In this document: piece after piece, positions 1 through 64,000 of the stretch
How positions within the stretch are numbered: position 1 is the stretch's first letter
Layout: each line of letters starts with the position of its first letter
Assembly: GCF_030036535.1 (NCBI RefSeq)
Contig: NZ_CP080389.1
Location: forward strand, 124,001-188,000
Reading direction: 5' to 3'
Source: Agrobacterium cucumeris
GTDB taxonomy: Bacteria > Pseudomonadota > Alphaproteobacteria > Rhizobiales > Rhizobiaceae
DNA length: 64,000 nucleotides
Translations under genes and position numbers: made by a program
Notes under the pieces: model-generated
The model's input: only the letters and a program-made list of their open reading frames with translations
What the model was told of the DNA's origin: nothing
Database searches by the model: none

Positions 1-492
1 AGTGCGCCACAGAAAATGTATGTTGACAGCAAGACCGCGCGCGAGGCGGTCGGCGGCAACAACGGTCGCTATGGCGAATGGATTGCCGCCGCAACGGTGC
101 AGGATCTAAGGGCTTGGCAAGGTCATCTTGAGCATCGAGAGCAATTGAGAACGATCTGGGGTGCCTTTTTCCGCGACTGCGATGTTCTGATCTGCCCTGT
201 CATGTCGACCGTTGCCTTTCCGCATGACCATCACGGAGCAGACCATGTTGCACAGCTCGCGCGTACAATCGATATCAGCGGCGAAAAGCGACCCTATCTT
301 GACAATCTCAAGTGGCCGGGCTTGATCACCGTGGCAAGCCTTCCATCCACCGTCATTCCTACACGACGCTTTATCGGCGGCTTGCCTGCTGGCGTCCAAG
401 TTGTCGGCGATTTCCTTGACGATCGCACGACTCTGCGCTTTGCTCAGTTGTTGCACGACCGGGTTGGGGGCTACGAGATGCCGGCGAGATGA
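1..492 (+). CDS. Amidase C-terminal part (cut by window edge)
   Basis: The reading frame is open to the first base, so the gene starts outside the window; about 163 residues are visible. The sequence has the look of the C-terminal part of the amidase signature family: a segment naming a cytosolic core (DVLICPVMSTVAFPHD), then TVIPTRRFIGGLPAGVQVVG, the typical family ending in which a Gly-Leu-Pro-x-Gly-Val-Gln strand precedes the last helix. The catalytic Ser-Ser-Lys region would lie upstream and cannot be checked. The substrate is unknown. It points toward the converging minus-strand aldehyde dehydrogenase operon and is unlikely to belong to it. Confidence 0.8.
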   Translation, partial: SAPQKMYVDSKTAREAVGGNNGRYGEWIAAATVQDLRAWQGHLEHREQLRTIWGAFFRDCDVLICPVMSTVAFPHDHHGADHVAQLARTIDISGEKRPYLDNLKWPGLITVASLPSTVIPTRRFIGGLPAGVQVVGDFLDDRTTLRFAQLLHDRVGGYEMPAR

Positions 493-999
493 TCTATGTC
501 ACCGGTCCTGAGTGTTATCGCATTGGCCTCGCGGGATAGGTACATAATTCGGAGCCGTGATTGATCCAATCTTACCTCCTCCGTCTGGCCGTAGATCATG
601 ACGGCCCCCGCTCAGCTATTTGAAATCGAAGCGTGGGCGTTGACTGGAGGAGAATGCCGACGCGTCATGGCAAGTCCGGCTCGGGTGCATGCACGCTACG
701 GCATCAGCCTCTTCGAGTAGGCCAACCATGCGCGCTCCATCGCTTCGGCGCGGATGCTCATTGGTCGGCATATAGTCGAGGTACTGATCTGGCGATACAA
801 ATCTAACGATGCCTACCTGAGTGTGCATCGCCTTCGTCACCTCGATTTACCGTCCGTGCCAATTGCCGCGTAGGGTTCGAGCAGGTCTTTTTGGGAAAGT
901 TCGAAACGTCGACGTCCTCACTTGTGAGATCGCTGTGAGCAAGTGATGGCCCATCAGATCGATCGACCGGGATGCACGCAGCATCCCGGTCGTCAACCT
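493..999. other. Intergenic stretch without recognised gene
   Basis: About 500 bases between the amidase stop and the stop of the minus-strand aldehyde dehydrogenase. Only short open frames occur (the longest is 74 codons on the minus strand, 616-840) and none has a recognisable product or a convincing ribosome binding site. It may be decayed coding sequence; no clear terminator hairpin or repeat was seen. Confidence 0.5.
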
Positions 1000-2445
1000 T
1001 CAAAATGGATAGTGCTGATGTGGGTCTTCGATGGTGATCCAGCGAAGATCGGTGAATTCAGCAATCGCCGCCTTGCCACCGAAGCGGCCATAGCCGGAAC
1101 CTTTGACCCCGCCGAAGGGCATCTGAGCTTCATCATGCACCGTCGGGCCGTTGATGTGGCAGATGCCGCTTTCGATGCGCGCAGCCACCGCCATCGCCCG
1201 CTGAACGTCGCGGCTGTAGACAGAGGCGGAGAGGCCATATTCGGTGTCGTTGGCGATGCGGACCGCCTCGTCCTCATCGCGCACACGGATGACGGGCTTG
1301 ACCGGGCCAAAGCTCTCTTCGTCGTAAGCACGCATGCCCGGCTTCACATTGTCCAGCACCGTGGCCTCAACCACACTGCCGGTTCGCTTGCCGCCAGCAG
1401 CCACTTTGGCACCCTTGCCCGTCGCGTCTGAAATGAAGGCATCCATCTTCTCGGCAGCGACCGGGCTGACCAGCGAACCAAGCACGACATGGCCACGCGG
1501 ATCGCCCGCCGGGAGTTTGGTGGCACGGGCGGCGAGCTTGGAAACGAATTCGTCGGCAACCTTTTCATGCACGATCAGCCGCTCGGTCGACATGCAGATC
1601 TGGCCCATATTGGCGAAGGCGCCGAAGATCGCGCCATTGACGGCGGCATCGATATCCGCGTCGTCGAGCACGATCATCGGCGCCTTGCCGCCAAGCTCGA
1701 GAAGGGCGGGCTTGAGGTTCCTGCCGCAGAGTTCGCCGATGATGCGGCCGACCTTCGTCGAGCCCGTGAAGTTGACGCGCTTGACCTCCGGCGCCAAGAT
1801 CAGGGCTTCGACGACAGCAGCGGCATCTTCCGGTGCGTTGGTAATGACATTGACCACGCCGGCGGGGAAGCCGGCTTCGAGGAACGCCTTGCCGATGGTG
1901 ACGTGCACGCCTGGGCAGGATTCCGAGGCTTTGAGAATTACGGTATTGCCGCAGGCAAGCGCCACGGCGAGTGCGCGCACGCCGAGAATGATCGGCGCAT
2001 TCCAGGGTGCAATGCCGAGGCAAACGCCGGCCGGCTGGCGGATCGCCATCGAGAGCGTGCCGGGCTTGTCGGACGGGATAATCTCGCCCTGGATCTGAGT
2101 CGTCATAGCAGCGGCTTCACGAAGTATGCTGGCGGCCAGCATGGTGTTGAAGCCGGCCCATGCACCGGTGCCGCCTGTTTCTGCTGTCAGCAACTCCGTG
2201 AAATCGCCGACCTTTGCGGCAAGCGCATCGGCCGCCCTGTTGAGCAGCGCACGGCGCTCGCCCGGGCCTGACTTCGACCACGCCGGGAAAGCGGCCTGCG
2301 CAGCCGCGACCGCGGCCTTGACGTCGTCCAGGCCCGATGCGGGCGAGCGGGTCGCCACATTGCCGGTGAAGGGATCGATACGGTCGAACGTCCTGCCCGA
2401 AATGGCCCCGACCAATTTGCCGCCGATGATCTGTTGAATATCCAT
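1000..2445 (-). CDS. NAD(P)-dependent aldehyde dehydrogenase (vanillin/salicylaldehyde dehydrogenase-like)
   Basis: A 481-residue aldehyde dehydrogenase that should oxidise an aldehyde to the acid with NAD(P)+ in the cytoplasm. The general-base Glu250 lies in LLELGGKAP and the nucleophile Cys284 in GQICMSTERL; the cofactor-binding APWNAP and NFTGST segments are present. The family flavour, including the LLELGGKAP and GICHINGPTVHDEAQMPFGG regions, is that of aromatic aldehyde (vanillin, salicylaldehyde) dehydrogenases. I chose ATG at 2445 because GAGGAAT lies 5 bases upstream; a GTG at 2463 overlapping the SDR stop is the alternative. It is the last gene of the Liv operon and a clear paralogue of the first one (7980-9494). 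The substrate is inferred only from family and neighbours. Confidence 0.9.
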   Translation of the reverse strand: MDIQQIIGGKLVGAISGRTFDRIDPFTGNVATRSPASGLDDVKAAVAAAQAAFPAWSKSGPGERRALLNRAADALAAKVGDFTELLTAETGGTGAWAGFNTMLAASILREAAAMTTQIQGEIIPSDKPGTLSMAIRQPAGVCLGIAPWNAPIILGVRALAVALACGNTVILKASESCPGVHVTIGKAFLEAGFPAGVVNVITNAPEDAAAVVEALILAPEVKRVNFTGSTKVGRIIGELCGRNLKPALLELGGKAPMIVLDDADIDAAVNGAIFGAFANMGQICMSTERLIVHEKVADEFVSKLAARATKLPAGDPRGHVVLGSLVSPVAAEKMDAFISDATGKGAKVAAGGKRTGSVVEATVLDNVKPGMRAYDEESFGPVKPVIRVRDEDEAVRIANDTEYGLSASVYSRDVQRAMAVAARIESGICHINGPTVHDEAQMPFGGVKGSGYGRFGGKAAIAEFTDLRWITIEDPHQHYPF

Positions 2446-2459
2446 TGGTGATTCCTCTT

Positions 2460-3248
2460 TCACTTAAATCCAAGTACGTCGGCATTGATCGACGCTTCGA
2501 GACCGCCATCCGCGGCGAGATTGGCACCATTGATCCAGCGCGCCGCATCGGAGGCGGCGAAGAGGATCACGGGAGCGATATCGGAGGCGGTGCCCGCGCG
2601 GCCGGTGCGGCTGATGTCTGAGTCCACCTTCTCGTCGCCCAGGACATCACGGAACTGTTTAAGGATCGGCGTCTCAACCGGGCCGGGGCTCACCGCATTG
2701 ACGCGGATGCAATGCTCCCTGAACAGCGGTTGATGCGCGGCAATCTGCGTCCAGAGGATCAGCAGTTCCTTGGAGAGAGGATAGCCGATCTCGTCGCGCA
2801 CCTCATTATCGGCCATGACCTTTGCGATGTCAGGAAAGCCCTGGACGCCCACCATCCGTTTCGCCCGGTCGAGATTCCCGCGCCAGCCGTAGCCGGCGAT
2901 GGAGGCGACATTGACTACAGCGCCGCCCTCGCGAATATTTGGCGCCAGCGTCTCGCTGAAATGCCTGAGGCCGTAGAAATTGATTGCGAGCGTGATGGCC
3001 GCGCCGCCCGTGCCAGAGACGCCGGCGACATTCAGCAAGGCATCGAAGCGCTGCGGCAACTGCCGGACGATTTCGGCGATGCCGTCCGGGTTGGAGATGT
3101 CGCCCTTGAGGAAGGCGCCGTGGGTCGTGGGCGGATCGCTGATGTCGATACCGATCACATCGGCACCCTGGGCGATGGCGAGTTCGGCGGTTCGGGCGCC
3201 TATGCCCGATGATACGCCGGTGACGACGAGGGTTTTTCCAAGCAACAT
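2460..3248 (-). CDS. Short-chain dehydrogenase, coniferyl-alcohol dehydrogenase-like
   Basis: A 262-residue classical SDR. The nucleotide-binding TGVSSGIG is at residues 10-17, NVAG at 73-76, and the catalytic Ser116, Tyr156 and Lys160 are all present (YPLSK). The C-terminal SPGPVETPI and WINGANLAADGG segments are standard for the family. The overall pattern, with a short N-terminal domain (GDISNPDGI, LPQRFDALLNVAGVSGTGG), recalls bacterial coniferyl-alcohol dehydrogenase (CalA) from lignin-monomer catabolism. It would turn an alcohol into an aldehyde that the flanking aldehyde dehydrogenases could oxidise. It sits 3 bases downstream of the permease gene and its stop overlaps the possible GTG start of the next gene, so it is co-transcribed. 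Substrate is inferred. Confidence 0.85.
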   Translation of the reverse strand: MLLGKTLVVTGVSSGIGARTAELAIAQGADVIGIDISDPPTTHGAFLKGDISNPDGIAEIVRQLPQRFDALLNVAGVSGTGGAAITLAINFYGLRHFSETLAPNIREGGAVVNVASIAGYGWRGNLDRAKRMVGVQGFPDIAKVMADNEVRDEIGYPLSKELLILWTQIAAHQPLFREHCIRVNAVSPGPVETPILKQFRDVLGDEKVDSDISRTGRAGTASDIAPVILFAASDAARWINGANLAADGGLEASINADVLGFK

Positions 3249-3251
3249 GTT

Positions 3252-4268
3252 TTACTCCCTGATGGATTGGTTGGGGATCTCCAAACGATAGCCAACTGGC
3301 ATCAGCGAAATCCCGAAACGTGTTTCGATCTCGCCCCAGAGGCCACGCGGCAGGAGCAGCGAGAAGAGAAGGGCGACAAGGCCGAGGCCAATCAGGTACC
3401 AGACGCCGAGCGCCCCGAACCAGGTCTCGATGACGAAGAAGATCACTGCGCCGAGGATCGCGCCCTCGAAGCGTCCGATGCCGCCGACCAGGACCATGAA
3501 GATCATGTAGGCCGTCCACTGGACGGAGAAATAGGTCTTGGGCTGGAAGCTCGTGGCGCTCGCCAGCCAGAGCGCACCGGCGACGCCGGTGCCGAAGGCG
3601 GCAAGAACGAAGATGATGCGCTTGGTCCTGACCACATCGATGCCGAGCGAGCCGGCCGCATCCTCATTGTCGCGAATCGCCTGGATCGCAGCTCCGATAT
3701 GGCTGCGCAGCAGCGTGAAGAGGCCGATCAATAGGCCGGCCATCGCGATCAGGGCCAACCAGTAGATGATGTCGCGCCGGGCGCCAGCATCATAGGCATT
3801 GAGCGAGATTAGCGAGCGGCCGGTTTCGCCCTGGATCAGGCTGTCGAGATTGACGCAGAGATGGGTGAGCGCCGAGACGACCCACATACCGATCGCGAAC
3901 TCACCGCCCTTGAGCCGTAGCATGACCAGCGACAGCGGATAGGAAACGGCTGCAACGACGAGGCTGGCGAGGATCATCGACATAAACGGATCGATATCGG
4001 ATTCGGCGAGGCGGACGGTGAAGTAGGCGCCGAGGCCGAAGAAGACCTGCTGGCCGACCGAGACCAGGCCTCCATAACCCGCCAGCGCATTCCACATCGC
4101 AGCCATGATGACATAGATGAAGAGCGCCGTGAGGCGATCAACCGCGCCGGCGCCGAGCACCCCCGGCAGCACGGCGAAGCCGAGAAGCACGATGGCAGAG
4201 AGCCAGGCGGCCGTCCGCGACGCGCGGGTCCAGCGATGGACCATCGAGGGTGTGACGACGGTGCTCAT
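3252..4268 (-). CDS. livM: Branched-chain amino acid-type ABC transporter permease (LivM family)
   Basis: A 338-residue polytopic inner-membrane protein of the LivM family. Visible features are many hydrophobic helices, the ALAGYGGLVSVGQQVFFGLGAYF motif near the N-terminus and the EAA-like loop AAIQAIRDNEDAAGSLGID that contacts the ATPases. ATG at 4268 is preferred: it is preceded by AAGGAGGT and overlaps the livH stop as ATGA; longer upstream extension of the frame is non-coding in character. Together with LivH, LivF, LivG and the binding protein it forms a complete importer. In aromatic catabolic operons such Liv-type systems often carry aromatic acids rather than amino acids. Confidence 0.92.
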   Translation of the reverse strand: MSTVVTPSMVHRWTRASRTAAWLSAIVLLGFAVLPGVLGAGAVDRLTALFIYVIMAAMWNALAGYGGLVSVGQQVFFGLGAYFTVRLAESDIDPFMSMILASLVVAAVSYPLSLVMLRLKGGEFAIGMWVVSALTHLCVNLDSLIQGETGRSLISLNAYDAGARRDIIYWLALIAMAGLLIGLFTLLRSHIGAAIQAIRDNEDAAGSLGIDVVRTKRIIFVLAAFGTGVAGALWLASATSFQPKTYFSVQWTAYMIFMVLVGGIGRFEGAILGAVIFFVIETWFGALGVWYLIGLGLVALLFSLLLPRGLWGEIETRFGISLMPVGYRLEIPNQSIRE

Positions 4269-5173
4269 GCGGTACCTCCTTGAGCGGTCCGCCTCGCCAG
4301 GAGGCGCGCGGGCAGCGACAGCAGATCCGGGAAGATCAGCCTCGTGAACACGATGATCAGGAACACGGCATGGCCCGCGATCAGGAAGCCGAGCGGGTGG
4401 AGCGAGGCGCCGAATGTCTGGGCGATGCCGAGGATGATGCCACCGGCCAGCGTACCCCAGAGCGAGCCCGCACCGCCGATGACGGCCGCCTCGAAGGCAA
4501 AGAGAAGCTGCGGCGCGCCGGAATAGGGTTCGAAGGTGGCGCGCATGGCAAGGAACATGCCGGCGATGGTGACGGTCACCAGCGTGATCGCGGCGGCTGC
4601 GGCATTCACCCGACGGGCGTCGATGCCGACGAGGCCTGCAGTATCCGGATCCTCCGCCGTGGCACGGATGGCTCGGCCAAGTTTGGTGTAGGTCAGCATG
4701 ATTTGCAGGGCCGCGAGCAGTGCCACCGCAGTGACGAAGATCAGCACCGGCAGTTTGCCGACATAGAGCCCGCCGGGAAGCTCCCAACTGTCCCAGGAGA
4801 GGTCGCCGATGGAGTTGGCGAGGGAGCGGGTATCGGCGCCGAACTGTTCAAACAGTGTATTGTCGATGACCATGGAAAGGCCGAAGGTGGAGAGGATCGG
4901 CAGAAGCTGGCCGCCGCGGGCGCAACGATCAAGGATCAGGCGCTGGATCAGCCAACCGACGACGGCCATGACCGCGACTGAGATCAGAAAACTTGCCCAA
5001 AGCGGCAGGTGGGTGTGTTCCGTCAGCAGGAAGATGAGATAGGCGGCAGCGACGGCGAGGCTGCCGTGTGCGAGGTTGATGATGCGCATGACGGAGAACA
5101 TGAAGGAGAGGCCGCAGGCGATCAGCGCATAATAGCCGCCGAGCAGGATGCCCTGGAGAATCTGGTTGGTCAT
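4265..5173 (-). CDS. livH: Branched-chain amino acid-type ABC transporter permease (LivH family)
   Basis: A 302-residue integral membrane protein. The N-terminal LLGGYYALIACGLSFMFSVMRIINLAHGSL is the hallmark of LivH permeases, and the cytoplasmic loop GRAIRATAEDPDTAGLVGIDARRVN is the ATPase-contact loop. It overlaps its neighbours by four bases on both sides (ATGA with livF upstream and with livM downstream), so translation is coupled through the whole transporter. Confidence 0.93.
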   Translation of the reverse strand: MTNQILQGILLGGYYALIACGLSFMFSVMRIINLAHGSLAVAAAYLIFLLTEHTHLPLWASFLISVAVMAVVGWLIQRLILDRCARGGQLLPILSTFGLSMVIDNTLFEQFGADTRSLANSIGDLSWDSWELPGGLYVGKLPVLIFVTAVALLAALQIMLTYTKLGRAIRATAEDPDTAGLVGIDARRVNAAAAAITLVTVTIAGMFLAMRATFEPYSGAPQLLFAFEAAVIGGAGSLWGTLAGGIILGIAQTFGASLHPLGFLIAGHAVFLIIVFTRLIFPDLLSLPARLLARRTAQGGTA

Positions 5174-5898
5174 GCGTGAGCCCTCCCGGCCGTGGCTCGC
5201 TTGAGCCCGAAATAGGCCTCCGTCACCTGCTCCCTCGTCAAATCCGTCGCCCTTCCTTCGAGCACGGCCTTGCCTTCCAGCATGCAGATCACCCGGTCTG
5301 CCACACTCATCGCGCGCGTCAGATCCTGTTCGACCAGGATGATCGTGGTGCCGGATGCGATCAGCCCTTCGAGCGAGGCATAGACGCGATCGACGATGAG
5401 CGGTGAGAGGCCGAGCGAGACTTCGTCGAGTAACAGGATGTCCGGGTTGCTCATCAACGCGCGGCCGATCGCGGTCGCTTGCTGTTCGCCGCCGGAAAGA
5501 TGGCCGGTCTTGTGGTCGAGGCGCTTCTTGAGGTTCGGGAAGATCTCGATGATCCGTTCGATAGACCAGTCACCTGTGCGGTCGGCCATGGCGCCGAGCT
5601 TGAGGTTCTCAGACACGGTCATCGAGGCGAACATTCGGCGGCCTTCGGGTACGAGCGAGATGCCGCGCCTGACGCGCTGGTGGGCGGGGAGCGCGGTGAC
5701 GTCCTCGCCGTCAAGCATGATCCGGCCGCCATGCACGGCGTGGGCGCCGGCGAGCGTGCGCATCAGCGTCGTCTTGCCCGCGCCATTGGCGCCGACCAGC
5801 GCCAGTGTCTCGCCCTTGGCGATGGAGAAGGAAAGGCCGCGCACCGCTTCGAGCAGGCCGTGGCGGGCGGTGAGATTTTCTACCATGAGCGTGCTCAT
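5170..5898 (-). CDS. livF: ABC transporter ATP-binding protein (LivF family)
   Basis: A 242-residue ATPase. Walker A GANGAGKT is at residues 36-43, the signature is LSGGEQQA, Walker B is ILLLDE, and the switch histidine position reads LVEQD with Gln-Asp as in many LivF proteins. The GISLVPEGRRMFASMTVSENL segment is typical for LivF. It drives import with LivG and the LivHM permeases. Four-base ATGA overlaps join it to livG and livH. Confidence 0.93.
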   Translation of the reverse strand: MSTLMVENLTARHGLLEAVRGLSFSIAKGETLALVGANGAGKTTLMRTLAGAHAVHGGRIMLDGEDVTALPAHQRVRRGISLVPEGRRMFASMTVSENLKLGAMADRTGDWSIERIIEIFPNLKKRLDHKTGHLSGGEQQATAIGRALMSNPDILLLDEVSLGLSPLIVDRVYASLEGLIASGTTIILVEQDLTRAMSVADRVICMLEGKAVLEGRATDLTREQVTEAYFGLKRATAGRAHA

Positions 5899-6647
5899 TT
5901 CGGGCCGCCCCCGAGATAGGCGCGAATGACTTCCGGGTCGGTCATGACAGCCTTCGGTTCGCCATCCGCGATGATGCGGCCGGCATCCATGCAGATCAGC
6001 CGGTCGACCACCTGCAGCAGCACATGGACGATGTGCTCGATCCAGACCACGCCGATGCCGCGGCGGCGCAGTTCCTGGATGGCATGGACCAGCTCCTGTG
6101 CCTCGGAATCGGTCAGCCCGCCGCCGATCTCGTCGAGCAGAATGACTTTGGGTCCGGTCGCGAGCGCCCGCGCCAGTTCCAACCGCTTGCGGTCGAGCAG
6201 GCCGAGTGTTTCGGCGCGGCGGTTGGCCACAGCGAGCATGCCGCAGAGCGTCAGCGAGTCGATGACCCGCTCATAGGCCTCGTCGCGACTCTGCACGTTG
6301 CCATGCGCGGCCGCGACATAGACATTCTCGAATGTTGTCATGCCGGAGAAGGGTTTGGGCACCTGATGCGTGCGCACGAGCCCAAGCTTGCAGCGCTCGG
6401 CCGCCGGGAGCTTGGTGACGTCGCGTCCTGCGAACATCACCGATCCCGCACTCGGCGGATAGGCACCAGAGAGTGTTGCGAGCAGCGTGGTTTTACCGGC
6501 GCCATTCGGTCCGACAATGCCCACGGACTCGCCCATGTCCATCGAGAAATCGACATTTTCCAGCACTGGTAAAGCGCCGAAGCGCTTGGTGATGCCGCTC
6601 GCCGAGAACCGACTCTCGCTGGTTCCTTTTCCGCTTTCCACCAGCAT
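5895..6647 (-). CDS. livG: ABC transporter ATP-binding protein (LivG family)
   Basis: A 250-residue ATPase. Walker A GPNGAGKT is at residues 46-53, Walker B is VILLDE and the switch region is VWIEHIVHVL. The ABC signature is degenerate (LGLLDRKRLELARAL in place of LSGGQ), which is seen in some aromatic-acid Liv systems. The start is ATG 6647, five bases after the stop of the binding protein gene; a longer open frame upstream runs through the binding-protein gene in another frame and is discarded. It overlaps livF by four bases. Confidence 0.92.
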   Translation of the reverse strand: MLVESGKGTSESRFSASGITKRFGALPVLENVDFSMDMGESVGIVGPNGAGKTTLLATLSGAYPPSAGSVMFAGRDVTKLPAAERCKLGLVRTHQVPKPFSGMTTFENVYVAAAHGNVQSRDEAYERVIDSLTLCGMLAVANRRAETLGLLDRKRLELARALATGPKVILLDEIGGGLTDSEAQELVHAIQELRRRGIGVVWIEHIVHVLLQVVDRLICMDAGRIIADGEPKAVMTDPEVIRAYLGGGPK

Positions 6648-6652
6648 GCCCC

Positions 6653-7942
6653 TTATCCGTTGTAGGGCAGCAGCTTGGCTACGACCGGGACGTTGGGATC
6701 GGTCGCATTCTCCGTCACGACATAGTCGAGCGGGAATTTGGAGCCATCGGCCGCTTTGACCCATTGCGTGCCGATGATCGGGCCGGGCGAGACATTGGGG
6801 ACCGGACCGGAAGTGAAGTCGACCTTGCCCGCGATTGTGACCGTGTTGAGTGTCGCAATGGATTTCACGATGGCATCCTTGCTCTTCGGGTCGGTCGTCT
6901 TCTTCAGCGCATCGAAGCCGGCATCGAAGAGCGACAGCGTCGCGCCGAGCTGCTGGGTCCATTGCTTGCCCGACGAGGCCTCGTAGCCATCTGCAAGTTC
7001 AGGGCCGCTGACACCCGCGATCGAGGACTTGTAGGGGAAGGCCTTGTGCCAGTAGGCGGCACTGCCGAGATTGACGCCGAGATTGCCGAGCGCCTCGACG
7101 CCGGAGGGGAAGAGGCCGGTCTTGGCCACCTGAATGATCTTGACCTGGCGATGCAGGCCCTGCTGCGCCGCCTGGCGCCAGAAGGTGGCAAAGTCCGGGG
7201 GAATCGGGAAGGTGTTGATGATCTCGACGCCTTCCTGCTTGAAGAGCGCGATCTGGCTGGAGAAATCGGTCGTGCCGGTCTCGTAGGCGCCGGGGTCGAC
7301 AATGGTGAAGCCGTCCTTCTGCAACAGAGGCGCGAGATTGGCGCGGATCGCATTGCCGTCGGCATCATTCGGATACATGACGCCGACCTTCTTGTTGGTC
7401 TCGATCAGGTTCCATTGCGACACATAGGTCTTGTGGAATTCACCGACGCCAAAGCCGAAATGGTAGCTCCATTTGAAGGGTGACGGTGCGCCGGGCTGGG
7501 CGCCGCGGCCGAAATACCAGGCTTCCCAAGGCATGACGGTCGACAGGCACGGCACGCCGGCGGCCTCGCAGGCATCGGCCACCGGGTTGATCGTCTCGGG
7601 CGTCGAGACGGCCAGCATTATGTCGATGCCCTGGTTGTTGATCAGGTCCTTAGCGAGTTGGCCGGCACGGGATGGATCTGACTGGGTATCCTGGTCGAGG
7701 ATCTCCACTGCGTATTTCTTGCCGCTGATCTCGATGCCGTCGCCTATCGCCTTGCGGACCAACTCGAGAACGTAGCCGTCTGTCTCTCCGAAACTGCCAA
7801 GTGGACCGGTGCGCGGGCTGATGAACCCGACCTTGAGCGTATCGGCCGCAAAGGCCGGACGCACGCCGAGTGCCAGTGCCGCGGCTGTGGCGCCTGTTGT
7901 CGCCATGAGTTCGCGCCGTGTCATACCCTTCTTCATTGCCAT
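6653..7942 (-). CDS. ABC transporter substrate-binding protein (Leu/Ile/Val-binding family)
   Basis: A 429-residue periplasmic type I binding protein. The N-terminus MTRRELMATTGATAAALALGVRPAFA has a twin-arginine-like or long Sec signal with a probable cut after AFA. The mature start DTLKVGFISPRTGPLGSFGE is the usual first strand of the family. The ligand is unknown; a catabolic context (SDR plus two aldehyde dehydrogenases) suggests an aromatic compound rather than a branched-chain amino acid. ATG 7942 is preceded by GGGGAGGAAT. It lies 37 bases after the first aldehyde dehydrogenase gene and 5 bases before livG. Confidence 0.9.
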   Translation of the reverse strand: MAMKKGMTRRELMATTGATAAALALGVRPAFAADTLKVGFISPRTGPLGSFGETDGYVLELVRKAIGDGIEISGKKYAVEILDQDTQSDPSRAGQLAKDLINNQGIDIMLAVSTPETINPVADACEAAGVPCLSTVMPWEAWYFGRGAQPGAPSPFKWSYHFGFGVGEFHKTYVSQWNLIETNKKVGVMYPNDADGNAIRANLAPLLQKDGFTIVDPGAYETGTTDFSSQIALFKQEGVEIINTFPIPPDFATFWRQAAQQGLHRQVKIIQVAKTGLFPSGVEALGNLGVNLGSAAYWHKAFPYKSSIAGVSGPELADGYEASSGKQWTQQLGATLSLFDAGFDALKKTTDPKSKDAIVKSIATLNTVTIAGKVDFTSGPVPNVSPGPIIGTQWVKAADGSKFPLDYVVTENATDPNVPVVAKLLPYNG

Positions 7943-7979
7943 TCCTCCCCTTTTCGAAATCTCCGTTTTGAGCCATGGC

Positions 7980-9494
7980 TCAGATCGGATACTCTCCCTT
8001 GCCGCTGGATATCGTGATCCAGCGGAGTTCCGTGAATTCGTCGAGTGCTGCCGGGCCCCCGAATTTGCCGTAGCCGCTGGCCTTCACCCCGCCGAAGGGG
8101 ATCTGCGGTTCGTCGGCGACGGTGGCCGAATTGATGTGGCAGATGCCCGACTCGATGCGCTTGGCGACCTCGAAGGCGCGGCCGAGGTCTCGGCCGAAAA
8201 CGGCGCCCGACAGGCCATATTCGCAGTCGTTGGCGACCGTCACGGCCTCATCGACCGAGCCGACGCGGATGATCGCGGCGACCGGCCCAAAACTCTCTTC
8301 GCGATAGAGCCGCATCGGGCGGGTGACGTGGTCGATCACGGCGGCGTCCATCATCGCGTCATGGTTCTCGCCGCCAGTCAGCAACAAGGCTCCCTTGGCA
8401 ACAGCGTCATCGATCAGGCCCCGCACGCGGCGGGCGGATTCGGCGGTGACAAGGCTGCCGAGCGGCAACTCACCCCGTGTCGGATCGCCGGCCCGCAGGC
8501 TTCTCGCCTTGGCGAGGAATTTCTCGACGAAGGCATCGGCGATGTCGTCCATGACGATAATCCGCTCCGTCGACATGCAGATCTGGCCCTGGTTGAAATA
8601 GGCACCGAAGGCTGCGGCCTTCACCGCCTCGTCGAGGTCCGCGTCGTCGAGGACGATGAAGGCCGCTTTGCCGCCGAGTTCCAACAAGCAACGTTTGAGA
8701 TGCTTGGCGGCCGTCTGGGCGATGATCCGACCGACACGGGTCGAGCCGGTGAAGTTGATACGGCGTATGACGGGGTGACCGATCAGCTTTTCCATGATCG
8801 CTGAGGCGTCGGCCGGCGCGTTGGAGATGATGTTGATAACCCCTGCCGGGAAGCCCGCCTCCTGCAGGACGTCGCCGATCAGACGATGGGTCGCCGGGCA
8901 AAGTTCGGATGATTTCAGCACCACCGTATTGCCACAGGCAAGCGCGATTGCGATCGAGCGGACACCGAGGATGACCGGTGCATTCCACGGCGCGATCGCG
9001 AGGCAAACGCCAGCCGGCTGACGATAGGCGAAGGAGGTCTTGCCGGGAATGTCGGTGGGGATAATTGCGCCGCTGACTTGCGTCGTTGCGGCCGCCGCCT
9101 CCTGGAAGATCCTGGCTCCCAGTTCGACATTGAAGCCGCTCCACTCGCGCGTGGCGCCGGTCTCGGCCATCATGGCTGCAGTGAAATCCGGCGCACGCGC
9201 AAGCAGCAAGTCAGCCGCGCGTTCGAGAAGCTTGCGGCGATGGCCGGGGCTCGATTGCGACCAGCCGGGAAAGGCTGCGGCGGCGGCATCGGCCGCGGCC
9301 ACCGAATCTTCCAGAGTCGCTGCGGCCGAGACGGCGACAAGGTCGCCGGAGACGGGACTGAAACGCTCGAAAGTCGCGGAACCGGAAGCGGGGACATCTC
9401 GACCGCCAATCAGCAGGTTCACGAGCCGCGGTGAGGCCACCGCTGAACGGTCGCGCCGATTTTCGATGATGACAGGATTGCTTGTCAGGACCAT
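7980..9494 (-). CDS. NAD(P)-dependent aldehyde dehydrogenase (vanillin/salicylaldehyde dehydrogenase-like)
   Basis: A 504-residue aldehyde dehydrogenase with Glu272 in LLELGGKAA and catalytic Cys306 in GQICMSTERI. It is closely similar along its whole length to the product of 1000-2445 (shared YRQPAGVCLAIAPWNAP-type, NFTGSTRVGRII and ESGICHIN segments), so the operon carries two paralogous aldehyde dehydrogenases at its first and last positions. ATG 9494 follows GGAGGCGG. As first gene it is read from the promoter region shared with the divergent AraC gene. The exact aldehyde is not knowable from sequence. Confidence 0.9.
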   Translation of the reverse strand: MVLTSNPVIIENRRDRSAVASPRLVNLLIGGRDVPASGSATFERFSPVSGDLVAVSAAATLEDSVAAADAAAAAFPGWSQSSPGHRRKLLERAADLLLARAPDFTAAMMAETGATREWSGFNVELGARIFQEAAAATTQVSGAIIPTDIPGKTSFAYRQPAGVCLAIAPWNAPVILGVRSIAIALACGNTVVLKSSELCPATHRLIGDVLQEAGFPAGVINIISNAPADASAIMEKLIGHPVIRRINFTGSTRVGRIIAQTAAKHLKRCLLELGGKAAFIVLDDADLDEAVKAAAFGAYFNQGQICMSTERIIVMDDIADAFVEKFLAKARSLRAGDPTRGELPLGSLVTAESARRVRGLIDDAVAKGALLLTGGENHDAMMDAAVIDHVTRPMRLYREESFGPVAAIIRVGSVDEAVTVANDCEYGLSGAVFGRDLGRAFEVAKRIESGICHINSATVADEPQIPFGGVKASGYGKFGGPAALDEFTELRWITISSGKGEYPI

Positions 9495-9598
9495 GTCCGC
9501 CTCCTCCCAAAGGCCGATAGTGAAAATGCTACGCCTTGTGCCGGAAATAAGAATGTGATTTTCTGGTCAACACTTGTTATTTTGTGGTAATTTCACGC
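9495..9598. promoter_or_regulatory. Divergent promoter region, Liv operon / AraC gene
   Basis: The 104-base gap between the divergent starts must hold both promoters. On the minus strand TTGACC (complement of 9565-9570) is followed 15 bases on by an A/T-rich TATTTC, a weak -35/-10 pair. No clear AraC half-site repeat could be named. Confidence 0.4.
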
Positions 9599-10495
9599 AT
9601 GCACGTCGAGTCCGCCATCCATCACGATGCCCGCGGCGAGGCAATCGAGGCGGCCATCCAGCCGCGCTTGATCCGCATCGGCCGGCCGCCACAGCGCTGG
9701 TTCCACCATGCGCTGTTGCTAGTGAATGGTTCGATCCGCCTGTCGCGTGATGACGGCGCAGCGCCAATTTCAGGTCCGGCCATTGCCTTCTTCCCACCCA
9801 GCGAGGGTGAAATGATCACGATCGGCGCAGGCAGCCGCGGTTATCTCGTCGGCATGTCGCCGGAGATCATCAGTGAGGCGATCGGCGACCATGCCGAGTC
9901 CGCAGCGCTTCGCGTCTTTTCCGGTAGCGTCTCATTCAATGACGCCCTGCAGCCGACAACGGTTCGAGAGATCATTCCCCTGTTTGAAGGCGTAGTCACA
10001 GAACTCGCAGAGGAAGGGCGTTCGTCGCGAATGGTGATAGCCGCCTTTACGCGGCTCATCCTGATGGCCGCGTGGCGGCTGACGCGTGGCGCCGATGTCG
10101 CGGAGGAGCGCCGCGCGAGTTCTGGATTGATCCTGCAGCGGTTCCGACAATCGGTAGAAATCGGTTTCCGCCGCCACCGTTCCATTGCCGACTATGCCTA
10201 CGAACTCGGAATCAGCGCCGACCGGTTACACGCGATCTGCCAGCGCATGCTGTCGCGTTCGCCGCTCCAACTGGTGCATGACCGCGTGGTGCAGGAGGCC
10301 AAACTGCGCCTCGAGCGCTCGGCCCGCAGCGTGCAGGAGATTTCTTATGGGCTCGGCTTCCGAGATCCCGCCAATTTTAGCCACTTTTTCAAGCGTCATG
10401 CAGGGCTTTCGCCTGCGCGATACCGCGCCCTCTCCGTGAGCGAGGCCCAAAGGCTCACCATCCCGACGTCGTCTGACTATCACGACTGGCCGTAG
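9599..10495 (+). CDS. AraC family transcriptional regulator
   Basis: A 298-residue regulator. The N-terminal two thirds resemble a cupin-type ligand-binding domain; the C-terminal 100 residues carry two helix-turn-helix motifs (SIADYAYELGISADRLHAICQRM and VQEISYGLGFRDPANFSHFFKRHAGLSPARYR), the classic AraC DNA-binding domain. ATG 9599 is used; an in-frame GTG at 9584 would add five residues, and neither has a strong ribosome binding site. It is divergent from the Liv/aldehyde dehydrogenase operon and is the likely activator, responding to the transported substrate or an intermediate (inference). Confidence 0.88.
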   Translation: MHVESAIHHDARGEAIEAAIQPRLIRIGRPPQRWFHHALLLVNGSIRLSRDDGAAPISGPAIAFFPPSEGEMITIGAGSRGYLVGMSPEIISEAIGDHAESAALRVFSGSVSFNDALQPTTVREIIPLFEGVVTELAEEGRSSRMVIAAFTRLILMAAWRLTRGADVAEERRASSGLILQRFRQSVEIGFRRHRSIADYAYELGISADRLHAICQRMLSRSPLQLVHDRVVQEAKLRLERSARSVQEISYGLGFRDPANFSHFFKRHAGLSPARYRALSVSEAQRLTIPTSSDYHDWP

Positions 10496-10560
10496 TTGGC
10501 TCCAACCGTTTTGGCGATCCTTTGGCCCTGTCTATTGTGTTCGCCTATTCAATATGTGCC

Positions 10561-10575
10561 TATGTAAAGTACATA
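10561..10575. promoter_or_regulatory. Palindromic operator upstream of Rrf2 gene
   Basis: TATGTAAAGTACATA is a perfect inverted repeat of TATGTA with a 3-base spacer, ending 11 bases before the Rrf2 start. Related half-sites recur before the next gene. It is probably the autoregulatory site of the Rrf2 protein. Confidence 0.6.
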
Positions 10576-10586
10576 TCGAGGTCGCC

Positions 10587-11012
10587 ATGAATACCCGCTT
10601 CTCAGTTGCCACGCATATCCTGACTTTTCTTCAGTGCCAGCAGGGGTCTCCCGCATCTTCCGAACTCATAGCATCAAGCGTCAACACCAACCCGACGCTC
10701 ATCCGACGGCTCCTTTTACAACTGGCCAACGCCGGGTTGACAACCTCTCAGATGGGAAGCGGTGGGGGCGCATTGCTGGCGCGGTCGGGTTCCTCGATCA
10801 CGTTGCTCGACGTTCATCGCGCAATCGACGAAGAGTTCGTGGCTTTTCCACTGCATCAGGAACCGAACCATCAATGTCCGGTTGGCCGGAACATTAACAA
10901 AGTTCTGCGCGGTCGCCTTGCGGAGGTCCAAACCGCGATTGAACTCGAACTCTCGCGCACGACCATCGCTGATCTCGCCACCGATATTTTAGCGATCAAT
11001 TTAGCCTGCTGA
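10587..11012 (+). CDS. Rrf2 family transcriptional regulator
   Basis: A 141-residue winged-helix protein of the Rrf2 family. It begins MNTRFSVATHILTFL, the typical first helix, with recognition helix region TNPTLIRRLLLQLANAGLTTSQMGSGGGALL. The family motif for iron-sulfur ligation is not present: only one Cys (HQCPVG) sits in the usual region, so it is more like the cluster-free YwnA-type members. ATG 10587 is preferred over an upstream ATG at 10554, because the longer form would translate through the palindrome at 10561-10575. It likely controls itself and the exported SnoaL-like gene downstream, which carries the same half-sites. Confidence 0.85.
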   Translation: MNTRFSVATHILTFLQCQQGSPASSELIASSVNTNPTLIRRLLLQLANAGLTTSQMGSGGGALLARSGSSITLLDVHRAIDEEFVAFPLHQEPNHQCPVGRNINKVLRGRLAEVQTAIELELSRTTIADLATDILAINLAC

Positions 11013-11051
11013 GCGAAATTCGGATTTCTAGAGCAGCACCGCTTTACATTT

Positions 11052-11102
11052 ATATGTAACCGACGTAGATACATATTTTCTGTTACAGAAATGGTTACAT
11101 AT
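11052..11102. promoter_or_regulatory. Cluster of TGTAAC/GTTACA half-sites before SnoaL-like gene
   Basis: ATATGTAAC at 11052-11060 and its exact inverted copy GTTACATAT at 11094-11102 enclose a TACATAT (11070-11076) and a CTGTTACAG palindrome (11080-11088). The half-sites match the palindrome upstream of the Rrf2 gene, so the same regulator probably binds here. The last copy touches the start codon region of the downstream gene. Confidence 0.6.
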
Positions 11103-11103
11103 C

Positions 11104-11967
11104 ATGAAAACCAAACTCCCGCGCCGCGTTGTGCTTGCGATGGCGGCGTTTCTCCCCCTCGGAGCGAACCTGGCGGTTACCTCCACTCATGCAACGGAGA
11201 GCAATATGACCACGCAGGAAAAACAGGTCTTTGACCTTCTCAAGGCGATCGAAACCGGCGCGGCCGAGCCAGTCGGCGTGATCAATCCGGAGAAGTACAT
11301 CCAGCATAATCTCGGAGCAGCCGACGGCTTGAAAGGCTTTGGCGATCTGCTTGCTGCTCTTCCCAAGGGGGCGGCCAAAGTGAGCACAGTGCGCGTGTTC
11401 CAGGACGGTGATTTCGTTTTCGCCCATAGCGATTATGATTTCTTCGGACCGAAGATTGGGTTTGATATCTTCCGCTTCGAAGACGGCAAAATCGTTGAAC
11501 ACTGGGACAATCTCCAGCAGACGGCAGGCCCCAATCAGAGCGGCCGTACAATGATCGACGGACCCACGGAAGCCAGGGATCTCGATAAGACGGAGGCCAA
11601 CAAGACCTTGGTTGCGTCTTTCGTCGACGAAATTCTCGTCAACGGCCGTACGCAGAAGCTGAGCGATTATTTCGACGGCGACAACTACGTGCAGCACAAT
11701 CCGCAGATCGGTGACGGCCTGTCGGGGCTGGGTGCAGCTCTGAAGGCAATGGCAGACGCCGGCATCACCATGAAGTACGACCGGGTCTATAAGGTTCTGG
11801 GAAAAGGCGATTTCGTTTTGACGGTCAGCGAAGGCACATTTGCCGGTAAGCTGACGTCATTTTACGACTTGTTCCGGGTCCAGAACGGCAAGATCGCTGA
11901 GCATTGGGACACGATCGAAACCATTCCGGCCAAGGCCGAGTGGAAGAATCAAAACGGTAAGTTCTGA
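11104..11967 (+). CDS. Exported protein with two SnoaL-like domains
   Basis: A 287-residue protein with an N-terminal signal peptide (basic MKTKLPRR, then a hydrophobic stretch, probable cut near THA-TES). Two homologous halves of about 120 residues follow. Each contains the pattern YxQHN..DG (KYIQHNLGAADG and NYVQHNPQIGDG) and ends with F-x-DGKI-x-EHWD (FRFEDGKIVEHWDN and FRVQNGKIAEHWDT), as in NTF2-fold SnoaL-like ester cyclase relatives. The function is unknown; the second half is not a copy error but a diverged duplicate. An internal ATG at 11206 would give a cytoplasmic form. It follows the Rrf2 gene and probably is its regulatory target. Confidence 0.8.
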   Translation: MKTKLPRRVVLAMAAFLPLGANLAVTSTHATESNMTTQEKQVFDLLKAIETGAAEPVGVINPEKYIQHNLGAADGLKGFGDLLAALPKGAAKVSTVRVFQDGDFVFAHSDYDFFGPKIGFDIFRFEDGKIVEHWDNLQQTAGPNQSGRTMIDGPTEARDLDKTEANKTLVASFVDEILVNGRTQKLSDYFDGDNYVQHNPQIGDGLSGLGAALKAMADAGITMKYDRVYKVLGKGDFVLTVSEGTFAGKLTSFYDLFRVQNGKIAEHWDTIETIPAKAEWKNQNGKF

Positions 11968-11973
11968 CATGTT

Positions 11974-11992
11974 GCGGGGGCTCGGCCCCCGC
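11974..11992 (+). terminator. G+C-rich hairpin after SnoaL-like gene
   Basis: GCGGGGGC and GCCCCCGC form a perfect 8-bp stem with a TCG loop just after the stop codon. It is followed by CTTACTCT rather than a pure T run, so it may be a weak terminator. Confidence 0.65.
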
Positions 11993-12036
11993 CTTACTCT
12001 GGTAGCTCACAGCTGACCTAAGAGACGAGCCGCGGC

Positions 12037-12305
12037 TCAGTTTGAAGTTTCGTCTTCGTCCCGCGCCAGGCCTCGAAAAGCGTTGGGGGTTGCCCCGGTA
12101 GCCGCCTGAAACATGGCAATGAAGGCAGAGTTTGTGCTGTAGCCGAGCTTGTGGGAGACGGTTTGCACGGGAAAGCCATCCGAAAGCATGGCAAGCGCCC
12201 GGGAGAGGCGAAGCCGCTGCCGAAGGTTTGAATAGATGGAGTGGTTGCCGCTCTTCCCACCCGACAACTCCTGTTGGAGGATCGTCGGGCTAATCCAACG
12301 GGACG
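12037..12305 (-). pseudogene. AraC family regulator, C-terminal remnant
   Basis: The minus-strand frame encodes only the DNA-binding end of an AraC protein: WISPTILQQELSG, LRQRLRLSRALAMLSDGFPVQTVSHKLGYSTNSAFIAMFQAATGATPNAFRGLARD. Everything upstream is missing because an IS110 sequence begins between about 12285 and 12320, so the ligand domain and the start codon are lost. It cannot be expressed normally. Confidence 0.75.
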
Positions 12306-12574
12306 GAAGGACGGCGAAGATGACAATAGGGACAATGATCGGGATCGACCTGGCGAAGAACGTTTTCCAGGTGCATGGAGCCTCAATGACCGGGGAGCTA
12401 AAGTTCCGCAGGAAGCTATCTCGGCTACAGTTCCGCAAGTTCATGGCGGACCATCCTGTGGCAACCGTGGTGATGGAAGCCTGCGGAAGCGCGCACTATT
12501 GGGCTCGGGAGATGGCCAGACATGGCCATGAGGTAAAGCTGATCGCACCGCAGTATGTGCGGCCCTTCGTAAAG
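12306..12574 (+). pseudogene. IS110 family transposase, N-terminal half (type a)
   Basis: From ATG 12320 the frame reads MTIGTMIGIDLAKNVFQVHG and continues through MEACGSAHYWAREM to the RPFVK motif, the RuvC-like N-terminal domain of IS110 transposases. The Val-Lys codons GTAAAG (12569-12574) are the last original ones; the RIT junction follows. The matching C-terminal half (starting VKRQKND) is not next to the other end of this RIT copy, but a suitable candidate lies at 63710-64000. Confidence 0.85.
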
Positions 12575-12600
12575 TTATGCTCACCTCGCCATAATTTGAC
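12569..12600. repeat. Palindromic att-like module, left side of RIT copy 1
   Basis: The layout is GTAAAG, TTATG, a 10-base spacer (CTCACCTCGC), CATAA, TTTGAC. TTATG and CATAA are inverted arms. The outer hexamers are the recombination sextets found at all RIT junctions (here TTTGAC has one change from CTTGAC). An almost identical, directly repeated module flanks the right end at 16411-16442. Confidence 0.75.
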
Positions 12601-12655
12601 TAATCACGAGGTCGTCGTAATGCGGAGGAGCGCGGCCTGATCGGCGGATTTTCGC
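12601..12655 (+). repeat. RIT copy 1 left terminal inverted repeat
   Basis: 55 bases, perfectly complementary to 16356-16410. It begins TAATCACGAGG and contains TAATGCGGAGGA, which recurs once more as a subterminal direct repeat inside the right end (near 16329-16340). These are probably recombinase arm sites. Confidence 0.9.
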
Positions 12656-12695
12656 TGTTTTCCGATCGGCTTGCTTTGCATTATTCGGTGCCGAA

Positions 12696-12723
12696 CCTCT
12701 GCGGGTCAATCGACCAACAGAGG
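12696..12723 (+). promoter_or_regulatory. Hairpin covering the ritA ribosome binding site
   Basis: CCTCTG (12696-12701) can pair with CAGAGG (12718-12723), and inside it GGTC pairs with GACC around an AATC loop. The 3' arm contains the Shine-Dalgarno AGAGGA located 7 bases before the ritA ATG, so the structure would lower translation. The same hairpin is in the other two copies (30759-30786 and 59995-60022). Confidence 0.55.
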
Positions 12724-12731
12724 ACTCGCCA

Positions 12732-13961
12732 ATGCCCTATATCCGTCACGAACTAATTGCCGCACTCAATTCCTCCCTTATCAGTCAGCGATACAGCCCG
12801 GTCGTGGTGAGGAATTACTGCACCTACGCATCTGGATTTCTCGATTATCTGGGACAGCGGGGCATCCTGGTCGCAGACGTGATCGACGTGCAGGTAGAGC
12901 AATACCTGCGGCACGCGATCGTAAAGTTCGAAAAGGAGCGTGGTCGACGTCCCGGCGCACGCTGGCACGAGGTTCCGCGCTCCGGAATTCATGCGCTGTT
13001 GCGACTTGCTCACGGTCAATGGCCGCCAGCAATCGAGCCTATCTGCGCGGCCGATGTGGCCCGATTTGCAGTTTGTGACGAATACGAAATCTGGCTGCGT
13101 GAGGAACGCGGGTTGGCTCGCTCCAGCGTCGCAGCGCTGATGTGGGAAGCCCGGAACTTTCTTGCCTGGCAGATCGATTACGGAAGCGGCGGCTTGGCGG
13201 GGCTGAGCGTCGTTGACGTAGACCGTTACATGGATCTGCGCGCGCCGAAACTGACGCGCTGCTCGCTGAAGTCTGTCGCAGAGCGGCTTCGCTCGCTGCT
13301 GCGATATCTCCACATCACGGGTCGCGTCACAACGGACCTGTCAGGGCATGTGATAGCTCCGACGCTTTATGCATATGAAGGAGTGCCCTCAATCCTGGAG
13401 CGAGACCAGATCGCCGCGGTGCTGGAAACCGCGAGGGCGGACAAGACGCCAGCGGGGCTGCGGGACCATGCAATCCTGCAACTCCTTGCAACATATGGGC
13501 TACGGTCTGGAGAGATCCGCAATCTGCGGATCGAGGACATCGACTGGCGGACGGAAGCCATCCATGTTCGCCACCACAAGACGCGGGCCAGCACATCGCT
13601 GCCCCTGATGGAGCCGGTCGGTGAAGCGTTGCTTGCTTATCTGCGTTCCGGGCGGCCCGTGACGGACGCCAGGGAAATCTTCCTCCGCACGCGCGCGCCC
13701 TATCGCAAGCTCGACAAGCTTTACAGCGTGGTTCGCCGGTGGCTCCGTGACGCTGGTGTCCAACCGCCTGGTAAGTGTGGACCCCATATCTTCCGCCATG
13801 CGCGCGCTGTTGAGATGTTGCGGGTCGCGGTGCCTCAAAAGGTCATCGGCGACGTGCTGGGGCACCGTTCGACGGGATCGACGGCTCCCTACCTCAAGCT
13901 CGCCACCGAGGACCTCAGGGCCATTGCGCTTGACGTGCCGGGAATGGAGGTGCTGGCATGA
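12732..13961 (+). CDS. ritA: RIT tyrosine recombinase A (copy 1)
   Basis: A 409-residue tyrosine recombinase. An N-terminal SAM-like core-binding domain (about residues 1-200, RYSPVVVRNYCTYASGFLDYL) is followed by the catalytic domain: first Arg in TYGLRSGEIRNL, HIFRHARAVEML (His-x-x-Arg), LGHRSTGSTAPY (His and the nucleophilic Tyr). All catalytic residues are present, so it looks active. ATG 12732 has AGAGGA upstream inside a hairpin. Its stop overlaps the ritB start by four bases. It acts with RitB and RitC, probably as a complex on the element ends. Confidence 0.9.
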   Translation: MPYIRHELIAALNSSLISQRYSPVVVRNYCTYASGFLDYLGQRGILVADVIDVQVEQYLRHAIVKFEKERGRRPGARWHEVPRSGIHALLRLAHGQWPPAIEPICAADVARFAVCDEYEIWLREERGLARSSVAALMWEARNFLAWQIDYGSGGLAGLSVVDVDRYMDLRAPKLTRCSLKSVAERLRSLLRYLHITGRVTTDLSGHVIAPTLYAYEGVPSILERDQIAAVLETARADKTPAGLRDHAILQLLATYGLRSGEIRNLRIEDIDWRTEAIHVRHHKTRASTSLPLMEPVGEALLAYLRSGRPVTDAREIFLRTRAPYRKLDKLYSVVRRWLRDAGVQPPGKCGPHIFRHARAVEMLRVAVPQKVIGDVLGHRSTGSTAPYLKLATEDLRAIALDVPGMEVLA

Positions 13962-15325
13962 CCGCCCGCTGGCCCGATCCCGACCGCGCGATCATTGACC
14001 GCCATGTCGCGATCCTTGATCTGCACAGCATGAAAAGCCGAGCCTGTTATCGGCAGGTCCTGCATGGCTTCCAGGATGTGGCCGAACGTTACGATGCACT
14101 CGGTCAGGAAGTGCTGATTGCGTGGCTGCGTAAATCGGCCGAATGCTGGGCAGCGACGACGCGGCTACACCGCACCCGCATCATTGACCGGTTCCTCGAA
14201 CGCCTGGTGGAAATCGGCGCGATCGAACGCAATCCCGTCACCGCTCTGCGAGATGCGTGCAATATCAAGCAGTGCATGCCCATCTGGCGGGCATTGGCGT
14301 CGCGGGATCCGGAACAGGCTCTCGCCGAACTGCGCCAGCCCAGGCCGTTCGGCAGCGTGCTGGGCGAAATGATGGCTGAGCATGTCGCGATGATGCGGCG
14401 CAGAGGATACAAATACACTTCGCAGCCCCTGTTGCTCTTGCGGTTCGACCGGTTCCTGCAGCTGCATCCGGGACCGGAGGCCGAACCGCTGAGCGCCATG
14501 GTTGATCGATGGGCGGCAACGAATGTCACGCGTCACCAAGTGGAGGAATGCGAAAAGCTCAAACGCGTCTTTGCGAAAATCCTTCGTCACCGCGACCCGT
14601 CGATACCTGTGCGGCGACCGGACCCGAGACCGAGGAAGGAGGCGGCCAGGCAATGGCGAAAGGCTCATATCTACTCGCCTGCCGACGTGCGGCGGATGCT
14701 CGAGGTTGCCCGCACCTATCCGTCTCCACGGGTGCCGCTTCGGCCGCTGAGCATGTACACAATGCTGCTGCTGGCCTATTGCGCAGGCTTGCGGCGCGGC
14801 GAGCTTGCCCGGCTCGATCTTGGTGACGTTGACCTGCGGGACGGTACGGTAACCGTCCGGCAGACCAAGTTCTTCAAGACTCGGATACTGCCGCTTCCCG
14901 ACAGCGTTGTAGTCGAGCTTCGCGCCTACGTCGATGCACGGCGTCGTGCCGGTGGATCACAGGACGCGCGCTCCGGCTTGTTCTGGCACGAGCGAGGCGA
15001 CGGTCACTACACGCCGGAAATGATCACGTGGTTGCTCTCTGACGTCATACGTCGCGCTGGGTTGAAGCCATTGCGAGGAAAAGCGGGCCCTCGCGTTCAT
15101 GACCTGCGCCACTCGATGGTCGTGAACAGAATCCTGGAATGGTACCGGACGGGCATCAACCCGCAGGATCGCCTGCCGTTCCTCGCGACCTATCTCGGCC
15201 ATAGGGATATCAACTCTACATTGGTCTACATCACCGTCACGCAGGAGCTGCTGCATTACGCGAATGAGCGGTTCCGGGCAGTTGGCGCACCGTGCCTCAG
15301 CATGGGGCAGGAGATGCGGCCATGA
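13958..15325 (+). CDS. ritB: RIT tyrosine recombinase B (copy 1)
   Basis: A 455-residue tyrosine recombinase, the middle member of the trio. Catalytic signatures are CAGLRRGELARLDL (Arg), HDLRHSMVVNRI (His-x-x-Arg) and LGHRDINSTLVYI (His, Tyr). The N-terminal part is longer and more basic than in simple integrases. Both ends overlap neighbours by four bases (ATGA), so the three proteins are translationally coupled and probably made in a fixed ratio. Confidence 0.9.
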   Translation: MTARWPDPDRAIIDRHVAILDLHSMKSRACYRQVLHGFQDVAERYDALGQEVLIAWLRKSAECWAATTRLHRTRIIDRFLERLVEIGAIERNPVTALRDACNIKQCMPIWRALASRDPEQALAELRQPRPFGSVLGEMMAEHVAMMRRRGYKYTSQPLLLLRFDRFLQLHPGPEAEPLSAMVDRWAATNVTRHQVEECEKLKRVFAKILRHRDPSIPVRRPDPRPRKEAARQWRKAHIYSPADVRRMLEVARTYPSPRVPLRPLSMYTMLLLAYCAGLRRGELARLDLGDVDLRDGTVTVRQTKFFKTRILPLPDSVVVELRAYVDARRRAGGSQDARSGLFWHERGDGHYTPEMITWLLSDVIRRAGLKPLRGKAGPRVHDLRHSMVVNRILEWYRTGINPQDRLPFLATYLGHRDINSTLVYITVTQELLHYANERFRAVGAPCLSMGQEMRP

Positions 15326-16326
15326 GCAAGGTTGACCGGTTCCCGGCCCTGCTGCGCGCGTTCTTCTACGAATGGCTGGTCGAGCAGCGCAACGCATCCA
15401 TCCATACAGTCCGATCATACCGCGATACCTGGCGGTTGTTGCTCCGGTTCGTCGCCCAGCGTACTGGGAAGAAGGTGGCTATGATCACGCTGGCCGATCT
15501 GGCCGCCAGCGAGGTCGCCGCGTTCCTCAGTCACGCCGAACATGACCGTGGCGGTACGATCGGCACGCGCAACTGCCGGCTTGCGGCGATCCGCAGCTTC
15601 TTCCACTTCGTGGCCACAAGGGATCCTGGATCGATCGCGCAATGCGTGGAAATCCTCAACATACCGATCAAGCGCGCTCCGGTGTCGGAACCGAGCTATC
15701 TGGATCCGGCGGAAGTGACGGCGATCCTCGCTCAGCCAGATCGTTCGACCATTGAGGGCATGCGGGATCATGCGCTGCTCTCGTTCCTCTACAACAGCGG
15801 CGCACGAATACAGGAAGCGCTCGACCTTTGCCCAGAAGCAATCCGGTTCGAAAGCCCGAGTTGCGTGCGTTTGACCGGTAAGGGACGGAAGGAACGTATC
15901 TGTCCGCTCTGGCCAGAAACCGTGATGTTGCTGCGGAAACTGCTTGAACGGCAACCACGGGCGCCCGACCAGCGGCTGTTCGTCAACCGCTATGGCGAGC
16001 CGCTCAGCGCCTCCGGGGTCCGGTTCAAGCTCGCCGCCTACGTGAAGGCGGCGGCCGAAACCATGCCAACGCTGCGTGCCAAGCACGTAACGCCACACGC
16101 CTTCCGGCACGCCACCGCCGTGCACCTCATCTCGGCCGGCGTCGACATTACGGTCATCCGAAGCTGGCTCGGTCATGTCAGCCTCGACACGACCAACCAC
16201 TATGCCAGGGCCAATCTGGAAACGAAGCGGAAAGCCCTGGAAAAGGTCGCCGTTCCAGCCACACCCGGCAGCCAGCCATCCTGGAAGCGCGATGCCAGCG
16301 TGCTCGCCTGGCTCGACACACTCTGA
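15322..16326 (+). CDS. ritC: RIT tyrosine recombinase C (copy 1)
   Basis: A 334-residue XerC/D-like tyrosine recombinase: NSGARIQEAL (Arg), HAFRHATAVHLI (His-x-x-Arg), LGHVSLDTTNHYARAN (His, Tyr). I chose ATG 15322, which overlaps the ritB stop as ATGA and follows CAGGAG; a start at 15292 would lie inside ritB. A long open frame on the opposite strand across this gene is a G+C-driven shadow. Confidence 0.9.
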   Translation: MSKVDRFPALLRAFFYEWLVEQRNASIHTVRSYRDTWRLLLRFVAQRTGKKVAMITLADLAASEVAAFLSHAEHDRGGTIGTRNCRLAAIRSFFHFVATRDPGSIAQCVEILNIPIKRAPVSEPSYLDPAEVTAILAQPDRSTIEGMRDHALLSFLYNSGARIQEALDLCPEAIRFESPSCVRLTGKGRKERICPLWPETVMLLRKLLERQPRAPDQRLFVNRYGEPLSASGVRFKLAAYVKAAAETMPTLRAKHVTPHAFRHATAVHLISAGVDITVIRSWLGHVSLDTTNHYARANLETKRKALEKVAVPATPGSQPSWKRDASVLAWLDTL

Positions 16327-16355
16327 AATAATGCGGAGGAACATCGACAAGAACG

Positions 16356-16410
16356 GCGAAAATCCGCCGATCAGGCCGCGCTCCTCCGCATTACGACGAC
16401 CTCGTGATTA
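16356..16410 (-). repeat. RIT copy 1 right terminal inverted repeat
   Basis: Exact inverted copy of 12601-12655; it ends CCTCGTGATTA, then the sextet GTAAAG. Confidence 0.9.
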
Positions 16411-16442
16411 GTAAAGTTATGCTCACCTCGCCATAACTTGAC
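16411..16442. repeat. Palindromic att-like module, right side of RIT copy 1
   Basis: GTAAAG, TTATG, CTCACCTCGC, CATAA, CTTGAC. It has the same orientation as the left-hand module, so the two form a direct repeat, and it is the same as the module right of copy 2 (34474-34505). CTTGAC is the complement of the target Val-Lys codons GTCAAG of the adjoining IS110 gene. Confidence 0.75.
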
Positions 16443-16777
16443 AAAGGGCTTAACGTAGGCCGGCGGGATCAAGCGAACATCATGGCCAAGTTTGCCGATC
16501 TCACGCGCCCAGTAATGCGCGGTGGCGCAGGCCTCCATCGCGACGATGCATTTGGGCAGTTCCGTAAAGAAGGTGACGACTTGGCCGCGAGACAGTTTCC
16601 TGCGCAAGACCACACTTCCATCGCTTCTGGCGGCATGAACCTGAAACACCCGCTTTGCAAGGTCCAGGCCAACGATGCTAACTTCCTTCATGGATGCTCT
16701 CTCCTCTAAGTGACGTTCTCGCGAACGTCACTCTGGCACATTGCGATGCCGTCGGGAGGGGGCATCCACTCCATCAG
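16437..16777 (-). pseudogene. IS110 family transposase, N-terminal half (type c) with element end
   Basis: From ATG 16691 the minus-strand frame reads MKEVSIVGLDLAKRVFQVHAARSDGSV, then AMEACATAHYWAREIG and PPAYVKPFVK, stopping at the RIT junction at codon 85. It is a different IS110 type from the one on the left side (roughly half of the residues agree). The upstream end GGGGGCATCCACTCCATCAG (16758-16777) is a subterminal IS110-type end in inverse orientation, like that of type b. The C-terminal half is not in this window. Confidence 0.8.
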
Positions 16778-16796
16778 CTCTCAGTGCAAATCAACA

Positions 16797-17221
16797 CCCG
16801 CACCCTTGTCGCGTCATCAATGGCAGTGAACTGGAAGCGTCGAACCTTTTCACCGCACGCCCCTTTAAAAGTCAGGAACTTGACGTCCATCTGAATGTGG
16901 TGGAGATAATATTTGCTCCGGAGATGGAGAACCTTCTCTTCGATCTCGATAGGCGTTCTGTTGGCGTGCCATTTAGGAATGGGCGGGTGATTCACCAAAC
17001 CGGCGTCGCCGTGTTTCCGATAGGCTTCACGCCAACGGTAGAAGCTGCTGCGACCAATCCCAAAATACCGGCAGGTCTTCGCAACATGCCCAGTCTCGTC
17101 AGCATGCCGCAGAATGCGTAGCTTGCGCTGTATCTCGCGCTGATCCTTGTTCATGTGCATCTCCATCGTCCCAGAATTGGGAAGCTAATGGAAATGTCCC
17201 GCGAGTACCGACATATCTACA
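16797..17221 (-). pseudogene. IS481 family remnant, internally deleted and truncated
   Basis: It starts from the IS481 terminus (complement of 17208-17221, TGTAGATATGTCGG) and ATG 17166. The first ~88 residues agree with the intact family members in this window, then the sequence jumps from SKYYL directly to HHIQMDVKFLTF, an in-frame loss of about 60 codons at 16902-16905. It breaks off at TRVRV where the IS110 end begins. It is non-functional. Confidence 0.85.
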
Positions 17222-17224
17222 CGC

Positions 17225-18175
17225 CTAGGTGCTACGCTCGTGGCGAGACACCATGTCGTCAAGCATAGTCAACAGAAACTTTCGTTCTCCCCCAGACAAA
17301 GGACGCAGTAAACGTTCGATCGCCTCTTGGGCTGAGGGACCGAGGTCTTGGAACAGTTTCACTCCAGCATCGCTAAGGGTCAGTACGCGCCGACGTCGAT
17401 CCGCGAGGTCGATCCGCCGCTGCACCAGTCCGCGTCCCTCAAGAAGTCCTATCACGAGTGCGGTCGTCGAGCGGTCGAGATGAACCAGGCATGCCAGGGT
17501 CGCCTGATCGATGGCGGGACAATGCGACAGCGTATAGAGCACACCGAACTGTGTCGTGGTTACATTGAACGCTTCGCATTCCCGAACGAAGATCCCGCTC
17601 GATAGCTGATGGCTTCGCCGGATCAGATAACCGGGACGGCTGTAAAGGTCGCGCAGCGGTCCCTCGGTATCCAGTTCCCCCCTGCCGAGATGTTCAGTGA
17701 CCAGATGTTCCATGATGTCGGTAAACCGAGACACCTCGGACTGGTCGGCATCTCCTAGCAGGCTTTTTACGGCAGTTGCGGCCGGTTCCAGGGAGCGCTC
17801 GAACAGCGCCCTTCCTTTGGCGGAAAGGTTAAGTACGCGCCGGCGCCGATCCTCTTCGTGCATCACGCGATGCAGCAGTTCGCGCCGTTCGAGCAAGTCA
17901 ACCACTAGTCCAGTCGTTGACCGGTCGAGCCCTACCAGACGCGCCATCCCGGCCTGGTCGAGATCGGCGACGCTGGCCAGCGCGAAGAGAATTCCGAACT
18001 GGGTAGATGTGATCCCGAGTTCCGACGTTTCGGCGGCAAAGATGGCGACCGCCGTCTGGTGGGCGCGGCGGATCTTGAATCCGGGGCGGTTATAAAGCCC
18101 CGACATCTGCGAGAACGAGACATCAGCATTGCAAACCGGTCGCTCACTTCCGTCGATCGTCAATTCATTTGTCAT
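17225..18175 (-). CDS. Double MarR-domain transcriptional regulator
   Basis: A 316-residue protein made of two complete MarR-like winged-helix domains. Domain 1 (about 25-160) reads RPGFKIRRAHQTAVAIF, STQFGILFALAS, LDRSTTGLVVDLLERREL, DRRRRVLNLSAKG; domain 2 (about 175-312) reads RPGYLIRRSHQLSSGIF, TTQFGVLYTLSH, LDRSTTALVIGLLEGRGL, DRRRRVLTLSDAG. MarR proteins are normally 140-170-residue homodimers, so this looks like a covalent dimer formed by tandem duplication. It is divergent from the flavin monooxygenase/ThDP operon and probably represses it until the substrate appears. Its stop lies 4 bases from an IS481 end, so the extreme C-terminus could have been altered by that insertion. Confidence 0.88.
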   Translation of the reverse strand: MTNELTIDGSERPVCNADVSFSQMSGLYNRPGFKIRRAHQTAVAIFAAETSELGITSTQFGILFALASVADLDQAGMARLVGLDRSTTGLVVDLLERRELLHRVMHEEDRRRRVLNLSAKGRALFERSLEPAATAVKSLLGDADQSEVSRFTDIMEHLVTEHLGRGELDTEGPLRDLYSRPGYLIRRSHQLSSGIFVRECEAFNVTTTQFGVLYTLSHCPAIDQATLACLVHLDRSTTALVIGLLEGRGLVQRRIDLADRRRRVLTLSDAGVKLFQDLGPSAQEAIERLLRPLSGGERKFLLTMLDDMVSRHERST

Positions 18176-18540
18176 TCGTCAGATGCTCAACTTGCTCGGT
18201 CGAAGGATTGAGAAGTCATCCTACGATTCCTCGTCTCGTCAATATCCTATCTAACAAGGCCAGATCGCCACGACAATCCCGCAATACACATTTCTGGGGA
18301 AGTCGATTATCCGGTTGAAAATAGTAAGACGTCATGGTATTTAGATCGCAGTGGGAAGCGACGAGGCCGTCGAGACACGGCTAACCCGAATCTCAAGTGG
18401 CGGGGAATGGCTTGAAGAAGCTCAGGTAAAGCAAGGTGCCCGTCCTATTGCCGTCATCTCTTCGATGGGAATTTTCGGCAGAGAAACGGTCAATATACGT
18501 GATCAGACGTCATACTAAATCGCAGGAGGGTAATTTTCAG
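18176..18540. promoter_or_regulatory. Divergent control region, double MarR / monooxygenase
   Basis: 365 bases without a gene between the two divergent starts. It must contain both promoters. CGCAGGAGGG at 18521-18530 is the ribosome binding site of the monooxygenase. No perfect palindrome long enough to be called an operator was found by eye. Confidence 0.45.
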
Positions 18541-19782
18541 ATGAAGGTCATCATTATCGGCGCCGGAATCGGTGGAATGACGCTGGCATGCAAGCTTGCG
18601 GCAGGGGGAATCGTTCCTGAGGTCTATGACGCAGCGCCGCAGTTGCAGCCGGTCGGCCTGGGAATCAATCTATTGCCGCATGCGAGTAAGGTGATGGCCG
18701 AGATCGGAGTACTCGGCGAGATCGCCCGCCGAAGTGTTGAAACCTATGAATCGACCTTCTTCAATCGCTTCGGCCAGCATATCTTTTCGGAGCCGGCGGG
18801 CCTCCGGGCAGGCTACGAACTCCCTCAATATTCCGTGCATCGCGGCGACTTGCATCAGTCGCTGCTGCAGCGCTTCGCCGAACTGGCGACAAAGCGACAT
18901 CTTCATGCCGGCCATCAGTGCGTCGGATACGATCAGGACGACGGTGGTGTCACAGTGCATTTCCGGGACACGCTTGGCCAGAAGCTGTTGGAAAGCGTGC
19001 GCGGCGACGTTATGGTGGCGGCCGACGGCCTGCATTCTGTGGTTCGCAAGAGCTTGCACCCCAACGAGGGCGATCCGGTCTATTCCGGCGTTAACATGTG
19101 GCGCGGAGCAACGCTACATAAGCCGTTTCTTGATGGAGCCAATATGACGCGCATCGGCTGGCTGTCGACGGGAAAGCTGGTGATCTATCCTATCCGGAAC
19201 GATGCCGACGGCCAAGGGAACCAGTTGATCAACTGGGTGGCCGAGATCGAAACCCCGACGTACAAGAAGAAGCGGGACTGGAACAAACAGGGTTGCTTCG
19301 ACGACTTCATGTGGGCGTTTGAGGACATGAAGTTCGACTGGCTGGACGTGCCGGCGCTACTGCGCAGCACGGATGCGGTCATGGAATTCCCTATGGTCGA
19401 TCAAGATCCGCTGCCGTTTTGGTCTCAGGGACGGGTGACGCTGCTAGGCGATGCCGCTCATCCTATGTACCCTCGTGGTTCTAATGGCGCAGGTCAAGCC
19501 ATCCTGGATGGAAAGGTGCTGGGCGACGCGCTTCTGAGCGCTGAGAACCCGCGCGACGCCCTCAAGGCATATGAAGGAGAACGGCTGCCAATAACGGCCA
19601 AAGTAGTGCTCACAAATCGCTCTACACCGCCTGATATCATCCTCAAGGAGGTTTTCGAGCGCACCGGCGACAAGCCGTTCGACCGCATCGAGGATGTCAT
19701 TTCCGCAGACGAACTTGCCAGCCTCTCTTCAAACTACAAGAAAATCGCAGGGTACGATCGCGAACGGGTTGCTCAAAGCTAA
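18541..19782 (+). CDS. FAD-dependent aromatic monooxygenase (PhzS-like group A)
   Basis: A 413-residue flavoprotein monooxygenase. The dinucleotide-binding GAGIGG is at residues 7-12, followed by GLGINLLPHASKVMAEIGVL, DVMVAADGLHSVVRK (DG motif) and VTLLGDAAHPMYPRGSNGAGQAILD (GD motif contacting FAD). This arrangement, including INLLPHA, matches the PhzS/phenazine-carboxylate type of group A hydroxylases, which use NAD(P)H and O2 to hydroxylate or oxidatively decarboxylate an aromatic acid. ATG 18541 follows GGAGGG; the frame is open farther upstream but without coding character. It is followed by a ThDP enzyme gene 151 bases on, probably in the same transcript. The substrate is not predictable. 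Confidence 0.85.
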   Translation: MKVIIIGAGIGGMTLACKLAAGGIVPEVYDAAPQLQPVGLGINLLPHASKVMAEIGVLGEIARRSVETYESTFFNRFGQHIFSEPAGLRAGYELPQYSVHRGDLHQSLLQRFAELATKRHLHAGHQCVGYDQDDGGVTVHFRDTLGQKLLESVRGDVMVAADGLHSVVRKSLHPNEGDPVYSGVNMWRGATLHKPFLDGANMTRIGWLSTGKLVIYPIRNDADGQGNQLINWVAEIETPTYKKKRDWNKQGCFDDFMWAFEDMKFDWLDVPALLRSTDAVMEFPMVDQDPLPFWSQGRVTLLGDAAHPMYPRGSNGAGQAILDGKVLGDALLSAENPRDALKAYEGERLPITAKVVLTNRSTPPDIILKEVFERTGDKPFDRIEDVISADELASLSSNYKKIAGYDRERVAQS

Positions 19783-19933
19783 GATTCCCAAGGACTTGCG
19801 GCATTAGCGGGTGGAGAGAAATCAGCCATTAAGGCGGGGCAAATCTGTCAGCCGTTTTGGCAGACGTCCCGGCTAAGGGCTCGTCCCGTTCAAACCCAAA
19901 ACTTAAGTAGATCGATTGAAGGGACCTTGTAGC

Positions 19934-21649
19934 ATGACGAGCAACCAACGTGAGATATCGGCGGCAAAGACCGGGGCTGAATCGCTTCTATTGGGTCTCA
20001 AGCGGAACGGCATCGATTATATTTTTGCGAATTCGGGAACAGATTTTCCACCAATCATTGAAGCCTTCGTTGCATTGGGGGAGGACCTGACTCCGCGACC
20101 CGTGACGGTTCCGCACGAAACCGCCAGTGTCGCGATGGCCCACGGATACTATCTTGTCACCGGCAAACCGCAGGCCACGATGGTTCACGTTAATGTCGGA
20201 CTCGCCAACTCCGTAATGGGAGTGATCAACGCTGCGAGTGATAATATTCCCGTCGTTGTTCTCTCTGGGCGTACCCCGATCACCGAAAGCGGCCGTCAGG
20301 GTTCGCGGGTAACCCCCATTCAATATGGCCAGGAGATGTATAACCAGTCGTCCTTGGTCAGCGACATCACCAAGTTTAATTATGAGATGCGCTATGCCGA
20401 GCAGGGAGAATTGCTGGCGACGCGTGCAACGCGATTGGCTGGCAGCGAACCCCGTGGCCCGGTTTATATCAGCTTGCCGCGCGAGCCGCTGATGGACACC
20501 ATCCCAGCTTCCGCAACGGCCGCGGCGCCCGCGCAGTCCGTGTCGTCGCCCGCCTATCCGGATCCGGAAGCCGTAGCCGCTGCCGCAGCCTGGCTCGCTG
20601 GTGCGGCTGCGCCGCTTATCATCTGCCAGCGTGGCGATCCTCATGGGCGACTAGCAACGGAAATCGTTCAACTAGCAGATGAGTTCGCAGTCCCGGTGGT
20701 CGAACCCTTCACGATTCGAAATGTCATGCCGTCGGATCATCCAATGTTTCTCGGTTATGACGTGAAGGCGCCTCTCGCGGAAGCTGATGTGGTGCTCGTT
20801 GTCGACAGCGCCGTTCCGTGGATGGAATCGTTGCATCGGCCGCGCGAGGGAACCCGGATCATCCATCTTGGAAGCGATCCGCATTTTCAGCGCATGCCTA
20901 TCCGCAGCTACCGCAGCGACCTTGCTATCGTTAGCGATCCCGCCGCGGGCGTGGCGTCGATTTCCGCGGCAATGCGGGCGCTCGCCGTAAATGCCGATGG
21001 CCGACGAGATGAGTTCGTAGCTCGGGCCGTACAACGGCGCGAACGCGCCGAAGCTTTGTCGGCGCAGGGCTGCGCATCCCCGATGACGACAGAATGGATG
21101 AGCCGGTGCATCGCAGACGCGATGGATGATCGCGCCGTGGTGTTTTCCGAACTCGGGGTCGCCCCAGACGCCATGCGCCTGTGCGGGCCTAACCGGGTCT
21201 TTACCGTTCCTCACAGTGGCGGGCTCGGATGGGGGGTGCCTGCCGCCCTTGGGGCCCAGCTTGCTGATCGGGAGCGCTTGTGCATCGCGTGCGTTGGGGA
21301 TGGTTCCTATATGTTCGCTAACCCGGTAGCATGTCACCAGATCGCAGAGGCGCTCGAACTGCCGATACTGACGATCATTAAGAACAACGGGATCTGGAAC
21401 GCCGTTCGTCGTTCCGTCGTCAGCAGCTATCCGAACGGTGCTGCCGTAAGAGCCAATCGAATGCCGCTGATCGACCTTGAGCCCGCTCCCGACTATCTGC
21501 AGATCGCCTCCGCAAGCCGCGCTTATGTCGAGCGTATCGAGCACGGGCGCGATCTTCCCGCCGCGCTCGAACGAGCTATCGGGGTCATTCGCTCCGAGCG
21601 GCGGCAGGCGGTACTCGAGCTGCGGATTGCGGTGTCTGACAGGCAGTGA
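19934..21649 (+). CDS. Thiamine-diphosphate-dependent enzyme (acetolactate synthase-like)
   Basis: A 571-residue protein with the three-domain layout of ThDP enzymes. The N-terminal PYR domain has the conserved Glu in VPHETASVAMAHGYY, the central domain is about residues 200-350, and the C-terminal PP domain carries GDGSYMFANPVACHQIAEALELPILTIIKNNGIWN, the GDG...NN Mg-ThDP motif. It belongs to the broad acetolactate synthase/benzoylformate decarboxylase group; a carboligase, decarboxylase or cleavage role cannot be decided. ATG 19934 is chosen (AAGGGAC upstream; a TTG at 19916 is also possible). With the monooxygenase it forms a two-gene unit under the double MarR regulator. Confidence 0.85.
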   Translation: MTSNQREISAAKTGAESLLLGLKRNGIDYIFANSGTDFPPIIEAFVALGEDLTPRPVTVPHETASVAMAHGYYLVTGKPQATMVHVNVGLANSVMGVINAASDNIPVVVLSGRTPITESGRQGSRVTPIQYGQEMYNQSSLVSDITKFNYEMRYAEQGELLATRATRLAGSEPRGPVYISLPREPLMDTIPASATAAAPAQSVSSPAYPDPEAVAAAAAWLAGAAAPLIICQRGDPHGRLATEIVQLADEFAVPVVEPFTIRNVMPSDHPMFLGYDVKAPLAEADVVLVVDSAVPWMESLHRPREGTRIIHLGSDPHFQRMPIRSYRSDLAIVSDPAAGVASISAAMRALAVNADGRRDEFVARAVQRRERAEALSAQGCASPMTTEWMSRCIADAMDDRAVVFSELGVAPDAMRLCGPNRVFTVPHSGGLGWGVPAALGAQLADRERLCIACVGDGSYMFANPVACHQIAEALELPILTIIKNNGIWNAVRRSVVSSYPNGAAVRANRMPLIDLEPAPDYLQIASASRAYVERIEHGRDLPAALERAIGVIRSERRQAVLELRIAVSDRQ

Positions 21650-21848
21650 TCGTGGGCCTCCCTAAAATCGCGATTGTGACGAAGAAATGATCAGTTCCAA
21701 TAATTTGGATTGTCAATCGGCGCGAAATGTTGACCCCTTATCGGCGTCCAATATTCACCCCCCCTGAAGACGATCAGCGCTTGGCCTGCCCGGCGCTAGC
21801 CGGGGTTGCAGAGGGTAGGCCAAGTGCGGGTGATGGGTATCTTCGGCT

Positions 21849-22517
21849 TTAGCTTTGAGAGCGGTTCTTGAAGCGCCAGGACTCGTTTCCTGTTTCCACG
21901 ATCTCGCAGTGATGGGTCAGGCGGTCGAGGAGTGCCGTCGTCATCTTGGCATCACCAAACACCGACGGCCATTCGCCGAAGGCAAGGTTCGTGGTGACGA
22001 TGATCGAGGTGCGCTCGTAGAGCCTGCTGATCAGGTGGAAGAGGAGATGACCTCCGGCCTGCGCGAACGGCAGATAGCCGAGTTCGTAGAGGATGATGAA
22101 GTCGAGGCGCGTAAGGTAATCTGCCATGCGACCTTGCTTGCCGTTGCGGATGAGAGCACGGGCAATCGCGATGGCCAGATGGCTCTTGCCGGTTCCCGTG
22201 CCGCCGACGAGGACGACGTTGCGCTGGTCGGCCACAAAGGTGCCGGTAGCCAGTTCTCGGACCAGGGGTTCATTCACGGGCGTGTCGGCAAAGTCGAAGT
22301 CGTCGATGTCCTTGGCGAGTGGCAGTTTGGCTATGCTGAGCTGGTAGCAAATGGAGCGTGCCTGCTTCTCGGCGATCTCCGACTGCAGGAGATCACCGAC
22401 GATGCGTGGCGGTTCGTGCTGCCGTTTGATGCCGTTGCCCATGACCTCGTCGTAGGCGCTTCGCATTCCGTAGAGCTTCAGCGTGCTCATCAGTTCGAGA
22501 ACCTGCGTGCGTTCCAT
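21849..22517 (-). pseudogene. IstB-like ATPase with internal deletion
   Basis: 222 residues instead of the usual ~245-250. Walker [10 protein letters not shown] is present. The next part jumps from [14 protein letters not shown] to [12 protein letters not shown]; the segment normally between (a conserved stretch around NVVDLVNRLE) is gone, an in-frame loss of about 25 residues. Walker B reads ILYELG instead of ILDELG, losing the catalytic Asp. It was the transposition helper of IS21-a and is certainly inactive. Confidence 0.85.
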
Positions 22518-23996
22518 TAATTTGCCCTCCTGAGCCTGTCGTAATGGGCGCAGTCGTCGACCGGCTCATGGGCAAGCCGAAGCGCATCCGGGATTTGCAG
22601 GGGTGCAGCAGGAGCCGGATCGCGGCTTCGAGCCAGAGTGTTGATGATCAGCGAGGCCGAGCAGACGCTGTGATCGAGCGCTTCCTGGCAGGCAGCTTCA
22701 ACGGCGGTAAGACCATCAGCAGGAACACATCCGAGTATGCTGACCATCTGCCGATCACCGTCATCGACGCTCTTCAGTCGCTTGCGAACCTTTTCCATCG
22801 CGGCAGGCAAAACCCATTCCCGGAACGGAGCGCCGTTGCGCAAGGCACCGGGTTTGCGAGCGAGGACAGGGACATAGTGCCAGGGATCATAGACGGTCTC
22901 GCCACGGTTGGTGTTCAGCGACCGTCACTCCATCCTGTTTGATGACGACCCGATCAGCATAGGCATGGACCTCGAGGGGCGGCCGACTGCAGTCGATAGA
23001 ACCGAGTATTTGTTGTTGTCGAAGCGGACGGTGCAGGTTTTGGATACTGACGCTGGCACACAATGGAAGCCGTCGAACGGCCCCACATAGCGCACGAGGC
23101 AGCCGCGTTCGGCCTCGAACATCTGCCGGATCGTCTGTCCCGTCTGTTCGGGATGGCTATGGGCCTTGGCATAGGCAACGCATTTGTCGAGCAGCCAGAC
23201 ATTCAGTTCCTCCAGGCTTTTGACCCTGAGGCGTGGTGTGGAAGAACCGCTCGCGCACGAGGCCGACCTGGTTCTCGACCTGCCCATTCTCCCAGCGGGA
23301 TGCTGGCGTGCAGGCTACGGGATGGACGAGATAATGGCTGCACATCTGCAGGAAGCGGCGATTGTAGAGCCGTTCCCTGCCGATAAACACGGACTCGACC
23401 GCCGTCTTCATGTTGTCGTAGATCCCGCGCGTGCAGGTGCCACGGAAGAAGTCGAAGGCCTTGTCGTGCGCGTCGAAGACCATCTCCTAGCTCTCACGCA
23501 TATAGGCCCGCGCGAACATCATCCGGCTGTGGCAGAGCCGGACATCGGCGACCTTCACCGTCGTCGTCACGCCCTGGATCAGGACGATCTCATGGCTCCA
23601 GTCGAACTGATAGGCTTCACCAGGTGAATAATAGAGCGGCACGTAGGCTTCCGCCGTCACAGCACCCCGGTCCTTCGACCATCCCTTCGCATAGCGCCGG
23701 ATCGCATCGTAGCTGCCGTCGTAACCCAACGCGCGAAGCTCTTCGTAAATCCGGATCAGCGTCAGCCGTTCGCGAGATGGCTTGCCTTCATTCGTCGCCA
23801 GAAAGCGCTCGATCTCAGCCTTCCAAGCCCCGGTCTTCGGAAGCGATTGCCGCTCTCGCTCGTAGGAAAAGTCAGTCTCATCAGATCGTAGTATCTTGCG
23901 GACCGTGTTGCGAGAAACATGCAGCTCCCGGACGATCTTCTTCACCGACCAGCCCTGAACATGGAAGGCTCGACGAACACGCGCAATCGTATCCAC
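22517..23996 (-). pseudogene. IstA transposase pseudogene of IS21-a
   Basis: The reading starts VDTIARVRRAFHVQGWSVKKIVRE at GTG 23996, the usual IstA N-terminus with an HTH. It runs to a TAG at 23484-23486 where family members have Gln (MRES-stop-EMVFDAHDKAF). It resumes in the same frame until RERFFHTT, then changes frame near 23230 (TPRLRVKSLEELN), and again near 22970 (after VLSTAVGRP). The final part RKRLKSVDDGDRQMVS...RLRRAN is intact and its stop overlaps the istB start as TAATG. At least three inactivating changes are present. Confidence 0.88.
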
Positions 23997-24042
23997 TCGC
24001 TGTAAGCTGCAGGTGCCCTTGTGACATTTCGTGGTACGACTA

Positions 24043-24293
24043 TAGCTTTTCGCGGAGCGCCTCGTAAGGCGTCTTTCCATTGAAGGCTCCGTGCGGTCGA
24101 TGGAAGTTGTAGAATTGCTCCCATTGGTCAAGTTTTGCTTCGAGATCGACGTCATCCTTGTAGCTGAGCAGCTGGTAGAATTCCTGCTGATCTGATCGGT
24201 GTGAGCGCTCGACCTTGCCATTCAACTGAGGGGTGCCTCGTCTGATATATGCGTGGCGAATGCCCTTGTCCTCGACGTGCCAGTGGAATTTGG
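24043..24293 (-). pseudogene. IS481 transposase, C-terminal part
   Basis: It reads KFHWHVEDKGIRHAYIRRGTPQLNGKVERSHR, the last part of the DDE catalytic domain including the final Glu, and ends GKTPYEALREKL. It keeps the CGA (Arg) codon that is mutated to a stop in the 45.4-kb copy. The other half is at 26924-27583. Confidence 0.88.
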
Positions 24294-24399
24294 TGCGCAT
24301 TTCGCAAAAACGGGACAGTCGTTCCGCTAAGTCGCGGACAGCAATTTCACTAATTCTGGGACAGCATGATGGGGTCGGTTTCCGGTTGCCTGGTTGAAG

Positions 24400-25197
24400 T
24401 CATTTGCGATTGATTTCGCCGTTTTCGTCGCTGGTCAAGAGTGGCGGTGTTTTTTGCTTTCTCATGCTGTCCCCTTCGAGCCCGATGCGATGGGCATTGT
24501 GGATGATGCGGTCGAGAATGGCGTCGGCGATCGTCGGCTCTCCGATCATGGCGTGCCATTGAGCGATGGGGAGTTGCGCGGTGATCAGTGTGGATTTCCG
24601 GCGATAGCGTTCCTCGAAGATTTCCAGCAGATCGAGACGCTGCTGGTCGTTCAGTGTGTGAGTGCCCCAATCATCAAGGATCAGCAGTTGCACCCGCGCC
24701 AGCTTGTCGACGAGCCGCGGGAAGCGGCCATCGAGGCGCGCCAAACTGAGATCCTCGAACAGACGCGGCATGCGCAGATAGAGCACCGAATGGTCGAGCC
24801 TCGCCGCCTGCCGTCCGAAGGCACAGGCCAGCCAGGTCTTTCCCGTGCCGGTCTGCCCGGTGATGATCAGGTTCTCATGAGCCTTCAACCATGCGCCTTG
24901 GGCCAGCGACATCGTGTTGCGCCGATCGAGCCCTCGATGGGCAGCGAAGTCAATATTCTCGATGCAGGCATCCGCAAAACGCAATCTCGACGCGGCGAGC
25001 CGATTGGACAAACGTTTGTCAGCGCGGATGGCCGCTTCACGATCGAGCATCAGACCGAGCCACTCATCGCGACTGAGATCGTCGGGGCTATTCTGTTCAG
25101 CCAGTTCCCGGTAGGCGGTCGCCATTCCGCCAAGGCCGAGGGCCTGCATCTGGTCGAGGGTGGGATGTGTCAGCATGGGTTGGTTCCTTTCCTTCAC
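24400..25197 (-). CDS. istB: IstB-like ATP-binding protein
   Basis: A 265-residue AAA+ ATPase that assists IS21 transposition. Walker [10 protein letters not shown] and Walker B LLILDDWG are intact; [27 protein letters not shown] is typical of the sensor and C-terminal region. Its start overlaps the istA stop by four bases, so it is translationally coupled. The protein is complete, unlike the IS21-a relative. Confidence 0.92.
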
Positions 25198-26747
25198 TGA
25201 TAATAGGAGCCGCCGCGGATGTTGGTGTGCGGCGGTGTCGGTTTGACGGGCTCTGCGGTGGGCCTTGCCCGATCGAGACCGGATTTGAGGATGGCGTTGA
25301 CGGAGGAATAGGTAATCGCGTTGATCATCAGCGCCCGCTCGCAGGCCGCCTCCAGACGCTCCCGCTCATAGCGGCGTGCCAGGGAGAGAATGCCGAAGGC
25401 GGAGCGGTATCCCTGCTCGGGATGAGGTCGGTCGCGCATCAGCCGCTCGACCAGAATGGCGGTGTTGACGCCGATCGTCATCGCCTGTCGGATCAGGCTT
25501 GCGGGTGTCGTGTTCGCATAGCGCTGGTGCGCCTTGGGCATGTGCTCGTTGACGGTGACATGACCGGAGCGCTGCGAGCGGCGGACGTGGCTGGCGACCC
25601 GCTTGTGGTCGTAGAAGATCTCAACCACCCGGTGGGTGAGCCGAACATCCACGCGCCGACCGATCAGCCCATGCGGCGTCGAGTAGAAGGTTCTGTCGAC
25701 CTCGACGTGGTAGTCGGGGTGGACCTTCGCCGATTTCCATTCCGCATATTCGAACGGTGTCGATGGCAATGGCGACAAGGCCGTACGTTCAATCTCCTCG
25801 AACATCTCCCGACGGCTCTTGCCGACATGGCGCATGGGCCGGTTGTTCAGGTCCTCCAGGAGAACGGCGATTGCGGCATTCAGATCGGCGAGGCTGAAGA
25901 AGCGCCTGTTGCGCAGCCGGGCCAGGATCCAGCGTTCGACGATCAGCACCGCACCCTCGACCTTTCCTTTGTCTCGGGGCTTGCGGCTTCGGGTCGGCAG
26001 GATCGTTGTGTCGTAATGCTCGGCCATGGCGGCAAAGGTCTGGTTGAGCGTCGGCTCGAACCACAGTGCCTTGACGACGCCCGCCTTCAGATTGTCGCAG
26101 ACGATCGCCTTCGGCACGCCGCCGAAGAAGCTCAGCGCCCGGCACTGCCCCTCGATCCAGTCAGGCAGCTTTTGACTGAAGCTGGCATGGGCGAAGGTGA
26201 AGGATGACGCGCCCAGCACGGCCACGAAGATTTGCGCCTGGCGGATGACGCCGGTATCGGGGTCGATGACGGGCAAGGTGTGGCCGGCATAGTCGGTCTG
26301 CATCACCGCGCCCGCCACGTGACGATTGCGGAATGTCGCGCTCGTGCGGCGCTGGAATATGCCGAACCTGTCGCAGAACCAAGTGTAGCCATAACCGTCG
26401 GGGTGGGCACCTCGATATTCCTGCCAAAGCAGCGTCAGCGTCACGCCCTTGCGCTTCAGCTCGCGCGCGATCATCGGCCAATCCGGCTCGATCAGATCCT
26501 GCGGCGGACGGCCCACCCTCCGGAATAGAAGCCCTTCAAGCGCCGCATCATCGTCACAACCAGGCGGAAGCGGCCAGCCCCAAAGCCCTGCCTCTCGCGC
26601 TCGCAACAGATAGGTCGAAACCGAGGTCTTGCTGATCTTCAGCCGTTCCGACACCGCACGCACGGAAAGCCCATGCTCATGCGTCAGCCGCAGGATCGAT
26701 CGTATGTCCTTCACGCTCGTTCGTCTCGCTTGCTTCCGTCTTGGCAT
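25194..26747 (-). CDS. istA: IstA transposase
   Basis: A 517-residue DDE transposase. The N-terminal HTH ([27 protein letters not shown]) is followed by the rve catalytic core: Asp in [12 protein letters not shown], Asp in [11 protein letters not shown] and Glu in [17 protein letters not shown] 26747 has GAGAGGGG just upstream; the frame also allows a TTG at 26759. No disruption was seen, so together with IstB it may mobilise IS21-b. Confidence 0.92.
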
Positions 26748-26923
26748 GGCCCCTCTCAACCCAATGATGAGAGGGCAAAATGCCAGAACGGCGCTCCCGA
26801 GAACCGACCGTCATATCCGCCCCGAAAACTGTCCGGGAATTAGCGGAATCACTGTCCCGTATTTACTGAAATCGCTGTCCGCGAATTACCGGAATCGGTG
26901 TCCGTGATTTAGTGAAACACGCA

Positions 26924-27583
26924 GAATTTGGCTTGGAATTCGTGGCCGTTGTCGGTCCTGATCTCATGGATTCGGAACGGGAACTTCTCGATGATGTGGT
27001 CGACGAAGTCGATGGCGCTAGCCTGGGTGTGTTTCTCGTAGATTTTCAGAGCCCGCACCCTTGTCGCGTCATCAATGGCAGTGAACTGGAAGCGTCGAAC
27101 CTTTTCACCGCACGCCCCTTTAAAAGTCAGGAACTTGACGTCCATCTGAATGTGGTGGCCGGGAACCTGCTTGTTGTAACGCTTGGTATGGACCTTGCGT
27201 AGGCGGGTGCCGCGCGGAAGGCGGTTGACGCCATTGCGTTTCAATATTCGGGAGACGGTTGCGTCTGATACCTTGATGCCGTGATACCGCGCCAGATACC
27301 AAACGATGCGCATGGGTCCGAGATAATATTTGCTCCGGAGATGGAGAACCTTCTCTTCGATCTCGATAGGCGTTCTGTTGGCGTGCCATTTAGGAATGGG
27401 CGGGTGATTCACCAAACCGGCGTCGCCGTGTTTCCGATAGGCTTCACGCCAACGGTAGAAGCTGCTGCGACCAATCCCAAAATACCGGCAGGTCTTCGCA
27501 ACATGCCCAGTCTCGTCAGCATGCCGCAGAATGCGTAGCTTGCGCTGTATCTCGCGCTGATCCTTGTTCATGTGCATCTCCAT
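26924..27583 (-). pseudogene. IS481 transposase, N-terminal part
   Basis: From ATG 27583 it reads MEMHMNKDQREIQRKLRIL, an HTH region (TGHVAKTCRYFGIGRSSFYRWRE), then the DDE core up to HEIRTDNGHEFQAKF, where the IS21-b insertion begins. It joins in frame to 24043-24293 across the 8-bp duplication. Confidence 0.9.
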
Positions 27584-27638
27584 CGTCCCAGAATTGGGAA
27601 GCTAATGGAAATGTCCCGCGAGTACCGACATATCTACA

Positions 27639-27996
27639 GGCTGTCGATGGCACCCGCCGTTGGCGAAGCCTCCTTCCCCTCCAGCTCCCGCGCCTCCATG
27701 ACGAGGTGATGATTGATCCGTGACCAAAGGCCCATGGCCCGCCATTCATAAAAATACCGCTGCACCGTCGAACTGGGCGGAAAGTCCTTCGGCAGCATCC
27801 GCCACTGACAACCTGTCGACGCAATATAAAGAAGCGCGTTCACAACCTCGCGTAGATCGGTCTTGCGCGGCCGACCCAAACGCCGGGGAGCAGGCATGAA
27901 AGCCGCAACAAAATCCCATTCGCGATCCGTGACATCGCTTGCATATCGGGCCGTATGACGAACATAATTCTGCCGGGTGGTTTCAGTCCAAGCCAT
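27639..27996 (-). pseudogene. IS5 family transposase, N-terminal part
   Basis: From ATG 27996 it reads MAWTETTRQNYVRHTARYASDVTDREWDFVAAFMP, then LREVVNALLYIASTGCQWRMLPKDFPP and FYEWRAMGLW, the usual N-terminus of IS5-group transposases (DUF4096-like). It ends after about 110 residues at the IS481 boundary; the DDE domain is missing. Confidence 0.85.
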
Positions 27997-28069
27997 CGTG
28001 CTCTCCATCGAATCTTCGCAAATCCGATGAAATCACAACTGACTGAAATCACTCACATATTTTTGGGTC

Positions 28070-28644
28070 AGCCTCTCAGAGAGTTGCTGACTGCCCGCCG
28101 CGCTTTGGTCAAAGATCAGGTGACCGCGAAGACGCGGCTTGCTACTGCACGGAACCCGCTCGTGCGAGAACAGCTTGGCCGCCGCATTGAGGACATCGGT
28201 GCCGATATTCAAGCGCTTGATGAGGTCATTGCGCAGATCGCCAGGCAGCGAGGCACCCTTGAAGAGCGCATCCGCCGATTGATGACCATTCCGGGGATTG
28301 GTCGTCTGACCGCAACCACCATGCTGATCGACATGCCGGAGCTTGGGCACCTCGAGGGCAAGAAGATCACCGCTCTCGCCGGACTTGCGCCAATGACGCA
28401 GCAATCTGGAAAGTGGCAGGGCAAGGAGCGGATTACCGGCGGACGGTCATCCATTCGGCGCGCGATCTACATGCCCGCACTTGTCGCCATCCGTTTCAAC
28501 CGAGACCTCCACGACAAGTATCAGCAGTTGCTAAAGGCCGGCAAAGCGAAGAAAGTCGCCATTACCGCCATCATGCGGCGCATCATCGTTCTTGCAAATA
28601 CTTTGCTGCGTGAGAGGCGAGATTGGCTGCCTGATCGCCCTTGA
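28070..28644 (+). pseudogene. IS110 family transposase, C-terminal part (type d)
   Basis: It contains LRELLTARRALVKDQVTAKTRL, a coiled linker, then the transposase_20 domain: RRLMTIPGIGRLTATTMLIDMPELGHLEGKKITALAGLAPMTQQSGKWQGKERITGGRSSIRRAIYMPAL. The RuvC-like N-terminal half is missing; unrelated sequence precedes it from about 28070. It is not the partner of any N-terminal half here by obvious similarity. Confidence 0.75.
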
Positions 28645-29576
28645 CCAAGACGGATACTCGACCGCCGGTCGAAGTGATGGTGGGTTTCATTGACGCTCAT
28701 CGGGGCGCGCACGGGGTCGAGCCGATCTGCAGCCTTCTGCCGATTGCCCCGTCCACATATTACGATCATCTGGCGAGACGATCTGATCCGACACGGCTGT
28801 CAGTTCGTGCGCGCCGGGACGAAGCGTTACGTCCCGAGATCCGGCGCATCTTCGAGGAGAACTATCAGGTCTATGGGGTGCGCAAGGTTTGGCGGCAGTT
28901 GCGTCGCGAGGGCTTTTACGTTGCCCGCTGCACCGTTGGCAGATTGATGAAGGTCATGGGCATTCAAGGTATTATCAGAGGCAAGCCGCACAAGACGACG
29001 ATCCCGGACAAAAAGCAGCCTTGCCCGATGGACAAGGTTAACCGCCAGTTCCAGGTGCCGGCGCCGAACATGCTATGGGTCAGCGATTTCACCTATGTCG
29101 CCACCTGGAGGGGCTTCGCTTATGTCGCCTTCGTCATCGACGCCTATGCCCGCAAGATTGTCGGCTGGCGCGTCAGCACCACGGCTCATGCGGGGTTCGT
29201 TCTCGACGCACTGGAACAGGCGGTTCACGACAGGCGTCCAGCAAAAGGTATGGGGCTGGTTCATCACAGCGACAGGGGTGCGCAATACCTGTCCATTCGC
29301 TACAGTGAGCGGCTCGCAGAAGCCGGGATCGAACCCTCGGTGGGCAGCGTTGGCGACAGCTATGACTGGCCGAAACAATCAACGGCCTTTTCAAGGCAGA
29401 GGTCATTCACCGGCGCGGACCATGGCGGAGCTTCGAAGCCGTCGAATATGCCACGCTGGAATGGGTCGACTGGTTTAACAACCGCCGCCTGCTCGAGCCA
29501 ATCGGGAACATCCCGCCAGCCCAGGCAGAGGAGAACTTCTATGCAGCTCTGGAAACTGAAGCCATGGCCGCGTAAC
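28641..29576 (+). pseudogene. IS3 family transposase OrfB with 7-bp deletion
   Basis: It reads YQVYGVRKVWRQLRREGFYVARCTVGRLM and LWVSDFTYVATWRGFAYVAFVIDAYARKIVGW, an IS3-group DDE transposase. After GDSYD (29366) family members continue with NALAETINGLF. Here the bases AACGCGC expected next appear to be missing, and the true frame continues one frame over as AETINGLFKAEVIHRRGPWRSFEAVEYATLEWVDWFNNRRLLEPIG up to TAA at 29574-29576. No orfA precedes it. Inactive. Confidence 0.82.
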
Positions 29577-29898
29577 TAACCGTAATTAGCCTCCGGCAAA
29601 CCCGGCGCGTGTGTGGATGCCCCCGACTTTGCAAGGGTTTTCTTCCGATTTCTTTTGCAGCATGTTGCTTCTATCGGTCGTGTGTCAGGCCTCTGATCGT
29701 GGCCTGCGCCACGGGGCCGGTATGCAGTTCGAAGAACAGGGGCCACATCGGTTCAAAGAGCTTTGTGCTCGAGCCCCGGGACTGGTTTACCCCGTCCTGA
29801 ACATTGAAGTCCTTGCCGCATAGGTCGTCAGTCGATTTCCTTGCCGGGATCAAACGACCCCGAGACGTTCGCCGCTACCTCCTGTAGGAGGTGACGGT

Positions 29899-30663
29899 TC
29901 ACGCCATTCGATAATCTTGCTCTCTTGTCATGATCGCCCATATGATCCGGGCCATCTTGTTGGCCAAGGCAACAGCCGCAACCATGCGAGGTTTGCGCCC
30001 GACAAGCTGTCCAAGCCAGTTGTCTGGCAAAATGCCCTTTCGGATGATCCAGCGAATCCGGCTCATAGCGCCGATAATCAGCAGTTTTCGGATATCGGAC
30101 TGGCCCATTTTACTCACCCCGCCATGACGTTGCTTGCCACCCGTAGACCTCTGCCGTGGCACTATGCCGAGCCAGGCGGCAAAGTTCCTGCCGCTGGAAA
30201 ACGTGCGCAGATCCGGAGCAAACGCCATTACTGCACCGGCCGTCACTGGTCCCACACCTGGCACCGTGCAGAGACGCCGCATCTCAAGGGTTTCTTTTAT
30301 AGCGCCTCTCAGCCTGAGGGTCAGGCCATCGATCTTGGCCGTAAGCAGGGCAATCTGATCAAGGTAAAGTTGGGCCATCTCCCTGACGCTGTCCGGGATC
30401 TGGATGGTCTCGTCCTCCAGCAGGGCCGCTGCTTGCTTGAGATGGGTTGGCCCTTGCGGAAAGACCAGACCGAACTCGGCTAAGTGACCCCGCAGCGCAT
30501 TGATCAGTTGCGTACGCTGGCGAACAAAGCACTGGTGGGTTCGGAAAACTACAGCGCGCGCTTGATGCTCGGCGCTCTTCACAGCAACACAATGCATGTT
30601 CGGGCGCAATACCGCTTCAGCAATTGCCGCAGCATCTGCCGCGTCATTCTTCTGCCGCTTGAC
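29899..30663 (-). pseudogene. IS110 transposase type b, C-terminal part
   Basis: After the RIT junction the minus-strand frame continues VKRQKNDAADAAAIAEAVLRPN, then a helical linker and the transposase_20 domain (CTVPGVGPVTAGAVMAF, AAWLGIVPRQRSTGGKQRHGGVSKMGQSDIRKLLIIGAMS), ending at TREQDYRMA. The serine of the second active site lies in the STGGK region. The N-terminal part is at 34500-34754, on the other side of the RIT. The 290 bases between 29610 and 29898 are non-coding IS end. Confidence 0.9.
30658..30663. repeat. RIT copy 2 left junction sextet
   Basis: CTTGAC, complement of GTCAAG (Val-Lys codons 84-85 of the target transposase). The same sextet in the same orientation is at 34500-34505 beyond the right-hand palindromic module, so it behaves as the strand-exchange overlap or target duplication. 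Confidence 0.75.
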
Positions 30664-30794
30664 TAATCACGAGGTCGTCGTAATGCGGAGGAGCGCGGCC
30701 TGATCGGCGGATTTTCGCTGTTTTCCGATCGGCTTGCTTTGCATTATTCGGTGCCGAACCTCTGCGGGTCAATCGACCAACAGAGGACTCGCCA

Positions 30795-32024
30795 ATGCCC
30801 TATATCCGTCACGAACTAATTGCCGCACTCAATTCCTCCCTTATCAGTCAGCGATACAGCCCGGTCGTGGTGAGGAATTACTGCACCTACGCATCTGGAT
30901 TTCTCGATTATCTGGGACAGCGGGGCATCCTGGTCGCAGACGTGATCGACGTGCAGGTAGAGCAATACCTGCGGCACGCGATCGTAAAGTTCGAAAAGGA
31001 GCGTGGTCGACGTCCCGGCGCACGCTGGCACGAGGTTCCGCGCTCCGGAATTCATGCGCTGTTGCGACTTGCTCACGGTCAATGGCCGCCAGCAATCGAG
31101 CCTATCTGCGCGGCCGATGTGGCCCGATTTGCAGTTTGTGACGAATACGAAATCTGGCTGCGTGAGGAACGCGGGTTGGCTCGCTCCAGCGTCGCAGCGC
31201 TGATGTGGGAAGCCCGGAACTTTCTTGCCTGGCAGATCGATTACGGAAGCGGCGGCTTGGCGGGGCTGAGCGTCGTTGACGTAGACCGTTACATGGATCT
31301 GCGCGCGCCGAAACTGACGCGCTGCTCGCTGAAGTCTGTCGCAGAGCGGCTTCGCTCGCTGCTGCGATATCTCCACATCACGGGTCGCGTCACAACGGAC
31401 CTGTCAGGGCATGTGATAGCTCCGACGCTTTATGCATATGAAGGAGTGCCCTCAATCCTGGAGCGAGACCAGATCGCCGCGGTGCTGGAAACCGCGAGGG
31501 CGGACAAGACGCCAGCGGGGCTGCGGGACCATGCAATCCTGCAACTCCTTGCAACATATGGGCTACGGTCTGGAGAGATCCGCAATCTGCGGATCGAGGA
31601 CATCGACTGGCGGACGGAAGCCATCCATGTTCGCCACCACAAGACGCGGGCCAGCACATCGCTGCCCCTGATGGAGCCGGTCGGTGAAGCGTTGCTTGCT
31701 TATCTGCGTTCCGGGCGGCCCGTGACGGACGCCAGGGAAATCTTCCTCCGCACGCGCGCGCCCTATCGCAAGCTCGACAAGCTTTACAGCGTGGTTCGCC
31801 GGTGGCTCCGTGACGCTGGTGTCCAACCGCCTGGTAAGTGTGGACCCCATATCTTCCGCCATGCGCGCGCTGTTGAGATGTTGCGGGTCGCGGTGCCTCA
31901 AAAGGTCATCGGCGACGTGCTGGGGCACCGTTCGACGGGATCGACGGCTCCCTACCTCAAGCTCGCCACCGAGGACCTCAGGGCCATTGCGCTTGACGTG
32001 CCGGGAATGGAGGTGCTGGCATGA
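30795..32024 (+). CDS. ritA: RIT tyrosine recombinase A (copy 2)
   Basis: Same 409-residue sequence as the product of 12732-13961, with the Arg/His-x-x-Arg/His/Tyr catalytic set (GLRSGEI, HIFRHA, GHRSTGSTAPY) intact. It has the same Shine-Dalgarno hairpin upstream (30759-30786) and a four-base overlap with ritB. Confidence 0.9.
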   Translation: MPYIRHELIAALNSSLISQRYSPVVVRNYCTYASGFLDYLGQRGILVADVIDVQVEQYLRHAIVKFEKERGRRPGARWHEVPRSGIHALLRLAHGQWPPAIEPICAADVARFAVCDEYEIWLREERGLARSSVAALMWEARNFLAWQIDYGSGGLAGLSVVDVDRYMDLRAPKLTRCSLKSVAERLRSLLRYLHITGRVTTDLSGHVIAPTLYAYEGVPSILERDQIAAVLETARADKTPAGLRDHAILQLLATYGLRSGEIRNLRIEDIDWRTEAIHVRHHKTRASTSLPLMEPVGEALLAYLRSGRPVTDAREIFLRTRAPYRKLDKLYSVVRRWLRDAGVQPPGKCGPHIFRHARAVEMLRVAVPQKVIGDVLGHRSTGSTAPYLKLATEDLRAIALDVPGMEVLA

Positions 32025-33388
32025 CCGCCCGCTGGCCCGATCCCGACCGCGCGATCATTGACCGCCATGTCGCGATCCTTGATCTGCACAGCATGAAAAG
32101 CCGAGCCTGTTATCGGCAGGTCCTGCATGGCTTCCAGGATGTGGCCGAACGTTACGATGCACTCGGTCAGGAAGTGCTGATTGCGTGGCTGCGTAAATCG
32201 GCCGAATGCTGGGCAGCGACGACGCGGCTACACCGCACCCGCATCATTGACCGGTTCCTCGAACGCCTGGTGGAAATCGGCGCGATCGAACGCAATCCCG
32301 TCACCGCTCTGCGAGATGCGTGCAATATCAAGCAGTGCATGCCCATCTGGCGGGCATTGGCGTCGCGGGATCCGGAACAGGCTCTCGCCGAACTGCGCCA
32401 GCCCAGGCCGTTCGGCAGCGTGCTGGGCGAAATGATGGCTGAGCATGTCGCGATGATGCGGCGCAGAGGATACAAATACACTTCGCAGCCCCTGTTGCTC
32501 TTGCGGTTCGACCGGTTCCTGCAGCTGCATCCGGGACCGGAGGCCGAACCGCTGAGCGCCATGGTTGATCGATGGGCGGCAACGAATGTCACGCGTCACC
32601 AAGTGGAGGAATGCGAAAAGCTCAAACGCGTCTTTGCGAAAATCCTTCGTCACCGCGACCCGTCGATACCTGTGCGGCGACCGGACCCGAGACCGAGGAA
32701 GGAGGCGGCCAGGCAATGGCGAAAGGCTCATATCTACTCGCCTGCCGACGTGCGGCGGATGCTCGAGGTTGCCCGCACCTATCCGTCTCCACGGGTGCCG
32801 CTTCGGCCGCTGAGCATGTACACAATGCTGCTGCTGGCCTATTGCGCAGGCTTGCGGCGCGGCGAGCTTGCCCGGCTCGATCTTGGTGACGTTGACCTGC
32901 GGGACGGTACGGTAACCGTCCGGCAGACCAAGTTCTTCAAGACTCGGATACTGCCGCTTCCCGACAGCGTTGTAGTCGAGCTTCGCGCCTACGTCGATGC
33001 ACGGCGTCGTGCCGGTGGATCACAGGACGCGCGCTCCGGCTTGTTCTGGCACGAGCGAGGCGACGGTCACTACACGCCGGAAATGATCACGTGGTTGCTC
33101 TCTGACGTCATACGTCGCGCTGGGTTGAAGCCATTGCGAGGAAAAGCGGGCCCTCGCGTTCATGACCTGCGCCACTCGATGGTCGTGAACAGAATCCTGG
33201 AATGGTACCGGACGGGCATCAACCCGCAGGATCGCCTGCCGTTCCTCGCGACCTATCTCGGCCATAGGGATATCAACTCTACATTGGTCTACATCACCGT
33301 CACGCAGGAGCTGCTGCATTACGCGAATGAGCGGTTCCGGGCAGTTGGCGCACCGTGCCTCAGCATGGGGCAGGAGATGCGGCCATGA
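32021..33388 (+). CDS. ritB: RIT tyrosine recombinase B (copy 2)
   Basis: Same 455-residue sequence as 13958-15325; catalytic motifs GLRRGEL, HDLRHS and GHRDINSTLVY are present. ATGA overlaps on both sides. Confidence 0.9.
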   Translation: MTARWPDPDRAIIDRHVAILDLHSMKSRACYRQVLHGFQDVAERYDALGQEVLIAWLRKSAECWAATTRLHRTRIIDRFLERLVEIGAIERNPVTALRDACNIKQCMPIWRALASRDPEQALAELRQPRPFGSVLGEMMAEHVAMMRRRGYKYTSQPLLLLRFDRFLQLHPGPEAEPLSAMVDRWAATNVTRHQVEECEKLKRVFAKILRHRDPSIPVRRPDPRPRKEAARQWRKAHIYSPADVRRMLEVARTYPSPRVPLRPLSMYTMLLLAYCAGLRRGELARLDLGDVDLRDGTVTVRQTKFFKTRILPLPDSVVVELRAYVDARRRAGGSQDARSGLFWHERGDGHYTPEMITWLLSDVIRRAGLKPLRGKAGPRVHDLRHSMVVNRILEWYRTGINPQDRLPFLATYLGHRDINSTLVYITVTQELLHYANERFRAVGAPCLSMGQEMRP

Positions 33389-34389
33389 GCAAGGTTGACC
33401 GGTTCCCGGCCCTGCTGCGCGCGTTCTTCTACGAATGGCTGGTCGAGCAGCGCAACGCATCCATCCATACAGTCCGATCATACCGCGATACCTGGCGGTT
33501 GTTGCTCCGGTTCGTCGCCCAGCGTACTGGGAAGAAGGTGGCTATGATCACGCTGGCCGATCTGGCCGCCAGCGAGGTCGCCGCGTTCCTCAGTCACGCC
33601 GAACATGACCGTGGCGGTACGATCGGCACGCGCAACTGCCGGCTTGCGGCGATCCGCAGCTTCTTCCACTTCGTGGCCACAAGGGATCCTGGATCGATCG
33701 CGCAATGCGTGGAAATCCTCAACATACCGATCAAGCGCGCTCCGGTGTCGGAACCGAGCTATCTGGATCCGGCGGAAGTGACGGCGATCCTCGCTCAGCC
33801 AGATCGTTCGACCATTGAGGGCATGCGGGATCATGCGCTGCTCTCGTTCCTCTACAACAGCGGCGCACGAATACAGGAAGCGCTCGACCTTTGCCCAGAA
33901 GCAATCCGGTTCGAAAGCCCGAGTTGCGTGCGTTTGACCGGTAAGGGACGGAAGGAACGTATCTGTCCGCTCTGGCCAGAAACCGTGATGTTGCTGCGGA
34001 AACTGCTTGAACGGCAACCACGGGCGCCCGACCAGCGGCTGTTCGTCAACCGCTATGGCGAGCCGCTCAGCGCCTCCGGGGTCCGGTTCAAGCTCGCCGC
34101 CTACGTGAAGGCGGCGGCCGAAACCATGCCAACGCTGCGTGCCAAGCACGTAACGCCACACGCCTTCCGGCACGCCACCGCCGTGCACCTCATCTCGGCC
34201 GGCGTCGACATTACGGTCATCCGAAGCTGGCTCGGTCATGTCAGCCTCGACACGACCAACCACTATGCCAGGGCCAATCTGGAAACGAAGCGGAAAGCCC
34301 TGGAAAAGGTCGCCGTTCCAGCCACACCCGGCAGCCAGCCATCCTGGAAGCGCGATGCCAGCGTGCTCGCCTGGCTCGACACACTCTGA
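33385..34389 (+). CDS. ritC: RIT tyrosine recombinase C (copy 2)
   Basis: Same 334-residue sequence as 15322-16326; motifs SGARIQEAL, HAFRHA and GHVSLDTTNHY are intact. ATG 33385 overlaps the ritB stop. Confidence 0.9.
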   Translation: MSKVDRFPALLRAFFYEWLVEQRNASIHTVRSYRDTWRLLLRFVAQRTGKKVAMITLADLAASEVAAFLSHAEHDRGGTIGTRNCRLAAIRSFFHFVATRDPGSIAQCVEILNIPIKRAPVSEPSYLDPAEVTAILAQPDRSTIEGMRDHALLSFLYNSGARIQEALDLCPEAIRFESPSCVRLTGKGRKERICPLWPETVMLLRKLLERQPRAPDQRLFVNRYGEPLSASGVRFKLAAYVKAAAETMPTLRAKHVTPHAFRHATAVHLISAGVDITVIRSWLGHVSLDTTNHYARANLETKRKALEKVAVPATPGSQPSWKRDASVLAWLDTL

Positions 34390-34473
34390 AATAATGCGGA
34401 GGAACATCGACAAGAACGGCGAAAATCCGCCGATCAGGCCGCGCTCCTCCGCATTACGACGACCTCGTGATTA

Positions 34474-34505
34474 GTAAAGTTATGCTCACCTCGCCATAAC
34501 TTGAC
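34474..34505. repeat. Palindromic att-like module, right side of RIT copy 2
   Basis: GTAAAG, TTATG, CTCACCTCGC, CATAA, CTTGAC. If the element were circularised by joining the two CTTGAC sextets, this module would sit between the two 55-bp inverted repeats and form the centre of a long palindrome, a plausible attP. Confidence 0.75.
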
Positions 34506-34754
34506 GAAAGGCTTTACATAAATAGGCGGAATCAGCCTGACATCGTGGCCGCTGCTCTGCGCGACGCGGCCCCAATAGTGGCTGGTCGCGCACGCTTCCA
34601 TTGCCACAATGCATGGCTCCTGCGTATCAAGCACCTGCATCAGCTTCGCGCGGGAAACCGTACGGTTAAATAGAACCGCCCCACCCCGATCAGTGCCACA
34701 GATCTGAAAGCTTCGTTTGGCGAGGTCAATTGCCAAAATATGCACGTTAGACAT
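34500..34754 (-). pseudogene. IS110 transposase type b, N-terminal part
   Basis: From ATG 34754 it reads MSNVHILAIDLAKRSFQICGTDRGGAVLF, AMEACATSHYWGRVAQ and PPIYVKPFVK, 85 codons ending exactly at the RIT junction. It has AAGGAGGAGACC upstream. The DEDD-type first Asp lies in AIDLAK. It joins in frame with 29899-30663 if the RIT is removed. Confidence 0.9.
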
Positions 34755-34837
34755 GGTCTCCTCCTTCAAATGCGCCACCCTGGCGCGGATGACATCATAC
34801 GATGCCAGGCGAAGGGGCATCCACCGCATCAGTTCAG

Positions 34838-36396
34838 AGAACGGCGTGCTGACGCTTTCGGTCGGCGGTCAGGGACCTCATCACGACATGGTCGCGCTCT
34901 CCGGCGCGCTCAACTTGGCGCCCGAGAAAATCCGCGTCCTCAACCCGATGATGGGAGGAGCTTTCGGCGGCAAGGAGGACTTGAACGTCCAGCTGCCCCT
35001 TGCGCTGGCGACCTTCAAGACCGGCCGTCCGAGCCGCCTCATGTATGACCGCGAGGAATCGATCCGCGTTGGCGTAAAGCGGCACGGCTATCAGGTTGCC
35101 TACGAGGTGGGAGCAGCCGCCGACGGCACGCTTCTGACCGCGAACATCTCGCTCCTGTCGGATGCGGGCGCCTATATGACCTACAGTCCGGTCGTGCTGT
35201 CACAGTCGGTCGAGCATTGCACTGACCCCTACCGCTTCAAGGCGGTGAAGGTCGACGCCAAGGCGATTTATACCAACAACGGTGTAGCCTCGGCTTTCCG
35301 CGGCGTGGGCGCTCCGCAGGTCCTACCAGGCATAGAACAGGCCGTGGACGACATTGCCCGCGCGACCGGGATTTCGCCCTTCGAAGTTCGCCGCCGAAAC
35401 CTCCTGCGCAAGGGCGACAAGGCGGGTCCTGGTTTCCCAATGGCCGAAAACCCGATCCTCGCACCGCTGCTCGATGCGGCCGAAGCCGGCTCGCTCTGGA
35501 GTGGGCGCGAGGCCTTCAAGGCGGCCGCCAGTCCCTTTGCCGCGCGGGGGGTCGGTGTTTCCTCGGTATGGTATAGTTTCGGCCTGGGCTCGGGCGCTGA
35601 AGCGGGGGCGACGGTGCGCCTGACCCGTCGGGCAAGCGGCCGCTACCTCCTGGAACTCGGCGTCCCCGATGTCGGAAACGGCAATCTCACTTCGTTCATG
35701 ATGATCGCCGCCGAGCATCTGGCCTGCACCCTCGAAGACATCGATTACATCATGGGTGACAGCTTCGGGCCGAACTCTGGCGCGACACACGGTTCGCGCA
35801 CGACCTATGTGGTTGGCAATGCCGTTGCCAAGACCGCCAAGGAACTGCGCGCCAAGATCGCCGCCGCCGGCCACAACGATGATCTCGTGGTCGAGGCATC
35901 GTTCATCCCCGAGCAGACCGAGCAGTTCGTCTTCGGCATGCCTCACATCGCCTACAACTACCTGGTCCAGGTCATGGGCATCGAGGTCGATCGGTTAACC
36001 GGCGAGGTCAGCGTCCTGGAGGTCGAGAACTATGTCGAGACTGGCCGCATGATCCATCCACAAAACATCGAGGGCCAGATAGAGGGGGCATTCGTCCAGG
36101 GCCTGGGCTTCGCACTCTACGAGGATCTGATCCTTCAGGCCGGCAAGGTGATGAACCCGTCGCTGACGAACTACGTCATCCCCAGCATCCGTGACACCCC
36201 CATCAAGATGACCACGCGGCTGTTCGAACATCCAGACGTGACTAACCCCCTGGGCGTTCGCGGCCTGGGCGAGATCGGCCTGCCGGTCGTCCCCTGCAGC
36301 GTGGCCAACTCCATCTACGATGCGATCGGCCACCGCTTCGCAAAATTCCCCATCAGCCCTGAAGCCGTCCTGTCTGCGCTCAAAGGAGAGGAGTGA
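34838..36396 (+). pseudogene. Xanthine dehydrogenase-family molybdenum subunit, 5'-truncated
   Basis: About 520 residues of a protein that is normally 700-780 long. It starts in the middle of the Mo-binding region (GVLTLSVGGQGPHHD; GGAFGGKEDLNVQLPLALA, the Mo-cofactor loop) and ends with GVRGLGEIGLP, which carries the catalytic Glu of the family. The N-terminal third and the start codon were lost to the IS110 type b end. The next gene encodes the matching FeS/FAD subunit four bases downstream, so this was a two-gene hydroxylase for an N-heterocycle, purine or aromatic aldehyde; it cannot work now unless an N-terminal fragment is supplied elsewhere. Confidence 0.85.
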
Positions 36397-36399
36397 GAA

Positions 36400-37746
36400 A
36401 TGATCAAGTTCGTCGTTAATGGCGTGGACAAGACCCTGTCCGCCGATCCGCGCACTCCGCTTCTGGAGGTCTTGCGTGAAGACCTGGGCCTGACCGGCAC
36501 GAAATATGGCTGCGGCGAGGGCGAGTGCGGCGCCTGCACCGTCATCGTGAACGGCAAGACGATCTGCTCTTGCCTCGCCTTAGCCGGCGCCGTCGAAGGG
36601 AATGAGATCACCACAATCGAGGGCATAGGAAATGATCCGGTCGGTGTCTCCCTCGCCATTAACCTCGCAAACGAGGGGGGTGTGCAATGTGGGTTCTGCA
36701 CGCCGGGGTTCGTGATGCAGGGTTGGAGCGCGGTCACTTCGGGCGAGGTTAGATCCGAAGAGGACCTGCGCGATGCCCTTGGCGGCAACCTATGCCGCTG
36801 TACCGGATATTCGAAGATCCTGACGGCGATGCAAAAGAGCGTGAACGACTCTCCTGGATCTCCGCTTTCCGCGCGGCTCGGCTCCGGCACAGCCACGAGT
36901 TTGCAAATGGACGGTTACTGGCGGCCGGCCTCGCTGGCCGAACTGCGCAGCGGTCTGGCCGCACAGGTGGCACCATATCGCTTCGCCGCGGGCTACACTG
37001 ACCTGATGGTGCAGGAACAGCACCACCTGAAGGATTTGACGCTGATAGACTTGGCGGCTGTTTCCGAGTTGCGCGGGATCCGTGAAGACGAGACCTACAT
37101 CAGCATCGGCGCCATGACCTGCTGGACCGATATCATTCATTCGCCCGAAATCGCTGCCCATTCGCCGGTTCTGGCCATGGCAGCGCGCGAGATCGGCGCG
37201 ATGCAGATCCAGAACCGGGCAACGATCGGCGGCAATATCTCCAATGCTTCGCCTGCTGCCGACGGCCTGCCGCCGCTTTATGCCTATGACGCCGAGATCC
37301 TCTGTATGGGGCCGCAGGGCGAGCGCGCGGTTCCCATTGCCGATTTCGTACAGGGCCCGCGGCGGGTGGCTCTGGAACCAGGCGAGTTCATCGCCGAGAT
37401 ACGAATCCCCAAGGCTGGAGACCGGCGCGCAGAGCAGTTTTTTTTCGAGAAACGCGGCCCGCGCAAGGCGCAGACCATCTCGAAGGCGTCAGTGGCCTAT
37501 CACGCATGGACCGGTGCCGACGGCGCGCGCCAGGTGCGCATCGCGATTGGCGCGGTGGCGCCCACAGTGTTGCGCGTGCCGGAAGCCGAGCGCCTGCTCG
37601 CGGCGGGCGGAGATCGCGAGGAAGCTGCCGCCGCCCTGATGGCGGCCGCCCGTCCGATCACCGACATCCGCTCGACTGCGGAGTATCGGCGCGACCTCGT
37701 CGGGGGACTTCTCCTGCACGGCCTTGCACGGGCAACTGCCAACTGA
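36400..37746 (+). CDS. Xanthine dehydrogenase-family FeS/FAD subunit (fused)
   Basis: A 448-residue fusion. Residues 1-150 are the two [2Fe-2S] domains: plant-type CGEGECGACTV...C and the helical QCGFCTPG...CRCTGY. Residues about 165-340 are the FAD-binding domain (RFAAGYTDLMVQ; IQNRATIGGNISNASPAADGLPPL), followed by the CO dehydrogenase flavoprotein C-terminal domain. It passes electrons from the Mo subunit to NAD+ or another acceptor. GAGGAG precedes the ATG and it lies 3 bases after the truncated Mo subunit, so expression from the original promoter is doubtful. Confidence 0.88.
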   Translation: MIKFVVNGVDKTLSADPRTPLLEVLREDLGLTGTKYGCGEGECGACTVIVNGKTICSCLALAGAVEGNEITTIEGIGNDPVGVSLAINLANEGGVQCGFCTPGFVMQGWSAVTSGEVRSEEDLRDALGGNLCRCTGYSKILTAMQKSVNDSPGSPLSARLGSGTATSLQMDGYWRPASLAELRSGLAAQVAPYRFAAGYTDLMVQEQHHLKDLTLIDLAAVSELRGIREDETYISIGAMTCWTDIIHSPEIAAHSPVLAMAAREIGAMQIQNRATIGGNISNASPAADGLPPLYAYDAEILCMGPQGERAVPIADFVQGPRRVALEPGEFIAEIRIPKAGDRRAEQFFFEKRGPRKAQTISKASVAYHAWTGADGARQVRIAIGAVAPTVLRVPEAERLLAAGGDREEAAAALMAAARPITDIRSTAEYRRDLVGGLLLHGLARATAN

Positions 37747-37811
37747 CCGGCGTCCCACGCGTGCCTTGGCCAGTTGGGCAGGGCAGGCTTCACAGATCAA
37801 GGAACGATGAA

Positions 37812-39233
37812 ATGTTCGGAGCGGGCATGGAAGCTCTCCTCGGCGGAGCGATTATCGGTGGGGCTGCCGGGGCGGGGATAGCATCCCTTCTCCGCTATCG
37901 TCTCGCCTCGGGCGTGTCGCGGGCCGAGCCGGTGGCGACGGAAGAACGCCCTCCGGCCGAGGCCGACGTCGTGGTGATCGGCGCGGGGGTGGCGGGGCTC
38001 GCGACCGCGCTTTATCTTAACGAACATGGCATGAAGGTGCTGGTTCTGGAGAAGGGCGTGGTCGCCGGCGAGCAGTCCAGCCGCGCCTTCGGCTGGATCT
38101 ATTCCAATGGCTGGCACCCGGAGAAGCTGGAACTGGCCAACCAGGCCAAGCGTCTCTGGGAAGGCTATGCCGGGCGTTTCGGCGAGGACATTGGCTATCG
38201 CCGGACAGGGAATTTCTCCCTCATCAATTCGGAAGAGGAGATGGAGGCGCATAAGGCTTGGCTCTCCGAGGCCAAGCAAGCCGATCCTTCGATTACCTCG
38301 CGCATCGTGACCGGCGAGGAACTCGACCGTCTCCTGCCAGGGCTTCAAGACCGCTATCTCGGCGCGCTCTATCAGGACAGCGATGGCACGATCGAGCCAC
38401 AGTACACGATCTCACGTCTGGCGCGTGGAGCCCAGCGCGAGGGGGTGACGATATGTGCGCCCTGCGCGGTACGGCAAATTGAGCTCGCCGGCGGACAGGT
38501 CGCAGCGGTGGAAACCGAACACGGAACCATCCGCTGCAAAACGGTGGTGATCGCCGCCGGTGCCTGGAGCTCGCTTCTGGTACGCCAGCTGGGCGTCCGG
38601 CTGCCTCAACTCGGCATCTGCACCACGATGCAGCGGCTGTCATCGGTCGCCGGCCCGGCGGGCGCGGGTTATGGTCGCGACTTCACCTGGCGCCGCCATG
38701 CGGACGGCCAGTATTCGATGGGCGGGTTGCGCCATGTCTCGCCGCTCACGCTCGACAGCTTTCGCTTCCTGCGCGACTTCATGCCGGCTATGGGGCACGC
38801 CCGTTCGATGCTGAAGCTGCGCTTCGGCGGCGATTTCTGGACGTCGTTTGGAGAGAGAGCATCAAGCCGAACAGATGCGGCTTCTGTCTTCGAGCATGTC
38901 CGAATTCTGAGCGCCCGTGTCGACCGCAAGGAAAACGGCACCATCCGCGCGAATGCGACGCGTGCATTCCCCGCGCTGGCCTCGGCACGGGTGGTCGACA
39001 GTTGGGGTGGCGTCATCGACGCCACGCCGGATTCCACCCCGGTCATCTCGGACGTGGCCAACACCCCCGGAGTTTTCCTCATCACCGGCTTTTCAGGCAA
39101 TGGGCTTTCGGTCGCCCCCGCTGCCGGGCAGATGCTTGCGGCGATGATCGCCGGCGTCAAACCAGTCTGCAACCCGGCAATCTATCGCCTCCAACGGTTT
39201 CGCGACGGCTCGCCCTTCGTCTTCCGCCACTGA
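37812..39233 (+). CDS. FAD-dependent oxidoreductase (DadA/glycine oxidase-like)
   Basis: A 473-residue DAO-family flavoprotein. A short hydrophobic N-terminus (EALLGGAIIGGAAGAGIASLL) may anchor it in the membrane. The FAD motif ADVVVIGAGVAGLATALYLNEHGMKVLVLEK follows at about residue 50, and the C-terminal WGGVIDATPDSTPVISD...LITGFSGNGLSVAPAAGQ is the typical flavin contact. It would oxidise an amine or amino acid. ATG 37812 with AAGGAACG upstream is preferred; the frame is open upstream only as a shadow of the preceding gene. Whether it shares a pathway with the Mo hydroxylase is unknown. Confidence 0.82.
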   Translation: MFGAGMEALLGGAIIGGAAGAGIASLLRYRLASGVSRAEPVATEERPPAEADVVVIGAGVAGLATALYLNEHGMKVLVLEKGVVAGEQSSRAFGWIYSNGWHPEKLELANQAKRLWEGYAGRFGEDIGYRRTGNFSLINSEEEMEAHKAWLSEAKQADPSITSRIVTGEELDRLLPGLQDRYLGALYQDSDGTIEPQYTISRLARGAQREGVTICAPCAVRQIELAGGQVAAVETEHGTIRCKTVVIAAGAWSSLLVRQLGVRLPQLGICTTMQRLSSVAGPAGAGYGRDFTWRRHADGQYSMGGLRHVSPLTLDSFRFLRDFMPAMGHARSMLKLRFGGDFWTSFGERASSRTDAASVFEHVRILSARVDRKENGTIRANATRAFPALASARVVDSWGGVIDATPDSTPVISDVANTPGVFLITGFSGNGLSVAPAAGQMLAAMIAGVKPVCNPAIYRLQRFRDGSPFVFRH

Positions 39234-39338
39234 CGACCGAAACACAACTGGCACGAGCGGTCCGGCCCCGCCGCGACTGAATGCTTGCAGGTCGCACCTT
39301 CGGCGGCTAATACGACCTTTACTAGTCGGAGTGAACTA

Positions 39339-39833
39339 TTGTCCCGGGACAAAAATCAGATCACGACATATGCTTTCCTGGCATTTTGGCTGCATCGTCT
39401 GTCCGCCGAAGTGATCAAGCGTTTTGAATCGGCTCTCAGCGTCTATGGCGTGACGGTCGCACAGTGGAATATCCTTCTCCTGCTGAACAGCCACGACTCC
39501 AACTCGCCGCGCACGATTTCGGACCTTGCGGGTGTTGATGCAGGAGCAGTCAGTCGCACTATCGACCGGCTGTGCAGCAAGGGCCTGGTCGAGAGAATCT
39601 ATGATCAGGAAGACGGCCGATCGGTCCGTATTGCGCTGACGCCCGCGGGGCAGGCCCTCATCGAGCCGACGCTGAAGATCGCAATCGAGCAGGATCTTTA
39701 CTGGACGCAGCAGATGAAGAACATCACGCGCGAGGAGTTGGCGGATCTTTTCCAGAACTTGTTGGCGTCGGACGTTTTGAAGGAAAAACTCGTTCCCTCA
39801 AAGATCATCAGCCGCGACAGCCGTCCCGGTTAA
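39339..39833 (+). CDS. MarR family transcriptional regulator
   Basis: A 164-residue winged-helix regulator: VTVAQWNILLLLNSHDSNSPRTISDLAGVDAGAVSRTIDRLCSKGLVERIYDQEDGRSVRIALTPAG is the standard MarR DNA-binding core. No ATG lies at the right place; TTG 39339 with CGGAG about 7 bases upstream is my choice, and a TTG at 39285 would add 18 residues. It converges with the next MarR gene, 9 bases apart. It probably controls the upstream hydroxylase/flavoprotein genes or itself. Confidence 0.82.
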   Translation: MSRDKNQITTYAFLAFWLHRLSAEVIKRFESALSVYGVTVAQWNILLLLNSHDSNSPRTISDLAGVDAGAVSRTIDRLCSKGLVERIYDQEDGRSVRIALTPAGQALIEPTLKIAIEQDLYWTQQMKNITREELADLFQNLLASDVLKEKLVPSKIISRDSRPG

Positions 39834-39842
39834 TAACCCGGT

Positions 39843-40328
39843 TCATTTTCGCAAAAGCGGCGCGCGACTGTAGCTATTGCCGGCCTCGGCCGCCTTGGCC
39901 AGAAGCTCCATGAAGGTTTGTCGCTCGGCGGCCGAGAGGCCCTTCAGGATGACGTCCTGGACTTCGAGCACCGCTGGGCGGGCTTCCCGGATAAGCGCCG
40001 TTCCTTCTTCCGTCAGGTAGACCAAACGGGCGCGTTTGTCCTTTTCGGAAACTTCGCGCCGGATCAGGCCCTTCTGCATCAGGCGATCCACGACCCCTCC
40101 GATCGTAGTGCGGTCGTAGGCAATCATGCCTGCAAGGCTTGCCTGATCGATTCCCGGCGACAGCTCGATCGTGTGAAGCGCGGCGAACTGAACGGGGGTG
40201 AGATCGATCTTGGCGTCCTCGAATCGCGTTGCAAAAATCGCCACCGCCACCTGCTGCAACCGCCGGATGAGATGGCCCGGCAAAGCTTCCAGGTCGAATT
40301 TCGTGGATTTGCTCACCTCAACCGTCAT
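39843..40328 (-). CDS. MarR family regulator of the gentisate cluster
   Basis: A 161-residue MarR protein: LTPVQFAALHTIELSPGIDQASLAGMIAYDRTTIGGVVDRLMQKGLIRREVSEKDKRARLVYLTEEG. It has moderate resemblance to each half of the double MarR protein. ATG 40328 is used; the open frame extends far upstream through the divergent gene without coding meaning. It is divergent from gentisate dioxygenase with a palindrome between them, so it most likely represses the gentisate genes until an aromatic inducer binds. Confidence 0.87.
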   Translation of the reverse strand: MTVEVSKSTKFDLEALPGHLIRRLQQVAVAIFATRFEDAKIDLTPVQFAALHTIELSPGIDQASLAGMIAYDRTTIGGVVDRLMQKGLIRREVSEKDKRARLVYLTEEGTALIREARPAVLEVQDVILKGLSAAERQTFMELLAKAAEAGNSYSRAPLLRK

Positions 40329-40408
40329 TCCGCTCCCCAATCTCGCGGACTGGCCGCATTCCCAGGCTTCCTTAATTCCACTGACCAGCGATTGACAGGC
40401 GAAACTAA

Positions 40409-40420
40409 TAAGTATACTTA
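40409..40420. promoter_or_regulatory. Candidate MarR operator before gentisate genes
   Basis: TAAGTATACTTA is a perfect 12-bp palindrome. It overlaps a possible -10 (TATACT, 40413-40418) preceded by TTGACA at 40392-40397 with a short 15-base spacer. Binding of the divergent MarR protein here would block transcription. Confidence 0.6.
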
Positions 40421-40543
40421 CTATTTCGACGGCGCACCGGACAGGGTGCCGTTCGGAGGAGATCAAATCGGTGCGTTGCTGCCACAACCCGTCACGTTGC
40501 AAGGGGTGGTCGGTCGTGCCCATTCCGAAGGGGGACCAGTCGA

Positions 40544-41635
40544 ATGAAAGACACGGCGCACAACGCATCAACGCCGGATGAAACGCTCGAACTTCGCGAG
40601 CTGTATGCCGATTTCGAGCGCAACCACATTCTTCCCCTTTGGACACAATTGGGCGACTTGATGCCCCGCAATCCCAAGCCCACGGCGGTGCCGCATTTGT
40701 GGAAATGGCGCGAGCTCTACCCGCTGGCGAAACGCTCGGGAGATCTGGTGCCGGTGGGTCGCGGTGGCGAGCGCCGGGCCCTCGGCCTGGCCAATCCGGG
40801 TCTCGGCGGCAATGCATATATTTCACCCACCCTCTGGTGCGCGATCCAATATCTCGGCCCGCGTGAAACTGCGCCAGAGCACCGCCATTCGCAGAATGCA
40901 TTTCGGTTCGTCGTAGAGGGAGAAGGCGTTTGGACCGTGGTCAACGGCGATCCGGTCCGCATGTCGCGGGGCGATTTCCTGCTGACCCCGGGCTGGCACT
41001 TTCATGGCCACCACAATAACACCGACCAGCCCATGGCCTGGATCGACGGGCTCGACATCCCATTCAGCCAGCAGAGCGATGTGGGGTTTTTCGAATTTGG
41101 TTCCGACCGGGTGACCGACTACGCCACCCCACGCTATTCGCGCGGCGAGCGGCTCTGGTGCCATCCGGGCCTGCGCCCGCTCTCCGGTCTTCAGGCCACG
41201 GTCTCCTCGCCCATCGGCGCCTATCGCTGGGAGTTCACCGACCGGGCACTGACAGAACAGCTTCTTCTCGAAGAGGAAGGGGTGCCCGCCACAGTCGGAC
41301 CCGGCCATGCGGCAGTGCGCTACGTCAATCCGACGACTGGCGCAGATGTGATGCCCACCATCCGAGCTGAGTTCCACCGCTTGCGCGAAGGCACCAAGAC
41401 GTCCCTTCGCCGGGAGGTGGGCTCGACCGTCTTCCAGGTGTTCGAAGGCCGAGGCAACGTGGTTCTTGGCAACCAGACGAAAGCCGTGGAGAAGGGCGAC
41501 ATCTTCGTCATCCCGTCGTGGGTGAGTTGGTCGCTTGAAGCTGAAACAGGCTTCGACCTCTTCCGCTTCTCCGACGCGCCGATCATCGAGCGGCTGAACT
41601 TCGACCGTACCTGGGTGGAAGGGCGGGATGCCTGA
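40544..41635 (+). CDS. gtdA: Gentisate 1,2-dioxygenase
   Basis: A 363-residue bicupin dioxygenase that opens gentisate to maleylpyruvate with Fe(II) and O2. The first cupin carries the metal ligands His113 and His115 (APEHRHSQNAFRFVVEGEG) with TPGWHFHGHHN farther on; the second cupin is the C-terminal SSVFQVFEGRGNVVL-type region (here STVFQVFEGRGNVVLGN). The length is normal for the family. It is the first gene of the gentisate operon, downstream of a MarR palindrome, and overlaps the next gene by 8 bases. A dead second copy lies at 46326-47381. Confidence 0.95.
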   Translation: MKDTAHNASTPDETLELRELYADFERNHILPLWTQLGDLMPRNPKPTAVPHLWKWRELYPLAKRSGDLVPVGRGGERRALGLANPGLGGNAYISPTLWCAIQYLGPRETAPEHRHSQNAFRFVVEGEGVWTVVNGDPVRMSRGDFLLTPGWHFHGHHNNTDQPMAWIDGLDIPFSQQSDVGFFEFGSDRVTDYATPRYSRGERLWCHPGLRPLSGLQATVSSPIGAYRWEFTDRALTEQLLLEEEGVPATVGPGHAAVRYVNPTTGADVMPTIRAEFHRLREGTKTSLRREVGSTVFQVFEGRGNVVLGNQTKAVEKGDIFVIPSWVSWSLEAETGFDLFRFSDAPIIERLNFDRTWVEGRDA

Positions 41636-42290
41636 GGTTCTGCTCGGCGGTATCGAGCAAGCCCGCGCGGCTCTGCGAGCCCGGCAAGGCTTGGGCGCGC
41701 GCTACGACGCGCCGAACGCACCCGCCCGCGAGCTAGACTGGGCGCGTCGTGGAGCTGCCTATTTTGCCCGCATGCTCAACGAGCTGTCCGACAACGCCCT
41801 TAACGGCGACAGCCGCGTTCCGGGCTGGAGCCGCCGACAGGTCGCGGCCTGTGTGGCTTATCACGCCCGCGCGCTGGCCCGTGCGACCGAGCGCGCCAGG
41901 ACCGGTGCGCCGATTGCGCTCTGGGAAAGTCCTGACCAGCGCGAAGGGGAGATCGAAGACGGCAAGACACTGCCTGCCGGCGCGCTGCGCCATCTCGTTT
42001 CCCACGCCGAGGTGCATCTCAATGTCGAATGGCGCGATCTGGCCGAGGACGATTGGGACAGGTCGCTGCCCTTCGAGGGCATCCCCAGCGCCCGCGTCAC
42101 GCCCTGGCTGCGCGCCAAGGAGGTCTGGCTCCGCGCAGTGGACCTGCGCAACGGAGGCCGTTTCGAGGATTTCCCCGGGGACTTCGTCGGCGCGCTCCTT
42201 GCCGAGAAGACCGGGCACGCGCCCAACCCCTCAGGCGATTTTTTCGTGCTGGCACGCCGCCACCTCGGCACGAGCCAGAATAGTTACTGA
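41628..42290 (+). CDS. Maleylpyruvate isomerase, DinB/MDMPI type
   Basis: A 220-residue protein of the mycothiol-dependent maleylpyruvate isomerase (DinB-like) family. LSDNALNGDSRVPGWSRRQVAACVAYHARAL contains the metal-binding His of the N-terminal four-helix bundle, and LVSHAEVHLNVEWRDL and RAKEVWLRAVDLRNGG have the other typical positions. It should isomerise maleylpyruvate to fumarylpyruvate. Known relatives use mycothiol, which alphaproteobacteria are not known to make, so the cofactor is open. ATG 41628 follows GAAGGGCGGG and overlaps the dioxygenase gene. A glutathione-transferase-type isomerase is encoded two genes downstream. Confidence 0.85.
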   Translation: MPEVLLGGIEQARAALRARQGLGARYDAPNAPARELDWARRGAAYFARMLNELSDNALNGDSRVPGWSRRQVAACVAYHARALARATERARTGAPIALWESPDQREGEIEDGKTLPAGALRHLVSHAEVHLNVEWRDLAEDDWDRSLPFEGIPSARVTPWLRAKEVWLRAVDLRNGGRFEDFPGDFVGALLAEKTGHAPNPSGDFFVLARRHLGTSQNSY

Positions 42291-42363
42291 ACCAAATTAG
42301 CCGCTGGGCCCGAGCCCATCGCCGTCGGCCCGCCAAGGGCGAAAACAAAAGGCAGAGATTCAC

Positions 42364-43071
42364 ATGACCAAACGCCTCTTCCCAAACTTTCCCGACCCGA
42401 TCTTTCCGCAAATCCCGGTCACGGGCTCGGAAGACGTCTATCCGCTGCACCGCATCTTCTGTGTCGGCCGCAATTATGCCGAGCATGCCAAGGAGATGGG
42501 CGTTGAGGTCGACCGCGAGGTACCCTTCTACTTCCTCAAGGACGCTGCAAGCTATGTCCCCTCGGGCGCGACGGTGCCTTACCCCGCCGGAACGTCGAAC
42601 TACCATTATGAAATGGAATTCGTCGTTGCCGTCGGCAAACCACTCTGGAAAGCCTCGGTCGAAGACGCTCGTGATGCAGCCTTTGGCTTTGCTACCGGCC
42701 TCGACATGACGCGTCGCGACCTTCAACTCAAGGCACGTGCGACTGGTCGCCCCTGGGATCTGGGCAAGAATTTCGAGAAATCGGCGGTGCTCTCGGCGAT
42801 CACCCGCGCCGAGGACTTTGGCGCGATCGGTTCGCAGCGGATCTGGCTGGACGTGGGTGGCGCGCGTCGCCAGGAGGCCCAGCTTTCGGACCTGATCTGG
42901 AAGGTCGAGGAAATCCTCTCGCACCTGTCCCACTTCTATCACCTCAATCCCGGTGACGTGATCTACACGGGCACCCCGGCTGGCGTGGGGGCGGTCGAGC
43001 CGGGCGCGGTACTCACGGGCGGCATCGATGGACTTGAGGGCGTCGAATTGACGATTGGCGAGGCCGGGTGA
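42364..43071 (+). CDS. nagK: Fumarylpyruvate hydrolase (FAH family)
   Basis: A 235-residue fumarylacetoacetate hydrolase-family enzyme that splits fumarylpyruvate into fumarate and pyruvate. It shows FCVGRNYAEHAKEMG, the metal ligands in YHYEMEFVVAVG (Glu-x-Glu) and the Asp in ATGLDMTRRDLQ, and the C-terminal LNPGDVIYTGTPAGVG loop. ATG 42364 is preceded by AAGGCAGAG. Its stop overlaps the next start (TGATG). Confidence 0.92.
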   Translation: MTKRLFPNFPDPIFPQIPVTGSEDVYPLHRIFCVGRNYAEHAKEMGVEVDREVPFYFLKDAASYVPSGATVPYPAGTSNYHYEMEFVVAVGKPLWKASVEDARDAAFGFATGLDMTRRDLQLKARATGRPWDLGKNFEKSAVLSAITRAEDFGAIGSQRIWLDVGGARRQEAQLSDLIWKVEEILSHLSHFYHLNPGDVIYTGTPAGVGAVEPGAVLTGGIDGLEGVELTIGEAG

Positions 43072-43709
43072 TGATCTTTCACGGCTATTTTCGTTCCTCC
43101 GCAGCATGGAGGTGCCGCATTGCACTTAACCTCAAGGGTCTGTCCTATGAGTTCCGGGGCGTCCATCTGCAGAAGAACGAGCATCGTTCCGACGCCTACC
43201 GCACACTGAACCCTCAGGCCCTGGTTCCATCGCTCGATGTCGACGGGCTGGTGCTGACCCAGTCCCTCGCGATCATGGAATGGCTGGACGAGACATATCC
43301 CGAGGTGCCGCTCCTGCCCGCGGAAAAGGATCTCAGAGCGCAGGCGCGCGCCTTCGCGCAGATCATCGCATCCGACATCCATCCCCTGCAGAACCTGCGG
43401 GTGCTGAACCATCTCCAGGCAAGCTATGGCGTCGATCAGGCCGGGAAAGAGGCCTGGTGCGCCACATGGATTCGCCCCGGCCTGGAAGCGTGCGAGGAGA
43501 TTGCCCGTCGCCAGAAACACGGCGGCGCCTTCACCTTCGGCGATACGCCATCGGTCGCCGACATTTGCCTCGTTCCACAGCTTGCTTCGGCAGACCGGTT
43601 CAAGGTCGACATCGCCGATCTTGGTCGCCTGAAGGAGATCCATGCCGCCTGCAATGCCCTGCCGGCCTTTGCGGAGGCAGAACCTGCACGGCAGCCCGAT
43701 TTCTCCTGA
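43071..43709 (+). CDS. nagL: Maleylpyruvate/maleylacetoacetate isomerase, zeta glutathione transferase
   Basis: A 212-residue zeta-class glutathione transferase. The N-terminal YFRSSAAWRCRIALNLKGLSYE contains the SSxxxR(V)R-like motif of maleylacetoacetate/maleylpyruvate isomerases (Ser-Ser-Ala-Ala-Trp-Arg-Cys-Arg), and NPQALVPSLDVDGLVLTQSLAIMEWLDE is the glutathione-binding region. It would catalyse glutathione-dependent cis-trans isomerisation of maleylpyruvate, the same step as the DinB-type protein. ATG 43071 overlaps the hydrolase stop; the GTG one codon before is less likely. Confidence 0.9.
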   Translation: MIFHGYFRSSAAWRCRIALNLKGLSYEFRGVHLQKNEHRSDAYRTLNPQALVPSLDVDGLVLTQSLAIMEWLDETYPEVPLLPAEKDLRAQARAFAQIIASDIHPLQNLRVLNHLQASYGVDQAGKEAWCATWIRPGLEACEEIARRQKHGGAFTFGDTPSVADICLVPQLASADRFKVDIADLGRLKEIHAACNALPAFAEAEPARQPDFS

Positions 43710-43719
43710 ATACGATTTT

Positions 43720-43745
43720 CCGGGGCCACGGGAGGGTGGCCCCGG
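43720..43745 (+). terminator. Strong hairpin between nagL and hydroxylase pseudogene
   Basis: CCGGGGCCAC and GTGGCCCCGG form a perfect 10-bp stem with a 6-base loop, followed by TTAACC. It could terminate most transcripts or protect the upstream mRNA. Confidence 0.65.
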
Positions 43746-43827
43746 TTAACCACGCAAGCCCCGCTTCCTGCGAGTGCAGCCTTTCCGAACCTAAACGGTG
43801 CCTTCCGGCCCAGCAAAGAGAAGAGAC

Positions 43828-45043
43828 ATGTCTCAAGACCTTCCCATCCTGATCGCAGGCGGCGGCATCGGCGGCCTTGCGACCGCCATCGGTCTCGCAA
43901 ACCGCGGCTTCCACTCGGTGGTGCTCGAGAAGTCCCCGGTCCTTGGAGAGATCGGCGCCGGAATTCAGCTCGGCCCGAACGCTTTTCATGCGTTTGAAGC
44001 TCGGTGTGGGCGAGACCGCCCGCAAGATGGCCGTCTATATCGACAGCCTCCGTTTTATGGACGCCATGACGGCCGAAGAGGTGGCGCGCATCCCCTTGGA
44101 TGACGGGTTTCGCACCCGGTTCGGTAACCCCTATGCGGTCGTCCATCGCGGGGATCTTTTCGGCGTCTTCCTGCGTGCCTGCCAGGAGAACCCCCTCGTC
44201 GAGTTGCGCACCAGTTCGGAGGTGGTCGATTACGAGCAGGACGCGGCTTCGGTCACGGCGATCGTAACGGACGGAACCCGTGTGACCGGACGGATGTTGA
44301 TCGGGGCGGACGGGCTCTGGTCGAACATTCGCAGGCGCGTCGCAGGCGACGGCAAGCCGCAGGTTTCGGGGCATACGACCTTCCGTTCGGTCGTGCCGAC
44401 CGACCACATGCCCGAAGAGTTGCGCTGGAACGCGGCTACGCTCTGGGCCGGACCGAAGTGCCACCTTGTGCACTATCCGCTATCGGACTGGAAGACTTTC
44501 AACCTCGTCGTCACCTATCACAATCACGCAGCGGAACCCGTAGCGGGCCTGCCCGTGAGCCACCAGGAGGTGATGAAAGGCTTTTCTCATACACACCCCA
44601 AGGCTCAGAAGATCATCGAGACCGGCATAGACTGGAAGCTCTGGGTCCTCTGCGACCGCGATCCGGTGATCACCTGGCAGGACAGCCGCGTGGTGCTTCT
44701 GGGCGACGCGGCCCATCCGATGCTGCAGTATTTCGCGCAAGGGGCTTGCATGGCCATGGAAGACGCGGTGTGCATCAGCACCGAGATCGAAGCCGCTTCG
44801 GGCGAGGTGGAACGCGCGATTCCAGCTTATGTTGCGAAGCGCCACATGCGTACCGCCCGCGTGCAACTGCAATCGCGCTGGATCGGCGAGAACATCTACC
44901 ACCCCGAAGGTGCCCATGCGGAGTTGCGTAACACCATGATGCGCGCCAAGCGCCCCGAAGAGTGGTACGACAGCGTCGATTGGCTTTATGGAGGGCAGGC
45001 GAACAACGCCGGTGAAATCCCGGTGATCCGTCGTCTGAGGTGA
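43828..45043 (+). pseudogene. 3-hydroxybenzoate 6-hydroxylase-like monooxygenase, frameshifted
   Basis: ATG 43828 starts MSQDLPILIAGGGIGGLATAIGLANRG (FAD motif) and runs to LGPNAFHAFEA. At about 43996-43999 the frame shifts by -2 or +1, and the sequence continues as LKLGVGETARKMAVYIDSLRFMD to GPKCHLVHYPL, RVVLLGDAAHPMLQYFAQGACMAMEDAV and the end at 45043. The product resembles the FAD hydroxylases that turn 3-hydroxybenzoate into gentisate, the substrate of the operon upstream. With the shift only about 60 residues are made correctly, so the peripheral step is probably lost unless it is a sequencing error. Confidence 0.85.
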
Positions 45044-45104
45044 CAGGAAAGCCAGCTGTCGATTTACACTTCAATCTGGGACTCGGGCGTTTTTCGCAAG
45101 ATAG

Positions 45105-45153
45105 TCACACTTCAATTGAGACTCAGGACGGGCGCGTCTCAATTGAAGTGTGA
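45105..45153. repeat. 18-bp inverted repeat, possible transposon end
   Basis: TCACACTTCAATTGAGAC (45105-45122) and its exact complement (45136-45153) are 13 bases apart. A diverged direct copy of the block (ACACTTCAATCTGGGACTCGGG) starts at 45066. Because a tniB remnant follows at once, these look like transposase-binding repeats at the end of a Tn7/Tn5053-like transposon; a terminator is the alternative. Confidence 0.5.
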
Positions 45154-45164
45154 TGTTCGGACGC

Positions 45165-45325
45165 TTAAGCGAACGCCGCTTCCTTTTCCAAGGCTGGCCT
45201 CCAAGATTCAATGCTGTCGTCGGTGACACGTTCGATACCATTCTGGATCGCCTCGACTGCGAGTTCGTTGAGTATCCCGAATAAGCGAGCTGTGATGCCG
45301 TCACCGAGGCGAGAAAGATGTCGTA
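45165..45325 (-). pseudogene. TniB-like transposition ATPase, C-terminal remnant
   Basis: About 53 residues (RHLSRLGDGITARLFGILNELAVEAIQNGIERVTDDSIESW, ending KEAAFA) match the end of TniB/TnsC-type AAA+ transposition proteins in pattern. The rest is replaced by IS481. It is a leftover of an older transposon. Confidence 0.65.
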
Positions 45326-46325
45326 TGTAGATATGTCGGTACTCGCGGGACATTTCCATTAGCTTCCCAATTCTGGGACGATGGAGATGCACATGAACAA
45401 GGATCAGCGCGAGATACAGCGCAAGCTACGCATTCTGCGGCATGCTGACGAGACTGGGCATGTTGCGAAGACCTGCCGGTATTTTGGGATTGGTCGCAGC
45501 AGCTTCTACCGTTGGCGTGAAGCCTATCGGAAACACGGCGACGCCGGTTTGGTGAATCACCCGCCCATTCCTAAATGGCACGCCAACAGAACGCCTATCG
45601 AGATCGAAGAGAAGGTTCTCCATCTCCGGAGCAAATATTATCTCGGACCCATGCGCATCGTTTGGTATCTGGCGCGGTATCACGGCATCAAGGTATCAGA
45701 CGCAACCGTCTCCCGAATATTGAAACGCAATGGCGTCAACCGCCTTCCGCGCGGCACCCGCCTACGCAAGGTCCATACCAAGCGTTACAACAAGCAGGTT
45801 CCCGGCCACCACATTCAGATGGACGTCAAGTTCCTGACTTTTAAAGGGGCGTGCGGTGAAAAGGTTCGACGCTTCCAGTTCACTGCCATTGATGACGCGA
45901 CAAGGGTGCGGGCTCTGAAAATCTACGAGAAACACACCCAGGCTAGCGCCATCGACTTCGTCGACCACATCATCGAGAAGTTCCCGTTCCGAATCCATGA
46001 GATCAGGACCGACAACGGCCACGAATTCCAAGCCAAATTCCACTGGCACGTCGAGGACAAGGGCATTCGCCACGCATATATCAGACGAGGCACCCCTCAG
46101 TTGAATGGCAAGGTCGAGCGCTCACACCGATCAGATCAGCAGGAATTCTACCAGCTGCTCAGCTACAAGGATGACGTCGATCTCGAAGCAAAACTTGACC
46201 AATGGGAGCAATTCTACAACTTCCATTGACCGCACGGAGCCTTCAATGGAAAGACGCCTTACGAGGCGCTCCGCGAAAAGCTATAGTCGTACCACGAAAT
46301 GTCACAAGGGCACCTGCAGCTTACA
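45326..46325 (+). mobile_element. IS481 family element, uninterrupted copy
   Basis: 1,000 bp from TGTAGATATGTCGG to CTGCAGCTTACA, the same ends as the split copy. No target duplication could be seen (left flank ends GTCGTA, right begins ATGATC). On the right it truncates a second gentisate dioxygenase; on the left a tniB remnant. Confidence 0.88.
45381..46229 (+). pseudogene. IS481 transposase with premature stop
   Basis: 282 residues from MEMHMNKDQREIQRK, with HTH and DDE motifs (MDVKFLTF, RTDNGHEF, LNGKVERSHR). It stops at FYNFH-TGA. In the split copy the codon is CGA and 18 more residues follow (ending EALREKL), so a C-to-T change truncates the protein by about 6 percent after all three catalytic residues. 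It may still have some activity. Confidence 0.8.
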
Positions 46326-47381
46326 ATGATCGGAGCATCAGAAAAGCGGAACAGGTCGAACTGTGTTTCGGCCTGCAACGACCACGCCACCCAAGACGGA
46401 ATAACGAAAAGATCGCCGATCTCGAGCGGATGCTCGGCGCCGTTCAGCACCACCGAACCTCGACCCTCGAAAACCTGGAATACGCTGGAGCCCACTTCGC
46501 GGCGAGAAGGTGTGACGGCGCCAGCGCGCAGGCGGTGAAACTCCGCCCGGATCGTAGGCATCACGTCGCGACCTGTTGTCGGGTTGACGTAACGCACCGC
46601 CGCATGCCCCTGATCGACAGTCGCCGGCTGGCCTTCGTCCTCAAGGAGCAACTGCTCATTCAGCGCTCGATCGGTATATTCCCAGCGATAGGCCATCAAC
46701 GGTGAACTTACAGTGTCCTGTAATCCCAACAGGGGCCGCAGGCCAGGGTGGCACCATAGCCGCTCGCCCCGCGAAACATTCGGCGTCGCGTAATCGGTAA
46801 CCCGCTCCGAGCCGAATTCGAAGAAGCCAACATCGTTCTGATACGAAAAGGGAATGTCGAGGCCGTCGATCCAAGCCATCGGCTTGTCGGTCTCGTTGTG
46901 GTGGCCGTGGAAATTCCATCCGGGGGTAAGCAGGAAATCCCCGCGCCTCATGTGAACTGGGTCGCCATTTACCACGGTCCAGACGCCCTCCCCTTTCACG
47001 ACGAAGCGGAAGGCGTTCTGAGCGTGACGATGTTCGGGCGCCGTTTCCTTCGGTCCTAGATATTGGATCGCCGCCCACAGGGTCGGGCTGATGTAGGGTC
47101 GGCCGCCGAGGCCGGGATTCCCGAGACCGATCGCCCGCCGCTCACCGCCGCGGCCGACGGGAACCAGTTAGCCAGAGCGCTGCGCCAAGGGATAGAGCTT
47201 GGCCCATCTCCAAATATAAGGCACCGCCTTGGGTTTTGGATGTACCGGCATTAGATCGTCGATCTGGGTCCAAAGAGGCATCAGGTGTTCGCTAGCGAAG
47301 TCCGCATAGAGCTGTGCCAGCGCCGCCGCCGCTTCGTCGTCGTTCAGTGCCGCCCTTGTTCCGTTAGCGTCGCATCGTTCA
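46326..47381 (-). pseudogene. Second gentisate 1,2-dioxygenase, inactivated
   Basis: Clearly homologous to 40544-41635 (shared PLWTQ.DDLMP.HPKP, PEHRHAQNAFRFVV, TPGWNFHGHHNETDKPMAWIDGLDIPF, GRGSVVLNG). Three lesions: a frameshift in the first ~15 codons (ATG 47381, with GGAGGAAC upstream, reads MNDATLTEQGRH then stop), a TAA at 47168-47170 after AQRSG where the intact copy has Asp, and loss of the last ~15 residues after DAPII to the IS481 end. It lies in the opposite orientation to the working gene. Confidence 0.9.
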
Positions 47382-47430
47382 TTTGGGTTCCTCCACCAGC
47401 TGGCATAGGGCAACAATCTTTACACGTCAA

Positions 47431-47441
47431 CTTATAATAAG
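47431..47441. promoter_or_regulatory. Palindrome upstream of dead gentisate dioxygenase
   Basis: CTTATAATAAG, a perfect palindrome about a central A, 50 bases before the start. It resembles the TAAGTATACTTA site of the working cluster in position and composition and may be a former MarR operator. Confidence 0.4.
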
Positions 47442-47604
47442 ACATCGTTTCAATTTTACTGCTTTGCTGTCGTGTATAGCTAACCGCGCGAACGACCAAA
47501 GCTGCTGAGTGGAGACAACTGAGGCCGACATCCGGACACGACGTCGTGGGCCCCAGGCAGGTGAAGAGTCCTGCACCGCGGGGGCTTATACGGCCCCTCA
47601 CTGA

Positions 47605-48665
47605 TCAAAACCCATTGGCCCATTCTCTGCGCCCGATCGACATGATGCGCCAGGGCTGGCTTTCGAGCTTCCGCCAGGCATCGCAGCAATGATCGACGAT
47701 GTCGTCGTATGATTTGAACACGCGGTTTGATAACCAGTTGTCGCGCATGAAATGCCAGAGGTTTTCGACCGGGTTCAGCTCCGGCGATTTCGGCGGGAGT
47801 GGCAGAATGGTGATGTTTTCGGGCACGACGAGATTGTTGGACATGTGCCAGCCTGCCTGATCCATGATGAGGATAGCGTGCGCGTCGGCATCGACGTGCC
47901 GGGCGATTTCGGCCAGATGCTGGGTCATTGCGTAGGTGTCGCACCATGGCATGACCAGCGCCGCCGCCTTGCCGAGCTTCGGGCAGATTGCGCCGAAGAT
48001 GTAGGCCGACCTTGTGCGCTGATCGTGCGGTGCTGAAGGCCGTGTTCCTCGCCTGGCCCACCGGCGGGTGATCTTGTTCTTTTGCCCGATACGGGCCTCA
48101 TCCTGAAACCAAATCTCTATGCGTTTTCCTCGGGCCGCTCCAGCGGCAATCTCTGCCACTGCGGCGGGGAAGCTTTTTTAAAATCCTCAATGGCTTGAGG
48201 GTCTTGCGCGTGATGTTTGGGCCGGACAGCCAGCTTGCGATAGCCCATGGCCCGTACTTCACGGCTCAACGTTTGCTCGCTCACCGAAACGCGAAACTCT
48301 TCCCAAAGCCATTGTGCCAGATCGCACAGACGCCAACGAACAACGCCGTCGAGATAGGGTGTCGGCCCACGCTCGATTGCTTGCGCCAAGGCCGCACGCT
48401 GCTGATCGTTCAACCGCGACTGCGGACCAGGAGCCTTGCCATTGATCAGGCCTTGGGGACCGTGTTCGTTGAACCGCATGACCCAGTCCCGGACAATTTG
48501 GAGCGTGACGTTGCCGAGGCGCGCGGCATCGGAACGCGAGCCTCCATCGTAGATCGAGGCGAGTGCCAACAGACGGCGCGCCTGAGCGGCATCCTTCGTC
48601 TGCCGCGCCAGCCGCCGCAGATCGTCTCCATCAAAATCCGCCCGTAATAAAATCCCTGATCGCAT
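47605..48665 (-). mobile_element. IS630 family transposase in two overlapping frames
   Basis: Frame 1 (48665-48117, 182 residues) begins MRSGILLRADFDGDDLRRLARQTKDAAQARRLLALASIYDGGSR, the HTH half. Frame 2 (ending at 47605) has the DDE half: IWFQDEARIGQKNKITRRWA, ILIMDQAGWHMSNNL and LPPKSPELNPVENLWHFMRDN. A -1 shift at the A6G site (48173-48179 complement) gives a continuous DFKKSFPAAVAEIAAGAARGKRIEIWFQDE protein of about 350 residues, the normal IS630 size. Exact element ends with flanking TA were not resolved. Confidence 0.85.
48173..48182 (-). promoter_or_regulatory. Probable -1 ribosomal frameshift site in IS630
   Basis: On the coding strand the sequence is TTTTAAAAAAGC; sliding one base back at A-AAA-AAG fuses the HTH and DDE halves in the right order with family-like residues on both sides. 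Confidence 0.65.
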
Positions 48666-49090
48666 CGCAGACCTCCGGTTTGCACCAGAGATTCAGATTC
48701 ACCGCGCTTTGGGAAGGCCAAAGAGTCGAGGTCAGCGAGGCGGCGTATTAGGTCTTGAAGTGCTGACGCTGGATCATTCATGCTGCGCATCGACGTCGTG
48801 CCGGATAGGCGTGAACTCTGGCGGAAACCTGAATTTAGATAAGCGTAGCCCGGAAACAACGTCGTAATCGGACTTGCTTATTACGCAGACGTATGATCAT
48901 ATTTATCAGGAACATCGTTGTCCTCCGCGACTGTCCGCTCACCTGCGGCTAGAGCGTTGTGCGACCATGATCCGCCTGGCGGGTTGATCGAATAGCACCG
49001 GCATCGCCTCGAAAGCCGATCGGCCGCCATGATTAGAGACTCCCGGATGTGTCCCGGCGAGTTCCAATTTGAAAAAAGGAAAACAATCTC
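48666..49090. other. Intergenic stretch without recognised gene
   Basis: 425 bases between the IS630 gene and the cupin gene. Open frames here are short and shadow-like. AAAAAGGAAAA at 49074-49084 is the ribosome binding site for the cupin gene. IS630's upstream end must lie in the first ~100 bases. Confidence 0.45.
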
Positions 49091-49438
49091 ATGAAATCGG
49101 AAGCCAATAACCAGTCGCTGCTCATTTTTGACAATTCCGCGCTAGACGAGGCCGAGTGGCAGCAGGGCGCCTCTGGAAGACAGATCCGCATCATAGAATT
49201 CTACAGGAGGGACAATGTTCGGGCAGGTATATGGGAAGGCGAGACCGGCCCTTTCGCCATCAAGAGCCATCCTTACGACGAATACTGCACCATCACTGCT
49301 GGCGAGTTACTGGTGACGGATGCCAACGGCAATGAGCAGGTTTTCGGGCCGGGGGACTCATTTGCTCTTCCCAAGGGTTTCGTAGGGGTGTGGGACGTCC
49401 GCAAAAGACTCAGGAAAAACTATTTTATTTCGGAGTAA
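49091..49438 (+). CDS. Cupin domain protein (ureidoglycine-aminohydrolase/EutQ-like cupin)
   Basis: A 115-residue single cupin. It shows IIEFYRRDNVRAGIWEGETGPFAIKSHPYDEYCTITAGELLVTDANGNEQVFGPGDSFALPKGFVGVWDV, the cupin_3 pattern in which a W-E-x-x-x-G and an E-Y/F-C-x-x-L-x-G motif replace the usual His-rich metal site. Such proteins are common beside amine and ureide catabolic genes; the exact role is unknown. It converges on the semialdehyde dehydrogenase gene. Confidence 0.82.
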   Translation: MKSEANNQSLLIFDNSALDEAEWQQGASGRQIRIIEFYRRDNVRAGIWEGETGPFAIKSHPYDEYCTITAGELLVTDANGNEQVFGPGDSFALPKGFVGVWDVRKRLRKNYFISE

Positions 49439-49560
49439 GCAAGAAGAGTTCGGTCTGCAGGGCCCAGCACGTGCAGGAGGCTAGCGGAACCACCAGCGGG
49501 AGCATCGGCGATTGAGCGTCACGCGCGGCCATGCGAAACTCCATACGTCTTTCTGCCACG

Positions 49561-49592
49561 CGTCGTGTCCGTCCTATAGGGCGGACACGACG
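49561..49592. terminator. Bidirectional hairpin between cupin and semialdehyde dehydrogenase
   Basis: CGTCGTGTCCG and CGGACACGACG form a perfect 11-bp stem around a 10-base loop between two convergent genes, ending 17 bases before the dehydrogenase stop. Confidence 0.7.
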
Positions 49593-49608
49593 CAGCGATC
49601 GGTTCGCC

Positions 49609-51060
49609 TCAGGTGAGGCTGATCATCTTCGTTTCGAAGTAGGCATCCAGCCCTTCAGTACCGAGTTCAGAGCCGTTGCCGCTTTCCTTAATCCCTCCAA
49701 AAGGCGCCTCGGGCGTCGCCACGTTGAACGAATTGATCGCTACCATGCCGGCCTGCAATTCGTCAGCGACACGCATTGCGGCAGATGACGAGGTGGTGAA
49801 AGCATAGGCCGCCAAACCGAAAGGCAGGCGATTGGCCTTCTCCAGCGCTTCTTCGGCGGTGGAAAAGCGGTTGATAAGCGCGATCGGTCCGAACGGTTCC
49901 TCGTTCATTGCCATTGCTGTCTCAGGAACATCGGCGATCACCGTTGGAGCCCAAAAATTCCCCTCGTTACCGATGCGCTCGCCACCTGCCAGAATACGGC
50001 CACCGTGTGCGACCGCGTCCTGGACGAAACGCTCGACGACTTCCAGTCGTCGACGATGGACCAGCGGCCCCATCTGAACACCGTCCTGCAAGCCGTTGCC
50101 GACCTTGATGGCCTTGGCTCTTTGAGCGAAGCCCGCGCAGAAGTCGTCATAAACGCTATCCTCGACGTAAAACCGCGTCGGTGATACGCAAACCTGCCCG
50201 GCATTGCGGAACTTCCGTTGCACCGAGAGATCGAGCGTCTGCTCGAGGGGAGCATCCTTAAACACGAGGACCGGCGCGTGGCCGCCAAGTTCCATCGTCG
50301 TCCGCTTCAAGCTTTCGGCAGCGAGCTTGGTGAGATGTTTGCCGACGCTGACCGAGCCGGTGAAAGAAATTTTGCGGATAACTGGTGAAGCGATCAGATA
50401 GCTCGAAATGTCGCTCGGAACGCCGAAGACAAAGGCGATCAGGCCTGGGGGAAGACCTGCATCTAGCAATGCACGCGCGACAGAGAGGGAACTCGAAGCG
50501 ACCTCTTCGCCGGGCTTGTAGATGCAGGGGCAGCCAGCGGCGAGCGATGCGCCGACCTTTCTCACCGCGTTGACGATCGGGAAATTCCAGGCAGCAAATG
50601 CAGCACTCGGGCCGACCGGCTCCCTGACGACCTGAAAGCGCGTGTTGCCCACTCGACCCGGAATGACCCGACCATAAACGCGGCGTCCTTCTTCGGCATA
50701 CCATTCCAACTCGTCGGCGGCGGCTGCAACTTCGATGCGGGCTTCAGCGAGGGGCTTGCCCATCTCGATCGTCATTATGGGAGCAATTTCCTCCACACGC
50801 GCACGCAGCAGGTCTGCGGCCTTCTTGAGGATTCGACCACGCTCCTTAGGATGTGTATCTCGCCACGGGCGGTAAGCGCGCTGTGCCGCATTTAGAGCGG
50901 CGTCCAGATCGGCTGGGGTCGCGTGCGGAAGCCTCGCAATCTCCTCGCCGGTAGCCGGGTTGATCATGACCGTCGACTGGCGCCCCTCTGTTCCGAACCA
51001 CTCCCCGTTGATCAGGAGTCTGGGATCTAGAGCCGATATGTTTATTACTGTGTTCGACAT
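49609..51060 (-). CDS. gabD: NAD(P)-dependent succinate-semialdehyde dehydrogenase-like enzyme
   Basis: A 483-residue aldehyde dehydrogenase of the GabD-type group: SAAFAAWNFPIVNAVRKVGASLAAGCPCIYKP, Glu257 in MELGGHAP and Cys291 in NAGQVCVSPTRF. It ends ESGNGSELGTEGLDAYFETKMISL, typical of succinate-semialdehyde or related omega-semialdehyde dehydrogenases. ATG 51060 is chosen (AAGAAGACC before it) over an upstream ATG with weaker context. It lies behind the aminotransferase gene and would oxidise the semialdehyde that enzyme forms. Whether the substrate is succinate semialdehyde or a relative is inference. Confidence 0.87.
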   Translation of the reverse strand: MSNTVINISALDPRLLINGEWFGTEGRQSTVMINPATGEEIARLPHATPADLDAALNAAQRAYRPWRDTHPKERGRILKKAADLLRARVEEIAPIMTIEMGKPLAEARIEVAAAADELEWYAEEGRRVYGRVIPGRVGNTRFQVVREPVGPSAAFAAWNFPIVNAVRKVGASLAAGCPCIYKPGEEVASSSLSVARALLDAGLPPGLIAFVFGVPSDISSYLIASPVIRKISFTGSVSVGKHLTKLAAESLKRTTMELGGHAPVLVFKDAPLEQTLDLSVQRKFRNAGQVCVSPTRFYVEDSVYDDFCAGFAQRAKAIKVGNGLQDGVQMGPLVHRRRLEVVERFVQDAVAHGGRILAGGERIGNEGNFWAPTVIADVPETAMAMNEEPFGPIALINRFSTAEEALEKANRLPFGLAAYAFTTSSSAAMRVADELQAGMVAINSFNVATPEAPFGGIKESGNGSELGTEGLDAYFETKMISLT

Positions 51061-51210
51061 GGGTCTTCTTTCATGAACCGTGACGCCTGCTGCCTCATCG
51101 AAAGCCAAACGTGAAAATTGCAGCAAGACGCTGATGTGCCGGGATGTTTTTCAGAGGTCTGTCAGGCGTCTCTTCGTAGATCGAGAATTTGGCCGCGCGA
51201 AGCTGGACGA

Positions 51211-52584
51211 TCAGTTGGAGATTTGCGCCAGCGCTTGGCGGACGGCGTCGACGATAGTTTCGACCTCTTCTCGTGTGACGATAAGCGGAGGCGTTATAAG
51301 CAACTGGGACCCATTTACGCGGATGAGCACGCCGGCTTCAGCAGTCGCATCGCCAATCGCCATCATCATGTGCGGATTAGCGTTCATATTTGTTCCAGGC
51401 TCAGCAACCATTTCGACACAGGCCATCAGTCCCTTTCCTCGCACATCCCCAATCCAAGGGCAGACGGGCTTTAGAGCCTCTAGGCCGGCGACCAAGGCTT
51501 GCCCATTTTCGCGGGAAAGCTGTGTGGTTCCGAGGTTCCTATACATGTCGAGCGTCGCAATGGCAGCCGCGCAACCAACCGGAGAGCCTGAATACGTGTA
51601 GCCGTGACCGACGATGCCGATCGGACCATTGTCCTGCTCGAAGGCAGAGGCGATACGGTCGTTGACGAGCGCGGCGCCAAGCGGGAAATAGCCGCTCGAG
51701 ATCGCCTTTGCCAAGCACATGATGTCCGGCTTGACCCCCCATCCCCGCGATCCACTATCGTCACCCGTCCTTCCGAATCCGGTAATCACCTCGTCGGCAA
51801 CTAGCAGAATGCCGTACTTGTCGCACACGCGCCGAAGCTCGGGCCAGAACCGTGGTGGAGGAACGACTAGGCCGCCGGCACCGGAGACGGGTTCGACGAT
51901 GATTGCCGCTACCGTATCGCCTCCCTGGAACTGAATCTCTTCTTCTAGCATGGAGATGCAAAGGGTGGTTAGTCTCTCTGGATCTGCCTCCCCGAAAGGG
52001 TTCCTGAAGGGTAGTGGTACCGGAATGTGGAAGCAGCCTGCCAGAAGCGGCTCATAGGCGCGGCGAATCGCCGGCCTGCTGTTGAGGGAAGCACCACCAA
52101 AGTGAGTTCCATGGTATCCGTTACGCATTGCGATGAATTTGTAGCGGTCGCCCGCTCCCGTGATCTTCCAATATTGCCTGCTGAGCCGCATGGCGGTATC
52201 TACCGCGTCGGATCCTCCCGAGGTGAAGAAGACGCGCGCCATGCCGTCGTCACGGAACCACTCGTCAATCAGCTTGCCTGCTAACTCCTCCGCGGGCTTG
52301 TTCGTGTTCCCTCGAAATGACGAGAAATATGGCAGCTTCTCAAGTTGTCTGGCAATTGCCTCCTTAATCGGAGCGGCGCTGTAGCCGAGTGTGACGTTAG
52401 ACAATCCGCCGGCCGTCGCATCCAGCAGGCGTCTCCCCCTTGAATCGACCACGTGGACTCCCTGACCTTCAACGATCTCGAGAGGAGGCTGTTCCGCGAG
52501 CTCAAAGGGGCTTTGCATCGGGTGCCAGAAACGCGATGCGTTAGCATTGAGGCTCGGGTTATGAGAAAACGGTATGTCATTCAT
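51211..52584 (-). CDS. Class III (omega) aminotransferase
   Basis: A 457-residue PLP enzyme. It shows FFTSGGSDAVDTAMRLSRQYW, YHGTHFGG, IIVEPVSGAGGLVVPPPRFWPELRRVCDKYGILLVADEVITGFGRTG (Asp that contacts the pyridine N), and the Schiff-base Lys in CLAKAISSGYFPLGA. The family includes putrescine, beta-alanine and GABA aminotransferases that use pyruvate or 2-oxoglutarate. ATG 52584 follows GGAG at about 9 bases; another ATG at 52599 is possible. It is preceded by the binding-protein gene and followed by the semialdehyde dehydrogenase, a typical amine-to-acid pair. Confidence 0.88.
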   Translation of the reverse strand: MNDIPFSHNPSLNANASRFWHPMQSPFELAEQPPLEIVEGQGVHVVDSRGRRLLDATAGGLSNVTLGYSAAPIKEAIARQLEKLPYFSSFRGNTNKPAEELAGKLIDEWFRDDGMARVFFTSGGSDAVDTAMRLSRQYWKITGAGDRYKFIAMRNGYHGTHFGGASLNSRPAIRRAYEPLLAGCFHIPVPLPFRNPFGEADPERLTTLCISMLEEEIQFQGGDTVAAIIVEPVSGAGGLVVPPPRFWPELRRVCDKYGILLVADEVITGFGRTGDDSGSRGWGVKPDIMCLAKAISSGYFPLGAALVNDRIASAFEQDNGPIGIVGHGYTYSGSPVGCAAAIATLDMYRNLGTTQLSRENGQALVAGLEALKPVCPWIGDVRGKGLMACVEMVAEPGTNMNANPHMMMAIGDATAEAGVLIRVNGSQLLITPPLIVTREEVETIVDAVRQALAQISN

Positions 52585-52658
52585 TTGGATAGTCTCCATT
52601 ACCGGAATCACGCGTTGGCCGGCACCGGCAAGGATGCCAGCCAACGGTCGTTTTTGCG

Positions 52659-53711
52659 TTACTTGCTTGTCTTCCAGGCGGTCCAGCGCCTGGTGATGCG
52701 GTCGCCGTTGTCCAGCCAGAAAGCAAGTGCCTCGGGACTGCTGGCATCGAGCGCGGTCTTGATGTTGTCACCAACCGGGAGAAGCTTGATCAGGTCGGGC
52801 GAAAGGTAGTTGATCGTCTCCTTCATGGCAGGTCCCATCGGCATTTCCTTGATGAATTCCGCCTCACGCTTCGGATCCGCATAAAACTGCAGGAATTTCA
52901 CTGCGAGGTCGGCGTGTTCTGCCCCGTCTAGAATAGCGAACGCGTCATGGTTGAGAAAAGCTCGGTCCCAGGTCATATCGAGCTTCTCGCCGTTCAGGTT
53001 TGCCGCCGCCACGCGGTGGCTGTAGCCTGTCGACATGGCCACATCCCCCCCAGTCAACAACTGAACTGACTGGGCTCCGGATTCCCAAAAGACCAGTTGT
53101 TGCTTGATCGTACCGAGTTTCGCGAACGCCCGATCCAGACCTTCAGTAGTGGCCATCACAGCGTACAGCTCGCTGGGTTCGACGCCGTCCGCCAATAAGG
53201 CCAGCTCCAAGGAAAACTGAGCCGTAGCCCGGAGGCCCCGCTTTCCAGGAAATTTTGCAAGGTTGAAGAAATCCTCGATAGTTTTCGGCTTTTCCGGAAA
53301 TGTTCCTTCCCTCGAAACAACGGTGACGGCCGTTATGCCGACGCCAACGCCACACGGGAAGATGCTGTCGGGATTGAGTTTGTCGGCGATACCAAGTTTG
53401 ACCAAATCGAGCTTGACGAAGAGCCCCTCGTCACACGCGCGCATCTGCTCATAGATCTCGGTTTCGACGACGTCATAAGGACGCTGGTTGGTGTCAATCA
53501 TCGCCTTGAGACCGCCCCAACGCGCTTCACCCTTGTTGTCGAGCACTTTCGAAAGGCCGTTCTGTTGGCCGAAGGGTTCGAAGAAGTGCTTGTGCAGCAT
53601 GTCCGAATAAACACCGCCAGCGGTGTTGACGGTGAAATCTCGCGAAAAACCGTTGGCCGGGAAGCCCGCGAGGGCTCCACCGAGCAAAATTGCCGTTACA
53701 AAGCGTGTCAT
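52659..53711 (-). CDS. ABC transporter substrate-binding protein (polyamine/opine PotD type)
   Basis: A 350-residue periplasmic binding protein with a signal peptide (MTRFVTAILLGGALAGFPANGFS). The mature part has FTVNTAGGVYSDMLHKHFFEPFGQQNG, GEARWGGLKAMIDTNQRPYDVV and TVVSREGTFPEKPKTIEDFFNLAKFPGKRGLR, as in PotD/spermidine-putrescine-like binding proteins. ATG 53711 lies 7 bases after GGGAG. It belongs to the transporter encoded at 55360-58533, although the flavin oxidase gene lies between them. The ligand is probably an amine, opine or amino acid derivative. Confidence 0.87.
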   Translation of the reverse strand: MTRFVTAILLGGALAGFPANGFSRDFTVNTAGGVYSDMLHKHFFEPFGQQNGLSKVLDNKGEARWGGLKAMIDTNQRPYDVVETEIYEQMRACDEGLFVKLDLVKLGIADKLNPDSIFPCGVGVGITAVTVVSREGTFPEKPKTIEDFFNLAKFPGKRGLRATAQFSLELALLADGVEPSELYAVMATTEGLDRAFAKLGTIKQQLVFWESGAQSVQLLTGGDVAMSTGYSHRVAAANLNGEKLDMTWDRAFLNHDAFAILDGAEHADLAVKFLQFYADPKREAEFIKEMPMGPAMKETINYLSPDLIKLLPVGDNIKTALDASSPEALAFWLDNGDRITRRWTAWKTSK

Positions 53712-53838
53712 GTACATACTCCCTTGTTTGTTGGTTCCCATTGGATTTACTGCCTTGCCGTTAGAAGTCGTGTTTAGTGATGTGCCTCCTATGCTTTCGA
53801 GACGCTCTCCGCCGCGGCCTGGACTAATTACTGCCTAC

Positions 53839-53855
53839 CCCCGGCAATGCCGGGG
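53839..53855 (-). terminator. Hairpin between flavin oxidase and binding-protein genes
   Basis: CCCCGG and CCGGGG pair around CAATG, within a 178-base gap in the operon. It may stop part of the transcript or stabilise the abundant binding-protein message. Confidence 0.5.
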
Positions 53856-53889
53856 ATGCCTTTGGGCAGCTATTTCTGAGTTCCGACCT

Positions 53890-55212
53890 TCAGCGCCTAA
53901 ATCTGAACGGCGCCGGATCGACAGAAGGCTTTGCATCCGTCACCATGTCTGCCAATAGCCGTCCGGCCCCCGGCCCCAAACCGAACCCATGTCCCGAAAA
54001 TCCTGTGGCAAACCACAGTCCGGTGATCTCTGGCGCGGCATCTATGGTCGGCACGGAATCCGGACTGGCATCGATGACCCCTGCCCATCGATGAATGACC
54101 GATGCGCCCGCACAGTCTGGCCTCGCTTCCAGAAAGCTTTGGAACGCCTGCGATAGCCTGCCGTCGGACGGATCACGGTCGATTTCCCGTTCCTGTTCGT
54201 ACCAGAGTTGGCGTCGACGACTGCCCGGAATGGCCCGCAACCAGGCCTCGCGAGCCCCCCGGTCGAACCTGAAACTTACCGCACCTCCTCGTTGTCGGAG
54301 AGCGGGCAAAAATTTCCAAGCGAAACGAAGCGTATCAGGCGTAAGTGAGACCGCGCCGCCAAACGGCGAGACACTGTACGAACCGTCCAGATGGCTGCGA
54401 AACCCGAAATCGGCTGTCCCGATGCACGGGCCGCTTGCCCCTTCGACCGGCGCTGTTCGCAGCACGCTTGCCGCGATTTGTATGATCGGCAACCGAAGGC
54501 CCGCAGACCGCAGAAAAAGGCTTGACCATGCACCGGCGGTTACCACCGCTCTGCTGCAGGAGATCCTGCCCTTCTCGGTGATTACGCCTGTAACGCGCCC
54601 ACCCGCGATCTCCAACTTCCGGACCGCGCACCAAGGATAGACTTTTGCACCGGCGGTCTGCGCCCCCGCAGCGATGACCGGAACCGTCAGCTCCGGCTCG
54701 GCCTTTCCGTCCTCCGGCACGTAATAGGCGGCTGGCCAACTACGAGATGCATTCGGCAGAAATTGTTTGAGCTCTGACGAAACGAGCCGGGCCGTGTAGA
54801 TACCGTACCTGCGGGTGATCTCAGCTCTACGATCCTGTTCGGCAATTTCTTCAGCACTCCTGCATAGGAACAGGCGGCCGCACCTCCGAAATCCGGTGTC
54901 GCTTTCAAGCGTTGTGGCAAAATCGTCCCATAGGCTCATACTTAGGACTCCGAGGGGAGTCTCTGCGTCCGACCTGCCGCTAGCCCTGCACCAGCCGAGA
55001 TTTCGCCCAGATTGCTCGCCGCCTATGCGCCCCTTCTCGAGCAGAACAGTCGTACATCCACTCTTCGCCAAGAAAAGCGCGAGCGAGACGCCAACGATAC
55101 CGGCGCCAATCACAACGACATCGGCTGTCTCGGGCAACTCATCGCTTTGGGACCAAAAACCCTTAAGCGGAGGGCTCTGTCGTCCATTGTCCATGGATTG
55201 CGCGCTCATCAT
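53890..55212 (-). CDS. FAD-dependent amine/amino acid oxidoreductase (DAO family)
   Basis: A 440-residue flavoprotein. ADVVVIGAGIVGVSLALFLAKSGCTTVLLEKGRIGGEQSGRNLGWCR near residue 30 is the FAD site of the DadA/PuuB/glycine oxidase group; WAGVIDASPDSVPTIDAAPEITGLWFATGFSGHGFGLGPGAGRLLADM is the C-terminal flavin contact. It resembles the product of 37812-39233 in architecture. GAGGAC precedes two consecutive ATGs (55212 and 55209). It likely oxidises the imported amine before or instead of transamination. A promoter of its own lies at 55259-55286. Confidence 0.87.
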   Translation of the reverse strand: MMSAQSMDNGRQSPPLKGFWSQSDELPETADVVVIGAGIVGVSLALFLAKSGCTTVLLEKGRIGGEQSGRNLGWCRASGRSDAETPLGVLSMSLWDDFATTLESDTGFRRCGRLFLCRSAEEIAEQDRRAEITRRYGIYTARLVSSELKQFLPNASRSWPAAYYVPEDGKAEPELTVPVIAAGAQTAGAKVYPWCAVRKLEIAGGRVTGVITEKGRISCSRAVVTAGAWSSLFLRSAGLRLPIIQIAASVLRTAPVEGASGPCIGTADFGFRSHLDGSYSVSPFGGAVSLTPDTLRFAWKFLPALRQRGGAVSFRFDRGAREAWLRAIPGSRRRQLWYEQEREIDRDPSDGRLSQAFQSFLEARPDCAGASVIHRWAGVIDASPDSVPTIDAAPEITGLWFATGFSGHGFGLGPGAGRLLADMVTDAKPSVDPAPFRFRR

Positions 55213-55258
55213 TAGTCCTCATCAGTTGTAAAAAAGAGGCGTTTGATCCGGTATAATC

Positions 55259-55286
55259 ATCATACGTCGTTCTATTTTTGTGTCAA
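55259..55286 (-). promoter_or_regulatory. Sigma-70-like promoter for flavin oxidase gene
   Basis: On the minus strand TTGACA (complement of 55281-55286), a 16-base spacer and TATGAT (complement of 55259-55264), about 45 bases before the start codons. Confidence 0.55.
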
Positions 55287-55359
55287 CTTACTCGTTGCAA
55301 CAAGGGCTTTCCAGCCTAACCGGAAGATAGCCTCAAGAATTCATAAGACGTGAAATTAT

Positions 55360-56166
55360 CTATCTGCGCTGTCGCGCTCGGAGCCACTCAACAGCACCGA
55401 ATAGCAAGCCGGTGACTAATACGAGCAGGGTCGAGACTGCGATGACTGACGGATCGAGTTGATACTCGAGTGCCGAAAAGAGCTGCCTGGGCAGCGTGTA
55501 TTGGGATGGCCCGGCCAGGAACACGGCCAGGATTACCTCGTCGAAAGAATGGATAAACGCCAGGAGCGCTCCGGCCACCAGTCCGGGAGAGATCAGTGGC
55601 AATGTTATTGTGCGAAACGCATTCCACGGAGAAGCGCCGAGATTGAGCGCGGCTCGGACGAGCACCGGATCGAGATTTCTGATTGAAACGGAAACCATCA
55701 GCACAACAAAGGGCACGCAGACCACAACGTGGCCGATAATGACGCCGAGGAACGTACCGATGAGACCTGCCTTGGACATCAAGAAATAGAGAGCAAGGGC
55801 AATAATGACCGAAGGCACAACCAGCGGAGCCAGGAATATCCCGGTATAAAGAACCACAGACCTGGATTTCGAAAGATGCAGTCCGTAAGCCGCGGCTGTC
55901 CCAAGCGTGCTGGATATCAGCGTGACGGGAATGGCAATCAGCAGACTGTTCTTGAGCGACGACATCCAAGGGTGAGGCTGGAGCACCGTTCTGTACCAAT
56001 CGAACGTGAAGCCCTCGACCGGATACTTCAAGCTTGGAGAACTGCTAAAGGATAGCGGTATAATGAAGAGAATTGGACCAATCAAGAACAAGAACCCGCC
56101 GAGGCTCACTGTCCAGGCCAAGAGGCGACCGCTTTTCCCAATGATTTCCTTGCCGTGATCAAGCAT
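55360..56166 (-). CDS. potC: ABC transporter permease (PotC type)
   Basis: A 268-residue inner-membrane permease of the spermidine/putrescine group, with about six hydrophobic segments and the EAA loop VRAALNLGASPWNAFRTITLPLISPGLVAGALLAFIHSFDE. ATG 56166 overlaps the preceding stop by 8 bases. The gene is followed by a 147-base gap holding the promoter of the next gene. Confidence 0.9.
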   Translation of the reverse strand: MLDHGKEIIGKSGRLLAWTVSLGGFLFLIGPILFIIPLSFSSSPSLKYPVEGFTFDWYRTVLQPHPWMSSLKNSLLIAIPVTLISSTLGTAAAYGLHLSKSRSVVLYTGIFLAPLVVPSVIIALALYFLMSKAGLIGTFLGVIIGHVVVCVPFVVLMVSVSIRNLDPVLVRAALNLGASPWNAFRTITLPLISPGLVAGALLAFIHSFDEVILAVFLAGPSQYTLPRQLFSALEYQLDPSVIAVSTLLVLVTGLLFGAVEWLRARQRR

Positions 56167-57397
56167 TGAACACGCTCCTAGTCTTGAAGATGATCCTGAA
56201 GGCCATGAGTATCGCAGCAACGCCGATCAGCATGACGAGCGCCAAGGCGCTCGCGAGCGGCCAATCCGCGCTCTTCAGAGCCAATTGGGCTATCACTGTG
56301 CTCAACATGACGTCCCTTCCGCCACCGATCAATGTTGGGGTAATATAGAAACCCAGCGACATGACGAAGACGACCACGCTGCCGGCTGTAACACCAGGGA
56401 GCGTCTGGGGCAGATAGACCTGGAAGAATGCCGCTGATGGACTCGCGCCCAGTGACTTCGCCGCCCGGACCTGCTCGGGCCCGATTGTCTTCATGATGGC
56501 ATAGATTGGCAGCACCATCAGAGGCAGCATAATATGCACCATTGCGACATAAACGGCACCGCGCGTGTATAGCAGTTGCTGAGCGGCGTCGAAGATCCCA
56601 AGACCTACAAGTACCTCATTGAGTTTTCCGTCTTTCTGAAAAAGAAGAAGCCAAGCGGCGGTGCGTGCCAACAATGAGGTCCACAATGGCACGAGAACGA
56701 GAAGCAACAGAAGATTCTTATATCGATCCGGCACCTGAGCGATGGTCCATGAGATGGGATAGCCCAGTAGCACGCACCAGGAGAGCACGATAAAGGCGAT
56801 CCAAACCGTGCGCGCAATCAAAGGCCCGTAAACCGCCTCATCCGCAGCTACGATGTCCCCCTTGTCGCCGTAGCTCAAATCCACGGTTGCGAGAAGCTGC
56901 GCGGACGTAAATGCCCCCGTCATGTCGCTGATTGTCTGCCAGTAGGATACATCTCCCCATCGTTTGTCGATCGCAACAAGATCGTCCCTAGTACCGGCTA
57001 CGGACTGCAGTTGCGTCGTGTTTTTAGTTTTCAGCAGCAGTGACCGGAATCCGGATTTGCGAAGGTTGAGCGCGGCGACGGCCGTCATCACCTCCTTATT
57101 AGCGACGTGCGTGAGATCGTCGACCAAAGCTTGATAGGTGGCATCGTCGGGAAGCTCTTTCCCGCGCCATTGGGAAAGCGCGATCGTGGTCCGCGGCAAA
57201 CCATCCCGCACTTCCGGACTGTAAACGCTCGTGAACAGCAGCATGCCGAGCGGCATCACGAACGCCACCACCATGAACAGAAATAGCGGAAGAATTAGAA
57301 AAGTGGCACGCCATTGCACCCGGCGTTGTGCCGCCCTCAACGATGTCTTAAGTTCGCGGGACTGATCGGCGTTGGCCGAAAGGCTGATCGCGTTCAT
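56159..57397 (-). CDS. potB: ABC transporter permease (PotB type) with extracytoplasmic insert
   Basis: A 412-residue permease, clearly longer than the usual ~280-300 of PotB. After the first membrane helix (ATFLILPLFLFMVVAFVMPLGMLLFTSVY) about 130 soluble residues follow (roughly 60-190) before helix 2 (TVWIAFIVLSWCVLLGYPISW). The EAA loop is VRAAKSLGASPSAAFFQVYLPQTLPGVTAGSV. Long forms like this occur in some rhizobial amine/opine transporters; the insert may touch the binding protein. ATG 57397 forms an ATGA overlap with potA and follows GTGGGGGA. Confidence 0.88.
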   Translation of the reverse strand: MNAISLSANADQSRELKTSLRAAQRRVQWRATFLILPLFLFMVVAFVMPLGMLLFTSVYSPEVRDGLPRTTIALSQWRGKELPDDATYQALVDDLTHVANKEVMTAVAALNLRKSGFRSLLLKTKNTTQLQSVAGTRDDLVAIDKRWGDVSYWQTISDMTGAFTSAQLLATVDLSYGDKGDIVAADEAVYGPLIARTVWIAFIVLSWCVLLGYPISWTIAQVPDRYKNLLLLLVLVPLWTSLLARTAAWLLLFQKDGKLNEVLVGLGIFDAAQQLLYTRGAVYVAMVHIMLPLMVLPIYAIMKTIGPEQVRAAKSLGASPSAAFFQVYLPQTLPGVTAGSVVVFVMSLGFYITPTLIGGGRDVMLSTVIAQLALKSADWPLASALALVMLIGVAAILMAFRIIFKTRSVFNA

Positions 57398-58533
57398 GCC
57401 TGTCCCCCACCGATCCCAGTCTCGATAGGGTCCAGCGCCCGGCAATCAATTGCACGCCAACTGAGGTCAACGCCCATTCCCGGAGATAGCCCGGAAATGT
57501 CGTCTGGTAGCGCTTCTGCGGTAACGACATCGCCGCCAGCCAGCCGGCACTGCAATCTTATTCTCGAACCGACGTAGATCATCTCTAGGATATCCGCCTT
57601 ATACGCGTTGCGCCCCGCGGTTGCCGCCGCGCCTGGGGCAGAAATACGTATCTGCTCCGGGCGGACGGCCACGCTCGTCGCCCTGCCCGGAGCAAGATCC
57701 GCCACGCATTGCGCTATCAGACGGGTCCCGTCGCTTAAGTCGACAGCGCACTCGCTGCCGGAAATCTGCACGACAACGCCATCCAACCGGTTGTTTTCAC
57801 CGATAAAGTTGGCGACGAAGGAACTGGTCGGTCGCTCGTAGATTGCGCTCGGATGGTCCACCTGCTGGATCTTGCCTTGATTGAACACGGCAATCCGGTC
57901 CGACAACACTAAGGCTTCCTCCTGATCGTGCGTCACGTAGATCATCGTGATGCCGAGTTCTTGATGAAGACGTCGGATCTCCAACTGCATGTGTTCCCGT
58001 AACCGCCGGTCCAAAGCGCCCAAAGGCTCGTCGAACAAGACAACTTCCGGAGAAAAGACAAGGGCGCGGGCAAGCGCTACACGCTGTTGCTGGCCCCCGG
58101 AAAGTTGCCGAGGATTGCGGTCGCCAAGAGCTTCCAGTTTCACCATCGCCATCGCGTCGCGAACTTTCTCGCCGATCTCATGTCGGTTCAAACCTCGCTG
58201 ACGCAGCGGATAAGCGATGTTCTGCGCAACCGTCATATGCGGAAACAGCGCATAATTCTGAAACACCATGCCGAAGTTGCGTCGATATGCTGGGACGGAA
58301 CCCAGGTCGCCGCCCTTAAAGCTCAACCGTCCACCGCTGGCGTCTTCGAAACCCGCAATAATCATCAGAAGCGTCGTCTTGCCAGAACCAGACGGGCCGA
58401 GGAGAGTAAAAAACTCCCCCTGCTTGATTTCAGCCTCCACATCCCGAAGGACGTAGCTTTGTCCGTCATACGTCTTTGCTACCGATCGAATCGACAGAAA
58501 GGACTGAAACTCTCGTATATTCTGGCTTTTCAT
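57394..58533 (-). CDS. potA: ABC transporter ATP-binding protein (PotA type)
   Basis: A 379-residue ATPase: Walker A GPSGSGKT at 46-53, Q-loop VFQNYALFPHMTV, signature LSGGQQQRVALARAL, Walker B VVLFDEPLGALD, switch His in YVTHDQEEAL. A C-terminal TOBE domain follows (VAVRPEQIRI). It energises the PotBC permease. First gene of the unit, with a possible promoter at 58584-58611 and GGGAG before the ATG. Confidence 0.93.
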   Translation of the reverse strand: MKSQNIREFQSFLSIRSVAKTYDGQSYVLRDVEAEIKQGEFFTLLGPSGSGKTTLLMIIAGFEDASGGRLSFKGGDLGSVPAYRRNFGMVFQNYALFPHMTVAQNIAYPLRQRGLNRHEIGEKVRDAMAMVKLEALGDRNPRQLSGGQQQRVALARALVFSPEVVLFDEPLGALDRRLREHMQLEIRRLHQELGITMIYVTHDQEEALVLSDRIAVFNQGKIQQVDHPSAIYERPTSSFVANFIGENNRLDGVVVQISGSECAVDLSDGTRLIAQCVADLAPGRATSVAVRPEQIRISAPGAAATAGRNAYKADILEMIYVGSRIRLQCRLAGGDVVTAEALPDDISGLSPGMGVDLSWRAIDCRALDPIETGIGGGQA

Positions 58534-58583
58534 GCCGTAACTCCCAAAAATTTCATGCGGTCATTCCCGTTTGTTTTTTGCAA

Positions 58584-58611
58584 TTGATAAGACATATTAC
58601 GATCTAGTCAA
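58584..58611 (-). promoter_or_regulatory. Possible promoter of the Pot operon
   Basis: Minus-strand TTGACT (complement of 58606-58611), 16 bases, TATCAA (complement of 58584-58589). The region between here and 58684 holds nothing else recognisable. Confidence 0.4.
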
Positions 58612-58684
58612 GCACTGTTGCCCTAATCCGCTAAACTGAGTTTTGGAGCGCCGATTGATTCCCGCGAGGATGGCAGAAGCGATA

Positions 58685-58845
58685 CTGAACTGATGCGGTG
58701 GATGCCCCTTCGCCTGGCATCGTATGATGTCATCCGCGCCAGGGTGGCGCATTTGAAGGAGGAGACCATGTCTAACGTGCATATTTTGGCAATTGACCTC
58801 GCCAAACGAAGCTTTCAGATCTGTGGCACTGATCGGGGTGGGGCG
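58685..58845 (+). pseudogene. IS110 type b, 5' end and first 26 codons
   Basis: Inverted copy of the right end of the 29.6-34.8-kb element: same CTGAACTGATGCGG end, same upstream region and ATG 58768 (MSNVHILAIDLAKRSFQICGTDRGG). After GGGCG it switches to the opposite end of the same IS (TGTGTGGATGCCCCC). So one IS110 b copy appears to have entered another, or the two recombined here. Confidence 0.82.
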
Positions 58846-59899
58846 TGTGTGGATGCCCCCGACTTTGCAAGGGTTTTCTTCCGATTTCTTTTGCAGCATG
58901 TTGCTTCTATCGGTCGTGTGTCAGGCCTCTGATCGTGGCCTGCGCCACGGGGCCGGTATGCAGTTCGAAGAACAGGGGCCACATCGGTTCAAAGAGCTTT
59001 GTGCTCGAGCCCCGGGACTGGTTTACCCCGTCCTGAACATTGAAGTCCTTGCCGCATAGGTCGTCAGTCGATTTCCTTGCCGGGATCAAACGACCCCGAG
59101 ACGTTCGCCGCTACCTCCTGTAGGAGGTGACGGTTCACGCCATTCGATAATCTTGCTCTCTTGTCATGATCGCCCATATGATCCGGGCCATCTTGTTGGC
59201 CAAGGCAACAGCCGCAACCATGCGAGGTTTGCGCCCGACAAGCTGTCCAAGCCAGTTGTCTGGCAAAATGCCCTTTCGGATGATCCAGCGAATCCGGCTC
59301 ATAGCGCCGATAATCAGCAGTTTTCGGATATCGGACTGGCCCATTTTACTCACCCCGCCATGACGTTGCTTGCCACCCGTAGACCTCTGCCGTGGCACTA
59401 TGCCGAGCCAGGCGGCAAAGTTCCTGCCGCTGGAAAACGTGCGCAGATCCGGAGCAAACGCCATTACTGCACCGGCCGTCACTGGTCCCACACCTGGCAC
59501 CGTGCAGAGACGCCGCATCTCAAGGGTTTCTTTTATAGCGCCTCTCAGCCTGAGGGTCAGGCCATCGATCTTGGCCGTAAGCAGGGCAATCTGATCAAGG
59601 TAAAGTTGGGCCATCTCCCTGACGCTGTCCGGGATCTGGATGGTCTCGTCCTCCAGCAGGGCCGCTGCTTGCTTGAGATGGGTTGGCCCTTGCGGAAAGA
59701 CCAGACCGAACTCGGCTAAGTGACCCCGCAGCGCATTGATCAGTTGCGTACGCTGGCGAACAAAGCACTGGTGGGTTCGGAAAACTACAGCGCGCGCTTG
59801 ATGCTCGGCGCTCTTCACAGCAACACAATGCATGTTCGGGCGCAATACCGCTTCAGCAATTGCCGCAGCATCTGCCGCGTCATTCTTCTGCCGCTTGAC
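58846..59899 (-). mobile_element. IS110 type b, 3' part (second copy)
   Basis: Same sequence as 29610-30663, offset by 29,236 bases. It includes the C-terminal transposase part (59135-59899, VKRQKNDAADAAAIAEA to QDYRMA) on the minus strand and the non-coding end. The matching N-terminal half is absent on the far side of RIT copy 3. Confidence 0.9.
59135..59899 (-). pseudogene. IS110 transposase type b, C-terminal part (second copy)
   Basis: Same protein fragment as 29899-30663, starting at the junction codons VK and containing the transposase_20 domain (CTVPGVGPVTAGAVMAF). It lacks the catalytic N-terminal domain. Confidence 0.9.
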
Positions 59900-60030
59900 T
59901 AATCACGAGGTCGTCGTAATGCGGAGGAGCGCGGCCTGATCGGCGGATTTTCGCTGTTTTCCGATCGGCTTGCTTTGCATTATTCGGTGCCGAACCTCTG
60001 CGGGTCAATCGACCAACAGAGGACTCGCCA

Positions 60031-61260
60031 ATGCCCTATATCCGTCACGAACTAATTGCCGCACTCAATTCCTCCCTTATCAGTCAGCGATACAGCCCGG
60101 TCGTGGTGAGGAATTACTGCACCTACGCATCTGGATTTCTCGATTATCTGGGACAGCGGGGCATCCTGGTCGCAGACGTGATCGACGTGCAGGTAGAGCA
60201 ATACCTGCGGCACGCGATCGTAAAGTTCGAAAAGGAGCGTGGTCGACGTCCCGGCGCACGCTGGCACGAGGTTCCGCGCTCCGGAATTCATGCGCTGTTG
60301 CGACTTGCTCACGGTCAATGGCCGCCAGCAATCGAGCCTATCTGCGCGGCCGATGTGGCCCGATTTGCAGTTTGTGACGAATACGAAATCTGGCTGCGTG
60401 AGGAACGCGGGTTGGCTCGCTCCAGCGTCGCAGCGCTGATGTGGGAAGCCCGGAACTTTCTTGCCTGGCAGATCGATTACGGAAGCGGCGGCTTGGCGGG
60501 GCTGAGCGTCGTTGACGTAGACCGTTACATGGATCTGCGCGCGCCGAAACTGACGCGCTGCTCGCTGAAGTCTGTCGCAGAGCGGCTTCGCTCGCTGCTG
60601 CGATATCTCCACATCACGGGTCGCGTCACAACGGACCTGTCAGGGCATGTGATAGCTCCGACGCTTTATGCATATGAAGGAGTGCCCTCAATCCTGGAGC
60701 GAGACCAGATCGCCGCGGTGCTGGAAACCGCGAGGGCGGACAAGACGCCAGCGGGGCTGCGGGACCATGCAATCCTGCAACTCCTTGCAACATATGGGCT
60801 ACGGTCTGGAGAGATCCGCAATCTGCGGATCGAGGACATCGACTGGCGGACGGAAGCCATCCATGTTCGCCACCACAAGACGCGGGCCAGCACATCGCTG
60901 CCCCTGATGGAGCCGGTCGGTGAAGCGTTGCTTGCTTATCTGCGTTCCGGGCGGCCCGTGACGGACGCCAGGGAAATCTTCCTCCGCACGCGCGCGCCCT
61001 ATCGCAAGCTCGACAAGCTTTACAGCGTGGTTCGCCGGTGGCTCCGTGACGCTGGTGTCCAACCGCCTGGTAAGTGTGGACCCCATATCTTCCGCCATGC
61101 GCGCGCTGTTGAGATGTTGCGGGTCGCGGTGCCTCAAAAGGTCATCGGCGACGTGCTGGGGCACCGTTCGACGGGATCGACGGCTCCCTACCTCAAGCTC
61201 GCCACCGAGGACCTCAGGGCCATTGCGCTTGACGTGCCGGGAATGGAGGTGCTGGCATGA
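60031..61260 (+). CDS. ritA: RIT tyrosine recombinase A (copy 3)
   Basis: Third copy of the same 409-residue recombinase, with all catalytic motifs and the upstream hairpin (59995-60022). Confidence 0.9.
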   Translation: MPYIRHELIAALNSSLISQRYSPVVVRNYCTYASGFLDYLGQRGILVADVIDVQVEQYLRHAIVKFEKERGRRPGARWHEVPRSGIHALLRLAHGQWPPAIEPICAADVARFAVCDEYEIWLREERGLARSSVAALMWEARNFLAWQIDYGSGGLAGLSVVDVDRYMDLRAPKLTRCSLKSVAERLRSLLRYLHITGRVTTDLSGHVIAPTLYAYEGVPSILERDQIAAVLETARADKTPAGLRDHAILQLLATYGLRSGEIRNLRIEDIDWRTEAIHVRHHKTRASTSLPLMEPVGEALLAYLRSGRPVTDAREIFLRTRAPYRKLDKLYSVVRRWLRDAGVQPPGKCGPHIFRHARAVEMLRVAVPQKVIGDVLGHRSTGSTAPYLKLATEDLRAIALDVPGMEVLA

Positions 61261-62624
61261 CCGCCCGCTGGCCCGATCCCGACCGCGCGATCATTGACCG
61301 CCATGTCGCGATCCTTGATCTGCACAGCATGAAAAGCCGAGCCTGTTATCGGCAGGTCCTGCATGGCTTCCAGGATGTGGCCGAACGTTACGATGCACTC
61401 GGTCAGGAAGTGCTGATTGCGTGGCTGCGTAAATCGGCCGAATGCTGGGCAGCGACGACGCGGCTACACCGCACCCGCATCATTGACCGGTTCCTCGAAC
61501 GCCTGGTGGAAATCGGCGCGATCGAACGCAATCCCGTCACCGCTCTGCGAGATGCGTGCAATATCAAGCAGTGCATGCCCATCTGGCGGGCATTGGCGTC
61601 GCGGGATCCGGAACAGGCTCTCGCCGAACTGCGCCAGCCCAGGCCGTTCGGCAGCGTGCTGGGCGAAATGATGGCTGAGCATGTCGCGATGATGCGGCGC
61701 AGAGGATACAAATACACTTCGCAGCCCCTGTTGCTCTTGCGGTTCGACCGGTTCCTGCAGCTGCATCCGGGACCGGAGGCCGAACCGCTGAGCGCCATGG
61801 TTGATCGATGGGCGGCAACGAATGTCACGCGTCACCAAGTGGAGGAATGCGAAAAGCTCAAACGCGTCTTTGCGAAAATCCTTCGTCACCGCGACCCGTC
61901 GATACCTGTGCGGCGACCGGACCCGAGACCGAGGAAGGAGGCGGCCAGGCAATGGCGAAAGGCTCATATCTACTCGCCTGCCGACGTGCGGCGGATGCTC
62001 GAGGTTGCCCGCACCTATCCGTCTCCACGGGTGCCGCTTCGGCCGCTGAGCATGTACACAATGCTGCTGCTGGCCTATTGCGCAGGCTTGCGGCGCGGCG
62101 AGCTTGCCCGGCTCGATCTTGGTGACGTTGACCTGCGGGACGGTACGGTAACCGTCCGGCAGACCAAGTTCTTCAAGACTCGGATACTGCCGCTTCCCGA
62201 CAGCGTTGTAGTCGAGCTTCGCGCCTACGTCGATGCACGGCGTCGTGCCGGTGGATCACAGGACGCGCGCTCCGGCTTGTTCTGGCACGAGCGAGGCGAC
62301 GGTCACTACACGCCGGAAATGATCACGTGGTTGCTCTCTGACGTCATACGTCGCGCTGGGTTGAAGCCATTGCGAGGAAAAGCGGGCCCTCGCGTTCATG
62401 ACCTGCGCCACTCGATGGTCGTGAACAGAATCCTGGAATGGTACCGGACGGGCATCAACCCGCAGGATCGCCTGCCGTTCCTCGCGACCTATCTCGGCCA
62501 TAGGGATATCAACTCTACATTGGTCTACATCACCGTCACGCAGGAGCTGCTGCATTACGCGAATGAGCGGTTCCGGGCAGTTGGCGCACCGTGCCTCAGC
62601 ATGGGGCAGGAGATGCGGCCATGA
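61257..62624 (+). CDS. ritB: RIT tyrosine recombinase B (copy 3)
   Basis: Third copy of the same 455-residue recombinase; overlaps ritA and ritC by four bases each. Confidence 0.9.
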   Translation: MTARWPDPDRAIIDRHVAILDLHSMKSRACYRQVLHGFQDVAERYDALGQEVLIAWLRKSAECWAATTRLHRTRIIDRFLERLVEIGAIERNPVTALRDACNIKQCMPIWRALASRDPEQALAELRQPRPFGSVLGEMMAEHVAMMRRRGYKYTSQPLLLLRFDRFLQLHPGPEAEPLSAMVDRWAATNVTRHQVEECEKLKRVFAKILRHRDPSIPVRRPDPRPRKEAARQWRKAHIYSPADVRRMLEVARTYPSPRVPLRPLSMYTMLLLAYCAGLRRGELARLDLGDVDLRDGTVTVRQTKFFKTRILPLPDSVVVELRAYVDARRRAGGSQDARSGLFWHERGDGHYTPEMITWLLSDVIRRAGLKPLRGKAGPRVHDLRHSMVVNRILEWYRTGINPQDRLPFLATYLGHRDINSTLVYITVTQELLHYANERFRAVGAPCLSMGQEMRP

Positions 62625-63625
62625 GCAAGGTTGACCGGTTCCCGGCCCTGCTGCGCGCGTTCTTCTACGAATGGCTGGTCGAGCAGCGCAACGCATCCAT
62701 CCATACAGTCCGATCATACCGCGATACCTGGCGGTTGTTGCTCCGGTTCGTCGCCCAGCGTACTGGGAAGAAGGTGGCTATGATCACGCTGGCCGATCTG
62801 GCCGCCAGCGAGGTCGCCGCGTTCCTCAGTCACGCCGAACATGACCGTGGCGGTACGATCGGCACGCGCAACTGCCGGCTTGCGGCGATCCGCAGCTTCT
62901 TCCACTTCGTGGCCACAAGGGATCCTGGATCGATCGCGCAATGCGTGGAAATCCTCAACATACCGATCAAGCGCGCTCCGGTGTCGGAACCGAGCTATCT
63001 GGATCCGGCGGAAGTGACGGCGATCCTCGCTCAGCCAGATCGTTCGACCATTGAGGGCATGCGGGATCATGCGCTGCTCTCGTTCCTCTACAACAGCGGC
63101 GCACGAATACAGGAAGCGCTCGACCTTTGCCCAGAAGCAATCCGGTTCGAAAGCCCGAGTTGCGTGCGTTTGACCGGTAAGGGACGGAAGGAACGTATCT
63201 GTCCGCTCTGGCCAGAAACCGTGATGTTGCTGCGGAAACTGCTTGAACGGCAACCACGGGCGCCCGACCAGCGGCTGTTCGTCAACCGCTATGGCGAGCC
63301 GCTCAGCGCCTCCGGGGTCCGGTTCAAGCTCGCCGCCTACGTGAAGGCGGCGGCCGAAACCATGCCAACGCTGCGTGCCAAGCACGTAACGCCACACGCC
63401 TTCCGGCACGCCACCGCCGTGCACCTCATCTCGGCCGGCGTCGACATTACGGTCATCCGAAGCTGGCTCGGTCATGTCAGCCTCGACACGACCAACCACT
63501 ATGCCAGGGCCAATCTGGAAACGAAGCGGAAAGCCCTGGAAAAGGTCGCCGTTCCAGCCACACCCGGCAGCCAGCCATCCTGGAAGCGCGATGCCAGCGT
63601 GCTCGCCTGGCTCGACACACTCTGA
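62621..63625 (+). CDS. ritC: RIT tyrosine recombinase C (copy 3)
   Basis: Third copy of the same 334-residue recombinase; ATG 62621 overlaps the ritB stop. Confidence 0.9.
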   Translation: MSKVDRFPALLRAFFYEWLVEQRNASIHTVRSYRDTWRLLLRFVAQRTGKKVAMITLADLAASEVAAFLSHAEHDRGGTIGTRNCRLAAIRSFFHFVATRDPGSIAQCVEILNIPIKRAPVSEPSYLDPAEVTAILAQPDRSTIEGMRDHALLSFLYNSGARIQEALDLCPEAIRFESPSCVRLTGKGRKERICPLWPETVMLLRKLLERQPRAPDQRLFVNRYGEPLSASGVRFKLAAYVKAAAETMPTLRAKHVTPHAFRHATAVHLISAGVDITVIRSWLGHVSLDTTNHYARANLETKRKALEKVAVPATPGSQPSWKRDASVLAWLDTL

Positions 63626-63709
63626 AATAATGCGGAGGAACATCGACAAGAACGGCGAAAATCCGCCGATCAGGCCGCGCTCCTCCGCATTACGACGACC
63701 TCGTGATTA

Positions 63710-64000
63710 GTGAAGCGCCAGAAGAACGATGCCGCGGATGCCGAAGCGATCGTTATCGCCGCGCAGCGACCTGAGATGCGCTTCATCACGCCGAAGGCAG
63801 AGGAACAGCAAGCGCAAGCGCTTCTGTTCCGCGGAAGAGAGCGACTTGTGCGTCAGCGTACGGAGCTAGTGAACGCGCTGCGCTCAATCCTTTACGAGTT
63901 CGGGCATCCGACTCCGCAGGGCATCGGGCATTTGAAGCAGATTGAGGCGATCGTCGAAGCCGAGAACAGCGATCTGCCAGTACTGGTTCGCGAGGAGTGC
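63710..64000 (+). pseudogene. IS110 family transposase, C-terminal half (type a-like, cut by window edge)
   Basis: Directly after the RIT end the plus-strand frame reads VKRQKNDAADAEAIVIAAQRPEMRF, then ALLFRGRERLVRQRTELVNALRSILYEFG and LPVLVREEC at the window edge. It is the part missing from a type a transposase such as the N-terminal half at 12320-12574; that pairing is by family resemblance only. The junction codons are GTGAAG. Confidence 0.82.

Follow-up and report, generated by a model that had tools for sequence, protein, structure and literature searches.

RIT (recombinase in trio) transposons of the kind described here very probably owe their positions to their own recombinases, which, as far as comparison of sequences can tell, would insert the element site-specifically into IS110 transposase genes, at a single conserved pair of codons, with targets bound to the RIT clade. 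The window, that is the whole stretch of 64,000 nucleotides analyzed, contains three RIT elements whose bodies, compared copy by copy, are identical and 3810 bp long, and these three identical copies sit in three IS110 types (Table 1). Each of their six ends borders half of an IS110 transposase gene, always at the same pair of Val-Lys codons, which precedes K[NT]DxxDA by a few codons. A previous sequence-only reading had placed every junction at GTNAAG codons, and its coordinates prove exact for the GTNAAG/CTTNAC box at 6/6 ends; it had also noticed that at least three different IS110s (types a, b, and c) are struck at the same conserved place, as is indeed the case.

Table 1. RIT copies, their junctions, and the interrupted IS110 genes of the window.
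Feature	Positions	Strand	Details
RIT copy 1 body	12601..16410	+	ritA 12732-13961, ritB 13958-15325, ritC 15292-16326
RIT copy 2 body	30664..34473	+	ritA 30795-32024, ritB 32021-33388, ritC 33355-34389
RIT copy 3 body	59900..63709	+	ritA 60031-61260, ritB 61257-62624, ritC 62591-63625; both ends coreless
Copy 1 left junction	12569..12600	+	h1 GTAAAG 12569-12574, 20-bp core 12575-12594, TTTGAC 12595-12600
Copy 1 right junction	16411..16442	+	GTAAAG 16411-16416, core 16417-16436, CTTGAC box 16437-16442
Copy 2 left box	30658..30663	-	CTTGAC = VK codons; coreless
Copy 2 right junction	34474..34505	+	GTAAAG 34474-34479, core 34480-34499, CTTGAC box 34500-34505
Copy 3 left box	59894..59899	-	CTTGAC; coreless
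Copy 3 right box	63710..63715	+	GTGAAG; coreless
IS110 type a transposase 5′ half	12236..12568	+	ends ...YVRPF before box; intact relative L125 84% over 90 aa
IS110 type c transposase 5′ half	16443..16727	-	97 open codons including VK box; antisense
IS110 type b transposase 3′ half	29899..30657	-	RQKNDAADAAAI...; Transposase_20 match; L144 87%
IS110 type b transposase 5′ half	34506..34829	-	L144 84%
IS110 type b 3′ half, second copy	59135..59893	-	within duplicate block
IS110 type a transposase 3′ half	63716..64000	+	continues past window end; L125 90% over 260 aa including sequence beyond the window (L143)

The 3.8-kb body is filled by ritA-C, with no fourth conserved gene (ginD/srap) and no cargo, and a Shinella element with an identical RitA is also annotated with three genes. 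The tyrosine recombinase genes follow each other in the order ritA-ritB-ritC, adjacent and overlapping (at 13958/13961 and 15292/15325 in copy 1), and a profile search of copy 1 gives a Phage_integrase domain in each of them. Pattern matching recovers the catalytic boxes of RitA (GLRSGE/HIFRH/Y) and RitC (GARIQE/HAFRH/Y), as well as GLRRGE in RitB, whose HDLRH/LGH/Y boxes were found by reading the sequence. The terminal inverted repeats measure 65 nt (97%) and overlap a palindrome, the 20-bp core TTATGCTCACCTCGCCATAA. Within the window this core lies between the element and all 3/3 IS110 5′ halves, and at 0/3 of the 3′ halves. The core at the IS110 5′ halves had been missed by the sequence-only reading.

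The six flanking pieces were all classed as IS110 halves by tblastn. Profile searches give Transposase_20 on the type b 3′ half (E = 9.6e-22), NF033542 on a 3′ half of an interrupted IS110 gene (254 bits; cut-off 140), and DEDD_Tnp_IS110 on the type b 5′ half, at 28.5 bits and thus just below the cut-off of 29; some short IS110 pieces have no domain match, and 16437-16640 has none in Pfam. Positions 58843-63711 are an exact duplicate of 29607-34475. In the rest of the genome, no further near copy was found of the type b 3′ half, nor of the type a 5′ half at E ≤ 1e-35. As a signal by itself, the GTNAAG-type motif was rejected: AARCCNTTYGTNAAG with at most two mismatches has 4 matches against 2.9 expected, and 33/100 shuffles reach 4. 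The significance lies in the coincidence of the motif with the element ends, not in the motif alone.

Is IS110 the only target, as had been proposed? RITs of sister clades, with RitA about 57–75% identical, sit at the equivalent codon of ArdC antirestriction or strawberry-notch helicase genes, and the genes occupied by distant RITs are those of IS21, IS66, or tyrosine recombinases, so the idea that all RITs target IS110 is rejected. Target labels change twice on the RitA tree, twice on the RitB tree, and three times on the RitC tree, all of them quick searches without bootstrap from which L076 (4 stops in ritA) was omitted. The choice between IS110, ArdC, and strawberry-notch thus likely follows the RitA/RitB lineage, and RitC less so, with ArdC looking ancestral.

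The site rule was counted over 145 ends from 79 sources (the window plus 78 loci), leaving out L116, ends with less than 45 nt of flank, and two false ends of the end-finding pattern (L001 9987 and L113 6063), removed before counting. This sample holds 77/85 confirmed stretches among the matches listed, and its plasmid loci are 26 of 457 matching records, hand-picked for variety. Every core-bearing end (69/69) faces the 5′ half of the target gene, and 70/76 coreless ends face the 3′ half, in frame and at the same codon. In the three main targets the order of parts, whichever way the RIT points, is the 5′ half of the gene, 6 bp, the 20-bp core, another 6 bp, the RIT, a further 6 bp, and the 3′ half of the gene. 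For IS110-type RITs, 66/70 ends in the window and at the related loci covered lie at the Val-Lys pair, which bears out the earlier suggestion of a mobile element that uses a conserved coding motif of IS110 as its specific site. The six ends off the target codon are those of L001, L010 (right), L043, L047, L074 (left), and L099 (right). Three of these adjoin an IS91-like element (by ORF reading, and by annotation for L099), L001 is a decayed copy, and the L047 end is a second one, next to a stretch of N in the scaffold; the L043 end fits none of the explanations found for the other five. A RitC search at E ≤ 1e-120 across 385 genomes spread over the class matched only in the window's own genome.

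Could the common codon simply be inherited, all IS110::RIT loci descending from one old insertion and traveling as IS110 passengers? The use of a single codon would fit, as would the one IS110::RIT block that L065 and L066 have in common and the type b 3′ half present twice in the window. This explanation is nevertheless very unlikely, and is already contradicted by the evidence at hand. Body-identical RITs lie in different IS110 types, and the closest intact relatives of types a/b (L124, L125, and L144) show just 35–57% identity with the other types' 5′ halves. RITs with identical proteins occupy three clearly different IS110s on plasmids of one Salipiger strain, and different ArdC genes of one strain, DEHP117. 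Both orientations occur (19 IS110 core ends to the left and 15 to the right), and an empty strawberry-notch site exists. IS110 is itself RNA-guided, IS110/IS1111 elements are choosy about their sites, and one might then suppose that IS110 inserts beside RIT ends, and so targets RIT rather than the reverse. This is hardly credible, since simple insertions have the N half at one end and the C half at the other, the gene being cut within its coding sequence, and since the same anatomy recurs in the genes for ArdC and strawberry-notch, neither of which is an IS element. Complete IS110 elements abutting RIT ends, which that reading would call for, were not seen.

A third alternative concerns the level at which the target is read. 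All distinct 5′ arms (32 IS110, 19 ArdC, and 12 strawberry-notch) have T at both -15 and -3, and all but one have A at -14. The codon preference may reflect only the DNA, through similarity to a loose sequence made up of TA at -15/-14, T at -3, the 6 bp, and the 3′ arm, with no relation to mobile-element genes as such; the conserved codons would then be only the commonest good matches. We regard this as possible though rather doubtful: it accounts neither for the fidelity of each RIT clade to a single gene family, nor for the fact that the targets identified belong to mobile elements or plasmids. Such a match is also compatible with site-specific insertion by the RIT recombinases, as its molecular basis.

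The role of the 6-bp boxes is clearest at the empty strawberry-notch site, which is 226/226 identical in 3 plasmids and has the 3′-side 6 bp in place. The 3′-side 6 bp is therefore the target's own, and the 5′-side 6 bp and core arrived with the element, which makes GTNAAG an exchanged spacer and not itself the recognition sequence; GTCCGC and ATAATG are also found as boxes at IS110 junctions. In DEHP117, four insertions have the same h1/h2 and four different h3. Contiguous ArdC homologues in 6 plasmids are 87–88% identical over 203/226 bases, and for the joined site of L049 there are 5 contiguous strawberry-notch genes at 79–91%, in an identity table without box letters. The two closest relatives of IS110a differ here, the h3 letters being found in one and the h1 letters in the other. 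Because IS110 boxes are mostly GTNAAR, the donor/target rule has its basis in a single strawberry-notch site and a single ArdC series, where the pattern is that of SE-like movement; IS110 itself does not allow a decision. Plasmid searches returned no empty site for the IS110 of L106, the strawberry-notch gene of L055, or the ArdC gene of L026.

Copies 1 and 3 have hybrid flanks, with the halves of one IS110 type lying 47 kb apart, which points to RIT-RIT recombination. One intact relative, L125, matches both the copy 1 left half (84%) and the half starting at 63716 (90%). The piece at 63710, previously called type a-like, is thus IS110 as stated, although not a separate type: it is the 3′ half of type a. 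In L065 and L069, the IS110 halves also switch exactly at h1. With two of three window copies in hybrid flanks, simple insertion does not account for all junction pairs. The view that the element spreads with any IS110 copy is not supported as worded; insertion splits the transposase gene. The sequence-only interpretation is on the whole partly supported.

How might such an element move? A donor RIT would be copied or cut out as a circle, its two ends (arms of about 11 bp) being joined via 6 bp, the 20-bp core, and 6 bp. Either 6-bp box could then recombine with a target at the pair of codons that follows Y-x-x-x-[FYW], so that the 5′ half of the gene would receive the element's 6 bp and core, and the target's own 6 bp would stay on the 3′ half. 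Resident identical copies may also recombine with each other, shuffling flanks or fusing replicons. The site, its anatomy, the two orientations, the one empty site, the link of clade to target, and the hybrid flanks are read directly from sequence; we infer the circle intermediate, the strand order, the division of labor between RitA, RitB, and RitC, and the replicon fusion.

RIT elements have been in the literature since about 2009 (Van Houdt 2009, cited in PMC10214605). They inactivate radC in C. metallidurans and B. petrii and an IS66 tnpA (PMC2864759), one lies within a Tn6049-like transposase gene (PMC3414803), and they are also mentioned in PMC6305408 and PMC10946135. Insertions into radC, IS66, and Tn6049-like genes are thus already in print. 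The window element resembles them in its three adjacent overlapping tyrosine recombinase genes, its inverted repeats, and the palindrome at its ends. In the accessible passages of these earlier reports, there are no clade-wide IS110/ArdC/strawberry-notch targets at one codon, no gene-5′-side core, and no 6-bp donor/target rule, and target specificity was named in 2023 as not formally tested (PMC10214605). A literature search for IS110 together with RIT found nothing, and the codon rule is absent from the titles and passages of the searchable papers covered, although part of it may be in Ricker 2013, Nielsen 2017, or Van Houdt 2009. Strand-biased circularizing integrative elements (SEs) and GInts, as described in the passages available, also have several tyrosine recombinases, but carry a fourth conserved gene. 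Like the RIT boxes, SEs have a 6-bp spacer, with a fingerprint and a footprint at the two ends, and a Tn916-like heteroduplex spacer is named in the same source (PMC10214605). RIT differs from SE and GInt by its two usable boxes around a 20-bp core, giving both orientations. Tn916 and CTnDOT likewise carry a heterologous coupling spacer of 5–7 bp between sites, but with a single integrase and loose targets.

The rule, from clade to gene to codon, with its 5′-side core and 6-bp tags, makes RIT movement testable and insertions callable from sequence. It also shows mobile elements that have the conserved genes of others as their niche, and it provides a natural collection of related recombinases that differ in their single-site specificity within conserved coding motifs. 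With about even chances, RITs could be a family of parasites of mobile DNA whose address can evolve, the RitA/RitB of each clade recognizing a single conserved motif in some gene of other elements, with one jump from ArdC to IS110, another from ArdC to strawberry-notch, and remote clades using IS21, IS66, radC, or recombinase genes. Previous addresses would then be recorded in the 6-bp tags by the core, and finished genomes would hold readable transposition genealogies. RITs, which split transposases close to catalytic residues, would act as natural brakes on other elements, as well as ports for replicon fusion. Among the distant trios, L122, beside a TOTE-type primase-helicase, gave no core; palindromic cores are present in 6/7 of these trios, and in L119 the core lies beside the 3′ half of the gene rather than the 5′ half.

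The window's RIT (recombinase in trio) element comes from a clade that inserts at a single codon pair of IS110 transposases; other clades of its family use different genes of mobile elements. The window, a portion of a 301,850-base contig in a 5.7-Mb genome, carries three copies whose bodies are identical to one another, each with overlapping genes for three tyrosine recombinases (409, 455 and 344 amino acids) that possess Phage_integrase domains and catalytic boxes. Each of the six ends coincides with a 6-bp box, GTNAAG, which supplies the Val-Lys codons within the motif YV[KR]PFVK-RQKND of an IS110 transposase half, exactly where the sequence-only reading had placed the junctions. Alone, the sequence motif is no rarer than chance in the window; the weight of the observation comes from its coincidence with six element ends. 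The observation made in the sequence-only reading, RIT junctions at this codon pair throughout the window, is right and stronger than stated.

RIT bodies in the window (window positions)
Feature	Position
RIT copy 1 body	12601-16410
RIT copy 2 body	30664-34473
RIT copy 3 body	59900-63709

The two sides of each insertion differ. At all three 5′ junctions of the window the RIT is separated from the IS110 5′ half by a 20-bp core, TTATGCTCACCTCGCCATAA, flanked by 6 bp on either side, and this core is absent from all three 3′-half junctions; the layout is gene 5′ half, h1, core, h2, RIT, h3, gene 3′ half, with h1 to h3 the 6-bp boxes. RIT orientation is variable, the core of IS110-type core ends lying at the ritA end in 19 of 34 and at the ritC end in 15. 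Element arms and core halves can be read as inverted arms around 6 bp, e.g., CCTCGTGATTA - 6 bp - TTATGACGAGG, an arrangement that, in its sequence, resembles a tyrosine-recombinase core site.

Where do the boxes come from? The strawberry-notch halves of locus L103, joined via the 3′-side 6 bp, are identical over 226/226 contiguous positions in three plasmids, so that the insertion is exact, h3 is native, and h1 and the core were brought by the element. Four insertions in Sphingobium DEHP117 (L023, L026, L028 and a damaged copy, L063) have h1 CTGGCG and h2 GCCAGG in common, h3 being different in all four. The boxes of L027 (h2 CTGGCG, h3 GCCAGG) are those expected of their donor, and those of L022 (GCCAGG, CTCGAG) those expected from L023. 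The ArdC homologue L151 is nearer to h3 than to h1, and two close IS110a relatives are split, with h3 letters in L125 and h1 letters in L124. This donor/target pattern is like the fingerprint/footprint rule of SE elements, as set out in an excerpt of PMC10214605.

The survey covered 77 genome-contig loci (of 85 confirmed stretches) and 22 plasmid loci picked by hand, with ends located by a pattern lying inside the element only and flanks classed by tblastn. A first pass gave 176 ends from 95 sources, the window included; removal of two false ends, short flanks and the distant trio L116 left 145 ends from 79 sources, not all independent, since certain loci overlap or have blocks in common (contig ends of DEHP117; L065/L066/L069). 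All 69 of 69 core ends (67 classed by tblastn, 2 by motif) meet a gene 5′ half, and the codon is the same throughout, with 34 in IS110, 23 in ArdC-like and 12 in strawberry-notch genes. Of the 76 coreless ends, 70 lie at the gene 3′ half, 57 of them classed by tblastn and 13 by motif. There are six exceptions: L001, a decayed RIT copy whose flank resembles a P450 gene; the right end of L010 and the left end of L074 (both from ORFs) and the right end of L099 (from annotation), each adjoined by an IS91-like element; L043; and the second end of L047, next to a run of N. L010 and L074 have the terminal flank at the IS91-like junction in common.

Among IS110-type RITs, drawn from 38 sources, 66 of 70 ends are at the codon, with L001, L010, L074 (of uncertain type) and L099 as the exceptions. 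The box is not always Val-Lys, reading VR in L111 and L016, IM in L036 and LK in L068. The interpretation given in the sequence-only reading is partly right: it holds for one clade, inserting at one IS110 codon pair, and does not extend to clades using other mobile-element genes, with related RITs found in ArdC-like and strawberry-notch genes.

Domains confirm both further targets: ArdcN and a zincin-like MPTase for ArdC, AAA_34 and Helicase_C_4 for strawberry-notch, whose split gene is also annotated. Y-x-x-x-[aromatic] precedes the 6 bp in the three main targets, except that L104 has a Cys and that Tyr is replaced by Phe in L060; among their distinct arms, T-15 and T-3 are invariant and A-14 is missing once. 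The IS110 cut site lies a few codons upstream of K[NT]DxxDA, presumably the catalytic D..D pair, which HMMER aligned to RNKTDxxDA / RSKTDAVDA of IS621 and ISCro4 (a segment of 3-5 bits, not significant alone).

In quick trees with 71 rows and the root at L116 (22 IS110, 15 ArdC, 14 strawberry-notch, 20 unlabelled), RitA and RitB each need two target changes, as few as three states allow. RitC needs three, and its tree places the window's IS110 clade among ArdC-type elements. No locus with two target labels was found among those labelled. Target choice would then be carried by RitA/RitB, RitC perhaps serving the element's own ends.

Seven distant trios were compared: L116, L117 and L119-L122 on plasmids, and L155 in the window's own genome. 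In six of them a palindromic core of 20 bp is present, together with 6 bp. IS21 transposases flank L116 (5′ halves on both sides, NF033546) and L120 (with istB adjacent and an rve domain in the 3′ half); IS66 transposases lie to either side of L117 and L121 and on one side of L155, whose right end, core TTATGCCGCGCGCGGCATAA, adjoins a decayed copy (DDE_Tnp_IS66). The L119 target is a tyrosine recombinase split at an HTLRH-SFATHLLE box (3′ half, E=8.5e-12; 5′ half weak, 0.0017), and here the core adjoins the 3′ half of the gene, contrary to the rule in the other targets. RITs had been noted before in radC and IS66 (PMC2864759), and a Tn6049-like transposase gene was another published site (PMC3414803). 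The L155 trio (2722-5920; G000:C4:58721-61919), the second in the window's genome, is followed by an additional RitA-like gene (C4:63080-63754). In L122 (Dinoroseobacter), a TOTE-conflict-system primase-helicase gene (8136-10577) directly adjoins the trio.

In the window, copy 2 is a plain insertion into IS110 type b (84% and 87% to the intact relative L144). A single IS110 type accounts for both the 5′ half to the left of copy 1 and the 3′ half to the right of copy 3 (84% and 90% to the intact relative L125). Copies 1 and 3 are co-oriented, at a distance of 47,299 bp (12596 to 59895), so that recombination between the two would regenerate IS110a::RIT and free a 47-kb circle; the segment would appear to be a replicon fusion via RIT copies. 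Elsewhere, RITs have two 5′ halves (L019, L031, L109, L116) or two 3′ halves (L053, L064), some on draft or metagenome contigs. Starting at h1, 6.8 kb of L065 and of the metagenome contig L069 are 99.9% identical; their IS110 5′ halves differ, the switch falling exactly at h1. This block, in L065, L066 and L069 from 5823 on, holds metabolic genes, a RIT remnant and, judged by eye, an IS6-like transposase, and is joined to two different IS110 5′ halves.

The IS110b 5′ end region also recurs in the window as an inverted copy (161 nt, 100%; 34677-34837 and 58685-58845). The latter piece directly adjoins the 3′ half of the second IS110b, as though an IS110b had inserted into another one. Another likely insertion sequence, which has an HTH reading frame at 16774-17163, is represented by repeated pieces at 26924-27638, 45326-46040 and 16797-17221 that measure up to 715 nt (100%).
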